Notes under the pieces: generated by a model | Database searches by the model: none | What the model was told of the DNA's origin: nothing | Seen by the model: the letters and a program-made list of their open reading frames with translations, nothing else | Origin: Isoetes taiwanensis | Lineage: Eukaryota; Streptophyta; Lycopodiopsida; Isoetales; Isoetaceae | DNA: 64,000 nt | NCBI GenBank assembly: GCA_021234155.1 | Contig: JAJEKV010000002.1 | Location: 31,983,645 to 32,047,644 of the forward strand | Direction of reading: 5' to 3' | Program-made: the position numbers and the translations under genes | Shown: positions 1 through 64,000 of the stretch, one piece after another | How positions within the stretch are numbered: position 1 is the first letter of the stretch | Layout: every line of letters starts with the position of its first letter

Positions 1-172
1 GAACTTGATTAGAAAATTGCATTCTCTCACCACCACTCAGTTTCTTACTCGATTTTGAAGCCATTTGCCGCAAATTCCTTGCAAGGTGAAAGTGGAAGTC
101 ATTGGGAAATTCAAACAACGAGATACTTGTTTCTGGCAGTTTCTGGCTTGATTTGGGCTTGATCTTCTTGAT

Positions 173-662
173 GCAGCAGCCAAGAAGACTTCATTGTTCT
201 TATTTGATCAAAGATATGTATTATTTGGAAGTTCTTAAGCTGAAAATTCGATTCAGGTCACTTTAGGGCTGATTTATTATTGAAGGTCACTTTGCTGCCA
301 CCTTTATGCATAAAGAATGCATTGTATGAGAACAAGGGGTTTGTCACTTATTTGAATACTTGCCAACTTAATTTTGTATGCTTTCTTAATGATGTTTATG
401 CCCCAAAATCAGGGTTTAGGGTTCCTAAAGCCACATTCATACCACTACCTCATCATTGCATTGCATATACTTGATTATAGATCATAAACAAATTTCCCAT
501 TCAAGCATCGTCACTAATACTCTTTTTCATTTTTTAACGCAGCAGTCGAGAAGCTTGCCAAGAAGACTTCATTGCCTAGTATTTGATAACATGTATTATT
601 ATTGCAACCTTCTTAAGCTCAGAATTCAGATTTATATCACTTTAGGGCTGATTTATTTTTGA
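173..662. repeat. Diverged direct repeat, two units
   Basis: A unit at about 173-285 recurs at about 538-660. Both begin with a GCAGCAG/CCAAGAAGACTTCATTG-type stretch and end with CACTTTAGGGCTGATTTATT. The short ORFs crossing it are shared between units only as repeat sequence, so I do not call them genes. A small GGAATGTTTGCT repeat lies at 819-890. No other feature was seen in 1-1007. Confidence 0.6.
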
Positions 663-1007
663 ATTGTCAATGTGGTTGCCGCTATAGCTTTCTGGGCTGT
701 CATAACATGTTTTCAGACTCAAAGGAGCCTTTAAGTAGCCTCCTTCTTGCATATATCAGGGCTGTAATAGACCCTAATTGGGCTGCCCCTTTTCTGCCCC
801 CTTTGTGCATTGTAATGTTTGGAATGTTTGCTGGAATGTTTGCTTCTTGAGTTGGAATGTTTATTGGAATGTTTGCTTATTGAGTTGACATTGTTTTTAA
901 TGATTTTAGGCCCCAAAATCAGAGTTCTTGTGCATGCTAGTTAGCTAGTATTTGTTAGATTTCTTTTTATATTGTGTAGCTCATGTGCTTGCTTCACATG
1001 CAGATAA

Positions 1008-1286
1008 ATGGCAACACACAAGAATGTTGTTATTTGCCTTAGCGAGGGAGATGAAAACAAACAAAAAGTTGGATTTGTAAAGGTACATATGAATGCACAT
1101 TATTCAGATTTACGGCGAGAGATTGAACTTGATGAGCTAGAAGCTTTGGAGGGCCAGGAATTTGTGTTTTTAGGGGAAAGAAAGCTTGCCTTGTTCAAGA
1201 AGCAAGAGGCAAGATTTATAGTGAATGAGGATGAGGTGTGTGTGAAGATCATAGGTGCCTCAGCTGATAATCATGGAATAATTTAA
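1008..1286 (+). CDS. Small hypothetical protein, possibly beta-grasp (ubiquitin-like)
   Basis: A 92-codon ORF starts with ATGGCA just after an AT-rich leader and ends in TAA. The pattern is a beta strand (VGFVKVHM), a helix with DLRREIELDELE, then FVFLGERKLALFKKQE and VCVKI. That order resembles ubiquitin-like or other beta-grasp folds, but the likeness is by eye and weak. It lies about 1 kb upstream of a zinc-finger ORF and 2.3 kb upstream of a transposase-like ORF on the same strand. It may be the first exon of that mobile element rather than a host gene. Function unknown. Confidence 0.35.
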   Translation: MATHKNVVICLSEGDENKQKVGFVKVHMNAHYSDLRREIELDELEALEGQEFVFLGERKLALFKKQEARFIVNEDEVCVKIIGASADNHGII

Positions 1287-1463
1287 GGGCTAAACTTAGC
1301 TATTTGGCAGTTTTTTAGCACATTTTTGAAAAAAATTGGCTAAAGTAAATGGAAAAAATTAGGGCAAAAATAATAATTTTAGCTTAACCTTTTTCGGGAC
1401 TGCACCAATCCTGGAGCTCTTTAGCCAAATGCTAGAAAGTAAGAGGGTGAAATTTTGTATTGT

Positions 1464-1865
1464 TTAGCTAAACCACAGAAACTTTTAGAATGACTTTTGG
1501 GCTAGTTTAGCTAATATCATTCTAGTTTATAAGAAATATATGATTAGTAGTTTAGTTTCTAGCATTATAAATTAATTTGAGTCATAGATTTTGCTAATTA
1601 GCATTATTTTAGAATGTTTTCACAAAGAAATGACTAAAATAAGTGAAAACAATTGAAAAAAGTATAGTAATTTGGCTTAATATTTTCTGTTGTCCACATC
1701 ATAGAAATTTTTGGGATGATATTTGGGTTAGTTTAGCTAAACGCTAGACGATATGAGAGGAAAAATATGTAGAGTTTAGCTAAACCACAGAAAGTTTTGG
1801 GATTAATATAGAGCAAGTTTAGCTAAAATCATTCTGGCTAATAAGAAATATGCGATTAGTAATTT
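1464..1865. repeat. Imperfect direct repeat in spacer or intron
   Basis: The block TTTAGCTAAACCACAGAAA ... ATCATTCTAG ... AAGAAATAT.GATTAGTA occurs at 1464-1556 and 1776-1865. A partial third copy lies at 1692-1748. The sequence is AT-rich and non-coding, between the small ORF and the zinc-finger ORF. It may be intronic in the mobile element. Confidence 0.55.
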
Positions 1866-2075
1866 ATTCCATGCTGATAATCAGCCCATTCAGCCCACTA
1901 AACGAAGGAAATTCGGATGTAGAAGTGATCACTATGGAAGGGGTGAGTACCAATATAAAGCAAGAAGATCCCATTGAACCACTTCCAAGTCAAGAGTCTA
2001 TGAGTAGATTAGAATCCAAAATAGCTACAAGGGTCTCTAACAAATAAGTGGATGTATGCATATTGAAGGGCAAAA

Positions 2076-2655
2076 ATGAAGATGAAGCTTGAAGGCAAGA
2101 AAGATCGTTTTGAGCTAATGTCTTTTGACTTTAATGGTGCTGCTGTATTTTGTATTTGGTGTGTGGAGTGCCATGCACGATATGGAAAGGGAGGAGAGGA
2201 TATGATGTACAATTACATGGCTCGTCATGTACAATCCAAAGAACACAAGATCAATCTTCAAAGAAACCTTGATGCCACCCAAGAGAATGTCTCGGAAGTG
2301 AATAGTAAGGAAGATATTATAGCTGAAAATAGGGCTGCTGTGGAGGCTTGTATGGCCACTAAAGTGAGGCCTTTTGTCGAGGAGACACATGTAGACTTTG
2401 ACTTGTATAATGAAACTTTGGGAGGTTATGTGAGAAAGGAGGATATTTGCATTATTTGTAAACTTTGCAGCAAACCCCTTCGTCTCTTTCCCGATCGAGG
2501 GGATGTGGTTGAAAATATGAAGAAGCACATCAAAAGTACTCGTCATGCTAAAAAATGGGCAGCAAATGCCAAGCACCAAGGCAAAGTGGAAGACCAAGGA
2601 AAGAGATCGTGGTGGACGCATCACAAAAAAACATGCTTGCATTCTTTCGAAGAGG
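2076..2655 (+). CDS. Double C2H2-like zinc-finger exon, probably transposon-encoded
   Basis: The ORF begins at ATG 2076 (MKMKLEGKKDR). It contains two similar finger modules. The first has CIWCVEC and later MARHVQSKEHK. The second has CIICKLC and later MKKHIKSTRHAKKW. Each is therefore a paired-cysteine segment followed about 25 residues later by an H-x5-H helix, as in the DNA-binding ends of many transposases. The ORF reads past a good splice donor at 2656 (CGAAGAG then GTAAGG), so the exon probably stops there and the residues after it are intronic. A candidate acceptor (TTTTGTAGCAG) follows near 2735. Its place between the 92-codon ORF and the transposase-like ORF suggests it is the DNA-binding part of the same element. 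DNA binding is inferred from the fingers only. Confidence 0.45.
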
Positions 2656-3350
2656 TAAGGCTGCACTTGCTTTGTTTTTAGTTATTTATACTTAGTTGAG
2701 GCTCTAATTTGTTCACTAATCTCTGTTTTGTAGCAGACCTGTTTTGCCCACAATAATTTTTGTTTATTGGATTATGAACTTGCTGGTTAACAATCAATTG
2801 ACATGCATTTCATTTGCATTTCATGTGACCATGAACTCAGGATGCTTTGCCTTTGATATTTCGCTTATATTGACCAATCTAAAGACACTAATTTGGACTC
2901 TTGCATATTTCATAGAGCTGGGAACACTAAGGGAGGCCGAATGTAGTACTTCAAGTAAGTGCAAACGCCCTGATTTATGTTCATTTACATTCCAACGTGT
3001 TGTTTTCTACATTATTCTTGCATTATCTCTTCTATATTCCTAGTTTTAGCCTCTTGAAAACAGGAAATCTCTATTTGGCATCATTATGTTGGGGATATTG
3101 GCAATTAGAGTATAGATATGGCTCCAACACAAGGGACTTAAGGGCTTTTTTGGATGACTCAAAGGTTGGACGAAATTGGTACTTTGAACCGATGTTAAAT
3201 GCAAATTTTGAGCATGATGGGAGGCGCATTTGCATCGCTGGCACCTTTAGGCACGTCTCTTGTCGTAGAATATGTGATAGTAGCCTGCAGTTCTGGAATC
3301 TTCAATGCTCATTTTGTGCTTCAATACTGATTTTCATATGAGTTTATAGA

Positions 3351-4799
3351 CAAGATCAAAGAAAAGTTAGTAGAGGTCTAAGAAGCACAAATCAACACAT
3401 AAGAGTGGATTACCTAACTAATACGGAGCTAAAAGATATGGCTAAAGATTCAAGGGTCGAAAATAGACAGTTAAGAAGAGAATTGATGTTTTGTAAGAAG
3501 AAAAATGTGGCTTTATCAGTGAAGGTGAGAACAATTAGGGATTCCTTGTGTGAATCCATGAATCGTGCGGATGTGAAAGAGTTTTGTAGAGACATTGTTG
3601 AGGCCCATTCACGAGGAAAATTTGAAGGTAAGACAGCTCTATGGAACTTCGTTACAGATGTTGCCCAAAACATTGTTAGGCCAAGTTACAAGAGAAGATA
3701 CAAGAAGACCACAAAAGACCTATTTGAGACAATCAAAATTTGGGGCGGACAAAGAATGCATAACTTTTTGTCCATTAACTTTTCTGGCCCTAGTTTGTCT
3801 ACCACGCTGCGATCGACGAGGAAGAATTTTGCTTACAAATGTGGCATAAGGGAAGAAACGTTTGCTTTTCTAGGAGGCCATATGACACGAATTGGCTTGC
3901 CACTTAGATCAGTACCATCCATTGTGGCAGAGGATGAGACTGTTATAAAGAGAGCAGTACAATGGATTGCAAGAGATGATACCTTGATTGGATTTTGTGG
4001 TCTGAAAGAAGGGCATACTTGTGATCCTAGTTTTGTAATTCATGTTGGTAGTGGAGAGCTTGGATACACAACCATAATGGATGCATTTGAGTTAAACACC
4101 ATTGCACACTTTTTTCTAATCGTGAATCCTTTGCATCCACGCCTGCCTAGACTTGTCTTGTCTATCCAACTTACATGCAATAAGTTCAACCATGACGAGG
4201 TAAGAATCCAATGGCAAAATGTTCAAGCCTTTTGGGATTCACACTTGAGGCATGTATTGGGACCATTAGTCGGTCATAGCTCGATGGGAGATGCGTCGTA
4301 GAGGGCATGTATGCTTGAAGACTACACATCCTTGAAGCAAGTGAATGGAAGATATGCCATACCTTGGGAGGGTTGGGTGTTTACTGCAGCCATAAGAGAT
4401 GATGGAAGCATTTGTGGACTTCATGATCAAGATTTCATCCATAACGGCAAGAAACTAATCAATCCGATGGACAATGCTTCAAGGAGATTGTATCTAGGAA
4501 ATGAGTATGTGACGTTGAATGATGTATGGCATGTCTTCAACATGTTTCAAGGGGAACATGGACTCCAATTGGGAGATGTTGAAAGGAAAGATAGGCAAAA
4601 TTGGAGGGCTGCTCAAAGGATAGCTTCACGAAAGGTTCAGGGTTGTTTGCAAAGATTAAGAGATCCAAGTACATCCAAACCAATGAGAACTTTAGGGACT
4701 GAAATATACTTGCATGTTATTTTCCAATACATTGACGTATTTCTATCACCACATTTGGATCTTCGGGCATCAAATGAAAGGTGTCTAGCCTCTAATTAA
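3351..4799 (+). pseudogene. DDE transposase-like ORF (P/Kolobok-like), one in-frame stop
   Basis: One reading frame runs from about 3351, after a candidate acceptor GAGTTTATAG, to TAA at 4797-4799. A single TAG at 4299-4301 interrupts it. The N-terminal part is charged and coiled-coil-like (ENRQLRREL...). The middle has an acidic candidate catalytic segment (PSIVAEDETVIKRAVQW) and a turn GFCGLKEGHTCDPSF. After VNPLHPRLPRLVL comes GPLVGHSSMGDAS. The C-terminal part has GLHDQDFIHNGKKLIN, a D..H..KK..N motif typical of P-element/Kolobok-type transposases, then DRQNWRAAQRIASRKV. Family assignment is by motif memory and not certain. The stop, with no intact upstream exons, makes it a relic. No terminal inverted repeats were found. 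Confidence 0.5.
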
Positions 4800-5119
4800 A
4801 TATGTTTGTATATTTCATTGTGTTTGCATATTGTAGTCTAATAATTTGTGTTTATCTTTCTTGTATTTCAGGGAACAAAGGGAAGCAAAAGGTGTGATTG
4901 TCTCGAGGATTGCCTAAAACAGTAGTTAGCTGATCATAAACAGTAGCAGTAGCATTTGATCATAAACAGTAGCATTTTGTTGTCACCTTAAGGGCAATTT
5001 TGTTATGGCAGAATGTTTCACATTTCTGTCCAAGACTACAGACTATTTTCATGTGTAAATCATTTTGTTATGCTTAATACCATGTTGATCTATCGGATTT
5101 GATATCGGATGCCAATCTC
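4800..5119. other. AT-rich spacer downstream of the transposase relic
   Basis: No gene is visible. It holds a short repeat of 'GATCATAAACAGTAGCA' at 4933-4974 and nothing else I can support. It may be the 3' untranslated end of the element. Confidence 0.4.
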
Positions 5120-5216
5120 TTTGTATTCAAGGTTATAAAGCAGCATGTTTTCCCTTTGTATTCAAGGTTATAAAGCAGCATGTTTTCCCTTTGTATTCAA
5201 GGTTATAAAGCAGCAG
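5120..5216. repeat. 35-bp tandem repeat, about 2.8 copies
   Basis: Units start at 5120, 5155 and 5190, each beginning TTTGTATTCAAGGTTATAAA. The first two are identical. Confidence 0.9.
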
Positions 5217-5380
5217 GTTGTCATGCATTCTGAAATAGATAAAAAGCCATATGCATTAAGGTGTCTTAGTGTCTCTCAAAGCAATGTGTTTGATTTTGAA
5301 TGATAAACAGGTCTCTATCTTGGCATAATGCCTAATGAAGCTGAATCATATATATGGTGCAATTGGGTGCAATTTGTGGA

Positions 5381-5493
5381 TTTATCAAATTGCATGCCTT
5401 GTATATTAACTGTCTAGATGATTACAGCAAAGGATAATGTATTATCAATTTGTATTATCAAATTGCATGCCTTGTATATTAACTGTCTAGTTG
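5381..5493. repeat. Short direct repeat 73 bp apart
   Basis: TATCAAATTGCATGCCTTGT and the following TATTAACTGTCTAG occur at 5383 and again at 5456. Non-coding. Confidence 0.8.
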
Positions 5494-5778
5494 ATGTAAA
5501 AGCTAAATTTGTCGTATGCATGTTTTGGATTGTTGTTTTCGATTGTAAAAACTGCATGACTTAAAGATCAGGGCGCTCAACTTGTTCTAAAAACCATTTT
5601 ATATTCAAATATTTAAGCCTGTTTTACAAAAAGAGAAAGTGTCGACTTGCCAACCAGTTACAAAATACAATACAGCAAAAAGCTTGCAAGTTTTTTACAA
5701 CAGTTACTTTAAATTACAGCAATAAGCATTGCATGTTTAAAGCTTCACAACTAAAAGCATTTACAGCCCTTTGCAGTA

Positions 5779-5868
5779 CAGCCGAGAACAAAAAACTTGA
5801 AGATTTACAGCCGAGAACAAAAAACTTGAAGATTTCATACAGCCGAGAACAAAAAACATGAAGATTTC
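5779..5868. repeat. 28-32 bp tandem repeat, three copies
   Basis: Units ACAGCCGAGAACAAAAAACT-TGAAGATTT start at 5779, 5807 and 5839. The third has a four-base insertion before it. The surrounding sequence to 6440 is otherwise without a supportable gene; short ORFs near 5930-6340 overlap on both strands and look like chance. Confidence 0.85.
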
Positions 5869-6448
5869 GAAGAAAAACATGATATTTCAGACTGAAGTTG
5901 AGATCAAAGCACTGTTTTCAGACTAAAGGTGGCCGGGAGGGGGCATTTTCAAATCAACTCGAAGGTAAAGCCCATCTGCTTCCATACTAATCTACAAAAG
6001 ATGCTCCTCAGCTGGATTTACCTGCTCAATCCACTGCTTCACCTTACCAGAAACTCTAGCTCCTTGTTCCACCAAGCGTTGCACCTCCAAGCACGAAAAC
6101 TTAGCCACAGAAGTCATCTGCATGCCCGGATGGCTAGAGGAGGTCGATTCTTCCACAGGTTTCCTTGCAGTATATTTGATTCTGGCCATATTTACTTTGA
6201 ACAAGAGCAAATCGGAAGAGAAGGCACTTCGGATTGATCGGAAGAGCAAATTGGAAGAGAAGAGCAAATCGGAATAGATGGCAGGATGGCGCCAAACCTA
6301 CGCCAAACTGAGAGAGAAGGAACTGAGAGGAATGAATCGACAAATGTCTAATCAGACATCATGAAAGGCCATTATTTGCATGGCTCGATTTTCGAGCCGT
6401 GCAATAATACCTTTAAGAAGCAAATATCTTTCCTATTTAACCTTAATA

Positions 6449-6720
6449 TTTCAATACCATATTTCAATAGTTCTCATAGTTCTCAATACCATAGTTCAAT
6501 AGTTCTCAATACCATATTTCAATAGTTCTCATAGTTCTCAATACCATAGTTCAATAGTTCTCAATACCATATTTCAATAGTTCTCAATACCATAGTTCAA
6601 TAGTTCTCATAGTTCAATACCATATTTCAATACAATAGTTCTCAGATTTCCCTATTTCAATACCATATTTCAATACCATAGTTCTCATACATCATTCTAA
6701 TAGCGTTTCATTCTAATAGC
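6449..6720. repeat. AT-rich minisatellite (CAATACCATA.TTCAATAGTTCT)n
   Basis: Irregular units of about 19-23 bp built from 'CAATACCATAGTTCAATAG' and 'TTCTCATAGTTCTC' fill this stretch. Copy borders are blurred, as expected for slippage. Confidence 0.85.
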
Positions 6721-7485
6721 ATTCTAAGCTAGTTCTCAAGTCTAATGGTGTAATGGAAAAAATATTTCGATTTTTTTCTCCTCTGTCGCATAGACCCCGT
6801 GATCAATATGCCATGTTTATCCTGGAACGTGGCCAACTCAACGTGACCAAGGTCCATGGGGGTCCATGCGAGCATATGTGGCCTCTAAATAGAACCCAGA
6901 CCTATGTCCTCACAAAAGGTACAAAGTCGGAAAGGGATTATATAATTTGGCACAATCAATCGTAAATCTACGGATAGGGGCTATAATGTATGTTAGTTCG
7001 AAAAACCGTATGGTATGGGTTTTTCTAGTCCAAAAAGCCGTATACAGGGGTTTTTCTGTGACCCCTCAAACGCACATGCCATCTGTCCATATATAGAGGT
7101 GCACCCCCGGGGGGAGTTGGGAGCTCGTCATGGTTGGATTTGGGTATTTTACAGTTGTCTAGCTTTGTTGCACCTTTTGTTGACGTTGCTTGACATCCGC
7201 TTGAACTGCTAGGCTGCGAGATCGTGATAGTCTTCCCTCTGGCTTTTATGCGCTCCACTATGAATTGTCATTTCGAGGAAGATTATACTCTTTAACCCTA
7301 GCTCATGATGCTAATCTAGGCTTCCCCGTTCAACATACTCCTGCACCTGTATATTTTCCTTGCGTTCTTCCGTTTGAAATCATGTGCATCGAGTCGGTGA
7401 AGGGGTTGAGATCGTCTTTCTGCTGTGAGCTCGTGGATGTGGCAGACGGGTGCTTGACAGTCCAGAAGGTTCTTGATGCAGATGA
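6721..7485. other. Stretch without a supportable gene
   Basis: Only short overlapping ORFs on both strands. A small repeated phrase CCGTAT....GGGTTTTTCT occurs twice at 7006-7050. It may be the decayed downstream part of the minus-strand LTR element whose gag-like ORF ends at 7486. Confidence 0.35.
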
Positions 7486-8144
7486 TTAACATATGTCTTC
7501 CATTCGATGAAGATTGTTGATGGGCCAGTTGTGCCCTGTACTACTCATTTTGTTTGTAGAGGTGTTTGCCATTGTGCTTCGCCCTTTGGATATGTCTTCC
7601 ACTCTCCTCCCTTCATTTGTCAGTACATCGCCTAGGTCTTCAATCTCTTCAAGAAGTTGTGCCTCTTGCTCTTCTGTGGCTCTAGCCTCGTTCTCCAAAA
7701 GCAAATGCTCGTATATCCTAGAGTCTAAGGGTTCAGATCAAATGACTACTTGAAGGGCTCTCTTACAATATTCTGGCACTATAGCAAGCAAGATGGCTGG
7801 GTTAGTATTAATAGAGACATACTTATATCCTTCAAGTCTATGGACATTACGATATGTGATCTTGGCATGAACTGAGCTTTGTTTTACAAAGCCTTCATGA
7901 TGTTTGAGACATACTCTCGAGATCTTAGCAAAGGTTGGTTTTCGGGGGTTCCAATACTCTGCACATGGATTGACTTGGGCAGCTCTAGACTCTAGCTCCT
8001 TTCTAGATATCATGGCAATAGGGAGTGTCAATGTGGCAGCTAAGTCAAATTCTATTGGAAAGACAACAGAAAAGGCCTCTGGTATGAGAAGAGGTGATGT
8101 ATCTATATTTGAGCTTGTGTTGCTATGCTGACGGTCAGATGACT
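7486..8144 (-). pseudogene. Gag-like ORF of minus-strand LTR retrotransposon, one stop
   Basis: A single minus-strand frame is open from about 8144 to 7741. It meets a stop at 7738-7740 and continues in the same frame to 7486. The upstream half includes PIEFDLAATLTLPIAMISRK and CAEYWNPRKPTFAKISRVC. The downstream half is acidic and helical (LLLENEARATEEQEAQLLEE). I recognise no catalytic motif. The gag call rests on position: on the minus strand it follows an LTR, an iMet primer-binding site at 9097-9086 and a roughly 0.95-kb leader. A start codon is not obvious, so it may be a spliced exon or decayed. Confidence 0.35.
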
Positions 8145-8409
8145 ATAACAAAGGAATTTCTTGAGCGCTTCTACTCGGGAGTAAGGCATCAAGTTTGTGC
8201 TGAGAGAAGGGCTTGCAAGGTTCCATTGGGGTGGTGGTTCTATTTATAAACAAACCCTAATTTGGAAGACAAAATTTAGGGTTTGAGCAATTTTTGGTCA
8301 TTTTGGTCATAAATGGATTTCAGATTATTTAATGGTCCTATTGCAATAAATTTCAGGTGATTTGGAGCTGTCTAGCTCAAGTTATGAAGGTTCAAAGTTT
8401 TGACCCCCC

Positions 8410-8885
8410 ACACACAGTGCGCAAGAGGCTGGTCTTACAATTTAGAAAGGGCTCCATGCACACTTTGTGAGTGGTTGCCACCTGTTTATGTCCTAGATGA
8501 TTTTAAAAGTTGGTATGAAGGCAGAATCTTGCTTATCTCGAGGAGTTAAGCTAGGATACGCCCTTATTTCTTGTTTTAGACTCGTCTTCGTGTAGATCCG
8601 TGGTCAAACACTCACACAGTGCGGGAGAGCCCCGAGCTAATTTTTAGCTAAGGCTATGGGCACACTCTGTGATTCTTAACTAAAATTTATGTTTTCTAAA
8701 CATATTCTTAGGGGTATGACAGGTATTCCTAGCTTAAAATTTGATTTTAAACCTTCTTATGCTATCAGATTACTCTAATTATCTATATTTCTTGTTGAAC
8801 TATGGTCAAATACTCACACAATGCGCGAGAACCCCGAGCTAATTTTTAGCTAAGGCCTTGGGCGCACTCTATGAGTGGTCACTCT
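8410..8885 (-). repeat. Leader-region repeat of the LTR element
   Basis: A block with CTCACACA.TGCG, then CCCCGAGCTAATTTTTAGCT, then a G..CGCACTCT.TGA ending recurs at about 8603-8685 and 8806-8880. A degraded copy lies at about 8410-8480. Its centre CTAATTTTTAG is self-complementary. It lies between the primer-binding site and the gag-like ORF, so it is probably leader sequence. Confidence 0.6.
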
Positions 8886-9085
8886 TTCTAGTGGCCGAAA
8901 TTTTCAAGTTTATTTTTCATTAAGTACTATTAGCTTAGCTCTTTTACACTACTGATGGGAAAGAAATTTATCCCTGCCCATTCCCCGAGGTTCCTGCTTG
9001 GGATTTCAACTCCAAGACTGAAAATCTAGACTGTAAGTACTGTTAGGAAAATGGCCAATGCTCGATCCTGGTCCTCCAAGATCAT

Positions 9086-9097
9086 GCTCTAATACCA
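9086..9097 (-). other. Primer-binding site, tRNA-iMet type
   Basis: On the minus strand the sequence is TGGTATTAGAGC, one base from the plant iMet primer-binding consensus TGGTATCAGAGC. It directly follows the LTR end. Confidence 0.75.
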
Positions 9098-9098
9098 C

Positions 9099-10620
9099 TG
9101 TGATGTCCTCTGCTCGTATACGATGCTCCCATCATACAGAACCGGAGTTCATCCTTCCTGTCAATGCCCGTGCTGACATGAGGCCATCCACCTAACATCA
9201 ACAGTCAAGAATCCAATGGGGAAGAATGAACGTGTCATTCATCCCGTCTCCCTCAGGACCTACCTACCTGCAGAAGCACATCAAACATGAGCACATAACA
9301 TCAAATAACATACATATCCACCTCGAAAGGTGGCTCACCATAACATAACATATGTAACAACAATATCAGTAACATCAACATAAGGGGAATCCTACCCATG
9401 GCTCAGATTCACGGGGATTGACTGACGGCTTGAGTCTCCAAAAGTCAATGCAGACAGAATTCATGGCAAATGGATTGGGCTGGCATAAGAATATGGCCGT
9501 TGGGTAGTCCGCTCCATCCGCCCCTCCTATGCATACTTTGCCGAATAGGCTGATAAGTCTTGGGACTCGACCGTAGCCTGCCAGGTGCATAGCCAAGGGG
9601 GCTACTCCTGGGTTGCATCTCCCCAGTTCCGATGAGGCAAGAGGAGATCACTCCTCCAGAGGCATGCATGCCCATCACAGGCGGCTAGAAGGCCAATGCC
9701 CGTCTATGACTTGAACACCATGGAAGGTGACGCATCACCCCAGAGGTATCGATCCCATGCCTTGCCCACCCGCAGTGGCAAACCATCAGGCCTAACCCGT
9801 TAAGATCCCTGGCAGGCTTTACACACCAGAGGGATCAATCTGCAATGGGACAAGTCCCCCTTATTTGCCGGTCTAGGCCCCCCACTCACAGCCAGGCGGG
9901 CTCTTACGCACAGGCCGCGTTAATTATGAATTAATGAGGCTATCTAGATACATCAACTACTGAGGCTTTCAGGGTCTCTACCCCCTTCCCAATACACAGG
10001 AGTGCACATAGAATAGAGCATCATCATTCATAGAACTGAAATATAGAATAACATCTAATCTATCTACCTAAACATACATGGTTAGGTTCCTTTGTTAGGG
10101 CTTATGATCTCAGAATCTATAAGGCCTCTAAGGCTAAATCAACATGCTAATCCAGCTCATTGCCGGACTGAAAGTTGGCATTGCACAACAGAATAGCCAT
10201 TTACCTAATCCATGGCTTGCTTCAGCTGCTCGAAAAGCGTCCATGCTCCTGTTCCGGCTGAAAGCAACTAAATCCGGAAGGTCTGTTGTGCAAATTCGGC
10301 TTGGCAGCATCTGGCAATGAGGAATGGCGCTAGCACTTGGCCGGAATGGCTCTTGGAAGCTGGAATGCAAAAAAGGAACACTTTTAAGGTTCCTGCCTCT
10401 TTATGCCCACGTTTTGGGGTTAGGGTCTAATGGGCCATATGGCTCATATGGGGTATTGCCACATGGCAATATAGGATATATTCACATGTTGCATAACATG
10501 TGCAATATAATGGGTTCTAAGCCGTCGTGTACATGCCATCATAGTCGTCATGTACTAGTGACGTGGCAGTATAATATATGTGTTTGTACCGTATACTATA
10601 CTGGAACATCACAAGGGTAT
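9099..10620 (-). mobile_element. 5' LTR of a minus-strand LTR retrotransposon (approximate right end)
   Basis: The left border is set by the primer-binding site. Homology in order to the second LTR at 28557-30010 supports the call. Shared blocks include a near-palindrome TATACGATGCTCCCATC, CGAAAGGTGGCTCA, ATCTCCCCAG, GCACAGGCCGC and GTCTCTACCC. The two are strongly diverged, so the right end is a guess. The primer site on the left shows this is a 5' LTR of its own element and not the 3' partner of the one at 28.5 kb. Confidence 0.6.
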
Positions 10621-11011
10621 ATACCATTTCAAAATATTTCTTTCTCTCCTTCTTTGTGTTTGTTTTATTTAGCCAAGTTGCATAAAAACCTAGGGTTGAA
10701 CGCAGATAGACATATTATATATTGGACCTCTTTTTCTTTTTTTCTTTTTATTTTTCATTTTCTCTTTTTATAAGTCTGTTGACCTTATTTTTTTCAAGTT
10801 GACCTAGTTATGTTCCTGTTTAGATGACATGTTTTTAAATTTCTTTTGCTCGTCCATTGCCCATCTTGATTCTTGTAAAGTCTCCCATACATTTCGTTTG
10901 ATCAATTTAACATTGGATTGGGGGAATTGTCATTTTTTTCTTGTTTCTCCGATGCATATTCTTCTCTTTGTATAATCTATCTCCCAAATATCTATTAGCA
11001 GCTAATTTGCT
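10621..11011. other. Pyrimidine-rich spacer
   Basis: T-rich sequence with no supportable gene or repeat. It ends where LINE homology begins. Confidence 0.4.
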
Positions 11012-11029
11012 TCAACTATCCTTCTATGC

Positions 11030-12215
11030 AGACGATGTTGACCTCTTAGCTCACACTCCAGAGGATATGCAGTCTCACTTAGATGCTCTGGATACATTCT
11101 GCTAGGCCACAGACATGAACGTCAATCTGGCCAAGACCAAGGTGGTCCTAATCTCATCCTCGCGCCATCCAAGACCCCCTTCATTCACTTATCGAGGGCA
11201 ACAAGTGGAGGTGACACCCACCTACAAGTATCTGGGAGTGGAGTTTCCTTCTACACTATGCTGGGACACTTCCATAAGATTGCGTGTAGCAGCAAGCTGG
11301 AAAGCACTCTATGCAATGCAGAACAATAACCACAGAGCAGAACTATATGATTGGGGGCATCAGGCACATCTGTTCAGGGTATTGGTAGAGCCCGTTCTTT
11401 TGTACGGAGTTGAAGTCTGGGGCCCAGTGGTGTCCCTTGCTACTTGGAGCGACTTAGAACAGGTGCAGAAGGCCTTCTTAGCGGGCACTTTCGGAGTGAA
11501 ATCCACGGTCCCATATCAAATTTTGTTGCGAGGAGACGGGTTTCCCCGCCACTTCCCGAAGCGGCCCTTGATAGACATATCGTCTATTTCCAGAAGGTGG
11601 TAAATATAGATGATGATCATCTACCGCACTTGGCTTATGCAGTGGCAATGGGACCACAACGACTCAAGAATTGTTGGAAGGATAAAAGAGTGCGGTGGCT
11701 AACTAGATGGAATGTCCGAAGCACATGTGCATCCGTAGAAAGAGAGGCGATCGTGGCGGCTGAGATGTTACCTTGATGCTTGTTTCTCCAGCCAAGCTTT
11801 TGGGACTCGGGGCTCTGGAGCAAGTCAAAACAAACACATTACAAGCAATGATAAATCCCACATTAGAACGAGGCCTGGCGCTACCTACGTTCACATCTGT
11901 CCATGAAAAGCGCAGCATATCGCCTCCATTCGCCGCGGGTGCCCACCATCTCCGGATTGAGGCAGGTCGATGGATTGGGGAGCCACGCGAGGGATAGGGT
12001 TTGTCGGTCTTTGCCGGGCGGAGCTGTTGAGGATGAGTGTCACACTTTCCGCAGCTGCCCAAAGATATGATCGGTCGGACACGCTTATGCTCAGTTGATT
12101 AGACCACGATGAGCCGCTACACATGATATCATTGGGCGCGACTTCGGTAAGGCCACCGGATCATACATTCAGAAGCTTGGACTTGAGGGCTCGGATATGC
12201 CCCGATCCAACCATT
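11030..12215 (+). pseudogene. LINE RT C-terminal fragment
   Basis: This encodes the end of a non-LTR reverse transcriptase: YADDVDLLAHTPEDM, then a stop where other copies read CQATDM, then NVNLAKTKVVLISSS and YKYLGVEFPSTLCWDTS. The thumb/connection part follows with LVEPVLLYGVEVWGPVVSL and VKSTVPYQILL. After about 11530 small indels shift the frame several times. The closing zinc-knuckle segment (GLSVFAGRSC-like) is only recognisable by alignment to copy A. It cannot make a working enzyme. Confidence 0.8.
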
Positions 12216-12219
12216 TAAT

Positions 12220-12911
12220 CGCATCGATCGAGACATCGGTCGCCATTCTAGAATGGGGACGAGCATGCATGTCTTGCATGCATCACATGGCGGGCGATGC
12301 CCGTTTTGGGTTGGGAGTTCGCTATTTCGGTGGCGTTTACGCATCCACGTCTCATCGGCGGCTTCCTCTTCTCTCAGCGGTACCTTATTCTCTTTGAACC
12401 CTCCCTCCCCTTCTTTGTTTATTGTATTGTGCACAATTTTACGTTTATCATGTTTTTCCACCATTTGGGTGATGCTTTCCACCCATTTGGGTGATGCTAT
12501 TCTCACGGTATGTTTGTGTTGTCTCGTTTGTTGTGTTGGTGATGTGCAGGTACAGGTTGGCGAGCGGCATCTGTTTCGACTTCTCCATGCGGGGGTTTTT
12601 GGGAGCGATGTCTATGCCTTACGTTTGTCTAAGCCCCTTGCCCAAGGCTTATCACTAGGGTTTTTCCTCGAAAACCCGAAAGGGCGGGGTTTTTTAATCC
12701 CGGTGATAAGCTTTCGGCAGGTACATCAGCCACTCATCTATTAGCATTGTATTTTTTGGGGTCCAAGTGATATAATTGGATTTCCCTTTATTTTTCGTGG
12801 GTAGTTCGCATGTGTGCGGCTACCCACTGTCCACCATTGTAGAAAATCTGCTGAGATGAATGAGAAGCCTATCAGGCGGTTTGTTGGTTTCTTGCGAGTC
12901 CCATTCTAGAA
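12220..12911. mobile_element. Probable insertion inside LINE copy 1
   Basis: Copy B reads AACCATTTAATTGATGTC across this point. In copy 1 the two halves are about 690 bp apart. A 12-bp direct repeat CCATTCTAGAAT at 12243-12254 and 12901-12912 may be target duplications, but 23 extra bases lie to the left of the first copy. The insert carries its own stem-loop of the second subtype at 12661-12700 followed by GGTGATAAGCTTTCG, so it looks like the 3' end of a related LINE or SINE. Confidence 0.5.
12661..12700 (+). other. LINE 3' stem-loop, subtype with GAAAGGG
   Basis: CTCGAAAACCCGAAAGGGCG followed by GGGTTTTTT. AAAACCC pairs with GGGTTTT. Same subtype as 15047-15085. Confidence 0.7.
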
Positions 12912-12940
12912 TTGATGTCAGCAGTCTTATTGCTGCCACG

Positions 12941-12982
12941 GTTTTTCCCTCGAAAACCCTTCGGGGCGGGGGTTTTTTAATC
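12941..12982 (+). other. LINE 3' stem-loop, subtype with TTCGGGG
   Basis: CTCGAAAACCCTTCGGGGCG followed by GGGGTTTTTTAA. It sits about 80 bp before the short-repeat tail of LINE copy 1. Confidence 0.8.
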
Positions 12983-13058
12983 CGGGCAGTAATGTGACTG
13001 CTGCACTTTTTGTATTGGGTCCCATAGGCCGATTGGTCTGCGTGGACGATAAAAACAA

Positions 13059-13135
13059 TTCTATTATATTCTATTCTATTCTATTCTATTCTATTCTATT
13101 CTATTCTATTCTATTCTATTCTATTCTATTCTTTT
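13059..13135 (+). repeat. (TTCTA)n tail of LINE copy 1
   Basis: About fourteen TTCTA units with one TATATT interruption, directly after GGACGATAAAAACAA, the conserved end of this LINE family. Confidence 0.9.
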
Positions 13136-13872
13136 TTCTAGCTTCTTTAAGGCTTCTGTCATTATATTTTTCTCGATTATAGTATGGGGCACCATTTTTT
13201 ATCTTATGGCCTGGTCAATGCTAACATGGTTTTCTTAAATGATGTGCTTGGGTGTGACTAAATATTCTTCTTTGATTGGTGGTGCTTTGCAGTACTATGG
13301 CTTCTTGGTTGACACCAATTAGCGATATGTAGCAAAATCGAGCCCCCGTATTTCATATTCTAAAATCTTAGGCAAAGCCATATAGAGGTTCGATATTCCC
13401 TCAAAACCTTAGCCGAAACGTATTTCATATTTCAAAATCATAGGCGTCTCCAATCATAAATGAGTATAAGCGAAACGAGAGGTGCCCAGAGGCCCCAACA
13501 TATGATCTGGGCCATAGGATTGACGAATCCGACGACTGTGGTAGTCCAGGGTGCACTTGGGTCATATTGTTTCTTTAAATTTTGATGAGATTAATTCTTG
13601 AATTTTCTAGGTTGGTCTAGTCATCGTCGACACCTTTCTTTTCTCGTTTCTCTCACACGCACTTCTTTATAGCTTATATAATTGATCTTTCTCTATAGCT
13701 TATATGATTGATTACCACTAGTTATTGATACTTGTTCTTGAGCATTTTTATTCTCTTCATATTAACCTGTATTCTATCTTCCCTACGTCTTTTGACATCT
13801 ACAACCCATCTTCAATGATGTACCTCAGCTTGTATCCATCTCTTTCTTGATGCTTTGGCGCAGGATATCTTT
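13136..13872. other. Spacer without supportable gene
   Basis: I see only short chance ORFs and a repeated phrase CGTATTTCATATT.(C/A)AAAATC(T/A)TAGGC near 13350 and 13425. Confidence 0.4.
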
Positions 13873-13963
13873 CTCTATTCTATTCTATTCTATTCTATTC
13901 TATTCTATTCTATTCTATTCTATTCTATTCTATTCTATTCTATTCTATTCTATTCTATTCTAT
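13873..13963. repeat. (TTCTA)n microsatellite, about 18 units
   Basis: Pure pentanucleotide array. Unlike the array at 13059 it has no conserved LINE 3' end next to it on the left, so it is either a LINE tail whose body was lost or an independent expansion. Confidence 0.9.
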
Positions 13964-14379
13964 CTCATCTTTTTCTGCTTATCTTGTTTTTTCTTGCCAT
14001 CCATATTTACACTTAGGGTGTATGAAATGGATTGTTCCTCTTCTTTTGGCCATATAATATTGCTTGTTTGATATATAGAGTCTCCCAAGAATGCAATGGT
14101 TCTATGTCATCATAGAACTATTATTCTTGGGAAGACGTCATATCATTGGCCTATTTTTATTGGATTTTTCCCTTTTTTCTTTTGTTTCTCTACATATTGT
14201 CATTGTCTTCCAGTCCATTCCTATCGGCCTTCTCTTTGAGCGTTTTCTTTCTTTCTTCTTCTTCTTTCTGATCTCCCTCCCTCCCTACCCTTTTTTACAT
14301 CTCCATATTTTGTTTATGCATTTGTTGAATTTCTTGACGCATGTCCTTTTGTCTTTTCACTCTAGTTTCCTTTTGCATG

Positions 14380-15010
14380 GGCGGATGATATTCCCCATAC
14401 TAGTTTGCAGTTGTTTATCCTGGCTAGGTGGATGCTCTTCCCCGTCTTATTATTATTCTTCTTTTGGACGGATGTTCTTCCCCGCTCTAGCTCGCACGAG
14501 TTACTTCTGGCAGAGCGGATGTTCTTCTCTATCCATGTCATGACTTTATATTCATTTCTGGATTTCATTTTTCTGGGCTTTCCTCTAGGCTTACTACGAT
14601 TCTTAACGGGTGTCTTCCTTTGAGAATGTGGCTAGCATACAGGTTCTTCTATTGGTTTTTGGCGTTATTTGGAGCTGGCATGGTTGGTGCTTGGTGTGTT
14701 AGTCTACCTGCGCGTAGAGATCGTTCGACATATTGTTGCTAGTCCCAGACCTTATCTTCATCAGTGATATCACTCTTTGGGCTTTGTTCTTAGTGCAGTA
14801 AGATCAATTACTCTCTTTTTGCAATTGAGACGATATGGGAGTGTGTTGACACTGAGTTTCTTGAAGTTGGGCGTATTTTGAGAGGCGTCATGCTTTGATC
14901 TTTTCATTTTTGGCATTTTTTGGAGTTGGCTGCTGACACTTAGCACATGTAGTTTGTTGGCGCATAGAGACCATTCGACATATTGATTCTTGTTCAGATT
15001 TTATCTTCTT
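14380..15010. repeat. Diverged internal repeats in T-rich sequence
   Basis: GCGGATG..(A/C)TTCCCC phrases recur at about 14381, 14430, 14470 and 14515. A longer block, GCG.(G/A)TAGAGA.C.TTCGACATATTG, occurs at about 14712 and 14962 and is preceded in both by TTTTTGG(C)..TTTGGAG(C/T)TGG. No coding potential is convincing. Confidence 0.45.
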
Positions 15011-15046
15011 TTATTATATCGAACTTAGTCCATTTTTTATCCTCAT

Positions 15047-15085
15047 GGTTTTCCCCAAAAACCCGAAAGGGCGGGGTTTTTAGTC
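15047..15085 (+). other. LINE 3' stem-loop, subtype with GAAAGGG
   Basis: CCCCAAAAACCCGAAAGGGC then GGGGTTTTTAG, followed by GTTGATAAGATTTCG as in the stem-loop at 12661. It lacks a recognisable LINE body upstream. Confidence 0.65.
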
Positions 15086-15177
15086 CAGTTGATAAGATTT
15101 CGAACTTTGAGTTTTTATGGCTTTACTTCTTACTATGTAAGACCCTTGGTGATTGTCTAGTTTTGGGGTTGCCCTCC

Positions 15178-16512
15178 TAACTGTGGTCAGTTTGTTGTTG
15201 GCAAAACTACTGACCACTATTGTTGAGCAACAATTGACGGCATGGGAAGAGGACGAAAGGCACACGCGCGCGCGCACACACGCACGGGCATGCACACGCG
15301 GGCGTGCACACACACACGCGCGTGCGGGTGCACACTCTCTCTTGTACAATCAGAGTTTAGGTCCAAACACTCCAACACATACCATCTTTCACATTGCACA
15401 CTTTGATACAAGATAAAAGAAACAAATGATAGGATTTGTATTCTACTTTGTGGACTTTTCCAAAGCTTTTGATATGGTCCTTATTGAGAAACTATAGAAA
15501 AGATTGATGTTATTGGGAGTCCCCAAGTAATTACAAAATGCAATGTACATGCTCTATGAAACATGCTCAACATGACTACCACCCTCAGGAAGGGTTATCA
15601 ATAACAGCATTGGAGCCCCCAAAGGTGCCCACTTTCGCTTATGCTATTTGGACCGTACATTGATCAGCTGGAGGATTGGCTTGCATAGCATAGAGTTTAC
15701 ATTTTTTTTTCTTCTTTTTTTTTTTTTTTTTTGGGGGTAATGGGGGAGGAACAAACTTGCTCACCATGTCATGCAGATATCTATGCAGATGTAGACCTCT
15801 TAGCCTACACCCCACAGGTATGCAACAACATCTGGATGCCTTGGACACTTTGCAAAATCTCAGGAATGCGCGTCAATTTGGCAAAATTAAGGTTCTCCTG
15901 ATGTCATCCTTGAGGCAACAGGGGCAGCCTTGCTTCAGTTACCAAAGCAAGATGTGAAAGTGGTGCAAACATACAAGTACCTGAGGATGGAGTTTACTAC
16001 TACCATATATTGGGATACTTGTATCAAGCAACATGTGACAGTAGGTTGAAAGGCATTCCATGCAATGTAAAACAACTATTACAGAGCAAATCCTTACGAT
16101 TGGCCTCATCAGTCACACTTGTTTAGGGTGCTGGTGGAGTCGGTACTTCTGTATAGAGTGGAAGCATGGGGGCCAGTGATATCCTTATTACTTTGGGGGA
16201 CTTGGAATGAGTACAAAAGACCTTTCTAACTCGAGCACTTAGAGTCAAATCCACGGCCTCATATAAAATACTCCTGCAAAAGACTGGCTTTCTGTCTCTA
16301 TAATGAGTTGCTTGGGGGCGTCAGGTGGTCAACATGAGAGACTCTTGCCTTCTAAACCTTGCCTACATAATGGCTATTGGTGCCTTAAAATGCATTGGAA
16401 GGAGAAATAGGCTATCCGGTTCTCCAGATAGAATGTGTAGGAACAAGGGTGCATAACAATGAGAACCACAATAGCCTTGAATGGTATCTAGATGAATGTT
16501 TCCTGACTAAAG
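15178..16512 (+). pseudogene. LINE copy 2, decayed RT fragment
   Basis: The order of RT motifs is kept but frames are lost. 15178-15260 matches the VSSVFAKLL..IVEQQLT segment. 15445 has YFVDFSKAFDMV. 15605-15690 matches GAPKGA and YIDQLEDWLA. 15780-15880 carries ADVDLLAYTPQ and HLDALDTL. 15955-16270 matches the YLGVEF, LVE..LLY.VE.WGPV and VKSTA.YKILLQ segments. Insertions include a CACACG-type microsatellite (15258-15334) and a poly-T tract (about 15700-15734). The copy ends near 16512 within the C-terminal region. Confidence 0.75.
15258..15334. repeat. CACACG/CGCGCA microsatellite
   Basis: Alternating purine-pyrimidine dinucleotides of AC/GC type lie inside LINE copy 2 and replace part of its RT sequence. 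This composition can adopt Z-DNA in vitro. Confidence 0.85.
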
Positions 16513-17820
16513 TTTTTTTTTTCCTTCTATTTTTTGAAGGAACGAGATGATTTTTTTATTAATTAAAGAAAAACATACAAAAGTTTTTGGTAGTCAACAG
16601 AAGGAAGCATGCCAAATCAAAGCAAAGTTTTAAAGGTTTACAGTATACAAAATATAGTAACAAAAGTTTAAAAAACACAACAGAGATATAGTTGACCTCG
16701 TCAACCTTACAGGATAAATCTTTAGGAGCTAATTGAAAGAGCAAAATCCGATAGGAGCCGAGGGTTTTGACAACATCAAGTAACCAGAGACAAAGGCATG
16801 ATTGTAGAAATAGTGAAAATGTAGTCATGTCCATTTTTTCTCCCCCAAACAACTGTGCTAATAACCTGCAAAACCAAAAAGATCTTATTGCATCCAGGAA
16901 GAGGCTATGCTATCAATTTGGGCTGATAGGTATCTTGGGATCAGCAGTATTTATGGTAGAGGTGAACAAGTGGTTATATTTTTTAGGTGAAGCTGTCTGC
17001 AGTGCCCTTGACATAAGTATCTGCCATCCACATATGATCTCTTATCAACCTGTAGAAATCCTAGTGCACCATGAGCAATAATAGAGTACCATAGGCATCA
17101 GCTAACATTCTGTGAGTGTAATATAACTGCCTAAACTTAGCAAATTGCCTTCTAGTAAATTCCTGATGATGGTTGTAAATAAACCAGTACATATATGCCA
17201 TCTGGAAAACTACTCTAGTAAAAGTTGCAGCCCAGATCCTCTCTCTTGCTTTACACACTTCATTATCCCACGATAATTTGCCCGACCCGATCACCGATTG
17301 GGGGACTTGACTGATGCTCATGTGGCCTTACATCTCCATACAGCTTCACTTCATACGTCCTTGTGCCCCTGCCAAACTTTCTTTTCTGATGGCCTCGACA
17401 CAGCTCCATATACCTTAAATCAAAAGGAATTTTTAGCATCTTGTGAAAGACAAATTTGGCTGAAACAAATTAAAATACCCCTCATATGAACCATATCGAT
17501 CCCAACACCTATCATAATTGTCAGCAGTAATATTGGGATAATAGTGCTTTGGAGTTTGTAAAGACATCCCATCACAGATCTCAAATTAATCCTACGCTTG
17601 TCAGGAGTACTTGTTAACACATTTGCCCATGGAAAAGCATTGAGAGATTGCATCCATTTGCACAGGAGCAGACCATCTCAAAATTGAAACAGTCAGATGA
17701 GCCGAGAAAGAGTGAGAAAATAGGGTCTCCCAGTGCTGTTAGCTAGAACTTATTGCAGATGAGAGCCACATCCATCAACACTGCCCCAAATTTTTGCCAA
17801 TGCAGGCACAATATGATGGG
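16513..17820. other. Stretch without a supportable gene
   Basis: It begins with T-rich sequence and TTTTTTTATTAATTAAAG. ORFs on both strands are short and overlap, so I call none of them. Confidence 0.4.
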
Positions 17821-17926
17821 TTGGTTATACGTAACCAACTGCTACATGTAATAATAATCTCACCTTCGATGGGCACATTGCTTCTTACGTCTAGGAGATA
17901 ATAGACGTAAGGGCTCATTTGTGCCC
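17821..17926. repeat. Nested inverted repeats upstream of a LINE tail
   Basis: TTGGTTATACGTAACCAA at 17821-17838 is a perfect palindrome. A second structure pairs GGGCACA (17871-17877) with TGTGCCC (17920-17926) outside and CTTACGTCT (17884-17892) with AGACGTAAG (17903-17911) inside. Confidence 0.8.
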
Positions 17927-17985
17927 TCGAGCATTACATTGACATATACAAATTTATAGTTCATCAATAGGCCCACTACTGCCAA

Positions 17986-18118
17986 GTTTTTTTCCTCGAA
18001 AACCCTTCGTGGCGGGGTTTTTTTAATCTTACACAGTAATGGGCCGACTGTTCTCTGTTTGTTTTGGTGTAGTAGGCCATCTGGTCTTTGTGAATGATAA
18101 AATTCAATTCAATTTTTG
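17986..18118 (+). mobile_element. LINE 3' end fragment with TTCAA tail
   Basis: The stem-loop CTCGAAAACCCTTCGTGGCG then GGGTTTTTTTAATC is followed by CAGTAATGGGC, then TAGGCCATCTGGTCTTTGTG, GATAAAA and a short (TTCAA) tail. This is the family end with a different tail unit. Confidence 0.7.
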
Positions 18119-18286
18119 TTACAATTTGAATTAGAAATTTTCATCTTAAAATAATACTTGAGTTTAGAACTGAGACCGAGTTGGTAAAAAGAATAAAGTT
18201 CTTAAGATGATAATCAATAATGATGAGAACTAAATTCAATTGCATTGTTAATCTATATTTAGGCTTAAAGAAAAGCGAGGGAGGAC

Positions 18287-18501
18287 CAGTGTTGGGCAAA
18301 GTTTTTAAACCCAATCGGAAATTTTCCTACTCTTTCATCAAATAGCCGGATATTTTCAGTTCCCAATCGGAAATTTGTATTATTCTTATACAAATATGCA
18401 TAAAAATCTACCGGAATTTTTCCTGCAATGGGCTAACTCAACCGGAATTCTTAGTTTCAACCGGAACAACCCTTCTCTACCCCGGAATTTGCCCAACAGT
18501 G
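18287..18501. mobile_element. hAT-type MITE with 8-bp target duplication
   Basis: The left end is CAGTGTTGGGCAAA (18287-18300). The right end is TTTGCCCAACAGTG (18488-18501). The two are inverted repeats with one mismatch in 14. Identical GGGAGGAC flanks lie at 18279-18286 and 18502-18509. CA..TG ends, a TGGGCAAA terminus and 8-bp duplications are hallmarks of the hAT superfamily. The 215-bp body has repeated CCGGAA/CGGAAAT phrases and no gene, so it is non-autonomous. Confidence 0.88.
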
Positions 18502-18509
18502 GGGAGGAC

Positions 18510-19343
18510 CAACTTTGCATATATGCACATCTAGGTTTACCCACGGGAGGACAAGAGGACGATATACTTACAACTTTGTATATCACATGCACATCTATTA
18601 GAAGAGAAGACATGGTATGCCTTTTGTTTCTGAAAATGTTTTTCAACTAGTTGCAGCCAATCTGTTGTTTTCTCGAATCAGTTGCAGCCACCACGTGCCT
18701 TGACTTTATAGGACTTTATCGGTGCTCTTTGCATGACACCATTGATTTTTGGGGTTGTTGAGAGTCCTTTTATTCATAAGCTTCACATGATGAAGATGCC
18801 ATAGTCATATGTTGACGAAAATTTTATGCCAACTTTTCAACATATGGAAAAGCATTCAAGAGAAGAACATATTCTGCATCACACGATAGACAATGTTGGA
18901 TGTTCCTGAATGTCATGCAGGCAACATGGATGTCGAGGCGTAGTGGGGGCGGTGGATATGGGTGCGAGAAGCGATGTCGGTGACAGAATTGGAACTTAAA
19001 TTAACATAGAAGGCAGAGCTAGATGGGGATAAAAAAAAATTGCAATGTTTGTGATCCCAAAGACAAAGGGTGTCTAGTGCTCCAAAACAACTAATATATA
19101 TACTTTTAGGCAAGGCATACCTAGTGTAGGAGTTGTAGAAGGAAAGTGTAAAGGCCAAAAGAAAGAAAACCAAAACAAATACAAAAAAACAAAAACCAAT
19201 AAAAAGGAATCCCGTTATCTGCCTATCTGATTAACGAGTAATTAACGCATTTTTTGTGCTCAACGTAGATTAGTTACTAACAAAGAGTTTTGCGTTTGTT
19301 CGGCTGTGTCGTGTAGAAAGGAGAGCGTGGGAGAGCTCTGGCT
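18510..19343. other. Spacer and probable promoter region of the GT29 gene
   Basis: No gene is supportable. The last few hundred bases before the GT29 gene probably hold its promoter, but I cannot fix a TATA box or transcription start. Confidence 0.35.
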
Positions 19344-19376
19344 ATGGCGGCTCCGGATTTCTGCCCCTTCTGTTAG
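19344..19376 (+). promoter_or_regulatory. Possible 10-codon upstream ORF of the GT29 gene
   Basis: ATGGCGGCTCCG... encodes MAAPDFCPFC and stops with TAG. A second short one begins at about 19441 (MNRELSSG..). A third, at about 19640, overlaps the main start in another frame. If the transcript starts upstream of 19344 these would lower translation of the main ORF. The transcript start is unknown. Confidence 0.3.
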
Positions 19377-19694
19377 CCTAATTTTCAGCTTTTCCGTTTA
19401 TTCTTGCGGTTTTTCTTGCTCCACATTTCATCCGTTTTGCAATGAATAGGGAGCTCTCTTCTGGTATTGCCGTAACTCTGACACTTTAATCCGCACAGCC
19501 TTCCATTTCTTCAGGACAATTTGTTTTTCCGCTGGCCCCAACAGCAATTTCGGTCCTCGTTTTTGCAAGTTCTTGATCCATTTACGACCCTGCCATCTGA
19601 CTTGCCGACCGGAATCGATTGTCCACAATCTAAGGATTCGTTATGTATTATATTTTGATTTCGAAGATGAGTTTTCTTGGAAAGAAAGAAGAAC

Positions 19695-21107
19695 ATGGCA
19701 CGCTCAAAATCAGGAAATCTTTTCTGTTTCCTTGGTAAATTTAAGCTTGATGGATGGATAAAGAAGATGATGTTTAAAATGAGGCAAACAATGGCTAGAA
19801 CAAGGTCTAAGTACGGATCAAAGGCATTTTCTATCGCTTTAGGAAGCTGGGGATTTCTTACCGCTGTTGCAAATTCTTTAAAATTCAAGCTCTTTTTCAT
19901 GTCGGGGCTTATGATATTGGTAACATTGTTTGCATGCTCACATCTTGGGCTGAAACAAGGGAATACATGGCTACTACGACCAGAAAGAAACGAGCAACAG
20001 AATCTTGCCCTTTTGCAGAGCCCTGATGACACCATTCTTGTTTATACGCTCATGGATCCAGGGGAGGCAGCTGAGCGTGAAAAGGTTAAGCAGATTCTTG
20101 ATGGCAGCTTAGAAGGCAGCAGCAGATTTAGATATCACTGGCATCTGGCAAGGGGGGAAAAGGCTGGGAGTCGTTTCGATTATCTTGATCGTCCTGAAGT
20201 TTATGATCGAAGAACCCAATTCCGGCGATACAGAGATAATTTTGCAATGGACATTTCTAATCCAAAATACGCTCCATACATGGGAAGATTCAGGCAACTC
20301 TTACAAGCTTGGGTTCGCAATAAAAGGTATGAGCCCCATATTATGAAAGATCTTTTATCCACAGTCAAGTCCAGTATTGACAGATTTTATACAAACAAAA
20401 GCATGATTACTTCAAGCACAACCCAGCGTTATACAAGCTGCGCCGTAGTTGGAAATAGTGGAATTCTGCTTAATCGATCATATGGACAGTTTATAGATAG
20501 TCATGAAGCTGTGATTCGGCTAAATAATGCCAGAATAGATGGGTTTGAAAATTGGGTAGGTTCTAAAACTACATTTTCTTTCATCAATAGCAATATTCTT
20601 CATACATGTACTCGCAGAGTGAAGTGTTCTTGCCAGCCTTACAAAGAAATTGTTCCGACGGTCTCTTACATGTGCCAGATTCTTCATTTTCTGGATGTGG
20701 CATACTGTGAAGACCTACAGGGTGCCCCCTTACTTATCACAGATCCAAGATTTGATATACTTTGCACAAGGATCGTGAAATATTACTCACTGAAGAAATA
20801 TTTTGACAATACAGGAAAATCTTATGAAGAATGGAATAAGATTCACGACGGTGCCCTATTCCATTACTCTTCTGGCATGCAGGCTGTAATGCTTGCCCTG
20901 GGTATCTGTGATAAGGTTGACCTATTTGGGTTTGGCAAGGACCCCAATTCTAAGCATCATTATCATACAAACCAGAAGGCCGAACTTGCTCTCCATGACT
21001 ATGAAGCAGAATACATTTTTTACAGAGTTCTTTCAAGCAAATCTGGTTTTATTCCTTTTCTGAGTGAGTCTGGAGTGAATCTTCCTCCTCTCACAATTTT
21101 TGGCTGA
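19695..21107 (+). CDS. GT29 family sialyltransferase-like glycosyltransferase, Golgi type II membrane protein
   Basis: The uninterrupted frame from ATG 19695 (context AACATGGCA) to TGA encodes 470 residues. A basic cytosolic N-terminus is followed by a membrane anchor at about 65-83 (FKLFFMSGLMILVTLFAC), a stem and a lumenal catalytic domain. Sialylmotif L spans about 249-295, starting CAVVGNSGILL and reaching DSHEAVIRLNNARIDGFE. Motif S is near 390-414 (HYSSGMQAVMLALGICDKV, then DLFGFG). HHYH lies at 421-424 and the H-x4-E motif is HDYEAE (434-439). All conserved GT29 elements are present. Length and layout match the plant SIA1/SIA2 (MGP2) group, Golgi proteins linked to pectin or arabinogalactan glycosylation and pollen function. 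Plants lack typical sialic acid, so the donor is uncertain. I see no intron. An alternative start is the MM at residues 25-26. This is the only clearly intact host gene here. Confidence 0.93.
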   Translation: MARSKSGNLFCFLGKFKLDGWIKKMMFKMRQTMARTRSKYGSKAFSIALGSWGFLTAVANSLKFKLFFMSGLMILVTLFACSHLGLKQGNTWLLRPERNEQQNLALLQSPDDTILVYTLMDPGEAAEREKVKQILDGSLEGSSRFRYHWHLARGEKAGSRFDYLDRPEVYDRRTQFRRYRDNFAMDISNPKYAPYMGRFRQLLQAWVRNKRYEPHIMKDLLSTVKSSIDRFYTNKSMITSSTTQRYTSCAVVGNSGILLNRSYGQFIDSHEAVIRLNNARIDGFENWVGSKTTFSFINSNILHTCTRRVKCSCQPYKEIVPTVSYMCQILHFLDVAYCEDLQGAPLLITDPRFDILCTRIVKYYSLKKYFDNTGKSYEEWNKIHDGALFHYSSGMQAVMLALGICDKVDLFGFGKDPNSKHHYHTNQKAELALHDYEAEYIFYRVLSSKSGFIPFLSESGVNLPPLTIFG

Positions 21108-22389
21108 CTTCCATTTTAATTGGTTCAAACAGGGCCAATTGTTTTATATGTACAGACTACAGAATCATTCAATGCCACTTGTGGGCTCCAGAAAGAATTT
21201 TTGGCAGATGTATGTTGGTTGGACATGATTCTATCATGCCGGAATTATATCTCAGCTGCAATTTTTATCTGTTCGTGGGTAAAACTGAATGATTTATGTT
21301 GCAATTAGTCAATGTTTGCAGGGGTCTTTGATGATAGATAAGGATTTTAATAGGATCTGTTTTGTCTAAAGATAAATAATTGTTTTTGTACTCTAGTTTC
21401 TTGGGTTAGTATGAAAATGCTTAAATGTTTGACATGCTGTGTTCAGAAATTGGCAGGGATAGGAAAGATTCTTTGCAGATTGGACACATAGCAAGCTGGC
21501 GTTCATACCTGATCTCCAGAAATTTCCATATTTTTTAATCCTGGAAGATCCCAAGAAACCTGGCACTGTTTTTCTTGGTGCCAAATAGAGTGGGGTCTAG
21601 TCTAAACTCTAAAACAGAAGGCAAAACAGAAGCACTAGCTAGGGGAACACAGGCAGTTATTATGTAAGTTCACAGGCTTTTTTGTTTGTTTTCTTTTTTG
21701 CTTTCTCGAATCTCAAAGCTGTTCTTTTTTCCATGTATAACGTGATACTCTCTCCTTGCTAACTTCTTTAATAAGGCTTTAAAGTTAGTTTGATTCTGGC
21801 CATTAGCAAGCTTTAGATTGGTTCTGGTAAGTGAAAAGTAGCCATGGTGGGTTGGTACATTCTGGAACTTGGACCACCTTAATATTCAAAATGAAGAGTT
21901 CTGTTTGCACTTAAGTAGTGCACTTTTGTTGACTCCCATTTTGCTTGACACATATCCTGTCGTTAGATGTGCAATTTGATGTGTAAAGCAAGAGATCTTC
22001 GGACCTATCCTTTTCGAATTGATGGCCCTTCTTACAAATACTATGAGCATGCATAGGCCCCAATCAATAAAATAGATAAGACAAATTGTTTATTTTATAA
22101 AAGTATTGGTTGATAGTGGCTTAAGCTTATCACAAGTGAAACAAATCGAAGTTAGTTATGCAACTTATGTAACACATTATGTCAGGGCATCCATCCCTAA
22201 ATTACACTTGGGGAAACCATTACATTTATTTCTATGCCACGTAACACATGGTACATGTTTTGATTGTATCAAACATTGGATTCCTTCAACTTGCAAATGG
22301 CCATGGTGTAATGGAACTCCAACATTGCCTTTGACAATAGACACTTATGCTTTCAAAACCTTGACATGCGAAGGTAAGGTTATCGGTCT
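21108..22389. other. 3' region of the GT29 gene and spacer
   Basis: It probably contains the 3' untranslated region. ATAAATAATTG near 21372 and CAATAAAATAG near 22065 are possible poly(A) signals. A 100-codon ORF at 22106-22408 runs into a MITE and is not supported as a gene. Confidence 0.35.
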
Positions 22390-22611
22390 GGCCAGGGTTC
22401 GAAATTAGAATTTTCCCTAACCATTAAAAATGCCTACTTACATTTTAGGCTGCCGAAAATACATGAAATTATAGAGTACTTTCCCGGAAAGCCTTAGAAA
22501 CTTCTCCGAAAATAGCTTGAAAAAATGTCGGGAATATTTTTTGGCTATCGGAAATTTTTTGGAATGGCCGGATTTTTAAGGGTCGAACCCCCCCAATTTC
22601 GAACCCTGGCC
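22390..22611. mobile_element. MITE with perfect 17-bp terminal inverted repeats
   Basis: GGCCAGGGTTCGAAATT at 22390-22406 is exactly complementary to AATTTCGAACCCTGGCC at 22595-22611. The body shares TAACCA.TAAAAATGCC, CCGGAAA phrases and GGCGGATTTTTA.GGG with the element at 44026-44232, so they are one family. The 44-kb copy has 8-bp duplications, which suggests hAT type. I could not find a clear target duplication here because the right end abuts a foldback element. Confidence 0.8.
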
Positions 22612-22748
22612 GAGGCTGATAACCAAAAATGTGTGACCGAGGCTGTACGTTCGAGGCCAGATATTTGCACATAAGGCCGTGGCCTTACGTGCAAATATCT
22701 GGCCGAGGACGTACAATCGAGGCCACGCATTTTTTGTTATCAGCCGAG
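22612..22748. mobile_element. Foldback element with arms of about 65 bp
   Basis: The left arm (GAGGCTGATAACCAAAAATG ... GCCAGATATTTGCAC) pairs with the right arm (GTGCAAATATCTGGCC ... GCATTTTTTGTTATCAGCC) around a centre AAGGCCGTGGCCTT. It directly joins the MITE to its left. A further GGTTATC.G.CT.GGC copy flanks that MITE at about 22377-22392, so the MITE may have landed inside an older foldback copy. Confidence 0.75.
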
Positions 22749-22830
22749 AAAAGACGGATAACCATCTTATCGCGCTGATAACTAATTATCTCCTAGTACT
22801 GATAATTAATTATCTCTCCTAAGAGTGATA

Positions 22831-22965
22831 ACTTAATTATCGGACTCTCCCTTTACACTAGAGAGTCCGATAAGGATAGCTATCTTGGTAAGAAGCAACT
22901 TAATTATCGGACTCTCCCTTTACACTAGAGACTCCGATAAGGATAGCTATCTTGGTAAGAAGCAT
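22831..22965. repeat. 67-bp tandem duplication, each unit a hairpin
   Basis: Two nearly identical units each contain TTATCGGACTCTC, a loop, and GAGAGTCCGATAA (second copy GAGACTCC). Related ATAATTAATTATCTC phrases lie just upstream at 22780-22825. Confidence 0.85.
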
Positions 22966-23377
22966 AATACAAAGTGTACGTAAGCAAATAACATGATATA
23001 CTATTCTCTTATGAAAGGACGGAACAACTTGGATACTGCATGGTGCTTTCATACCTTGCAGGAAGTTAAAACAATGACATGAGAACGATAGATGACGATA
23101 GGACCACAATTGTATCATTCAAACATGACTGCTACATCCTATATTTTATATGTCAAGCAGTGAAACAATAGCTAGGAAAATTAAGTAAGATATGTGTATA
23201 CATTCCAATTTATCTAAATTGTTGTACCCCATCTCTATATGGGCATTATACTATATACGATATATGATAGTGTAAGGTGTAAGTCCCCACATAATGGAAT
23301 AACATAAGAATGTTGCATTCCAGCAAAAATATATAAAAGGAGAAGGAGAAGGAAGTAAATTTATAGAAAAAGAAGCT

Positions 23378-23440
23378 TCTTAGTGTTAAAGGGTTTGACT
23401 TGTGGTATGAGGTCAAGGGTTCAAGTCCCTGCAATAGACT
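23378..23440 (+). repeat. tRNA-derived SINE-like head
   Basis: A box-B-like GGTTCAAGTCCC (23418-23429) is preceded by about 40 bases that could hold a decayed box A. No tRNA cloverleaf can be closed. It is likely a SINE relic and not a tRNA gene. Confidence 0.4.
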
Positions 23441-23526
23441 TTTTTATAGGGTGGGCTGCTCTAAGGAAAATAGAATACTAGATGCATACAATAAATGGAT
23501 AAAACATATTATGTCACGTTAAAGGG

Positions 23527-23595
23527 AGGTTAGCATGTTGGTAACTACATACGCTGAAGTTAGAAGGTCACGAGTTCAAATGTAAGTAATACAAA
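23527..23595 (+). repeat. tRNA-derived SINE-like head
   Basis: GAGGTTAGCATGTTGGTAAC (box-A-like) and GGTCACGAGTTCAAATG (box-B-like) are 40 bp apart and followed by an A-rich run. The same arrangement recurs at 27979-28046. Confidence 0.5.
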
Positions 23596-23639
23596 AAAAG
23601 TGTCCCTTTCTTTTTCTTTTTTAACTGGCAAAAAACAAA

Positions 23640-26600
23640 AAAAAACAAGGTGCTGCGCACGAGGGGTTGCCCTCCGGTAGTGAGAAAGTGTGTTTCATAA
23701 TTTCTAGATCGTCGTTTCGTGTCGGGTCTTTTTTGTGAGAACACAGTGTGTCGTTTTCTTAGCTAGAAGTTTTGTTTACGAAGCTGTGCATGTCAATTTA
23801 TAGAACTGGGGGAGAATAGAATAATACTTTTAGTTAATTCACATAAATGATAAATAACTCTATGATTTACGAGTACCTGAGATATAGAATGGGCTCATGC
23901 TATAAAGTGTTGCGCTATGATTTAGGACACATAAAAGCAGGTTAAGACAAATCTAAGTGTTGATGTTGCTATCAATTTTCACGCAGCATTCTTGCATTTC
24001 ACCTCACATTCTTGAATTTTACTTCACAATGACAACCGTATTTGCTATTTGGTTGGTACTTAAATTTATCAAAGAACCCAGCACAAAGTGCACTTGCAAA
24101 ATTGTAGGACACACAAGAGAAGCACTAAATGCAAGCCCTCCGCAATTGTTAACACAACAAACAATCAATACTTCCAACACAAATAAAAAAACACAAATAA
24201 GTGGGTATAAGACAATATTTCAGCATATTTACTAGAGCGACTTATCTATCCATGCTCATGCTTTCAAAGGCAATTTGGTATTCGCGTTGTTTTGATGTCA
24301 CTAATAGGGTGCCGATAACATTTTTACCACGTCCCCTCTGATGGTTTTATGTATGCACGATTGGGTTGCTCTCCCATTGGATGTGCAGTTTCACCATATG
24401 TTTAAAAAAACAAAGTGTGCACAATAGAAAATCATCATAAATATCCATACTCTGTCTACAATCTTCACCGTTGGAACACCATCATTTTCTAAATTATATA
24501 AATAATCCTTTGCATACAAGCTTCAACTTCGGGGACATAGGCAACAACCAGTATACCAGCCCCAGTGTACATGGAAGCCAATTTTTACTGGTTGTTTTCC
24601 CTTCAATATTCCCTGCAAAGCAAAGATAATTATTATGTTACAATGATAACCCTTGTTAATAGATGGAGAACTATGCAAGTTAAACCACATAAAATAGCTT
24701 TCATTTTTCTGCAATATATGATGTTGGATGCTTCTTTATTTTTATTTTTTTTTAAATTGTCATTGTCTAAGATGGTTCCTGGAGCAACCATGCCAATGTG
24801 AGCTTGAAAACTATTAAGAACGTCTTGGCATTCAAGTTTGACTGGAATCTAACCACACAAATTAGAACATGTCCATATTTTTGCACACCCGAAGCTATAA
24901 CTGCAAGCAAAGACTATACAAAATCAAAGTAATATGGACTCAATAAATGCAAAAAATAGAGATTGGCTAAAAACACTGAGTGCAAGCACAAAAGCATATG
25001 GTTGGCCCTTATGCTCCTCACCACTATACTTTTCTTTCTTGATCTAGGAAGAATGCTACAGTTAACATCCTATTCCATTTTATCTAGGAACAATTTACTC
25101 TAATAGATCCTCCTGAGTAACTCCCTTGCATGGATTGCTCTTTTTCTAACATTCTGTGCTCATTGAGTTAAACGTGCTCCACGTTTGCTGGATCTCTATT
25201 CTGCATTTGCCCTGAAGGTGTTGAGCATCCGGTGAAAGCCAAGACAATTTAACTCAGGTTGTTTGCACATCAAACTCAGATTCTTTGTCATTACCACCAT
25301 CAAGGTCAACTACTACTCCATATTTCTTCATAATCACAACATATTTAAAAAAAAGAGGTACCTCGTCTGTTTCAGAGAAGCTGCAAAATATGCCCTTCAT
25401 CCTTACGCAATTTGGTATGACATTAGAAAGACCTACAATTAAAACCATAAACTATCACATTAATGCATAAAAAGAACCTAATCCTTGTCGAGCTGCATCC
25501 TAGATTATATAGGATTACTGCTGGTCATGCCCCATAAACTCATTGATATTCTTTCTGGAGCGTGATCGTGCTGCTCAAAAATAGATCCAGCAATGCAAAG
25601 CTTCCTTTGATGCCTTTCTCAGATTGGCCGTTTCCGAAGATTCTCAAGATCTTATCTCCCTTCCCAGCAAATGCTAATGTGCATCCCTTGCATGCCCTTT
25701 GCAGCGCCTTTTAATCTATAACCAATTATGGCTTCTCAAATGCTTCTAAAACAATCAATTCAATATATGGTGGTATCTAACATGGTGTATAATGATTTAA
25801 CTAAGGTCTAACTGAGATTATTTACGAATCAAACTCAAGTTCTCTCAATACCATGATCACGGTCAATTATTACTCCATATTTCTTTAGAATCACAAGATA
25901 TCTCCTTTTCTATCTCCTTCTATCTTCTTCCTTTTCAGTATTCTAAACCATCATACAGCTCTGCAGGATCAATCCGTGACCCTATTTCTGGGAATTTCCT
26001 TAGGTCTAAGCATAATAAAGAGTAATAGAGCAGAGCAACAGATAAAATTGGCATACCTTGCAGGTGCAAGCTCTGTTTCACCAACCAATGCATCCGTTTG
26101 AAAGCTCAAGGGAAGATCTAAAAATAATACTAGGTACACAATTTTCAAATTCCTAGTCTAAATATGTCAAATATAACAAAGTGCATTTGCTGCTCTAATT
26201 CTACAGCAGACTACTAACAGGGCCGTAACTTCAACAAGGGAGCTCCACTTCTTAAGCATGAGCATGCATTGGAAAGCTTAGAGAACAACCTACAAAAACT
26301 GCTAGGTACATGTTTTCCAAATTTATAGCACAAATGAGTGAAATAAATCAAAGTACATGAGCCACATAAATGATTTGGTCCAAAATGCTCATTAATATTT
26401 TTGCTATTATGCCTCTAGATGTGGATTTACTATGGCCTTCTAAATAGCGGGAAAAATGGTCGCACTTCTTCGCTATTACTATATCAAACTGCGAGAATTT
26501 GCAAAATAGGTTCGTGGAAAGCATTTTGAATAAATTCAAAAACCGCACTGCACCACAACATGAAGTCCATGAGAAGCTCTTCAAACCAAAAGGGTATATT

Positions 26601-27860
26601 TCAACAAAGCAAGGAGCTTTCAAAGTTGCAAGGACCTACAAAGAAACGATTGCTATTATACCTTCATTCACGCTCTCGATGATTTGCCTCGCTCTTAAAG
26701 AATCGGAATGGAAGCTACAATCATCCCTAACCTATCGAAGTACCACGCATGAAGATATTTACTAAAAATTAGTTGGAACATAGCTTACAAATGCAAGAAC
26801 CAACTTTACCTTTACCGACATATTGAAGATCTACCTTCAAATCCACATCACGCAAATTTACGTGCGGGGAAACCATTTTGCTTATATATAGCTATGTAAG
26901 GCCTACGATGATCGATTCACACCATTTAGAACTCCAAACATAGTATCTACGGTTTAACATACAATATCTATGGCTTTCTCTTTCGCTTAGCACATTGAAT
27001 TCTGGAAGGAATCAAGAACAAATTTGCAATGATAGCATCGAGAAACGAGCCACTCTATGAAATATTGATGGTCTTTGCTATGTCGCCAATGCAAGATGTC
27101 CGCATGTACAACCAAAGGGGTCTTTGCCATGCTCTCAACGATCCGGAGATTAGCTTTAGAATGAGATGCTAAGGATACTCGCATTATCGAATTACAGTTC
27201 CATAGAGGTTTAAAAGGCTTTAAAAAGTATCATATTTATCACCAAAACGAGAAGGTAAACTGATGCAAGCATATATTTCGGCCCTAAAGCTTGGAGCTTT
27301 CTTGACCGAAGTTATTGATTGTTTGTGCTAATTAGCACACTAAACTAGGTTCTAAATTGAAGCTTTAGATTACACTCGACAAAAGGCTTACCTTGTTTGG
27401 GCGAGGGACTGGGATCGTTCGAGCAGGTTTTAAGCCACGAGTCAATTATCTCATCCTTTGTTTGCTTACGGAAGAGCAAGGAAAGTAAAAATATGTCTGC
27501 ATAGCTCTTATAATCCTTCTGTGATGATCGATTTCAAGCAAAAATAGGGCATCTGGACAACATGGCATCTGGGCAAGAACGCTGCCAATCTGACCCAATG
27601 TGAAGAATATCCATGGCCGGAGCCAGAGCCATTTCTTCGAAGATCAGGGCATAGAGCTCCTACTCGCGCATTCACTACCTCTCCGGTTGGCCGGTTTCGA
27701 GAGTGGCTGCCCACTAACACAAGTGACCTAGCATTTACAGCCAATAATGGGTTTTTAGCAGTCATCGGCATATTCTAGGCATATACTGGCATATACCTAG
27801 AATATGCCACAAACCCCACATAAACAAGGGTTTGCCCCCTTAGGGGCAACCCAAAAACGG
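23640..27860. other. Gene-poor stretch with scattered exon-like scraps
   Basis: No gene can be supported. Repeated phrases occur: a block with ATCAAACTCA.(A/G)TTCT and TACTCCATATTTCTT at about 25265-25340 and 25830-25885, and another ending CTAGGTACA...TTTTC.AAATT at about 26090-26160 and 26265-26325. A 64-codon minus-strand ORF at 25254-25448 (KYVVIMKKYGVVVDLDGG) overlaps the first repeat and may be a gene scrap. Confidence 0.4.
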
Positions 27861-27955
27861 AAATTTTTTATACGGCGTGTATAAATCGGCGCTGAAGGTA
27901 TTTTTGCCCTTCCAAATCAAATTTTAAGGCCCCTAAATACCTTCAGTATCAATTT
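27861..27955. mobile_element. Short hairpin MITE, degraded copy
   Basis: AAATCGGCGCTGAAGGTATT (from 27883) and AAATACCTTCAG.(TAT)CAATTT (27935-27955) form inverted arms, as in the better-preserved copy at 28108-28199. Both copies begin after TATACGGCGTGTATA. Confidence 0.7.
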
Positions 27956-27978
27956 GGCTTTTGGCCCAAATGTGGACA

Positions 27979-28046
27979 CTGGTTGGCATGGTGGTAAGTA
28001 CCTATGGTTGGAGTTGGGAGGTCACGAGTTCAAATCCAAGTAAGAC
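27979..28046 (+). repeat. tRNA-derived SINE-like head
   Basis: GGTTGGCATGGTGGTAAGT (box-A-like) and GGTCACGAGTTCAAATCC (box-B-like) are followed by an A-rich run. They lie between the two hairpin MITE copies. Confidence 0.55.
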
Positions 28047-28107
28047 AAAGAAAAAAAAAAAAGAACTTCCTCTTTTTTATATGGCGGGGAAAAACATACG
28101 GCGGAAA

Positions 28108-28199
28108 ATTTTTATACGGCGTGTATAAATTGGCGCTGAGGGTATTTTTGCCCCTCAAAATCAAATTTTAAGGCCCCTAAATACCTTCAGCGCCAATTT
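28108..28199. mobile_element. Short hairpin MITE, well preserved
   Basis: The arm at 28127-28147 starting AAATTGGCGCTGAGGG is complementary, with one mismatch in 21, to the arm at 28179-28199 ending CAGCGCCAATTT. The loop holds GGCCCCTAA. It is preceded by TATACGGCGTGTATA. Confidence 0.8.
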
Positions 28200-28229
28200 G
28201 GATCTTGGGCCCAAATGTGGAAGTTGGAG

Positions 28230-28543
28230 TTTTGGCCAAAGGATGTTCTAGACTAATTAAGATGTTCCGGACGCAAAGGAACAATAATCGCCTCGATTCG
28301 AGTTTCCTAGGGAAAGTTATGGCCTCGGGAAGAAAGGGACCGCATTCTACCGAAAACTCAACATAACCTCACCTTAATATTTTACAAATTTCTTCCTAAC
28401 TAGGTCATTCCTCACCTACTTAGGCAAAAAATCGTCCTACCTACGGATTCCTAGGGTCATTTCTACATTGAAGATTCCAACTAACTAAACGGTCTAACGA
28501 GTTAGACATGGCCAGTGTTTTGATCTGATCTAACCAAGATCAT
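28230..28543 (-). other. Presumed internal (leader) side of the second LTR element
   Basis: On the minus strand this follows the primer-binding site, but no gag-like frame is visible. The element's body seems lost or decayed. Confidence 0.35.
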
Positions 28544-28555
28544 GCTCTGATACTA
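28544..28555 (-). other. Primer-binding site, tRNA-iMet type
   Basis: The minus strand reads TAGTATCAGAGC, one base from TGGTATCAGAGC, directly after an LTR end GGTTGGGGGACA. Confidence 0.75.
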
Positions 28556-28556
28556 T

Positions 28557-30010
28557 TGTCCCCCAACCTATACGATGCTCCCATCGTATAAATATGGGAA
28601 ATTCCCTTCTCATGGCGACTCCTTCACCACAGAAAGGCCCTCTGTCTAACTCGGACCACTTGTGATGGGCAAGTGTCCAGGTGAAGGACACGGAGGTGTC
28701 ATTCATCCCATGGCTTCTATGGGAATCCTATATAGTAGAAGCGTATATACATATTAGCACCTGGCAACAATACAAATAAATAACATGCCACCACGAAAGG
28801 TGGCTCATCCATCATCAATACGAACAACAACATAATACGAACATAACATAGGAAATGCACCATAAATGAAGATTCTACCCCGGGTCAACTGACAGTCAGG
28901 GCCTCTGGATCCCAACAGACGGAATCATGACAATGACGTTGGCTGGCATAGAACAATGGCTAGGGTAGTCCACTCCATCTCCCCCTTCTGTGCACACTTT
29001 GCAGATAGGCTGAATCATGCTATGACGTGTTTCTAGCCTTCCGGGGCGCAATCTCATGGAGTCACCCTATGAGACTACCTCGGGTTACATCTCCCCAGTA
29101 CTGAGGAGGCAGGAAGGAAATGAATACACTCCTGGAGCACGATGGTTCCATGGGTGGCTAGAGGATCATGCCACCACTGGTGAACATGCATCCGTACCCA
29201 ATTTTAAACCCCAAAAGCCCAGGACGTCCCTACAGGCACGTATCCTGCGACCCAGAGAGTGTCAGACCTATACCTGGCCCCAACGCGAGGGCCGACTATA
29301 AGCCTAGCACATTATAGGAATCGTGTAGTCAAACTAGGCAAGATTCCACCTCCATTTCACCAACATACCTGTTATTTGGTGGTGAACCACATCATAACAT
29401 CTACAACCCGATGGGCTCTTGTGCACAGGCCGCATTTAATGGGATCTAAGGGGTTCTAGCTAGGTCTACTTTCTAGATGGCCTTTAGGTCTCTACCCACC
29501 TTAACCCATACAACACAGGAGGAACAGAAAGAGAACTATCCCAAAACATCCATCCATCAATAATATCAAATAGAACATGAAATAAAGACCAATCAAGCAA
29601 CTACTCATACAAGGGTTAATCCTATGACTGTCTAGAAGTCTAAGCTAACTAACCAGAATCATAGCTATCTCTTTGGTTCTCCATCCTTCTGGCTGGAACA
29701 AAGGTGAATAACAACTCCTCCTCCACCAATCTCCCCCAATTTGGATGTCCCAAGTTAGCAGGTCTACCTTGCCCAATCGATTTGAGCCAGGTGGCAAATC
29801 TAGATTAGTTGGCCTCCGTAGACATAAAAATCTCCTTCCTTCCTTCCTTCTTCCTTGACTAATTGATATTTTAGCCGTTAATGTAAGGTTGAGCCCTAAA
29901 TTCAAATTAGGGTCTAAGGTGCTTATGAATGATTAATGCACCGTTAATTATAGTGATGTGTCATGTATTTATACTTAAAACGGCATATAAATACATGGAA
30001 CGTCACATCT
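28557..30010 (-). mobile_element. Second 5' LTR of the same family (approximate right end)
   Basis: The order of blocks follows the LTR at 9.1-10.6 kb: TATACGATGCTCCCATCGTA, CGAAAGGTGGCTCA, ACATCTCCCCAGTACTGAGG, GTGCACAGGCCGCATTTAAT, GGTCTCTACCCACCTTAACC. TATACGATG and CATCGTATA (28569-28590) form a hairpin near the LTR 3' end. The right border is set only by where I stop seeing similarity. Confidence 0.6.
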
Positions 30011-30176
30011 GCACATTAACAACATTAGTTTTAATATCATCATCATCAATATGTAGCATAATAACAGGGGGTTTTCTTTGTGTTTTTGTACGCTTTTCAC
30101 TAAGGTTTTCCTATGATTTCGTGATGTATTCAAATGGATGTACTAATGCGTACATCTAGAGTGCACCATTTCTGAG

Positions 30177-30376
30177 CCATTGATTTTAGACTTTTTTTTT
30201 CCAATGGTCAACAACCAATGGCTCACAACAAAAGCCCTTTTTGTGTGTGTGTGGTGCATAATGGGCACATAAAAGGCCATTGATTTTAGCCTTTTTTTTC
30301 AATGGTCAACAACCAATGGCTCACAACAAAAGCCCTCTTTTTGTGTGTGTGGTGCATAATGGGCACACGAAGGGTT
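30177..30376. repeat. 100-bp tandem duplication
   Basis: Two units of about 100 bp begin CCATTGATTTTAG. Each contains CCAATGGTCAACAACCAATG and a (TG)n run, and ends GGTGCATAATGGGCACA. Within each, GAGCCATTG or GGCCATTG faces CAATGGCTC, a small inverted repeat. Confidence 0.85.
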
Positions 30377-30415
30377 TGAAGGGCGCATGCAGTGCAGTTT
30401 CCCCGCCGACAACAC

Positions 30416-30580
30416 ATTTCTTATCATAACTTTTGATCTAGAGCTCTGTTTGAGATGATTTTTATTGCGTTGGAAAGCTCTCTCCGAAATCTTTTTGATA
30501 GTGTATGATATGGATATGTTTGGTTAAGTTATCTATGCTAAAACAGCAATTTTTCGGCCGGGTTTGGTAGGCTTTCACAT
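30416..30580 (+). mobile_element. Orphan LINE 5'-UTR monomer
   Basis: It shares CTCTGTTT.AGATGA..TTT, TTGCGTTGGAAAGCTCTCTC, GTATGATATG and AACAGCAATTTTTCGGCCGG with the start of LINE copy B (56.28-56.43 kb). It also matches the tandem monomers of LINE copy A. No ORF1 follows, so it is a detached fragment. Confidence 0.6.
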
Positions 30581-31000
30581 CCTACCGGTGATTAATCTGA
30601 GATTGCGCTATTGGATATTGTTTTATGGCTCATTCCGAATGAAGCTTGCAAAAAATTACCATGCATTTTTAGATTTTGAGGCAGTTATTAAGCAAATTCC
30701 AAGGCTTCTAGATCCTTGCGCTAACAAGCAGAAAAGTTTCCCACTTTGGTTTCTCACCACAAGAATCCATGGAGGCCAAAGGCTGCTGTTAAATTCTAGT
30801 TGAAAAATGTTTGTGTATGGGTGTTGCAAATTTTATGACTTTCAGAATAATGGGATCAATCTGCTCTATCTTTATGGTAACTTTTACTTATGTTCTATTT
30901 GTTTTATTGTGATCAAATTCAAAAGCTACAGGTGATGAAAGCCTCAAATGGAATTCTAGTTTTTTTTCTGGTTTGAATTCTAAAATTTTTGTCACCGGGG
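30581..31000. other. Spacer, possible gene scrap
   Basis: One 79-codon ORF (30564-30803) has no recognisable motif and overlaps the LINE fragment border. Nothing else is seen. Confidence 0.3.
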
Positions 31001-31009
31001 AGGTGGCGT

Positions 31010-31375
31010 TCCTAAGGCCCCGAAGGGGCCAAAAAAATTTTTTTGCAACACAAACCATTAACATCCAACATATAAAAATTAAATCCCCCAACACATAACA
31101 ATCATTGACATTAACAACCAACACATAACTACCATTGACATTAATTAACACAACCATTGGGTCTAACACATTTAAATTAAAATCCCCCTTAAACCCCCTT
31201 TGGTTTGGGTGCATATTCACACAGGGGGGTGACGTAGGGCAGCGAGAGCCCTCATAATTGTATTTTGCACGTACGAAATCAACACCATATAGTATTCCGC
31301 TTGAAATCTTATAGTATTTTGTGAATCTTGTTATACAGTATAGCAAATTTTGTACTTGCATACCCCACAAACGAG
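31010..31375 (-). repeat. Dispersed repeat, inverted partner of 61925-62130
   Basis: The segment with CCCCCTTTGGTTTGGGTGCA, GGGGGTGACGTAGGGCAGCG and, further right, CATACCCCACAAACGAG is the reverse complement of sequence at 61.93-62.13 kb. In both places it lies next to copia sequence, so it may belong to that element's non-coding part. A GGCCCCGAAGGGGCC palindrome sits at 31017-31031, and a related GCCCCGAAGGGGC at 61868. Confidence 0.6.
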
Positions 31376-31384
31376 AAACTTTAC

Positions 31385-31750
31385 CTACGGTGTAGATTAA
31401 GGGGTAATCTCTGCATTAAGTGTGTTACCTTTCTAAAATTGATTTTCATAATATGTCACATCTATTCTCACTATAATTTTACTATTTACTAGATAAAACA
31501 TCCTATAAGCCTTGGAATGCTCATCATAGCATATCAAATATGCAATCCTAGCCCTATCATCAAGTTTCACGCCTTTTCTTCTTTGGGATATGCATAAATC
31601 CAAGCAACCATAGGGTTTCAGTTTGTTATAATTAAGTTTTGTACCTAACCAAAACATCTCTATTGGACAATTGGTGCTCACTGATGATAGCATATTTTGT
31701 ACCTCCACAGCAGTTCTGACTATGTAGTACATGACCATAGGGGGATCATG
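31385..31750 (-). pseudogene. Copia integrase C-terminal scrap
   Basis: The minus strand reads RTAVEVQNM, then a WLGTKLNYNKLKPYGCLDLC-like stretch, then DDRARIAYLICYDEHSKAY. It aligns to the copia ORF at the right end of the window (RTAVEVQNMIPS, KLKSYGCLSF, DDRARIAYLVGYDEQSKAY). Stops and indels abound. It is one of three copia loci in the same orientation. Confidence 0.8.
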
Positions 31751-32035
31751 ATGAGGTAAGCGTGATCATGCGCAATGACAGGATCGTTTGGGATGTTCCC
31801 TAGCTTAAACCCCAGGGGGCATGAGGCACTATGCGTGTACACGATCAAGGGGGTCTTGGTTATAGACACGGCAAATGTGCACTGTAACCATGTTCTTGAG
31901 GTTATTAACGAAATACAGATTTGAATCTACAACCTAATCATTAGAAACCTAGAGTCTCAGGCCTCAACCCTAGTGGGTTTTCCATGCTGGCATCGAGGTT
32001 AGGCCCTTAAGTGATCCCATCAAACCTCTAATGAA

Positions 32036-32225
32036 TTTTGCACCATAGCTACGGTGCGAAAACAACACTTCCATATTTGATGTTATACATAATTTTGCAC
32101 CGTGCCTACGGTGCGAAAACAACACTTCCATATTTGATGTTATACATAATTTTGCACCGTGCCTACGGTGCAAAAACAACACTTCCTTATTTTATGATAT
32201 CCACATTTTTGCATCGTAGCTACTT
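32036..32225. repeat. 57-bp tandem array with hairpins, about 3.3 copies
   Basis: Units start with TTTTGCACC at 32036, 32093, 32150 and a decayed one at 32207. Each carries GCACCGTGCCTACGGTGC or its variant, a near-palindrome. The 57-bp period is a multiple of three and keeps frames open on both strands, which explains the repetitive ORFs here. Confidence 0.92.
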
Positions 32226-32372
32226 TAATTTTTTATGTTAGATTGAAAGCAAACCTTTCCGATTGATATACAATAGATCTCCAATTAATCGTCACTTAAA
32301 TTTATACTACATAGATTCATATACAGATAATATTTTTGGTGGCATGCAGGACCCCAATTTATAGCATTCTTC

Positions 32373-33714
32373 TCAGCGCTTTACCACCTTCTGGCCGTCG
32401 AGCATAAAATGTAAGAAATTTAAGTCTGTCTCAAACTCCAATTGTTGCCGAACATCGAATAGAGACCGCTCGCTCTCCACTCTGAGACTTTTGAATAGCT
32501 GATTATCCTTATCGATATTTAAGTCTATGACAATGGAATGAGTGTCATCATTGTCATCTTGTTCTACTGGAATCCAAACGTATTTTCTGCCTTCACGGAC
32601 ATTTTGCCATCTCCTATACTTAAAAGTGACATACATCATTTGCTTCCGAATGCAATATCTGAACCGAACCATATCTCGACTTATCCTGCATTCAGTAGAT
32701 TCAGCTCCATCATGAAGTCGAGCACTCCAACTTTCAAGAAATAGACTATCTAAAAAACTATCCACTGACTGTTGAACTGTAAACATCTTTAAGGTCTTCT
32801 TAACATTGTCGGCGCTCTTGAATGAGGCAATCAACAGATGAATTCCTAAATTTATATTCACATACCCGCAGAAACCTCCCTTCTCCTTCAATGCCGTGAA
32901 TATTTCCTGCGGAAACTTACTCTGTGCTAGGAAGACAGAAGTGGCATCCAGAGGCCTGCAAGACAGAGATGGCATCTAGAGGCCTGTAGTATAGCTCAGA
33001 CAGACTGGACAATGGAAGCTCAATAAGCTTGGAGCTTCGTGGAGAGTATTCATACCTCCAGAACCATATAACCCTTTCTCTGGGGTGCACTCGTGTGCTA
33101 TCTTCGAACAACGAGGAGCCCATATCTTGGTGAAAGAAATGGAATACACTACTTATCGAGTGTGAGAAACTGTGTTCCTCCACATCATACACAAACCTGA
33201 GAGAATAGGAATGAACTGGATAAGTGACTGAACTAATTTAGATATAGATTGCATAGAAACACATACTCACAATTTGCTTCTGATCGTGGAAAAGTTCGTC
33301 GCTTGCCTTTTTTTTTTTTGCCATATTTGTTGGAGTGTATATATGCCTCACTTGTACAAAACCGACCACAAAGCCTTCCAATGTGTAGAAACATCATTTC
33401 TCCTGCATCTTTTGACTCGCCATTAACCTCTCATTCCGAGTTGGAGTGTAGCAATGCTCCCAGTTGACACCACAATGCTTTCAAATTCATTTTCGACTGT
33501 GATAGAGCTTACAGCCATCTAAAGTCACAAAGTTCAAATAGCGGAATCGCAATACTAGGAAAGGCTCGATGATTTTACCTTGATCGAAGCTATTTTGCGG
33601 TCGAAGCTCCCATTTGGCGCAGGTCGAAACTATTCCCGAGCAAATCGAAGTTCCCTTGGCGCAGACAAGCGATCTTTGCGCAAACTCTGTTGAAGAAAAC
33701 ACCTGGGTGGGCAT
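32373..33714 (-). pseudogene. Unrecognised multi-exon gene, frame broken by a 28-bp tandem duplication
   Basis: On the minus strand a first exon may start at ATG 33714 (MPTQVFSSTEF) and end at a donor CAAG/GTAAAATC near 33581. A main exon starts near 33198 after TATTCTCTCAG and encodes VYDVEEHSFSHSISSVFHFF. It runs to YYRPLDA, where a 28-bp tandem duplication (32928-32955 and 32956-32983) shifts the frame. The continuing frame (SVFLAQSKFPQEIFTALKEK) runs to a stop at 32373 and closes with LNFLHFMLDGQKVVKR, faintly ubiquitin-like. Long similar-frame coding on either side argues for a real host gene. If the duplication is an alternative acceptor (TCTTGCAG), splicing could restore the frame. I do not recognise the family and exon joins are tentative. 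Confidence 0.45.
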
Positions 33715-34584
33715 TGAGGGTGGGAGCTAACGGTCATAATTACTTGTGTGTAATCTGACACCCAAAGCTAGAGGCACGGGTATTACCGAACCTATGTGCA
33801 ATTAACACCTGGGATGGCGAAACCAAGGCTCGGTAAAAAAACTCCGTACAAGCTCGATTCCCCATTGGCGGCAAGCTTTTTGACGTGACATCGAGTTTCG
33901 GCCCTTAATTGATTCCAAAAAAAACTCCAATGCATATTTTTGCATAGTTCCTCTTGCAATGCTTTCTTAACTTTGAGAAGCTTTGAAATATAGTTTTTTG
34001 AACTTTATCTAGAGATCAAACATGGAAAAATTTGATGATAACTTGGAACTAATACTAAAAGTTCTAGCCCAAACTTAGCATTAAATATTTTTTATTGATA
34101 GAGCAGTTCATGAGCTAACAATATCCTAAAATAAAACTTGAGATTGAATAAGATAAGGAAGTTATTGATTTAAACTAAACCTATAGATCAATAATGGTCT
34201 TAGGTACATAAACCTTTCTTGATTTATCTTGATCATGCATTTGCTCTTTTCCTTTCTTGTTTTTGTATAAGTCTCATATCGATTTCCTTTTAATTTAACA
34301 CAATAGACATCAATTAAAAGTCACTCGAAATTGTTACGATATGCAAAGTTGAACCTTCAAATTACAAGACAACAAACATTTGTTATGCATGAAGCAATTA
34401 GTCAACTATTTATATACAAATTTGAAGTAAAAAACCATTTCCATGCAAAAGTTAGAACTTTAATTGAACCGGCCTTCTAGGAAGTATTGGTCCACATAAA
34501 ACAGAAAACAGTTTTGACCCTGTCATGTTTGACTGACTATATCTTCCTTCCATGCCAATTCCTTAGGCGCTCTGAAACCCTAGG
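33715..34584. other. Spacer upstream of LINE copy A
   Basis: No gene or repeat is supported; it is AT-rich. It could contain the promoter of the minus-strand gene ending at 32373. Confidence 0.35.
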
Positions 34585-35480
34585 CGCTCTGAAAGCCAGT
34601 CACACGTTTTCAATCATAACTGGAGATCTGAAAGTCCGTTTCAGCCGAAATCTGTTGCGTTGGAAAGCCATCTCAGAGTTCTTTCTGTCAGTATGTGATT
34701 TGCATATATTTCACTGATTATTTTACATCAGAAACACAGATTTTCGAACTGCAAATTGGGGTCCCAACAAACCCTAAAGTGCTGGTGGTGCTGCCCAAAC
34801 ACTTTTGATCATATCTGGAGATCAAGAACTCCGTTTCTGCTGAAATTTATTGCGTTGGAAAGTCATCTCAGATTTCTTCCTATTGGTATATAATTTGTAT
34901 ATGTTTTCAATAATTTTTCCTCTGCAAAAACTCGAATTTTCTGGCTGCAAATCGAGGGCGCAAAAAAACCCTGAAGTGCTCGTGGTATTGTCCACATATT
35001 TCTTATCATATTTGGCGGATTTTAACTCCGTTTCAGCTGAAATTTGTTTCGTTGGAAAGCTCCCTCAGTGATCTTTCTGAAGGTATGTGATTTGCATGTC
35101 TTTGAATGGTATTTCCATAGCAAAAACACAGATTTACAGCCTGCACCACCACTTTGTGGTTCATATTACATTTTTGTTCATATCTCTTTCTCTGTGACTC
35201 GGTTTCTCATGAAATTTATATCTTTGGAAAGCTCTCTCAGAGTTCTTTCAAAAATATTTTATGTTGCTAATGTTTAGACAGGATTTCAGAGCAAAAAGAA
35301 CAGATTTTCAGTGCTGGCTTTAGGGTTTCCATTGTTCGATTTTTCAGCACTACATACTTTTCTTCATATCTTTTGATTTGCAGCTCTGTTTTGGGAGCAA
35401 TGCATATCATTGGAATTCTTGTTCTGTGATGATTATAAAGACATATGGTTTGTATACATTTGCTTAAGATCTGAGAGGAG
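34585..35480 (+). promoter_or_regulatory. LINE copy A 5' tandem monomers, five units
   Basis: Five diverged units share CATA.CTGGAGATC, CTCCGTTTC.GCTGAAAT, TTGCGTTGGAAAGC and TCTCAGAGTTCTTTC. The GTTGGAAAG core falls at about 34659, 34854, 35051, 35223 and 35409, a spacing of 172-197 bp. A single monomer begins LINE copy B, and an orphan lies at 30.4 kb. Tandem 5' monomers upstream of ORF1 are known promoters in mouse L1, and the same role here is inferred. Confidence 0.65.
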
Positions 35481-35583
35481 AAAACAACAAGTCTTTTTTT
35501 GCAACCCGATTTTAAGACGGGATTCAGAGGGTGTGATACCATCCAATCACCTTGGCTTAAAGCATTTACATGCTGCAGCCTTG

Positions 35584-35855
35584 CAGACGGGCGTCTGTAA
35601 GGGGGAAAACCATTGCTTCTTTTCATTTCAGACAAGCGTCTGTAAGGTGGCAGAGGTTGCACTAGAGGCTGCGCTTAATTTATGCACTTGAACACTTTCA
35701 GACAGGTGCCTGTAAGGTGAAAGAGCCTGCACTTGCTTCTTGCACTTCGAAGCCTGCACCTGCTTCTGACACGTGGAAGCTTTCAGACGGGCGTCTGTAA
35801 AGGGACAGAGGTTGTGCATCATCAAAGTGCTTGGAGGCTTTCAGACAAGCGTCTG
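35584..35855 (+). promoter_or_regulatory. Cluster of five CAGACG.GCGTCTG palindromes
   Basis: Palindromes CAGACGGGCGTCTG, CAGACAAGCGTCTG, CAGACAGGTGCCTG, CAGACGGGCGTCTG and CAGACAAGCGTCTG lie at 35584, 35629, 35699, 35784 and 35842. All are followed by TAA(G/A)G. Base changes are partly compensated (CAGACAGGTGCCTG). The last is 18 bp before the ORF1 start. They may be protein-binding sites or RNA hairpins in the LINE leader. Confidence 0.7.
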
Positions 35856-35873
35856 TAAGGTGACACCCTATTC

Positions 35874-37234
35874 ATGGCAACTCCAGTGATAGAAGAGCCG
35901 GACGAGCCATGCGTCCCTTCATCCAACCCCACAGATATGCATGTGGATGGTGCTGATATGCAGTCCCCTCTACCTAGCGCAGACATGGCAGCAAAACTTC
36001 TATTGGGAGAGTACATAGATGCCATCCCCAATCGTGAGCCGGATGACACCGCAAAATTGGCCAGTGCACACCGAAAAGAGAAGCGCGGGCAAAGTCTCGT
36101 GCAACAAGCATAGCTCGGCAGACATATGACAGATACTCTAGCCTAGCGGCAAGCCATATCCGTGCTTCACCACCACCAAACCAGGTAGTTGAGGAGCACT
36201 GGAAACAGGTTCAAGCAATGGCAGAGGGCAACAGAGCTCGAATTGCTTGCTTGGCAGAGGAAATGCAGGCCTCCGCACCCAAATTGCTCAAAGAGGGTGG
36301 CTCTTGAAAAGCGGCGTGTTTCCAAAGATGGAGACCCGTGCTCTGAAAGACTGGAAGATGGCCTTCGCCTAGTGCACTCTGAAAGGCAGAAGGATAAGAA
36401 GAGTCTTGCTGACATGCAGGCCCGCATAGATTCCTTGTACACCGCCATAGAAACCATGACACAGGACAAGCAACATGTTGAGCGGAGGAGACAATGGTAA
36501 CCATCTCCCAAAAACCGATCGAATGAGGAGGCTGCTACTCTTGTGATGCAAAAAGTCCGTGTCGCTTTTGAAGAGAGCCAGCCACAATTGAGAGCCCTTC
36601 AAAGTAGGGTCGAGACACAAGAAGTGGCCTCATCTGCAATGAACTCTATGGTGGACTCTCGCTTGAGAAACCGGAGCATAGCTCGGCAGTCCAAGATCGT
36701 AAGATCAGGAGCCGAGGGCAACCATTCTTTGAGCGAGGCAAGGGCCTCAATGCAGATGCTCATAAGCAATTGTAGCGGTCGCAGAGCTAAGCTCGGCCCG
36801 AGGAAGGAGAGACCACTATACGCCTTGGCACGGCAGTCCCACTGCCAAGAGTGCGCAAGGCATCAGCCGGGGCCGTCTACCACGCACCCCAAGCCGCTCC
36901 ATGCCACCCCCAGCGTAGGCCACGGCCTATGCCCGCCCGACGACAAACAACTCATGTTGTAAAAGGCGGGGATTGATAACAAATGAGAGCTCGGGGGTTG
37001 GCGGAGAAGCCACAATGTGGTGGTACGTGGCCTGACAGAAGAGGCAGGGGAGGACCTCATTAACCGGCTCCAAATGTTGATTCTTGCTCGAATGACATTC
37101 CCCATGCCGGTAAACATTATTAGGGCGAGACGCCATGGCGTCCAGCACCCAGACCGCCCACGGGTGGTCACGTTCACAGTACGAGATGCACAAGTGAAAG
37201 CAGCCATCTTGCGCCAGGGTAGGCAGCGCCTTGT
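35874..37234 (+). pseudogene. LINE copy A ORF1, 5' part (frameshifted)
   Basis: It starts at ATG 35874 (MATPVIEEPDEPCVPSSNP). Acidic then basic N-terminal residues are followed by stretches rich in K, E and Q that look coiled-coil (SERQKDKKSLADMQARIDSL), but in shifting frames. From 37015 an RNA-binding-like segment begins: VVRGLTEEAGEDLINRLQML, ARMTFPMPVNI, RPRVVTFTVRDAQVKAAILR. It matches copy B (LVIRGLPEEEGENLIHRLQM). This is the arrangement of LINE-1-type ORF1 proteins: coiled coil, then RRM-like and C-terminal domains that bind LINE RNA. The insertion at 37235 cuts it before the conserved ALYVDRDL segment. Confidence 0.75.
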
Positions 37235-38872
37235 TGGTGCGTTTGCCGGGAGATTGGCCATCGCATGAGTGAAGGGAGGCGGAGGATCAGAAGCGCTTGT
37301 GCACAGGCTGGAGTGATTCAATGGAGCAATCTCTGCCAATTTCGACCTGCTATAAGCATGAGAAAGAAGATATAATTTCAGCAAGGGGAAAGAAAGCTTG
37401 AATTCCAGGTTCTTGTGTATTGATAGATCTCAGATTTTTATGTACTTCAAGAACAATATATTTGCTGTGAACATTTGAATGATCAAGAATCTCATGAATG
37501 CAATTTATAAATTATTTCCTTCTATTGAATGATGAATGTATTGTAAATCATTTGAAGAGTTATGTACCTGTGTTCTTAAGTAAATAGAGATGAGTAATTC
37601 CTCAAGCATCGCTAGTGAGCCCGGTCTTGTTGTGCCCTTGTTTATTTGTTGGACTACATATTTGTTTGGTGCATTTGCCGGGAGATGTTTTTGGAAGATG
37701 TTTTTTCTATGTATTTGAAGTTATGAAGTTTTATGCAAGAGACGAATATCCCATATATTTATTCCTCAGTTATTGAAACCTCAAAATCTTTGAAGAGCAA
37801 ATGATGTTAAAGCTATTATCTATTGTTGGAAGACCGTGTTCTCTCAAGATATTTGAAGTTCAAGTATTATGTTGAACATTCTCTAAGTCAAGTATGAAGT
37901 GAAGACACATTGGTTGGTATTTTGCTTTTGCAATTTATAGAAGTCTAATATTTAAGTTATTCAATATTTGAAGACACTTGTGGAAGTCATACAAGTTTTC
38001 TATTTTATCTTTTCTTATGTTGTGGAGAGGGGATTGAGCGCCATACCAAGGCAGAAGAGTGAGGGTGCCACTGACCTGGATGGGACTTGCCACCTTTGAA
38101 GTGATTACATTTATATGAAGCCATAGAATCGCCGACTGAGGCAAATGGTAATAGAGTTTTTAATTTTTATTTTCCTTGGAAGACTTCTAAGATGCTTTTG
38201 AAGAACTGAAGATGTATTTGGATATTGATTCTTGTTAAGTTGCAATGCTATCTTTATGACCATTTACGAGTCGAAGATCTTGAAGATTTAATTTTGAAGA
38301 ATTCATCGGGACGATGAATACTCTTGGGGGGGAATAATGTAGTGTGGTTTATCTGTTCACATTTTTACATTTTGCACCAAATTATCACATTTGATGTATG
38401 TTTGATGATTTATCTGTTAAAGTTGGAGAAGATACTGTATTTATTGTATATTTTGGTGTGGGCACTTGTAATTGGACTTGAAGGTGTATAAAAGTCCATT
38501 TTAATGGTTGAATATTTGATGAGGTGGCATGATCTCATAGGCATGTTGGTTATTGAAGATCTAATGGTGGAGATTGCTCGAAGATGAATGGTCAAGATTT
38601 GCTGTGTAAGTTTAAGAGGAGGGGTACGTCTCCTCATTCACTCTTTCACTCTTGCTCTTGGAAGGAGATTATCGATTGTAGAGTGCATCTTCCATGGAAG
38701 AAATAAATGAAAATGATGAGGATGAACCTCCTGATCTATGAGCATGTGATTTGTATGTGATTATTCATCTTCAGAATTTTGCTTGATTTCTTGCTAGTAG
38801 AATGGGATGCAATCCATTGCATATATTTTGCAAGCTGCTTCTGCTTTGGTCTTTTCTTTCTGTTGGATTACA
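37235..38872 (+). mobile_element. 1.64-kb non-coding LTR-type insertion with 5-bp target duplication CTTGT
   Basis: CTTGT occurs at 37230-37234 and 38873-38877. Removing the insert joins the LINE frame exactly (GSA then LYVDRDL, as GTSLYVDQDL in copy B). The insert begins TG and ends CA. A purine tract GGGGGGGAATAATG at about 38326-38339 precedes TGTAGTGTGG, which may start a 3' LTR (38338-38872). TTTGGTGCATTTGCCGGGAG at 37666-37685, a primer-site-like phrase, nearly repeats the insert's start TGGTGCGTTTGCCGGGAGAT. GTTGGACTACA at about 37648 echoes the terminal GTTGGATTACA. No gag-pol frame exists, so it is a LARD- or TRIM-like non-autonomous element. Confidence 0.75.
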
Positions 38873-39090
38873 CTTGTATGTTGATCGAGACCTGATCCCG
38901 GCCCAACAAGAAGACCCCAGGCACGAGTTGGCCAAAGTTAAAAGCATTCGCAGACAGGGAGGAGCTGCAGCACTGATTCGGGGTAACACCTTCTGTTGCT
39001 CACATATCTCAGGCTGCTTCCACTTTTGTCACCCCCCCTTCTGCTGTCGCCACTGAATCTCCACCTGCTGCCCCTGCCAACAAATAGGAA
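38873..39090 (+). pseudogene. LINE copy A ORF1, 3' part ending in TAG
   Basis: It resumes with LYVDRDLIPAQQEDPRHELA, then KVKSIRRQGGAAALIRG. A linker rich in P, S, T and A follows (after one small frameshift: TPPSAVATESPPAAPANK) and ends at TAG. Copy B ends the same way (PAANK then TAG). The downstream endonuclease frame continues in phase after the stop. Confidence 0.75.
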
Positions 39091-39960
39091 TTGTGCCTCC
39101 GCATGGTCTTCTGGAATTGTCGGAGCTTCCCATGGCAGAAGGGAGATAGTCTCAACTCAGTTGCTGCAGACATGGATCTCATCTTCCTCATGGAAACATG
39201 GGAGCATGCAAGACACAGGATACCTAACTTGCCAGGATACTAGCACTACTCAATCTTCAATGATTGCACAGGAAAGTGGGGGCATGGGGGGGTTGCCTGC
39301 TACTACCGAACAACCTTGGCACAATCAATCTCCTTGTTCAAGACAGACAAGCACAACCGGTACCTGTGGGTGCGTGTGCAAAACTGCAGTAGCAGACCCC
39401 TCTTTGTGGCAGCCTGCTACTTTCCACATGCAGAAAGCAACTTCTATCACACCCACTCGGATGTGGATAGGCTGGACCCCTATGTCGATCTATATGATGA
39501 CATCTGGCCAAAGATAAGCGGTTAGGCGTGTCATACTCCTTGGAGACTTCAATGCGCGCACCGGGGTAGAACAACCCATGAGATTTGATCCCTTGACTGA
39601 TGATGTATTGCAGTTGCATCCTGCAGAAGGAGCTTGGCCACAAACATCAGATGACAATCAGGTCACGCGCTATGGTCGACAGTTGCTTTTGCTCTGCAGT
39701 ATCTTTGACCTGGTAATCTGCAATGGACTAGCACAGTGGCCTTCCACTCGCAAGAGCACTTGTAGGCGGGAAAACCGAGGGGCGATCTAGTGTGGTGGAC
39801 TATGTCTTTGGTGCCCGAAAGGGGATATGCATGTCGTCAAGCACTTTCAGGTGGGAACAGCTAATAGGGATGAAGAGATCGACTCAGACCACTTACCACT
39901 TTACTTGAAGTTGGCTTGGCAGGTTGTGCGAACCCCCGGTGCAACAACTCCTCACATGCC
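39091..39960 (+). pseudogene. LINE copy A APE-type endonuclease domain
   Basis: Motifs in order: FWNCRSFPWQKGD (N), FLMETWEHA (E), a GHGGVACYY loop, ACYFPHAESNFYHTHSD, then after a frameshift LLGDFNARTGVEQP (D-x-N) and later EIDSDHLPLYLKLAW (SDH). These are the conserved residues of the apurinic-endonuclease fold that nicks target DNA for target-primed reverse transcription. Frameshifts near 39525, 39650 and 39790, and the lack of ATG after the TAG (TTG instead), mark it as broken. Confidence 0.8.
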
Positions 39961-40429
39961 TCAACTGCGATTGGATTATGAACATGCAGGGGCTTATGCC
40001 CAGATGCTTATAGATGACTGGCAGAAATTTTGCAATATCCTACACTAGAGCAAATGCATGTGACTACCGACCGATGTGCTTAGGGATCCCGGCGAGAGGT
40101 GCTTTGGGATAAGCCGCCCACCGCCGACCTCCGTGAACACAACCTTCCCACGTAATCAATGGTTTGATGCGAGTGCAAAGGAACACAAACGCCGGCTCGC
40201 CAAGTCACGACCGCTTTACGCCCACATGCGGTCGACAAGACGGCAGCGGCTTCCTTAAAGCTAAGAAAGCCAGGTACATTGCAGCGCATCAAAGGGAAAT
40301 GTTTTACCTCCTGGAACATCATCCCATGACCTTCTGGCGAAGGGTTCTTAGAAAGCCAGTATAGCCCACAGGGAATATCACTCCCGAGCAGTGGAGACAA
40401 TACTTGCAATGACTATCGACCCTCGGGGT

Positions 40430-42365
40430 GCACATGCGGCATTACCCTTGCAAGAAGGCCCGGTCTTTGGAAATCACAGATTCGGACGTGGAACAAGGCT
40501 TGCAGCGTCTTGCCAATGGGAAAGCCCCAGACTTGGATGGTATGCAGGCAGAATTGCTTAAGTGGGCAGGGCCGTCCATAATACCAGTGCTGACCGCCTT
40601 GTTCAACAAGGCATTATAGGAAGGTTTCCCGCTGCAGTGGACCAATAGCAGAGTTGTTCCCATATATAAGGCATGCCCAACCAATTATCGAACAATCATG
40701 GTCAGTTCGGTGTTTGCAAAATTGCTTCTTTGGGATTCTCGGCAGCGGTTGACGGGTTGGGCGAGGCAAAGCAGAGGTGTGGGCCCTCACCCGTAGGATT
40801 GAGACCACGGCACTCAACCATTGACCACATCTTCACGTTGCGAACTCGATTGAAGACGGCGGGAACCGCCGTCGGGATCTATATTGTTGCTTTGTGGATT
40901 TTGGCGGCGCGTTTGACATCGTGCCTCGGGGAAAAACTATGGGCAAGGCGCAACAAGCGGGGTTTCTGTAGATTTGCGAGAATGCATTAATGCGTGCTAT
41001 ACGAAAGATGCTCTGCGGTTGCGGCAGACAAGCCAACCATTTGATAGCGATGTCGGGGTTCGTCGGGGATGCCCCTCTCCCCAACATTGTTTGGGCTTTA
41101 CATTGATCAATTGGAGAGCTGGCTTGCTGATAATGGGGGCGATGGAGCTCACCTTCTCTATCAGATCATCAGACAGTTAATATATGCTGATGATGTGGAC
41201 CTCCTAGCTTACACACCAGCAGACATGCAACGACATCTCGATGCCCTAGACACATTCTGCCAAGCGACTGATATGCGCGTCAACCTGGCCAAGACTAAGG
41301 TGGTTTTCATATCATCTTCACATCAGCCGAGGGTCCCCTCCTTCGAGGCCAAAATGTGGAAGTTGCATCCACATACAAATATTTGGGAGTGGAGTTTCCT
41401 TCTACTATGCACTGGGACACATCCATACGGCCACGAAACAGTGGCGGCAGTGGAAGGCACTATATGCAATGCAAAACAATAGTCATAGAGCGGAGTTGTA
41501 TGATTGGGTCCATCAGTCACGCCTGTTCAAGGTCTTAGTGGAGCCTGTCCTTTTATACGGGGTGGAAGTATGGGGCCCAGTAGTATCACTTGCTACGTGG
41601 AATGACTTGGAGCAGGTCCAGAAAGCCTTCTTAGTACGAGCACTAGGGGTGAAGTCCACAGTTCCATATCAAATTCTACTGCAGGAGACAGGATTCTTGC
41701 CTCTTCAGAGGGCGGCCCTTGATCGGCACATTGTCTATTTTCAGAAGGTGGTCAATATGGACGATGCTCGTCTCCCTAAACTAGCTTATATCATGGCAAT
41801 GGAGCCGCAGCGCCTCAAGGCCTGCTGGAGAGCTCAATGGTTGGCTAGATAGAATGTGCAGGAGCACAGGTGCATACATGTGCAAACAGAGGCAGATCGC
41901 CATAGCTTGAGGCAATATCTTGACGATTGCTTCCTCAGCAAGCTTTGGGATGCCAATGCCCTTGAACAGGTCAAGACAACACACTACCAGCGCCACATAA
42001 ATCCCACATTGGAACGAGGCCCGCAATGCTACCTGCGTACCCACTTGCCCATGAAAAGGCGCAGACTCATTGCCTCCATTCGCACAGGGGCACATCATCT
42101 TCGAATTGAGACAGGCAGATGGATTGGTGAGCCACGCCAGGACAGGCTCTGTCAATGCTGCCAAATGGGAGTCATTGAGGATGAATCTCATACCCTTCAA
42201 AGTTGCCCAACATATGATCAAATTAGGACACGATATGCTGAGTTGGTCAGGCCTGGCCAGCCGTTACATGTGACATTGAGCACAGCATCCGTACGGGTGC
42301 TGGGATCATATCTTCAGGAGGTTATGGACATGCGAGATCAGCTATGTCCTCGGGCACACACTTGA
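40430..42365 (+). pseudogene. LINE copy A reverse transcriptase and C-terminal zinc knuckle
   Basis: RT blocks in order: GLQRLANGKAPDLDGMQAEL, ALFNKAL, ANYRTI-like TNYRTIMVSSVFAKLL, LRPRHSTIDHIFTLRT, CFVDFGGAFDIVPRG, RRGCPLSPTLFGLYIDQLES, YADDVDLLAYTPADM and NLAKTKVVFISSS. The thumb follows (LVEPVLLYGVEVWGPVVSLA, VKSTVPYQILL). The end has RLCQCCQMGVIEDESHTLQS, then CPTY, a CCHC-type knuckle. YADD is the catalytic aspartate pair. Indels near 40615, 40850-41070, 41340-41480 and 41850 break it into frames; the last 169 codons are intact. Confidence 0.85.
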
Positions 42366-42424
42366 CATGTATATAAACATTGATGTATACTTGTACAGTT
42401 TAACAACATTCTTATTACTGCCAC

Positions 42425-42470
42425 GGTTTTTCCCTCGAAAACCCTTCGGGGCGGGGGTTTTTTAACCCGG
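42425..42470 (+). other. LINE 3' stem-loop of copy A
   Basis: CTCGAAAACCCTTCGGGGCG then GGGGTTTTTTAACCCGG, 60 bp after the ORF2 stop. Same subtype as 12941. Confidence 0.8.
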
Positions 42471-42535
42471 ATAGTAATAAGTTTGCTGCGCTCCTTATGG
42501 GTCCCATAGGCCGATTGGCCTCAGTGGACGATAAA

Positions 42536-42558
42536 AAATCATTCTCATTCTCATTCTT
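42536..42558 (+). repeat. (ATTCTC)n tail of LINE copy A
   Basis: Three hexamer units follow GGACGATAAAAAATC. The other copies use pentamers (TTCTA, TTCAA) or TTCC. Confidence 0.75.
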
Positions 42559-43321
42559 GACTTCGGATTGGAACAAGATTCTTTGTGTATCCATCCTTAT
42601 CTCGTATAGAAAAATACCATTATTATGAAAAAAATATCAAAAAAGCCCTTTTATTGAGATTGTTTTATTAAACCATATATAATCATATATCCAATTTTGA
42701 ATTTTTATTTTTTTGGTAGCTAATTTTTCTGGGTTCTGCCTCACGCGAGGTCGACACGTGTGAATATTCTGGGTGTCATTTTCTTCGGCTGCAAGCAAGC
42801 CCTGAAACTAAATCAACGCCCGACCATGGCCATGTGCTGAATCTTAGGATAAAGTACGACGGCATGCGTGGCGGGCTATGGCGGCTCCTGACTTCGACCG
42901 TCGACAGGAGTTCTTCTTCTGGCGAGTTCTGAGATCTCAGGGTTGGTTCAATCTGGTGGCTCGAAAGGAAACCAGAGGAATAGGGAAGAAGCAACGGATT
43001 TGGGTGCGAGGCAAACTGAAGGATAGAAAGCACAGATGTAACAAAGAGAAATGCCAATAGAGAGACACATCGCATATCTCCGTCATCCATGGCAAGGCAG
43101 GGAAGCCTCAAACTCTCCAATTTGAGAAGGGCAAGCAGCAGCAGAAGCTTGACCGCTAGAATCAATTTTTTTCAGAGTCTAATCTTGAGTATTTATTCCT
43201 TTTTCTTGGTAACTTATTTTTCTGTAGATTCAACTTGCATATTCATTTTCATTACAGACTGATCTTTGGTCGCTATGTTTTTTGTAGATTGATCATTATT
43301 TTTGCAGATCCAACATAATAA
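42559..43321. other. Spacer, possible 5' exon of the decayed gene downstream
   Basis: ATG 42878 begins a 60-codon frame, MAAPDFDRRQEFFFWRVLRS, with good start context (TATGGCGGCT). It could be a first exon of the plus-strand relic that follows, but no motif is recognised. The same ATGGCGGCTCC phrase starts the short upstream ORF at 19344. Confidence 0.3.
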
Positions 43322-44290
43322 ATGGTAGAATCGAAGGTGGATATGACCTCATCTTGGGAGATTCTGCAAAAAGGAGAGGCCCTGGCTGCGACTGGGCAAT
43401 AAGACCAAAGGGCATTTGCTTGTGAACACACAGGTACCCTGGCTACATTGACTCATCTTTCTGGAACAAATTTGTGAAGATTTATTAAAGCGAAATAGAC
43501 TAAGGTAGGGCATGTTTTTGTGCAAGATTAGACCGTTGTTGGGCACCTAAATCGCAACAGATCCTCTTTGGGCTTTGAGCTACAAAGGAGCAGTTCAGTT
43601 ACGAATGTTCTAGCCAGTTCAGTTTTGAATGTTGGGAAAATAGAATTGTTTAAGTGTGGTCATGAATTCAGGGCGAACCGGCAAAGGAGGTACGTTTAAA
43701 ATTTATTAAGATTTTGCGGCTCGTTCCTGCTAAGTATTCATACATAGATCATTTCAATTCCATAGACATCACTGGTCGCAGAAGGCAGCACAAGTAGTCC
43801 AGTGACCTCAGCACACCTAGGCATCAAGTTCTATAATAATGCTCATGCCAGATAACATAGGAATGTAACTTGTGTTTGTGGGATAACTCTAAGCTTTGTT
43901 CCTGTGGAGCTAATAGACTGCTCTTTTATTGGGGCATTGCCACAAGCTGTGATTCTTGAATTTAGAGACCATGATAGTGAGGTTTTCGATGTGTCAAATG
44001 TGGTTTTCAAGTGCAAGTTCCAGAGCATGGCTCGAAAATAGCAACGTCTCTAACCAGTAAAAATGCCGCTTCGTATTTGAGGCTACCGGAAAAAATATAC
44101 ATTAGTGCATTTTTTAGTGTATTATGCCGGAAATTTTTTATTTTCTTGCCGGAAAATTGCCCTAAAATTTTCTGCATGAAAGGAATTTAACACAAGTGGG
44201 CGGATTTTTAGGGGAGGGTCTCCCCTATTTTGTTCCAGAGGTATAAGCTCAAGAAGTCTTGCATCAGATGTTTGTTCGTGATGTTGTATC
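43322..44290 (+). pseudogene. Decayed unrecognised host gene, two exons, carrying a MITE
   Basis: Exon 1 reads in one frame from 43322 (MVESKVDMTSSWEILQKGEA) to a donor AAGGAG/GTACGT at 43688. It has four internal stops and includes SVTNVLASSVLNVGKIELFK. Exon 2 starts after CACACCTAG near 43812 (GIKFYNNAHAR), has one stop, and continues VTCVCGITLSFVPVELIDCS, FIGALPQAVILEFRDHDSEV, VVFKCKF. A MITE splits it at 44026. Beyond the MITE the frame resumes (QRYKLKKSCIRC). All five stops differ from a sense codon by one C-to-T change. I do not recognise the family; the side-chain pattern looks like a membrane-barrel or secreted protein, but that is a guess. Confidence 0.5.
44026..44232. mobile_element. 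hAT-type MITE with 8-bp target duplication TTCCAGAG
   Basis: TTCCAGAG lies at 44018-44025 and 44233-44240. The left end CATGGCTCGAAAATAG corresponds to CAGGGTTCGAAATTAG of the MITE at 22390. The right end (CCCCTATTTTG) is a truncated inverse of it. Shared inner phrases are TAACCAGTAAAAATGCC, GCCGGAAATTTTTTA and GGCGGATTTTTAGGGG. Removing the insert restores the flanking reading frame. Confidence 0.8.
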
Positions 44291-46890
44291 ATTACTACAG
44301 TTAGAGTGAGAATCAGGTAGCTGAAGTGAAAAGAGTTTTTATTTTCAAACAGTTCATGATTTATTTGGTAAGTGCTTTAGAGATATTACAATGAGACTGA
44401 CTAGTGCAACTATGTTCACTGCCCTTCATCCTATTTTGGTTATGGGCACAAGATTATGACTTTGCTCAGCCTTTTAGAAATGCAGAACGGATACATAACT
44501 TTCTTCATTTGGACAGAGATAATTTAAAAGTCTTGGGAAACAACTCTTATGAAGGCTATTGAGCCTATAAGAGCAAGAAATCATTCGGCGGATCTGTTAA
44601 GCCTCGTTGCTTGACAAATATAGATCCATTACTATTGCACAATAGATTTAAAATGTTGAGCTGATAATGTCATTTGTCACAGTTCCAATGATATGACACT
44701 CAACTCGCTTTGAACGCCCATATTATGCAAACATTCTAGACGTCATCCTTTGCATTTAGCAATTGTATAAATGCTTGTGGCAGTTTCATGTCTATTATAA
44801 TGGATCGTTGGGTTGCCTTTGAGCTATCTGTCGTTCTTTTATGGACAAAGATCTGTGGTTATTTTTTTTATTTTGTTTTGTTGCAACCAATTTGTGTTTG
44901 AATCGCTCCGCCCTTGCAGTTGATTCAGCAGGGGAGAGTAAGGCATTTTCAAATCAGTTTGTTTCGGTACTCTGGAACTACCTGTCTTTCTTTTGATTAT
45001 AAGTTAGCCTATTCTACCTCGCAACTCTGTCAAATAATAGGCAACGTTAGTAAAATGACAGTCAGTGAGAAGTATCGCCATATGTCTGAGTCCATTCCAA
45101 TAGATGCAATTGTCCATCTGATCATTTGCAAGGAAAAAACACATGACGATTGAACGAACTTACCATGGCATCCTTCACAATTTCGGAGCTGTGGCAGCCA
45201 AATAATAGTTGTGCCCCTCTTACATGTCACAAATTTGCAGAAGACTGAAGGTTAACAGAGTTTTTGCTTCACTTTTGCTTTCAAAAATCAGAAAGCATAT
45301 TCCATGTTTGCCATTGCAAAGCCGAAGTAGAAGGCTCCTTTTTTTGCCTTGCCATCTTGAAACTACAGGCATTGGCTCTGGCTAATGGCAGTGCTTTGGA
45401 ATTGACAGGTATTCTATACATGCTTGCAAGTCTGCTGTCGTTTTGCTTCCAAACCCTGCCAAGAAATTCGTAGATCAGAGAAACCTAGCTCTCCTAGCAT
45501 TGCCATTAACCCCCTTAGGGTTTGAAGAAGACCACGATTTGTGTCTTTGTCACTTAAGGGAGGGATACTGGGGGTTTGAATCCCACCCTTCATGCACTAT
45601 CTTTCTAGTCTAATTTAGCATCATTTGGATGTTGTTATGGATCGTTTTAGCTATGTGATGGGTTTCTGGTCTGACCATTTCTTTTCTGCATTACTTTATT
45701 CTTTGAGGGGTTCAATCTTTGTTCCTTACTGATTATGATCATGAACTTGCATGGTTCAACATAGTACATTATAATTACACACACATCATGTAAGTATTTT
45801 CTCATGTCTTTCTAAGCATGAGATTGATATATAACCCTTATGATAAAATGAACAAAACTGTCGTAAATGCAACTCATTGCTTCCTGAATATGACTATTGA
45901 CATTTATACTAGGTTCAGCATTCAAATGTTTCAACCTGACACAAATTACCTAACGGTAGTTGTACATCTTCACTTGCTATCTACAAAACTTATGTTAGTG
46001 TTCCATTGCAAACTATGTTGCCTCCCACTTGGTACCCCCGAGCTCAATGGCATATGTTGATGTCATGGTCATGTGCTTAAACAGACACCCTTTGGAATCT
46101 TTCAAACAAGGAGCAGTAGCCTATGCATAATTACTTTTTGAAGGAATCAACCATCGTTGCATATATTGAAGACGTCCACAGGCACATTTCTAGCTACAAG
46201 GTCATCCATCTTCTTTGGGTTTGTTCCCATGAATTGAGGCATTTGACCTAGCTAGATTGATTCCTTTGAGCGAAGACCTTTGTAAAGTAAGTCAAATAAC
46301 ATTGTAACTGAGCATACAAAGCATTTAAATTTGGAAAGTAAGTCAAATATCATTCCAACTGTGCACACGAAGCATTTAGATCTGCCTCTCATCTAAATTA
46401 TAACACATCGCACACAACTAGATCATCTATAAACTATTCTACTGCCAGAAGTGAGTCAGTAGAAGGACATGGGCACTGCGAACAGTGTTTGACTCACTTG
46501 AGTGCAAACAGGGGGTTGGGAAAGAGAAATGTTCACGGCGGCTGCGATAAATTTCTTGTATTATGTAAACATGAAGCAAAATGGACTTGACACCCCTTGA
46601 TTCGCTGAAGCGTGACTTTCAATTTTGGAGCCATAAGCATTTTCAACTATTTTTCTTGTGCAAGATGACTGCCACATATTAACGTGTAGGAGGGGTTTAA
46701 CTGAATTTTATGCCATTGATTTTAACATAATATTGATAATAAAATTATCCCTTGCCGTTATATTATCTGGTGATATCAGAAATAATATTTTATATAGATT
46801 TGCCAAAACCATATAGCACTTCCACCGTGGACTATTCCCACGTGCTTGTAGCATAACAATATCTCTATTAAATTCAATTCTGTAGGTTCA
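44291..46890. other. Long stretch without a supportable gene
   Basis: Short ORFs occur on both strands. A minus-strand ORF at 45030-45230 includes a plausible donor (CATG/GTAAGTT), but no partner exon was found. GGGGGTTTGAATCCCACCC at 45563 is box-B-like and may be a SINE scrap. Confidence 0.35.
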
Positions 46891-46894
46891 TGTT

Positions 46895-48040
46895 TGAGTC
46901 TCTTACTTCTTCAAATAAATCCTTGTCAAATAACTCAGTACTAATCTTAGCTTTCTCTTGTAAAATTGGTGCATGTGTTCTCCTCCATTGACATGCTCTA
47001 ATATTTGGACCATCTTTTTTTTTTTCCTACTTCAATATGTCATGCATCATCACGTATTAGTGGTTCAACTAAGACTTCCTGCTCTGCACATTTATAGCAT
47101 TAGTTTTAATATCATCATCATCATCTCTTATAGATACAACGTCTTGATTGCTTAGTAAGCTTTGCATTAAGTGTATTACCTTTCTAAAATTGATTTTCAT
47201 AAAATGTCACATCTACTCTTGCTATAATTTTACTATTTGCTGGATCAAACATACGATAAGCCTTGGAATGCTCATCATAGCATACCAAATATGCAACCCT
47301 AGCCCTATCATCAAGTTTCAGCCTTTTCTTATTAGCGACCATAGGGTTTCAGTTTATTATAATTAAGTTTTGTACCTGACCAAAACATCTCAGGTATTGG
47401 ACAATTGGTGCTCTTTGATGATAGCATATTTGTACCTCCACAGCAGTTTTGACTGCTTCTTTTCCAAGAAAATTAAGGAAGTCTTGCATGCCCCTTTTTT
47501 TTTTGGGGGGGGAACAAAAAGTTTATTAATCAACAAGAACTAGAATGTCTTCCATGTTTTAGCATTGCCCTAATATAATTTAATATGGTTCTATTTTTTC
47601 TTTCTGCAATCCCATTCTGTTGTGGGAACAAACTAGAAGTCGATTGTCTTTTGAATTTTGTAGACAAGTATTTTCTCCCTCTATCTGAGTGTACACTCTT
47701 AGTTTTCTTCTAGCCTCAAGCTCTATTTTTTTTGTAAAAGCTTTAAATAAAGGCTCCATTTTTTGTTATCAAGCAAACACATTTAATTTTTCTACTAAAG
47801 TCATCAATGAATGTAATAAAATACTTCTTACGTGGCTGCAATTGGTAAGTACTTAAACGCATAATAACCCATAAATTAGAATTCAAATTCGCCCATATTT
47901 GCAACTATACGAGCACGATATGTTGACTTCATTACATCTAATCAGCCACTATATTTGTCATTGCAGCTGCTTGTAGTAATGGCATTATCATCTTTCCTCC
48001 TAGTGGTTCTGGACAAGAAAGATGAAATAAGTCCTACATC
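46895..48040 (-). pseudogene. Decayed copia integrase region
   Basis: The minus strand aligns to the copia ORF at the right edge. It carries the YFITFIDD integrase start (47830), ITKNGAF-like sequence (47765), the PQQNG region (47625), RTAVEVQ (47440), the DDRARVAYLVCYDEHSKAY region (47240-47310), and at 46895-46980 the ALLCKRKLRLVLSYLTRIYL-like acidic linker. A 150-bp interruption (47000-47150) and a poly-T insert (47487-47548) break it. Confidence 0.75.
47487..47548 (-). mobile_element. Tiny poly-T-headed insert in the copia relic
   Basis: GTCTTGCATG before and GTCTTCCATG after may be a 10-bp target duplication with one difference. The insert is T10, a G run, and AACAAAAAGTTTATTAATCA. Reversed, it looks like the poly(A) end of a retroposed RNA. 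Confidence 0.4.
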
Positions 48041-48085
48041 ATCCTATTGATATATACAGATGTAACTTTATCCTCTTATTGTTAA

Positions 48086-48330
48086 GGTTTTCCCTTGAAA
48101 ACCTTTCGAGGCAGAGGTTTTTTAATTCTTAGTAATGGTTGTACTAGGTTATTTTATAGATCCATGGCCTCTTGGCCTTCGTGGACATTAAAAACTCTAT
48201 TCTATTCTATTCTCAAAAACACTTATCGGCGACGATTTTTTTTATCCTAGGCAGTAATGGGCTTACTTGTATTGGGTCTTTTATATATTGGGTCGCATAG
48301 ACTCTTTGGTTTCCATGGACTATAAAATTC
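48086..48330 (+). mobile_element. Two LINE 3' ends in tandem
   Basis: Unit 1 (48086-48214) has stem-loop CTTGAAAACCTTTCGAGGCA then GAGGTTTTTTAATT, AGTAATGG, TTGGCCTTCGTGGACATTAA and a (TTCTA)n tail. Unit 2 starts inside that tail (CTCAAAAACACTTATCGGCG, stem-loop at 48212-48250) and repeats AGTAATGGGC, GGGTCGCATAGACT, CATGGACTATAAAATTC. One LINE end probably inserted into the tail of another, or both arose in a template jump. Confidence 0.7.
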
Positions 48331-48690
48331 GATTCCATTAAATTTCACTTAACAATACCTTTCTACCTTCCGTTCTTTTGGTCTAGTTGGTCTTCTATTT
48401 GCATAGGTCAGGAAGTCATGAATTTTAAGTATATCTTACACATTTGACTTTTCATGTTTACCCTTTGAAATTTTGTTATATAGCGGACAGAGAACAGACT
48501 AGAGGCAATGAAAGGAAGGCACTCCCTTTATCAGGTAATAGGGGTGAGCCCAGTGGTTCAGATCACTCGGGCATTGGAATGATACTTGAAATGGGCATAG
48601 TACACTCATCACACCCCACCACCAACACCACCAATAGGGTTGGTATTAGGATAACTTTTTAAAATAAATCTTTGTACTTAGAATGACTAG
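48331..48690. other. Spacer without supportable gene
   Basis: A 72-codon ORF (48444-48662) has no motif. A decayed GTGAGCCCAGTGGTTCAGATC at 48543 may be a tRNA-like SINE scrap. Confidence 0.3.
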
Positions 48691-51490
48691 TAACGGGTGC
48701 CCGGCGTTGCCGGGCATAGGTATGAATATAAGTTAATGCGGAACAAATTAGATATTGAAAGGTACATGATGTGGTTGAAATAGGAAGTTACCAGATGATA
48801 CTGCCTAAAACCTATTGGAGATTAAACTTTAAGTTGACATTTACTACCTAATACCTATGTAGAGAGAAGGTTTGGCTTTGTATAGCGAACTTTTAAGTTG
48901 ATATTTACTACGTAATACCTATTAGAGAGAAGGTTTGGCTTTGTATAGCGAACTTTAAAATTTAAGTTGAGATTCATTTGGCACGACCTCGATAGCAAAG
49001 TAGTCCTACATAGCTATACCATTCATGCCTTGCAAATTTGTATGTTGTGATTTTCCCAATAATGTTCTTCAGCTACATGTTAGTAGGTAAGGATGTAAAA
49101 ATACCCAAAGAAGTGCTTGTTTAATTTGTTTGTTGGTCATACACGAAAAAAATTATGGCTAAGATTTCACATATAACTCAATGTTGGCATAGAGTGGAGT
49201 TTAGAGAGGGTGTACATTCGTTTGTAAAACTTCAAGGCACGTATTTGAATTAATTAATGTGGGCATATTAAGTGAATTACATATTCGGTTGTAATATAGA
49301 GCCTATGTTTTATTAGCGTTATACATAGGAACATCACTGGTTTGATTCTTAAGACTTCACATCTGGTTCCAAATATGTTTGTTGAGTAGGGCAATAGCAA
49401 TGTTGATTCTTAAGTCTGCACATCAAATGCAAAGATGGCCTCTAGTTCCAAATATTAAAAGCTTTTGAGATTTCCCTAAATATCGGATCTATTTACACGT
49501 TAATGACGATGCAAAGCCGAACCTAATAATCATAAGCATAAGTCACAATTGCAATTTTAAATGAAATGTTGTGCACCTTCAATATTTGAATACCTTTGCG
49601 TATCAGCATCAATGTGTCATAGTCAGATTTGCCTACTGTAAGATCTTATTTATTCGTAAGAGGTCCCTGCTAAACTCTGTGTATCAGCATGAGTGCATTT
49701 ATTGGCAATTATTGGCATTTGCTATGTGCACAATTATTAATGGAATCCATACTTTAGGTATTCAATCCACCTGAAAAATGAAGAGCCATACGCATGAGTA
49801 CTATCATAAATTAGTACTATATGCACAAAATTTTGATCTGCATGTTCTAACATTGGAGTATAAGAGACGTTTAAATTGCAAGAGGATAATACATGTAGAT
49901 CTCTATTGTATTTGCAAATCTACAATGCATTACTGCTTTTTAGCTATGTGAAGTCCAGTTCACACATGTTCTGAAGCTGGACAATACCTTGTGAGAATTC
50001 TTGAACCATAAAAATATGAGAGAATCTCTACATGAGATTGTGCAGGCTAAATCATAAGTGCTTATAACCATTTTTAGGTATCGGGCACTCAGCAATTTAT
50101 TATATTGACAGCATTAACAAAAGAAATCATAATAGGCTTGGCTTCTAGTAAAGAAAACACCGCTAATTTAAGTCTCAGCTCAGAATCTCATCAAGTACAA
50201 GAAATTTAACCATGTCAAACAAAGCTTGAGAATTTCCAAATAATTTAGAAGCTGGAAGTTATCCAACTTCTGAATGAAATATTGGTAGACCTGAAGTAAC
50301 GGAAGCCCAGCGTTTACCATTAAGGTTTTTCATTCATGTGTGTAAAATAGCGAGAACGCCTAGGGAACAATGTCATTGAAATCACCAAATCTTGTTGCCT
50401 GCCAAATTCAGCCTAGATTTATCATTATTTGGGAGGTCTCCAAAGGTGTCATAGGGAAAATATAAAGCTAGATGAAGTGTCATCACCACCAATGGATATT
50501 CAATTTTGATTTAAATAGCAGATGTTTCATCGAATTTTCAACTTCCGATAGGGGATACAAATTAGAAGCAAATTTGATGTGGACTCTTTTGAATAACATT
50601 AATCTATAAATGCTATATATAGTGCTATTGTTTGTGAAATTTCTCTACGAATTTGACAAATACACCAATTGCATATTAAATGTTAGCGTAAATAGATATG
50701 GCCTATTGTGTGTATTTGGTTATACCATTAAAGTTTTTCATTCATGGATGTAACATAGCGAGAATGCCTAGGGAACAATGTCATTGAAATCACCATCCTA
50801 TTGTCCCCTAAATTCACCCTAGATTTATCATTATTTGGAAGGTCTCCAAAGGTGTCATAGGAAAAACATAAAGAAGCTAAGTTAATGCGAAGCATTTGGT
50901 TGGATGGAATTGGTGATTCTAGGCAAAATGAACAAATTAGTTACCTAAAGGTATATGATGTGGTTGAAGTAGGAAGTTGGCAAATGATATTACTTAAAAT
51001 TTTGAAAATTTCTGTTGGCATTCACATCAACTACAAAAGAAAATGAGTTGCATTTACGCCTTGCAAATAGTGTTTTGTTTGTATGTTATGATTTTGCAAC
51101 AATCCTATGTTTTTACAGGAAACATATTTTGGTGGTAAAGGAAATGTGTTATCGTGGTAGGAGAATTTTGTGTTTAACACGTATAACATTTGGTGCTCAT
51201 GAGAATTAAGAATGTCTTCTAAGAACACGTTGCAAGTTTGTTTGCACTTGTAATGTTGCTATTATTCATATTTGTTTGAGCTAGAGAGGATGTACACACC
51301 TTGGAAGCAAAGTTATATGTCAACGTGTGCAACAATGGATCCATTATATTTAATGTGCGTAATATAGAGTAAGAGAGACATGAATCATGTTATTCGAGTG
51401 TGAAAACATGGCAAATCTTGTAAGAGACATTCAGATAACATGTGGAAATAAACTAATGAGATAAATATCTGCTTCAGCAATATGTTAAAA
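48690..51490. repeat. Dispersed repeat pair around a GCCCGGCGTTGCCGGGC palindrome
   Basis: AGTAACGGGTGCCCGGCGTT at 48693 begins a unit whose parts recur 2 kb later. GGTACATGATGTGGTTGAAA (48761) matches 50951, TGCCTTGCAAAT (49026) matches 51057, and AGAG.GGTGTACA (49206) matches 51282. GAAGTAACGGAAGCCCAGCGTTTACC at 50296 looks like a decayed second start. Two AGAGAGAAGGTTTGGCTTTG blocks (48861 and 48921) and two GAACAATGTCATTGAAATCA blocks (50364, 50773) are further repeats. I see no gene. Confidence 0.55.
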
Positions 51491-51589
51491 ATGGTTAACA
51501 TGGTCATAACGAAAATGTGATATGAGCTTTTTTATTTTTATAAAAATCCCAGGATCTCAACTGCAATTCGCGCTATTGGGCCAAGTTCT

Positions 51590-51832
51590 CTTGGGCTAGT
51601 GCTGCACTTTGCGGTGAGGATGTCAGATGCACAAACATGTGATGGACAACAACCACTAATCTTGAGCATGGGAGAGATGATTGGAAAAGGAAGATTTTGG
51701 AAAAGTTTGCAGAAGTTTCCTGCCAGAGCTGCAATTGCTTTCTATGATAAGGGTGAACTGTTTTTGGGGTATGATTATATGTCCAACGGCAAGTTGAACA
51801 ATCACCTGTTCGGCACTTCCACAAAGGAGTGA
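51590..51832 (+). pseudogene. Lectin-receptor-kinase kinase-domain scrap
   Basis: The frame to TGA at 51830-51832 carries MIGKGRFWKSLQKF, resembling a glycine-rich loop, and FYDKGELFLGYDYMSNGKLN, then NHLF. The second resembles the hinge region HDKGELLLVYDYMPNGSLD of plant L-type lectin receptor kinases. No catalytic loop (HRDL/DFG) is seen nearby, so it is a fragment. Confidence 0.6.
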
Positions 51833-52394
51833 TCTGCAAAAGCAAGAGTGGGCAACGATGACTTTGGCAAAATTTTAATGAGATAGTCCATATTACCTCT
51901 TTTATAGAATATATAACTCCTCCCAAAGAATTTCATGCTGTATAAAATAATTCTAATGAATAATCACTGTCTAAAACCTGCAATTGCAAAGAATAGAGAT
52001 TCACATTACCTTATATGTTTTTCCAAGAATACACACGGGTGTATGATTTGCATTTGCATTGGCAATTTATGATCAGACGGGAATAGGTATGAAAGAAAAA
52101 AACTAAAAGCAAATGGTAGTTGAAAAGAAGTTAAAGCTCAACAGAGATAACAAAGTTGGGCGGTCAAGCTCCATTACCTAAAGCCGTTAGGCTGAGCCTA
52201 TGATTACGATAGTAAATGATGTCTTCCATCACCATGGATGTTAGCAATGTTTTTAAATATGCCAACATTTGGCTTGCTGCAACAAAATGAACAATTCAAC
52301 GTCACTCAGGAAAATACAACACAAATCCAATATATCTACGAAAAGAATTATCATATACTAAGAATATATAGAAGACTAACAAACAGTAAGAGAA
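51833..52394. other. Spacer without supportable gene
   Basis: AT-rich, with short chance ORFs only. Confidence 0.35.
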
Positions 52395-52613
52395 TTATAT
52401 CAATCTACTGGAAACAATGGATAAATTGATAGCAATTCCATATATTTTAGTTAACTCGAAAGGTCCTTCATGCAGGATAACTTTAATAAAGTCTTCTCCT
52501 AATGCATCTACAGCGATTGGAGCATCCCATTGGCTGCTGCAATTCCCAGCTACATCAGCTTCAACAGAAACAGTTATGAGTCCAGCAAGCACACCAGGCC
52601 CCTGTGGTAGATT
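52395..52613 (-). CDS. Unrecognised exon-like ORF
   Basis: After a candidate acceptor CAACTCTAG the minus strand reads NLPQGPGVLAGLITVSVEAD, VAGNCSSQWDAPIAVDALGE, DFIKVILHEGPFELTK and stops soon after. Composition looks coding (balanced hydrophobic and acidic residues), but I do not recognise it. It could be one exon of the minus-strand gene starting at 55373, about 1.7 kb further along. Confidence 0.3.
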   Translation of the reverse strand, partial: NLPQGPGVLAGLITVSVEADVAGNCSSQWDAPIAVDALGEDFIKVILHEGPFELTKIYGIAINLSIVSSRLI

Positions 52614-53257
52614 CTAGAGTTGTTGCTGCCACGTCTGCCTTCTCTAGTACCCTTAGATTTATAATCAAATAATCCATTGCATGTCTGTAAAGTTGCATGG
52701 CTTAACGAGAACAATGTTGCAGTGCATGAGAGGGGCATAAAGGAGCTGGGTCTACATGCCAGCCTGCACCTATTGTTCATGTGCATAGGTTTGTAGTTAC
52801 TAATATTTGTATCTGCAAGCAAACCTTTGGGATGAAAAGAAGTTTGGATCAAGTCTTCTGATGGAAACCCCTATACAAAAGACAGAGAAGAACAATTATC
52901 AGAGAAGAGAACCAATCATTAGCAAAGGAAAACAATTATCAGTAATGGATGGGCATCAAAAATTGTAAATAACATTTCAACTTTTACCGGAAGGCATGGA
53001 TTTTACCATGGCTGCATCAAATCTGAATGGTCTATATCGATTGCTGACGTTAAAGGTTGTCAAATACATCTTCAGTTAAGTTTAACGACCTTAGACGTTT
53101 TGTACATGGAGGATTGTCAAAAACTCAATTGTAGCATGGATCCGCCTGCATGTTAACAAAACATTGTAATGACTGCTTCAATAAACCTTTGGTAAAAAAG
53201 GAAATATGAGCATAATCTGTGGCAGATAACAGATGTTAGAATTTGGCTTGTTTTTAA
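52614..53257. other. Spacer without supportable gene
   Basis: Nothing beyond short ORFs and A-rich stretches. Confidence 0.35.
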
Positions 53258-53340
53258 GATTAGAAGGAAGGAAGGAAGGAAGTAAGTTTATTTTAACGTC
53301 CACGGAGGCCAGAGGCCTATGAGACGGTACATGCAGAGAA
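53258..53340 (-). mobile_element. LINE 3' tail scrap with (TTCC)n
   Basis: On the minus strand CTCATAGGCCTCTGGCCTCC, GTGGACGTTAAAATAAAC and then (TTCC)n matches the family end CATAGGCCGATTGGTCTGCG, GTGGACGATAAAA. Only about 80 bp of the LINE was inserted. Confidence 0.65.
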
Positions 53341-53539
53341 CAGGCAAAAAACCAAAAACCCCAACACCAAAAACAAACAAATAAAAGGAATAACTTGAGT
53401 GCCATGACATCTATTGTTTAAATCCTTTCTAAAACAGCACAATGGACCGACGTACAAAAGAGGCATAAAAAATAGTCACAAAGATATAATTTGGACAATA
53501 AACACTACTGGAGCGAAGCGATTGTGTCTCACAGAGTAT

Positions 53540-54061
53540 GGCTCACTTGAAGTCTAGAATGAGAAGAATGATTCATTGTGGAGCAGTTTCGAGAGCCCAA
53601 CAAATAAGCTAGTGTGTGGCCAAGTTCTCAAGGATGGGATGAAGCTTCAAAATGGAAACTATACCTTCAATGTGAAGACAACAAAAGCTGTGCTCTATTT
53701 CCTTCAGCAGCCCTACGAAACGTGGAGTCTAAGTGGTAGTAAGGCTCCCATTTATGCTGTTCTTTGTTGCTCTATTTCCTTCAGCAGCCCTACGAAACGT
53801 GGAGTCTAAGTGGTAGTAAGGCTCCCATTTATGCTGTTCTTTGTTGCGACACTCCAGCTGCGCAATGATATAGGCAACATCTCTAATGGTAATTACTTGA
53901 TAATAAACGGGAAGGTTAGCTGCTGGGATTCTTATTACAGTCAAGAATGGATCCTAGTATTATACACTTTCTTTGGATTTAGCCATAGCCTGGCAGTGGC
54001 CACTCTGGGGGATGATGGAATCCTTACAGCTACAAAACTGTTTTGCATACTCACCCTCTAA
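53540..54061 (+). pseudogene. Bulb-type (G-type) lectin domain relic
   Basis: The plus strand reads LWSSFESPTNKLVCGQVLKD, GMKLQNGNYTFNVKTTKAVL, YFLQQPYETWSLSGSKAPIY. This matches the LWQSFD.PTDTLLPGQ.L..G section of D-mannose-binding (bulb-type) lectin domains of plant S-domain receptor kinases. A perfect 77-bp tandem duplication shifts the frame. The next frame continues ATLQLRNDIGNISNGNYLII. No signal peptide or kinase follows. The kinase scrap 1.7 kb upstream is from another lectin-kinase class, so they are probably not one gene. Confidence 0.65.
53694..53847. repeat. Perfect 77-bp tandem duplication
   Basis: Units 53694-53770 and 53771-53847 are identical. The length is not a multiple of three, and it breaks the lectin frame. 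Identity suggests a recent event. Confidence 0.95.
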
Positions 54062-54329
54062 AAGATCCTATACACAAAAGAAAGTTGAGCTGGAGATAAT
54101 GGCATATGTTTTCTCTCAATTATAGAGGCAGTTCGATTGTAGAATATGCCCATTCTTAAATCTCAATGAGCATTTGCTATAAGAAGTGCATGCATATGAT
54201 AACTTGGGTGCTAAGAAAAACAAATTAAAGAAACTCTCATGTCTACATTTCCGAATCCAAATGAATCAAAGATGCTCAAATATTAAAAGACCACATTCAG
54301 AATCACAAAACAAAAACTAAAAGAGGTAC

Positions 54330-55373
54330 CTGTAAGGTTTAGCTGAAGGGCCTGCGTATAGGTGCTTGCAAGACCAAACAGAGTGGTATAAGAAATGTGA
54401 AGACATTGCTTAGCCTCATCATAATCCTGCAAGGTATATATGGAGTAAAACATCTATTAACCACATACCTTGCAGGATTACAGTGAAGCTAAGAAGTGTC
54501 TTCAAACGAACTGTCTTCAAGATTTATATGTTATAGTTCAGTGCAAGCCAAAGCAACAGAGCATCAAAAGCGGATCAAAATAACAAAGCACGTCTTACCA
54601 AAGAAACACCGAAGAAGTCTCTGCAACGAAGAAGCCGTTCAGCCGTAGAAGCATGTGTCAAGCACATCTCCTACACGTCTTAACACTGAAAATTGAAGTC
54701 TTTTATGCCTATGACATGAAGCAAAGATTGTTTGATCTGTACATAGCATTTACTGCATGGAAAGACAGTCAAATAAGTCAATCACAACTTCAATAAAATT
54801 GTAAGCTACATAATATTCTCAACTAAACAAATGGCATACCACCTTTTATAAGAGAATTGATCTTCTGGTTGAACATACCTTCGTCTGAACATAGGCATCA
54901 AAATCAAACTCCAGAAAATATCTAAAGCATACAAATATTTCTTACCTTGAAACTCTGTTGCAGCATGGTCTTATTGTCTAAAGGCCCAAATCCATAAAAT
55001 AATCTGCTTTTGTTGAGACCATCAACTGAAGGGAAAAAATAGTAGCCTCAGACACAATTTCTATGCTCATAAAAAACATCATGCTGGGACATACCTGGAG
55101 AAATAGAAAATTCAAATACTGCCTTTTTAAGAAACTAATTCATGTCTCTGCATATTCCATCTGCTCCACATGTACCTACATTGAGATGATGACTACTTAA
55201 TCATGAACTCCAAATGGAATATAGATGTTCAGCATACCTAGAGCAGCCATGTGCAGTGCCATTCAAAATTTAAAAGCTTCAGAATGTGCATCTGCTGGAT
55301 AAGGAGAAGACAATACAAAATAACCTGATTCTTTATGCTGGCAATATTTCGCCGATTCTGCCTCCACCGCCAT
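54330..55373 (-). CDS. Unrecognised multi-exon plant gene, 3' end not found
   Basis: Minus-strand exons with GT..AG borders: 55373-55325 (ATG; MAVEAESAKYCQHKES), 55175-55095 (end: FLKKAVFEFSISP), 55025-54946 (VDGLNKSRLFYGFGPLDNKT), 54921-54879 (YFLEFDFDAYVQTK), 54670-54599 (EMCLTHASTAERLLRCRDFF), 54426-54330 (DYDEAKQCLHISYTTLFGLA, STYTQALQLNLTG). Donors include GTAAGA and GTATGT. The last three exons join in phase. Problems: an in-frame TAG early in exon 2, and a 24-bp gap between exons 3 and 4, too small for an intron. A recent pseudogene or a partly wrong model is possible. The ending is helical, TPR-like. I do not recognise the family. Confidence 0.5.
54466..54530 (+). repeat. Inverted duplicate of a gene exon
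   Basis: CCTTGCAGGATTACAGTGAA, GCTAAGAAGTGTCTTCAA on the plus strand mirrors the acceptor and start of the minus-strand exon at 54426 (CCTTGCAGGATTATGATGAG, GCTAAGCAATGTCTTCAC). It encodes DYSEAKKCLQ. The copy includes the splice acceptor, so the duplication was at DNA level. Confidence 0.7.
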
Positions 55374-55540
55374 TGATTCTAGAAACAACAGATATCATTC
55401 TTACAAATTTATGGAAGCATAAAGCCTGAGGTGAAGATGTAGAATTGCTGCATAGAACCCTGGCTATGCAGAGCCAAGACTGGAACCGAACCTGTTTTAG
55501 ATTTTCTACAGTTCCATCTGCTGTTAAACATTCAAACACA

Positions 55541-55654
55541 CCTTCAGAAACCCCGGAGCTAGCTGTAAGCCAAGCTAGTGGCCGAAATTGCAACCCACCT
55601 TCAGAAACCCCGGAGCTAGCTGTAAGCCAAGGTAGTGGCCGAAATTGCAGATAA
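55541..55654. repeat. 57-bp tandem duplication
   Basis: Two units beginning CCTTCAGAAACCCCGGAGCT differ at a few bases. They lie upstream of the minus-strand gene start, probably in its 5' region. The in-frame length explains the repetitive ORFs on both strands. Confidence 0.9.
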
Positions 55655-56279
55655 ATTTGGCGATGAACCTGATGAATAAAGCATGCCAATCCAATTGTCG
55701 AACATGCATGGGGCAACAACTGCAAGAAGGGATATGGGCATCTGCTAAAGTCTCGGATCGATAAGGCAACCCCAAACCCTAGAATTTGGTAATCAAAGGC
55801 AAAGCCACAAATTTGATTTTTGGAATACCTGGAAAGTTTTCCGCCAGCTAAAAGCTTCTAGACCTTAGAAAACTAACCTGAAAAAAAAATCTAAAAAGTT
55901 TTCGGCATGTCGGAAAAACCAAATTTAAATAATAGATAATAATTATAATTATCGCTATTGGAAGTGCTCAACTCTCGGGCTTATCTCGACTCTCACTACC
56001 AAACAAATTTAAATAATTGTAAACATGGGTCACTTCTCACAAATATCTAGCCAAAATGTCGTCGGGAGATTGAGGCGATTGCATGGAAGAGGAGTACATA
56101 TAGTGTGGACAACCCTCTGATGTATATGGGACATGGCATAGACCCTACTTCTAAGTTGGAAACCACGTGTGGACCTATTATGATTTAACCCTTAAATACG
56201 GGTCGTGTAAAACTTCAATGTCAAACTTGCAAAACTATTTTTTATTGCTTAGGATATCTTTCTTATTGTTTCTTTCACA
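55655..56279. other. Spacer between the minus-strand gene and LINE copy B
   Basis: It probably contains the promoter of the minus-strand gene. No repeat or gene is supported. Confidence 0.35.
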
Positions 56280-56520
56280 CGTTTTCACTCATAACAGGAG
56301 ATCCAGAAGTCCGTTTCAGCTGAAATTTGTTGCGTTGGAAAGCTCTCTTAGCAGCCTTTCCGATGGTGTATGATATGACCGTGGTTGGCTAAGTTATTTC
56401 TGTGATAACAGCAATTTTCCGGCCGGTTTGCTCTTTTGGATTCTGGATTAGGGCTTCACATATTCCCTTGACTTGCCCTAATTTGTTGGTCCGTTTGATT
56501 CAAGATCTGTCTAGGTACCC

Positions 56521-58287
56521 ATGGACACTCTCAGGACATCCCCAACCCAACTCGAGAACCAGACCCAGACCCAGACTCAGACACAGCTGCCTGACATGCC
56601 CACTTGGGAGGAGCATACAGCGGCCCACGCCAAGAAGAGACCTAGACCTAGCGATCGGGGCCAAGGGAGAAGCCTCTTCCATGAAGAAGGAGGCTCGTGC
56701 AAAGGCTCAGCGGCAAGCTTCGGCTCAACCCAAGCTTACGGTCGATAGACCCAGCTTTGCAGACCTCAGATGCTGATTCCACAAGGATGGCACACCAGTC
56801 ATGCCATGAGAGGTGGAGACAAACACAGGCGATGGTTGAGGATCACACCACTCAGATCTCACACCTGGCAGAAGAGCAACAAGCCTCCGTCCCCCAAGTG
56901 CTTAAGAAGCAACTGGCTATAGTAAAGCAACGGTTTGCGTGCATTGAGACCCAAGTGCAATAATTGCTTGACGGTATTCGCTGCTGCGGTTTGAAAGGGA
57001 GCGGGATAGCGGACTCTTGGCGGCCTCCGGGCACAAATAGACACCATGTCTACCGAGAGATGAAGTTATAATGAAGGACAAGGAGAGAATTGAGCGAGGG
57101 AGATGGTCAGCGATATCTCCCGTCTTCGATCGGACATTGCGGATGTCATTGCCACTCGGGGGCATTTCGGATAGCAACTAACGAAAAGTCGGTTGCTCAA
57201 AGAAACCCCCGAGCAGGATCAGCACAATGGAGATCACCTTCACATCGGCCGGATGATGTAATTACCTCTTGGATACGAAGTTGGAACAGCGTTCCCTTGT
57301 TCAAGAGCAAGAGGCACCACGAGCTCTGAAGCTACAATCCAACAGGGAAAGGACTCCATGCCAATGCACACGAGGCCTTGCAAAATTGTGTATCCGGTTG
57401 GGCGGCGAAACACCAATTCAGGGGCCGAGCTCGGCTTGTAAGGCGGAGGCAATCTCAGGCACCTCAGCTGCCACCCATGCTCAAGCACCCATGCGAAGTC
57501 AGTCTAGGCAGGCACCACGACGCCCTACTTCACCATTCCCTCCACGCCAACAGGACCCTCCTGTTCATGGACATCGGACAGCGCCTTCAACTCACAGACA
57601 GCAGCCGGTACATGCTGTCCCAGCAAACGTTGATCCACGTGAGCTTAGTGAACGCAGACGGAGAGGTCATAATTTGGTGATCCGTGGCCTGCCGGAAGAA
57701 GAGGGAGAGAATCTCATTCACCGACTCCAGATGCAGATCATCAATCGTATGACATTGCCTGGGCCTGTACACATTGCTCGAGCGGTAGTCATGGTGCTCG
57801 GCGTTACGCCTACAACCGTATTGTCATATTCACAAGAGCGTATATGCAAGTACGGATGCCATCTGCTAGCGCCGGGCAAGCAATTTAAGGGAACATCCTT
57901 GTATGTGGACCAAGACCTCACCCCAAACAAGAACAAGAGTCCCCAGCGTGAGCTCACCAAGGTTCGAGGCATCCGCTGTCAAGGAGGAGCTGCGGGACTA
58001 GTTCGAGGCAAGATGCACATTTTCCGCTCACCGAATGTTGCTGCAGATCCTCCAGGCCATTCAGCTGCAGCCCCCACTGATCATGCTCCTCCACCGTCTG
58101 CTCCAGCCCCATGCCCCTTTGCCGCTTTGCCACTACTCCTCAGTCATATGCCACCCCAACTCCTACTACTTCTCACTCTGCCCCAACCCCTACTGCTTCT
58201 CACTCTGTCCACATGACTCAGTCTGCTACCGCTTCCCACTCTTCCCCCACAACTCAATCTGCGCATGCCCCTGCTGCTAACAAATAG
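56521..58287 (+). pseudogene. LINE copy B ORF1
   Basis: It starts at ATG 56521 (MDTLRTSPTQLENQTQTQTQ) with a PTWEEHTAAHAKKRPRPS segment. It runs through shifted frames with helical, Q/K/E-rich parts (LAEEQQASVPQVLKKQLAIV). From 57269 one long frame has a basic, P- and Q-rich hinge, then LVIRGLPEEEGENLIHRLQM, INRMTLPGPVHIARA and GTSLYVDQDLTPNKNKSPQR, ELTKVRGIRCQGGAAGLVRG. It ends in a P/A/S/T/L-rich linker and PAANK-TAG. The VIRGLPE and LYVDQDL blocks correspond to the RRM-like and C-terminal RNA-binding segments of LINE-1-type ORF1 proteins. The frame shifts once more within the linker. Confidence 0.75.
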
Positions 58288-58290
58288 GGA

Positions 58291-59110
58291 ATGTGCCTTC
58301 AGGTGGTCTCCTGGAATTGTCGAGGTTTCCCATGGCAGAAGGGGGATAGTCTCAACTCTGTTGCTGCAGGTATGGATCTCATCTTCCTCATGGAGACATG
58401 GGAGCACGCAGGACACATGCTACCTGATCTTTTAGGCTATCAACATTTCTTAGTCTTCAATAGCTGCACAGGCAAGAGGGGACATGGAGGGGTTGCCTAT
58501 TATTACCAGGAGTCTTTGGCACAGTCGGTCTTCCCGCACAAGATTGCCGGAACACAACCGATTACTTGTAGGTGCGGTGCGAGAATTGTAGTGGCAACCC
58601 TCTCTTCTTAGCTGCTTGCTACTTTCCACATGCAGAAAGCAACTTTTACCATGCCCACTCAGATGTGGACAGGCTAGCTCCATATGTCGATCTATATGAT
58701 GACATACAGCAACATAGACAGTTGGGTAGTGTGGTACTCCTTGGGGACTTCAATGCACGGACAGGAGTAGAGCAGCCCATGAGACTTGATCCTTTGGCTC
58801 GGGATGTGTTACATTGCGCCCACGGAGGCGCTTTGGCCAATTTAACATCGATGATAGTCGTCCGCAGCGCTTTGGCGGCGATTGCTTCTACTATGTGGTG
58901 TCTTTGACTTGGTAATTTGTAATGGCTTGGCACAGTGGCCTTCCTCCTGTAAGTGCACCTGCAAACAAGAGAATCGTGGTGGAGGATCTAGTGTGGTGGA
59001 CTATCTATTAGTCATTTGGCGGGATGTACATTTGAGCAACCACTTTCGGTAGGAACGCACAGGCGGTAGGGATGAGGGAGCGGCACTCGGATCACCTTCC
59101 ACTCTACCGC
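58291..59110 (+). pseudogene. LINE copy B APE-type endonuclease domain
   Basis: It begins GMCLQVVSWNCRGFPWQKGD three bases after the ORF1 TAG and in the same frame. It has FLMETWEHAGHM, GKRGHGGVAYYYQE, AACYFPHAESNFYHAHSDVD, LLGDFNARTGVEQP and, in another frame, SDHLPLYR. All landmark residues of the fold (N, E, D-x-N, SDH) can be found, but frameshifts near 58610, 58905 and 59060 break it. The first 106 codons are intact and the best example of this domain in the window. Confidence 0.8.
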
Positions 59111-59259
59111 AGTTGGCTTGGCGGTCGCTGCTAGAACCCCTTCTACGGCAGCTCCTTGTATACCTCGCTATGCGATTGGATTATGAGAGGCAAAGGATTA
59201 TGCTGATATGCTCATAGATGACCTTTCAGGAATTTTGCAGGCCCCCACGCTAGAGCAAC

Positions 59260-61560
59260 AAATGAGTCGGTGATTGAGCTCCCTTGGCATTGCAAGAAAG
59301 ATGTTTTGGGATAGCATGCCCGAGAGGTATCACGGTTCGCAACATTCCCGTAATCGGTGGTTTGATGCTGAGTGTAAGGAATACAAATGCCGGCTCCGCC
59401 AGATCACAGATCCTGCAATGCGCCCACATGCCACCACACAGTATCGTGCTTTCTTGAAGGCAAAGAAATCTCAGTACATTGCACGTCATCAAAGGGAAAT
59501 GTTTTCCATGTTGAAAAGCCATCCTAGAATCTTTTGGCGCAAGGTTCTTCGAAAGCCAGCCCAGCCTACGGGGAACATCACTAATGAGCAGGGGAACAAT
59601 ACCGCAAGCAACTCTATGATCCTCAAGGGATACGAGCACTCATACCCCCACAGAATGGTCCGACATTAGAAATCACAGAGGATGATGTTACCCGTGGTCC
59701 TGCAGGCGTTTGGCCAATGGGAAAGCAACGGACCGGATGGTATGTAGGCGAGTTGCTCAAGTGGGCGAGGGAAGCCTATGGTACCGATCCTAACCACTAT
59801 GTTCCAGTGAGCGCCTGAGGAAGGATTCCCCCCCAGTGGACCACAAGCGAGTTGTCCCCATTTACAAAGGCGAGGAGATCCACAGAGTTCAACCAATTAC
59901 CGAACAATCATGGTCGGGTTCGGTGTTTGCCAAACCGCTAATGGGCATTATTGAGCAACAGTTGACCGGTGGGCGTAAACAGCAGTGTCGAAGCTCTCAC
60001 AAGCGGGGTTCGGACCCGGCATTCAACCATTGATCATATCTTCACATTGAGGACTTTGGTTGAGGATAGCGTAAACCGTCCGCCGGGACTGTATTGTTGC
60101 TTTGTTGACTTTGCGAAGGCTTTTGACACCGTGCCTCGGGGAAAAGTTATGGGAAAGATTGCGGCAACTAGAGGTTTCGTGGATATGCAAAATGCAAGAT
60201 ACTGGGTTGTACGAGAGTTGTGCAGGCGGGGGCGCGGATGACGGGACAACCATTCACTAGCGATATTGGGGTCCGCCCGGGATGTCCTCTTTCCCCAACA
60301 TTGTTTTGGTGCGTACATTGACCGGTTGGAACACGGCTCATGGACAATGGGGGTAGCCGGGACCCAACTTTTGCATCAGTCATCGAGACAACTCATCTAT
60401 GAGGACGATGTTGACCTCTTAGCTCACACTCCGGAGGATATGCGGTCTCACTTGGATGCTCGGATACATTACCGCCGGAGCCACAAACATGAGCGTCAAT
60501 CGGCCAAGACCAAGGTGGTCCTAATCTCATCCTCAAGGCCATCCAAGGCCCCTTCATTCACTTATTGAGGGCAACAAGTGGAGGTGACATCCACCTACAA
60601 GTATCCGGGAGTGGAGTTTCCTTCTACACTATCTTTGGGACACTTCCATAAGATTGCGTGTAGCAAGGTCGGAAAGCACTCTATGCAATGAGAACAACAA
60701 CCAGAGAGCGAGAACTATATGATTGGGGGCATCGGGCACATCTGTTCGGGGGTATTGGTAGAGCCCGTTCTTTTGTACGGAGTTGAAGTCTGGGGCCCAG
60801 TGGTGTCCCTTGCTACTTGGAGCAACTTAGAACAGGTGCAGAAGGCCTTCTTAGCACGGACACTCGGAGTGAAATCCACGGTCCCATATCAAATTTTGTT
60901 GCAGAGAGCGGGTTTTCCGCCACTTCGAATGGCGGCCCTTGATAGACACATCGTCTATTTCCGAGAAAGGTGGTAAATATGGATGATGATCGCTTCACCG
61001 TGACTTGGCTTATGCGGTGGCAATGGGACCACAACGACTCAAGAATTGTTGGAAGGATAAAAGAGTGCGATTGGCTAACTAGATGGAATGTCCAGGAGCA
61101 CATGTGCATCCAGGTAGAAACAGAGGCAGATCGTGACAGCCTGAGATGTTATCTTGATGCTTGTTTCTCCAGCAAGCTTTGGGATTCCAGGGGCACGGAG
61201 CAAGTCAAAACAACACATTACAAGCAAAGACATAAATCCCACATTAGAAGCGAGGCCCCTGGCCGCTACCTACGTTCACATACGCCCATGAAAAGCGCGG
61301 GCATATCGCCTCCATTAAGCCGAGGTGCCCACCATCTCCGGATTGAGACATGCCGATGGATTGGGGGGGAGCCGGGATAGGGTTTGTCGGTCTTTGCCGG
61401 GGCGAGTTGTTGAGGATGAGTGTCACACTTTCCAGACACCCGGGCATATGATCGGTCGGACACGCTTATGCTCGGTTGATTAGACCCGATGAGCGCTACA
61501 CATGATGATTGAGGGCGCGACGACGGTGCGCTCACTTTCGGATCATACATTCGGGAAGTC
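59260..61560 (+). pseudogene. LINE copy B reverse transcriptase and C-terminal region
   Basis: The leading segment RHQREMFSMLKSHPRIFWRK links endonuclease and RT. RT blocks follow in broken frames: FAKPLMGIIEQQLT, TRHSTIDHIFTLRT, YCCFVDFAKAFDTVPRGKVM, a GCPLSPTLF-like segment, YEDDVDLLAHTPEDM (the usual YADD altered to YEDD), AKTKVVLISSS, LVEPVLLYGVEVWGPVVSLA and VKSTVPYQILLQ. The C-terminal zinc knuckle is decayed. Loss of alanine in YADD and dozens of indels exclude function. Confidence 0.8.
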
Positions 61561-61630
61561 TTGGACTTGAGGGCTCAGATATGCCCCGATCAACCATTTA
61601 ATTGATGTCGGCGAGTCTTATTCTTTGCCG

Positions 61631-61677
61631 CGGTTTTCCTCGAAAACCCTTCGGCAATTATGGGGGGGTTTTTAATC
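61631..61677 (+). other. LINE 3' stem-loop of copy B
   Basis: CTCGAAAACCCTTCGGCAAT with extra bases, then GGGGGGGTTTTTAATCCG. The extra TTATG in the loop keeps the AAAACCC/GGGTTTT pairing. Confidence 0.7.
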
Positions 61678-61753
61678 CGAGGCAATAATGTGGATGGCTG
61701 CGCTTTTTATATTGGGTCCCATAGGCCGATTGAACTCCGTGGACGATAAAAAC

Positions 61754-61777
61754 AATTCTATTCTATTCTATTCTATT
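61754..61777 (+). repeat. (TTCTA)n tail of LINE copy B
   Basis: Four to five units follow GGACGATAAAAACAA. Confidence 0.85.
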
Positions 61778-61864
61778 ATTTTTTTTATAAGTTATATTGT
61801 TTCTTGGCTATTTTTGTATATTTATATATATACCCTTTTCTCTAATTTGTACACCACCTTTTCT

Positions 61865-62130
61865 TACGCCCCGAAGGGGCTGTCATATGGGCATTTTTTC
61901 TCAATATTCCTTGATCTAGACCATAGAGAGCGGTCCTCGTTTGTGGGGTATTCTTGTACAAATTTTGATATACTGTATAATGTCGTTTGCGAAATAGTAT
62001 AAGGTTTGAGGCAATGTACTAAATGGTGTTGATTTTATACGTATTATATGATTTTAGTGGCTCTTGCTACCCTACGTCACCCCCTTGTGAATATGCACCC
62101 AAACCAAAGGGGGTTTCAGGGGGAATTTTG
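61865..62130 (+). repeat. Dispersed repeat, inverted partner of 31010-31375
   Basis: GTTTGTGGGGTATTCTTGTA, AATGGTGTTGATTTTATACG, GACG-rich CCTACGTCACCCCCTTGTG and CCCAAACCAAAGGGGG match 31.2-31.37 kb in reverse complement. It lies just left of the copia ORF, as its partner lies next to a copia scrap. Confidence 0.6.
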
Positions 62131-62404
62131 TTAGGATCTACAATGCAATGTCTAGCTTATTCAAATGTTTCTATAGCAATACAACCTTTGCATTTATTCA
62201 AAGTGAAGTTATAATGCATATACAACCATTGAAAATGAAGAGAACTTTAACCAATGTATTGCCTTATAGTCCGACAGCTCGGGCATTCATATTTCTATGA
62301 ATCCATTACATCCGAATCAATTTTTCTGTGTATTCTCCTTCAATTTATATTCAGGTACCCGATCCACAAGGAATCAGCACCGATCAAACCACTATCAGCC
62401 CGCT

Positions 62405-62553
62405 CCATTCTAAGTTTGAATTGGAGCATGGCGCATTCTTATTCGACCGAGATTGAGAAATATTTCCGTCAAATTGAACTTGTTCTTCAGTATATCTTTG
62501 CATTTCTGCAATATGCTCAAATTACTGCTCACCATCACATTGTCATCAACATA
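62405..62553 (-). pseudogene. Copia RT continuation after a stop
   Basis: Immediately after the stop at 62554-62556 the same minus-strand frame reads YVDDNVMVSSNLSILQKCKD, ILKNKFNLTEI. YVDD is the copia RT catalytic motif. Homology ends soon after, so the palm and the RNase H are missing. Confidence 0.7.
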
Positions 62554-64000
62554 CTATGTAGCAGAATTCTGAATCTTCACTAAACAAATAGACATTCCCA
62601 TATCTTTGAGTTTTATAAATCCTTGTTCTCTTAAATATGAATCCATACATAAGTACCACTGTCTTGGGGATTGTTTCAATCCGTACACTGCCCTTTTCAA
62701 CTTCCAAACCTTGTCTTTACCTTGTTCAAAACCAGGAGGCTGCTTCATGTAAATATCTTCTTCCAATTTTGCATTAAGGAAAGCAGTGGTGACGTCCATA
62801 TGATGTGCCTCCAGATCTTTTGCATTTGCCATTGCTAGCAGCATTCTAATGCTGGTCAATTTCACAATAAGGGAAAATGTATCCTCATAATCTATCCCTA
62901 GTTTTTGAGAGAATCCTTGTGCTACAAGTCTGGCCTTATGTTTGATTAAGTTTCCTTCATTTCCTTGTTTCACTTTAAAAATCCATTTGCAGCCAACATC
63001 ACTTCCGCCCTTAGGAAGATCTATTAATTCAAATGTTTCTGTTCTCCTGAAAGCATTTAACTCCTCTTCCATAGCATTAATCCATTCCTTTGCCTCTGAG
63101 CTATTCAAGGCTTCTTCAACTGTCTTAGGTACTTCATAATCAATCATTGCCAATATTTCTATAAGATTTATTTCATCTGCATTACGTTTTAACCTCCTAC
63201 TTCTACCTGTTTGATCCCTGCCAAATAATTCACTACTAACCTCTTTTGCTTCCTCTTGTAATATTTGTGCATTTGTCCTCCTTGTAGGCTTAGCCTTCCC
63301 CTCGATTCTTTGCTCCTCATTTTCTTCTTGTACTTGTATATCCTGCAAATCCTTTGGGTTAGTTTCAGAATTATCATCATCATATATATTTGACAACTTT
63401 TCTAGTTGCTCCAGATTTTGAGCTGTTTCCTTTTCTTCTGTTGGTGCAGCAGGTAATTTTGTATCTTTGTAGTGTTGTCCTTTATCAAAAAGAACATCCC
63501 TACTGATCACAACTTTCCTTTTAGCAGGGTCAAACAGCCTATAAGCTTTAGATTGCTCATCATATCCCACAAGATATGCAATCCTTGCTCTATCATCAAG
63601 TTTTTGCCTTTGTTCCTTAGGAACATGCACAAAACTTAAACATCCATAGCTTTTAAGCTTTTCAAGATTAGGTTTCTTACCCGACCACAGCATCTCTGGT
63701 ATTGAACCATTTATGCGTGCTGAAGGAATCATATTTTGCACTTCTACTGCAGTTCTAACTGCCTCTTCCCATAGATAGTTTGGAAGGCCCGTGTGTTTAA
63801 GCATTGCCCTTACTGCATTCAATATGGTTCTGTTTTTCCTTTCTGCTACACCATTCTGTTGAGGAGAATGAGAGCAAGTCAACTGTCTTTTAATTCCCCT
63901 GGACCTACAAAAGATCTTAAATCTTCCAGATAGGTATTCTCCACCTCTATCTGATCGTATACACTTTACTTTATTTCCAGTTTCAAGCTCAACCTCTGCT
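62554..64000 (-). CDS. Ty1/copia polyprotein fragment: integrase C-terminal part and RT, open to the window edge
   Basis: The minus-strand frame is open from the right edge of the window to a stop at 62554. It encodes the end of the integrase core: CIRSDRGGEYLSGRFKIFC (second catalytic D), RQLTCSHSPQQNGVAERKNR (catalytic E), YLWEEAVRTAVEVQNMIPSA, KLKSYGCLSFVHVPKEQRQK and YLVGYDEQSKAYRLFDPAKR. An acidic linker (63190-63470) and the RT follow: KEWINAMEEELNAFRRTETF, GCKWIFKVKQGNEGNLIKHK, ARLVAQGFSQKLGIDYEDTF, AHHMDVTTAFLNAKLEEDIY, MKQPPGFEQGKDKVWKLKRA, VYGLKQSPRQWY. Order integrase-RT is diagnostic of copia. A stop falls just before YVDD. The 5' part lies outside the window. Confidence 0.92.
   Translation of the reverse strand, partial: AEVELETGNKVKCIRSDRGGEYLSGRFKIFCRSRGIKRQLTCSHSPQQNGVAERKNRTILNAVRAMLKHTGLPNYLWEEAVRTAVEVQNMIPSARINGSIPEMLWSGKKPNLEKLKSYGCLSFVHVPKEQRQKLDDRARIAYLVGYDEQSKAYRLFDPAKRKVVISRDVLFDKGQHYKDTKLPAAPTEEKETAQNLEQLEKLSNIYDDDNSETNPKDLQDIQVQEENEEQRIEGKAKPTRRTNAQILQEEAKEVSSELFGRDQTGRSRRLKRNADEINLIEILAMIDYEVPKTVEEALNSSEAKEWINAMEEELNAFRRTETFELIDLPKGGSDVGCKWIFKVKQGNEGNLIKHKARLVAQGFSQKLGIDYEDTFSLIVKLTSIRMLLAMANAKDLEAHHMDVTTAFLNAKLEEDIYMKQPPGFEQGKDKVWKLKRAVYGLKQSPRQWYLCMDSYLREQGFIKLKDMGMSICLVKIQNSAT

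Follow-up and report, generated by a model that had tools for sequence, protein, structure and literature searches.

A conserved U-rich hairpin in LINE, copia and Helitron-like elements of Isoetes taiwanensis, a candidate ENE-like RNA stability module

The hairpin in the window and in the genome

The window, the whole 64,000-nucleotide stretch of the Isoetes taiwanensis genome that was analysed, carries on its forward strand a series of LINE ends, a Helitron-like non-autonomous insertion and copies of one conserved hairpin. The UUCG form of the hairpin is found at 12920-13001 in a LINE 3' UTR (covariance model score 88.2 bits, fold z -5.45), at 17966-18048 at a LINE end with an AATTC tail from about 18101 (68.1 bits, z -2.28), and at 42405-42486 in the LINE at about 39001-42557 (81.1 bits, z -2.45). 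An old UUCG-form copy at 48066-48144 precedes a tail from about 48196 (55.6 bits, z -1.07), and an altered one at 61615-61694 belongs to the LINE at about 58210-61769 (31.2 bits, z -1.33). The GAAA-loop form lies within the Helitron-like insertion at 12639-12718 (92.3 bits, z -4.82) and, as a diverged copy for which the tail test described below found no nearby LINE tail, at 15027-15104 (58.4 bits, z -0.63). In old copies these z-scores stay modest, between -0.63 and -1.33.

A preliminary description of this DNA listed eight loci with a common hairpin. The structure is real, and the covariance model recovered seven of the eight on the forward strand; the copy at 48212-48240, a remnant at a second LINE end immediately after the first tail, is too decayed and fell below the model's threshold. 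The model was built from 73 of 116 sources, the 43 omitted being the near-duplicates L001-L008 and, within L025-L095, loci that were odd, truncated or redundant; some odd ones (L018, L019, L069, L070) were retained. The arms are inexact at several of the eight loci: CTCGAAAACCC matches perfectly at five (12667, 12949, 17995, 42434 and 61639) and with two mismatches each at 15054, 48094 and 48212, and the other arm, GGGGTTTTTTAA, matches perfectly at three. Single arms, with up to two mismatches allowed, exceed chance only modestly in the window, with 21 matches for CTCGAAAACCC (shuffle mean 12.3, maximum 20) and 19 for GGGGTTTTTTAA (against 10.2, with 2 of 100 shuffles reaching 19), whereas the whole structure is well supported. 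Genome-wide, the two-arm core pattern has 8,600 exact matches and its reversed control none. Rfam gave nothing at gathering scores for the window, and nothing near any gathering score for two hairpin stretches.

Fold and covariation

The hairpin is larger than first described. Beyond a long outer stem come a U5/U6 internal loop, a stem of 5-6 bp, a bulge of AAAA and a cap, CCC-(UUCG or GAAA)-GGG, in which the UUCG and GAAA loops, both stable tetraloops, sit on an identical CCC/GGG stem. The arm-matched base changes noted earlier are real, but most of them fall in the outer stem, which had gone undescribed. Among 57 distinct rows, in an alignment that was fitted to the covariance model, double changes occur in 19 of 26 pairs and fill 195 cells, compared with 76.0 after shuffling and 31-59 in slid registers. 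An unfitted MAFFT alignment (A1) of 21 rows, taken from 49 distinct hairpins with near-duplicates and oddly changed copies omitted, gave 15 of 26 pairs and 90 cells, compared with 36.7 and 17-27, respectively. Covariation in the inner stem is thin, at five cells in total over four of eight pairs. Decayed copies with one changed base showed no clear compensation; most of their changes resemble C-to-T decay, and covariation within them was set aside as uninformative.

While the outer stem varies freely across the 57 rows, the U and A runs are nearly constant: the AAAA bulge is kept in 54 rows, the 5' run of five U in 39 and the 3' run of six U in 38. The lower GG:CC helix beside the U runs is paired in 95.6% of cells, and the first inner pair is C-G in every row. 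An additional C is gained or lost jointly with its partner G (50 rows concordant, three discordant, four gapped). In 10 of 16 hand-chosen representatives the fold of lowest energy was the one with the bulged AAAA (stem, U-rich internal loop, stem); an upstream AAAACC:GGUUUU pairing was lowest in four, and an AAAACCC:GGGUUUU stem in two. Where the bulged fold was lowest, the upstream fold lay 0.7-9.2 and the AAAACCC:GGGUUUU fold 2.2-5.5 kcal/mol higher. The latter had originally been drawn as the stem; given its invariant A-U pairs and its rarity as the lowest fold, we now treat it as an alternative.

Carriers of the hairpin

Copies of the UUCG form terminate L1-type LINEs about 100 nt ahead of a short-repeat tail, and the distance from core start to tail was 94-123 nt at 21 LINE-end loci. 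The tails are ATTCT, CTTCC or ATTCTC repeats, not poly(A), as in the (ATTCT)n tract at 13058-13132. A non-LTR reverse transcriptase (RT) is encoded by the UUCG-carrying LINE, with an RVT_1 match (9.2e-11) upstream of the hairpin at 42405, and the C-terminal region of the ORF was found upstream of the hairpin in 14 of the 20 LINE ends for which 900 bp of upstream DNA was available. From their motifs, we take these LINEs to belong to the L1 clade. Two of their lineages are 83.4% alike in the 3' region (12919-13072 and 42404-42557) and 71.9% alike in coding DNA (11025-12202 and 41183-42349).

The hairpin is conserved, covarying and placed just ahead of L1-type LINE tails, but it does not mark every LINE end, as had been proposed. 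A LINE end on the reverse strand at 53298-53327, recognised from its second hairpin (below) and CTTCC tail, lacks it; none was seen in the 320 upstream bases read, and the model had no match on that strand. Genome-wide, the core was present by a strict pattern at 29 of 40 LINE ends, and by eye the 11 others comprised seven 5'-truncated and four altered copies. Nor are both loop subtypes LINE ends. In a tail test of 55 loci (40 chosen for variety and seven more from 100 listed genome matches, and eight from another search), a LINE-type tail followed 21 of 23 loci with other loops, mostly UUCG-type, and none of 32 loci with GAAA or AAAA loops, six of which showed just short three-base repeats. 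Wherever its carrier could be named, the GAAA form sits in Helitron-like and copia elements.

Immediately ahead of the LINE tail lies a second hairpin, GGGUCCCAUAGRCC-NAUU-GGYCU..GUGGAC, which also covaries and is nearer the tail than the first. Its pattern has 5,205 matches in the genome and none in the control. In the window it is found at 13017-13047, at 42499-42529 before an (ATTCTC)n tail from about 42539, and at 61714-61744 before an ATTCT tail from about 61754, the last two in the LINEs at about 39001-42557 and 58210-61769.

The GAAA-form hairpin at 12667 lies within an insertion of about 700 bp (12219-12911, TCGCATCG...CATTCTAGAA) that splits a LINE copy in its 3' part, with LINE homology resuming on either flank. 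Its junctions were set by comparison with the homologous LINE near 61590, a single empty site, and no target duplication was present. Asymmetric inverted repeats occur near the 5' end (CATTCTAGAATGGGAC) and at the 3' end (GTCCCATTCTAGAA). The Helitron-like carrier starts with TC, usually after A, and finishes with CTAGAA, usually before T; in the window copy the hairpin ends about 190 nt from the element's 3' end. Asymmetric inverted repeats, absence of target duplication (at one site) and head-to-tail units resemble Helitron2 and HINE elements, while the TC start, the CTAGAA end and an RNA-like hairpin aboard set the carrier apart from them as they appear in the portions consulted of PMC5148889 and PMC7492417. 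Helitron_like_N elements abound in the genome, where 150 of 1,813 candidates were scored, and were not linked to the ends of the GAAA carrier. A tandem-repeat or satellite reading of this carrier was abandoned once two ends and an empty site had been found.

The hairpin also follows a Ty1/copia gene, in 10 exact copies of one form whose DNA is alike. The gene, identified in copy L101 by an RVT_2 match (1.2e-54), stops 39-40 nt ahead of the U run in seven of nine translated copies and is broken in two. Alignment of the 10 copies revealed a G-rich tract and an LTR-like repeat downstream. The hairpin lies after the gene end and before the LTR; its fold z is a modest -1.93, with 10 of 200 shuffles as good. 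A fourth carrier is a family of about 1.4 kb, often with an ATTCT tail, in which the hairpin is 344-526 nt upstream of the tail (found in 8 of 12 copies). A relation to an endonuclease-bearing LINE is suggested for this family from reading its sequence, since Pfam returned no match for the upstream ORF of copy L111. A tRNA-derived SINE was considered as a carrier and dropped: ARAGORN, run with the bacterial code and liable to miss degenerate tRNA heads, found no tRNA gene across 48 loci.

Possible functions and known systems

ENE elements shield poly(A) tails through a triple helix. The U-rich loop of the hairpin, flanked by G-C pairs, matches these elements, the triplex itself being predicted. 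Our preferred explanation, held with modest confidence, is that several unrelated transposable elements carry the hairpin as an ENE-like module for RNA stability. Its presence in unrelated copia and rolling-circle-like DNA elements suggests an RNA-stability device exchanged between elements, and not a tag by which LINEs alone are recognised. The hairpin lies in the 3' UTR of LINE and copia elements. Its U-rich loop would clasp an A tract of the element RNA, either the poly(A) tail or another one, via U.A-U triples, and this clasp would slow RNA decay and leave more RNA for copying. As the 35-nt core is near-identical in all carriers, it most likely spread between them, perhaps by template switching, and did not originate independently in each. 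In LINEs, RT recognition would fall to the second, tail-adjacent hairpin. If this is correct, unrelated transposons share and swap a part that protects RNA, and in a lycophyte LINE the two tasks are separate, the first hairpin serving RNA stability and the second RT recognition.

Several results weigh against this explanation: the LINE tails are not poly(A), competing folds are lowest in six of the 16 representatives, inner-stem covariation is thin, the z-scores of old copies and of the copia are modest, and Rfam gave no match. A plain ENE leaves the AAAA bulge unexplained, and use by the Helitron-like element, which has no known transcript, is hard to interpret since its copies can move without stable RNA. 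Moreover, A-rich test oligonucleotides failed to bind the KSHV ENE or the TWIFB1 dENE, according to the part of PMC10855403 drawn on here, so resemblance alone does not predict binding. More tentatively, the stability module may itself be mobile across L1-type LINEs, copia and rolling-circle-like elements, as an ENE-like or self-contained triplex selected in each. Considered as such a mobile part, the hairpin brings its own A tract and a cap that can be either UUCG or GAAA.

It had been suggested that this hairpin serves RT recognition, as in stringent LINEs, in which case the other carriers would have been captured by, or ride on, LINE machinery. The frequency of the core at LINE ends, with the misses truncated or altered by eye, and a 3' region more alike between lineages than the coding DNA are consistent with this, and a precedent exists in a compensatory hairpin at monocot L1 and SINE 3' ends (PMC3747384, in part). 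We nevertheless consider it rather unlikely. The hairpin is not confined to the LINE of one RT and its SINEs, being found behind the copia gene and in Helitron-like carriers without a LINE tail, and this argues against a sole role as a LINE RT tag; copia and rolling-circle-like DNA elements are not known to use a LINE RT. The fourth family has its hairpin hundreds of nucleotides from the tail, no tRNA gene marked a SINE among the 48 loci searched with ARAGORN (which degenerate heads may escape), and the second covarying hairpin is closer to the tail. Stringent recognition survives better for that second hairpin, which is more likely than the first to be the RT-recognition signal of these LINEs.

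A nuclear export or packaging element, in which a host or element protein reads the A bulge and U loop without any triple helix, would suit the 3' placement in LINE and copia, the conserved AAAA bulge and U runs and the distribution over unrelated elements. It seems improbable: no protein partner is known here, and a U-rich loop between G-C pairs fits an ENE more directly. Joint conservation of the AAAA and both U runs, together with alternative folds that are lowest in six of the 16 representatives and near in several more, could instead reflect a self-contained triplex, with AAAA paired to the 3' U run and the 5' U run placed in the groove, or a switch in which AAAACC shifts between upstream and downstream U partners. 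The bulged-AAAA fold is favoured by the cap swap and by the joint gain or loss of the extra C and G, and the energy model contains no triplex term; we regard such a triplex or switch as decidedly improbable. That the hairpin acts at the DNA level, or is hitch-hiking sequence with no RNA function, is very hard to credit even though it occurs in a DNA element and its copies are all repeats whose relatedness inflates the counts, since long stems are retained across diverged subfamilies and G.U pairs on the given strand exceed A.C mismatches (97 vs 44 overall; Helitron-like 20:3, copia 11:0, fourth family 8:0, LINE only 58:41, with LINE pair types per column even, at 21 vs 20).

ENE and dENE triple-helix elements were reportedly described in plant and fungal transposon RNAs by Tycowski in 2016. 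Such triple helices are already known in plant LTR and hAT elements. The ENE of the copia element Evade, a U-rich stem-loop between the ORF and the 3' LTR, requires G-C pairs flanking its U-rich loop and supports transposition, as stated in the sections used of PMC12501189, and the rice hAT DNA transposon TWIFB1 carries a dENE (PMC10855403, in part). In the literature searched, part of it as excerpts, we found no report of an ENE-type triple helix in a plant LINE. The hairpin of monocot L1 and ZmSINE2/3 elements (Ohshima) is likewise a plant L1 3' UTR hairpin with compensatory changes; as given in the portion consulted of PMC3747384, it has a conserved UCU loop and CGAG after the stem and is shared with SINEs within a 3'-end stretch of about 50 nt, whereas the Isoetes hairpin is larger, farther from the tail and common to non-LINE elements. 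Like ENE and dENE elements, the Isoetes hairpin is a stem-loop whose U-rich internal loop has G-C pairs on its borders. In LINE and copia elements it is placed in the 3' UTR, and in copia it lies, as in Evade, between the pol stop and the 3' LTR (PMC12501189, in part). Unlike them, it has an AAAA bulge, a UUCG or GAAA cap and, in LINEs, a tail that is not poly(A), its triplex is a prediction, and it recurs as one near-identical module across LINE, copia, Helitron-like and fourth-family elements.

Elements that carry the first hairpin

The core pattern of the first hairpin, CTCGAAAACCC-N2-12-GGGGTTTT, has 4,269 + 4,331 exact matches in the 1,658,258,908 bases (1,110 contigs) searched, and its reversed control has none. 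Exact counts by cap and stem length are 2,159 for UUCG with a 6-bp stem, 1,608 for GAAA with 5 bp, 68 for UUCG with 5 bp and 10 for GAAA with 6 bp. Among the fetched loci (L numbers), a small fraction of the two largest groups, each exact form belongs to one kind of element; a 5-bp stem also occurs in the LINE ends at window position 17995 and L079, both outside the four exact forms. Sequence search and reading of the eight window loci first credited with the hairpin arms found the inner motif exact at five; it is diverged at two and nearly lost at 48212.

Recurrent odd changes at CTG/CAG/CCGG-like sites (e.g. GCTGC to GTCGC or CTTTG) were seen across lineages in many hairpin copies, including L025, L028, L029, L037, L038, L045, L053 and window 61615-61694. 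The Isoetes taiwanensis assembly is described as 1658.30 Mb in 204 scaffolds and 909 contigs, from nanopore reads (PMC8566536). Because the assembly is nanopore-based, methylation may have led to base-calling errors in repeats, and such errors, if present, would distort variant counts of hairpin copies.

The preliminary description took both loop subtypes for LINE ends, a view the GAAA form contradicts. Among 55 loci fetched, a LINE-type tail was found at none of the 32 with a GAAA or AAAA loop (six gave merely short three-base repeats), whereas 21 of the 23 with other loops had one; within the group of 23, the tail of L024 is 517 nt off and that of L042 degenerate. A pattern search placed a Helitron-like 3' junction in 20 of the 32; one (L023) is a copia element and 11 did not match the junction pattern, although L005, L014 and L015 have related ends by eye. 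The Helitron-like element starts with TCGCATCG, preceded by A at nine of ten outer 5' junctions (C in L006), and ends in CTAGAA (CTAGA in L047, CCCAGAA in some subfamilies), with T following at all 17 pattern-matched outer 3' junctions and G in L005. Its inverted repeats are CATTCTAGAATGGGAC / GTCCCATTCTAGAA, and the single empty site compared shows no target duplication. The segment holding the window motif at 12667 is missing from a homologous LINE near 61590. Head-to-tail 358-bp units carry both element ends without the hairpin, and diverged subfamilies (L015, L026, L027, L034, L055) keep the long stem with a different sequence. Asymmetric inverted repeats are given as a mark of Helitron2-like elements (PMC5148889), and HINEs are described as having tandem repeats and no target duplication (PMC7492417); the GAAA carrier shares inverted repeats with the former and, judged from one empty site, tandem units without target duplication with the latter. 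At L003:171-1586, two 358-bp units and one of about 700 bp stand head to tail and share some 180 bp of 5' end and 40 bp of 3' end, with the hairpin in the last unit only (compare window 12219-12911). A short, partly palindromic tandem repeat, CCACCCATTTGGGTGATGC, lies within the element at window 12455-12498.

The 10 exact GAAA 6-bp matches (L023, L096-L104) resemble one another in DNA sequence, and each follows the end of a Ty1/copia polyprotein. Nine copies were translated: in seven the reading frame stops 39-40 nt short of the U run, in L102 it is shifted and in L104 broken; L023 was judged by eye. RVT_2 is matched at 1.2e-54 in L101, and in the alignment of the 10 copies the hairpin is followed by a G-rich tract together with an LTR-like repeat. 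The outer-stem stretch TTATTACTGCTAAGG is common to copia and one LINE lineage (L021, L083). A fourth family was read in 12 of the 68 UUCG 5-bp copies (L024, L105-L115). Alignments to its reference, L110, begin at position 359 in six of 11 copies, giving a length of about 1.4 kb, and later in L106, L108, L111 and L113, while L024 is clipped by the fetched stretch; an ATTCT tail lies 344-526 nt downstream of the hairpin in eight of the 12.

The two hairpins of LINE ends

A second hairpin, GGGUCCCAUAGRCC-NAUU-GGYCU-NN-GUGGAC, adjoins AUAAAAA and then the tail in LINE ends. Its pattern has 5,205 genome matches (control, 0), and the first 40 places listed were fetched as a LINE-end sample in which the first hairpin was not required, although some overlap the core-pattern sample. 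A short tandem tail, of type (ATTCT)n, (CTTC)n or (ATTCTC)n, is present in 38 of the 40, and LINE C-terminal coding sequence lies upstream in 14 of the 20 with 900 bp of upstream DNA. The first hairpin had been proposed for every LINE end; its core is found by the strict pattern in 29 of the 40, and a covariance search and a reading of 320 upstream bases found no first hairpin at the minus-strand LINE end near 53.3 kb of the window. By eye, seven of the 11 misses are cut before or within the hairpin (L057, L060, L066, L067, L077, L088, L090) and four are altered (L059, L063, L064, L078).

Stem combinations in 30 distinct matched copies of the second hairpin are GGCC/GGTC (18), GACC/GGTC (7), GGCC/GGCC (4) and GACT/GGTT (1), with no GACC/GGCC. 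In the window, A-U/G-C exchange in the stem, with AUAAAAA behind, is seen at 13017-13047, 42499-42529 and 61714-61744. We infer that the second hairpin is a better candidate for recognition by the reverse transcriptase (RT) than the first. Elsewhere in the window, an open frame of 478 codons at 19671-21107 contains a GT29 (sialyltransferase-like) domain (E 2.5e-37).

Fold, covariation and strand

In a MAFFT alignment of 21 diverse copies, two-sided changes occur at 15 of 26 pairs of the first hairpin, in 90 cells against 36.7 when shuffled and 17-27 in slid registers; further pair types show no excess (40 against 39.0 shuffled). A model-fitted alignment (79 matches, 57 distinct), which is biased towards the model and whose counts are inflated by kinship among rows, gives 19 of 26 pairs and 195 cells against 76.0: 14 of 16 pairs in the outer helix, one of the two GG:CC pairs adjoining the U loop, and four of eight in the inner helices (5 cells). 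At the pair adjoining GG:CC, read by eye, Helitron-like copies have G-C and three LINE lineages have C-G; copia, the fourth family and one further LINE lineage have A-U.

When one helix was forced at a time in 16 representatives, the fold with the U-rich internal loop was lowest in energy in 10, an upstream AAAACC:GGUUUU pairing in four, and the AAAACCC:GGGUUUU stem of the preliminary description in two. That stem is thus not upheld as the main fold, and its four A-U pairs, invariant in 21 rows, provide no evidence for pairing. Folding z-scores lie between -5.45 and -0.63, with -1.93 for copia and -3.77 for the fourth family. Hairpin-bearing RNA of the sense strand is favoured, with related rows a caveat, since the given strand has more G.U pairs than A.C mismatches (97 against 44 over all rows). 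The excess is clear in Helitron-like, copia and fourth-family rows and weak in LINE rows (58 against 41; pair types per column, 21 against 20).

A proposed ENE-like part and its known counterparts

ENEs, whose U-rich loop protects poly(A) tails by triple helix, are marked by a U-rich internal loop flanked by G-C pairs in the 3' UTR. The first hairpin may be an ENE-like RNA part of transposable elements, independent of their class. A tag by which the LINE RT recognizes its own RNA fits less well, as the module is also present in copia and the rolling-circle-like element; the class-independent part fits better because one module is common to all three. The ENE-like reading is weakened by a LINE tail that is not poly(A), by an AAAA bulge that it does not explain, by the competing folds and by the presence of the hairpin in a DNA element. 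A literature search found no report of an ENE or triplex in plant LINEs or of Isoetes LINE hairpins, although a 2016 ENE survey may hold related motifs.

The Arabidopsis element Evade is described as having an ENE stem-loop between its ORF and 3' LTR, with triplex behaviour that depends on the U run and adjacent G-C pairs; its deletion lowered RNA stability and gave fewer new insertions, and the same source cites about 200 ENE-type motifs, most of them from plants and fungi, with a strong association with LTR elements (PMC12501189). The rice hAT element TWIFB1 has a double ENE (dENE), and that report states that its own A-rich test oligonucleotides bound neither the KSHV ENE nor the TWIFB1 dENE (PMC10855403), so resemblance alone is not proof. 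Like ENEs, the first hairpin has G-C pairs on either side of a U-rich internal loop, and its triplex is putative.
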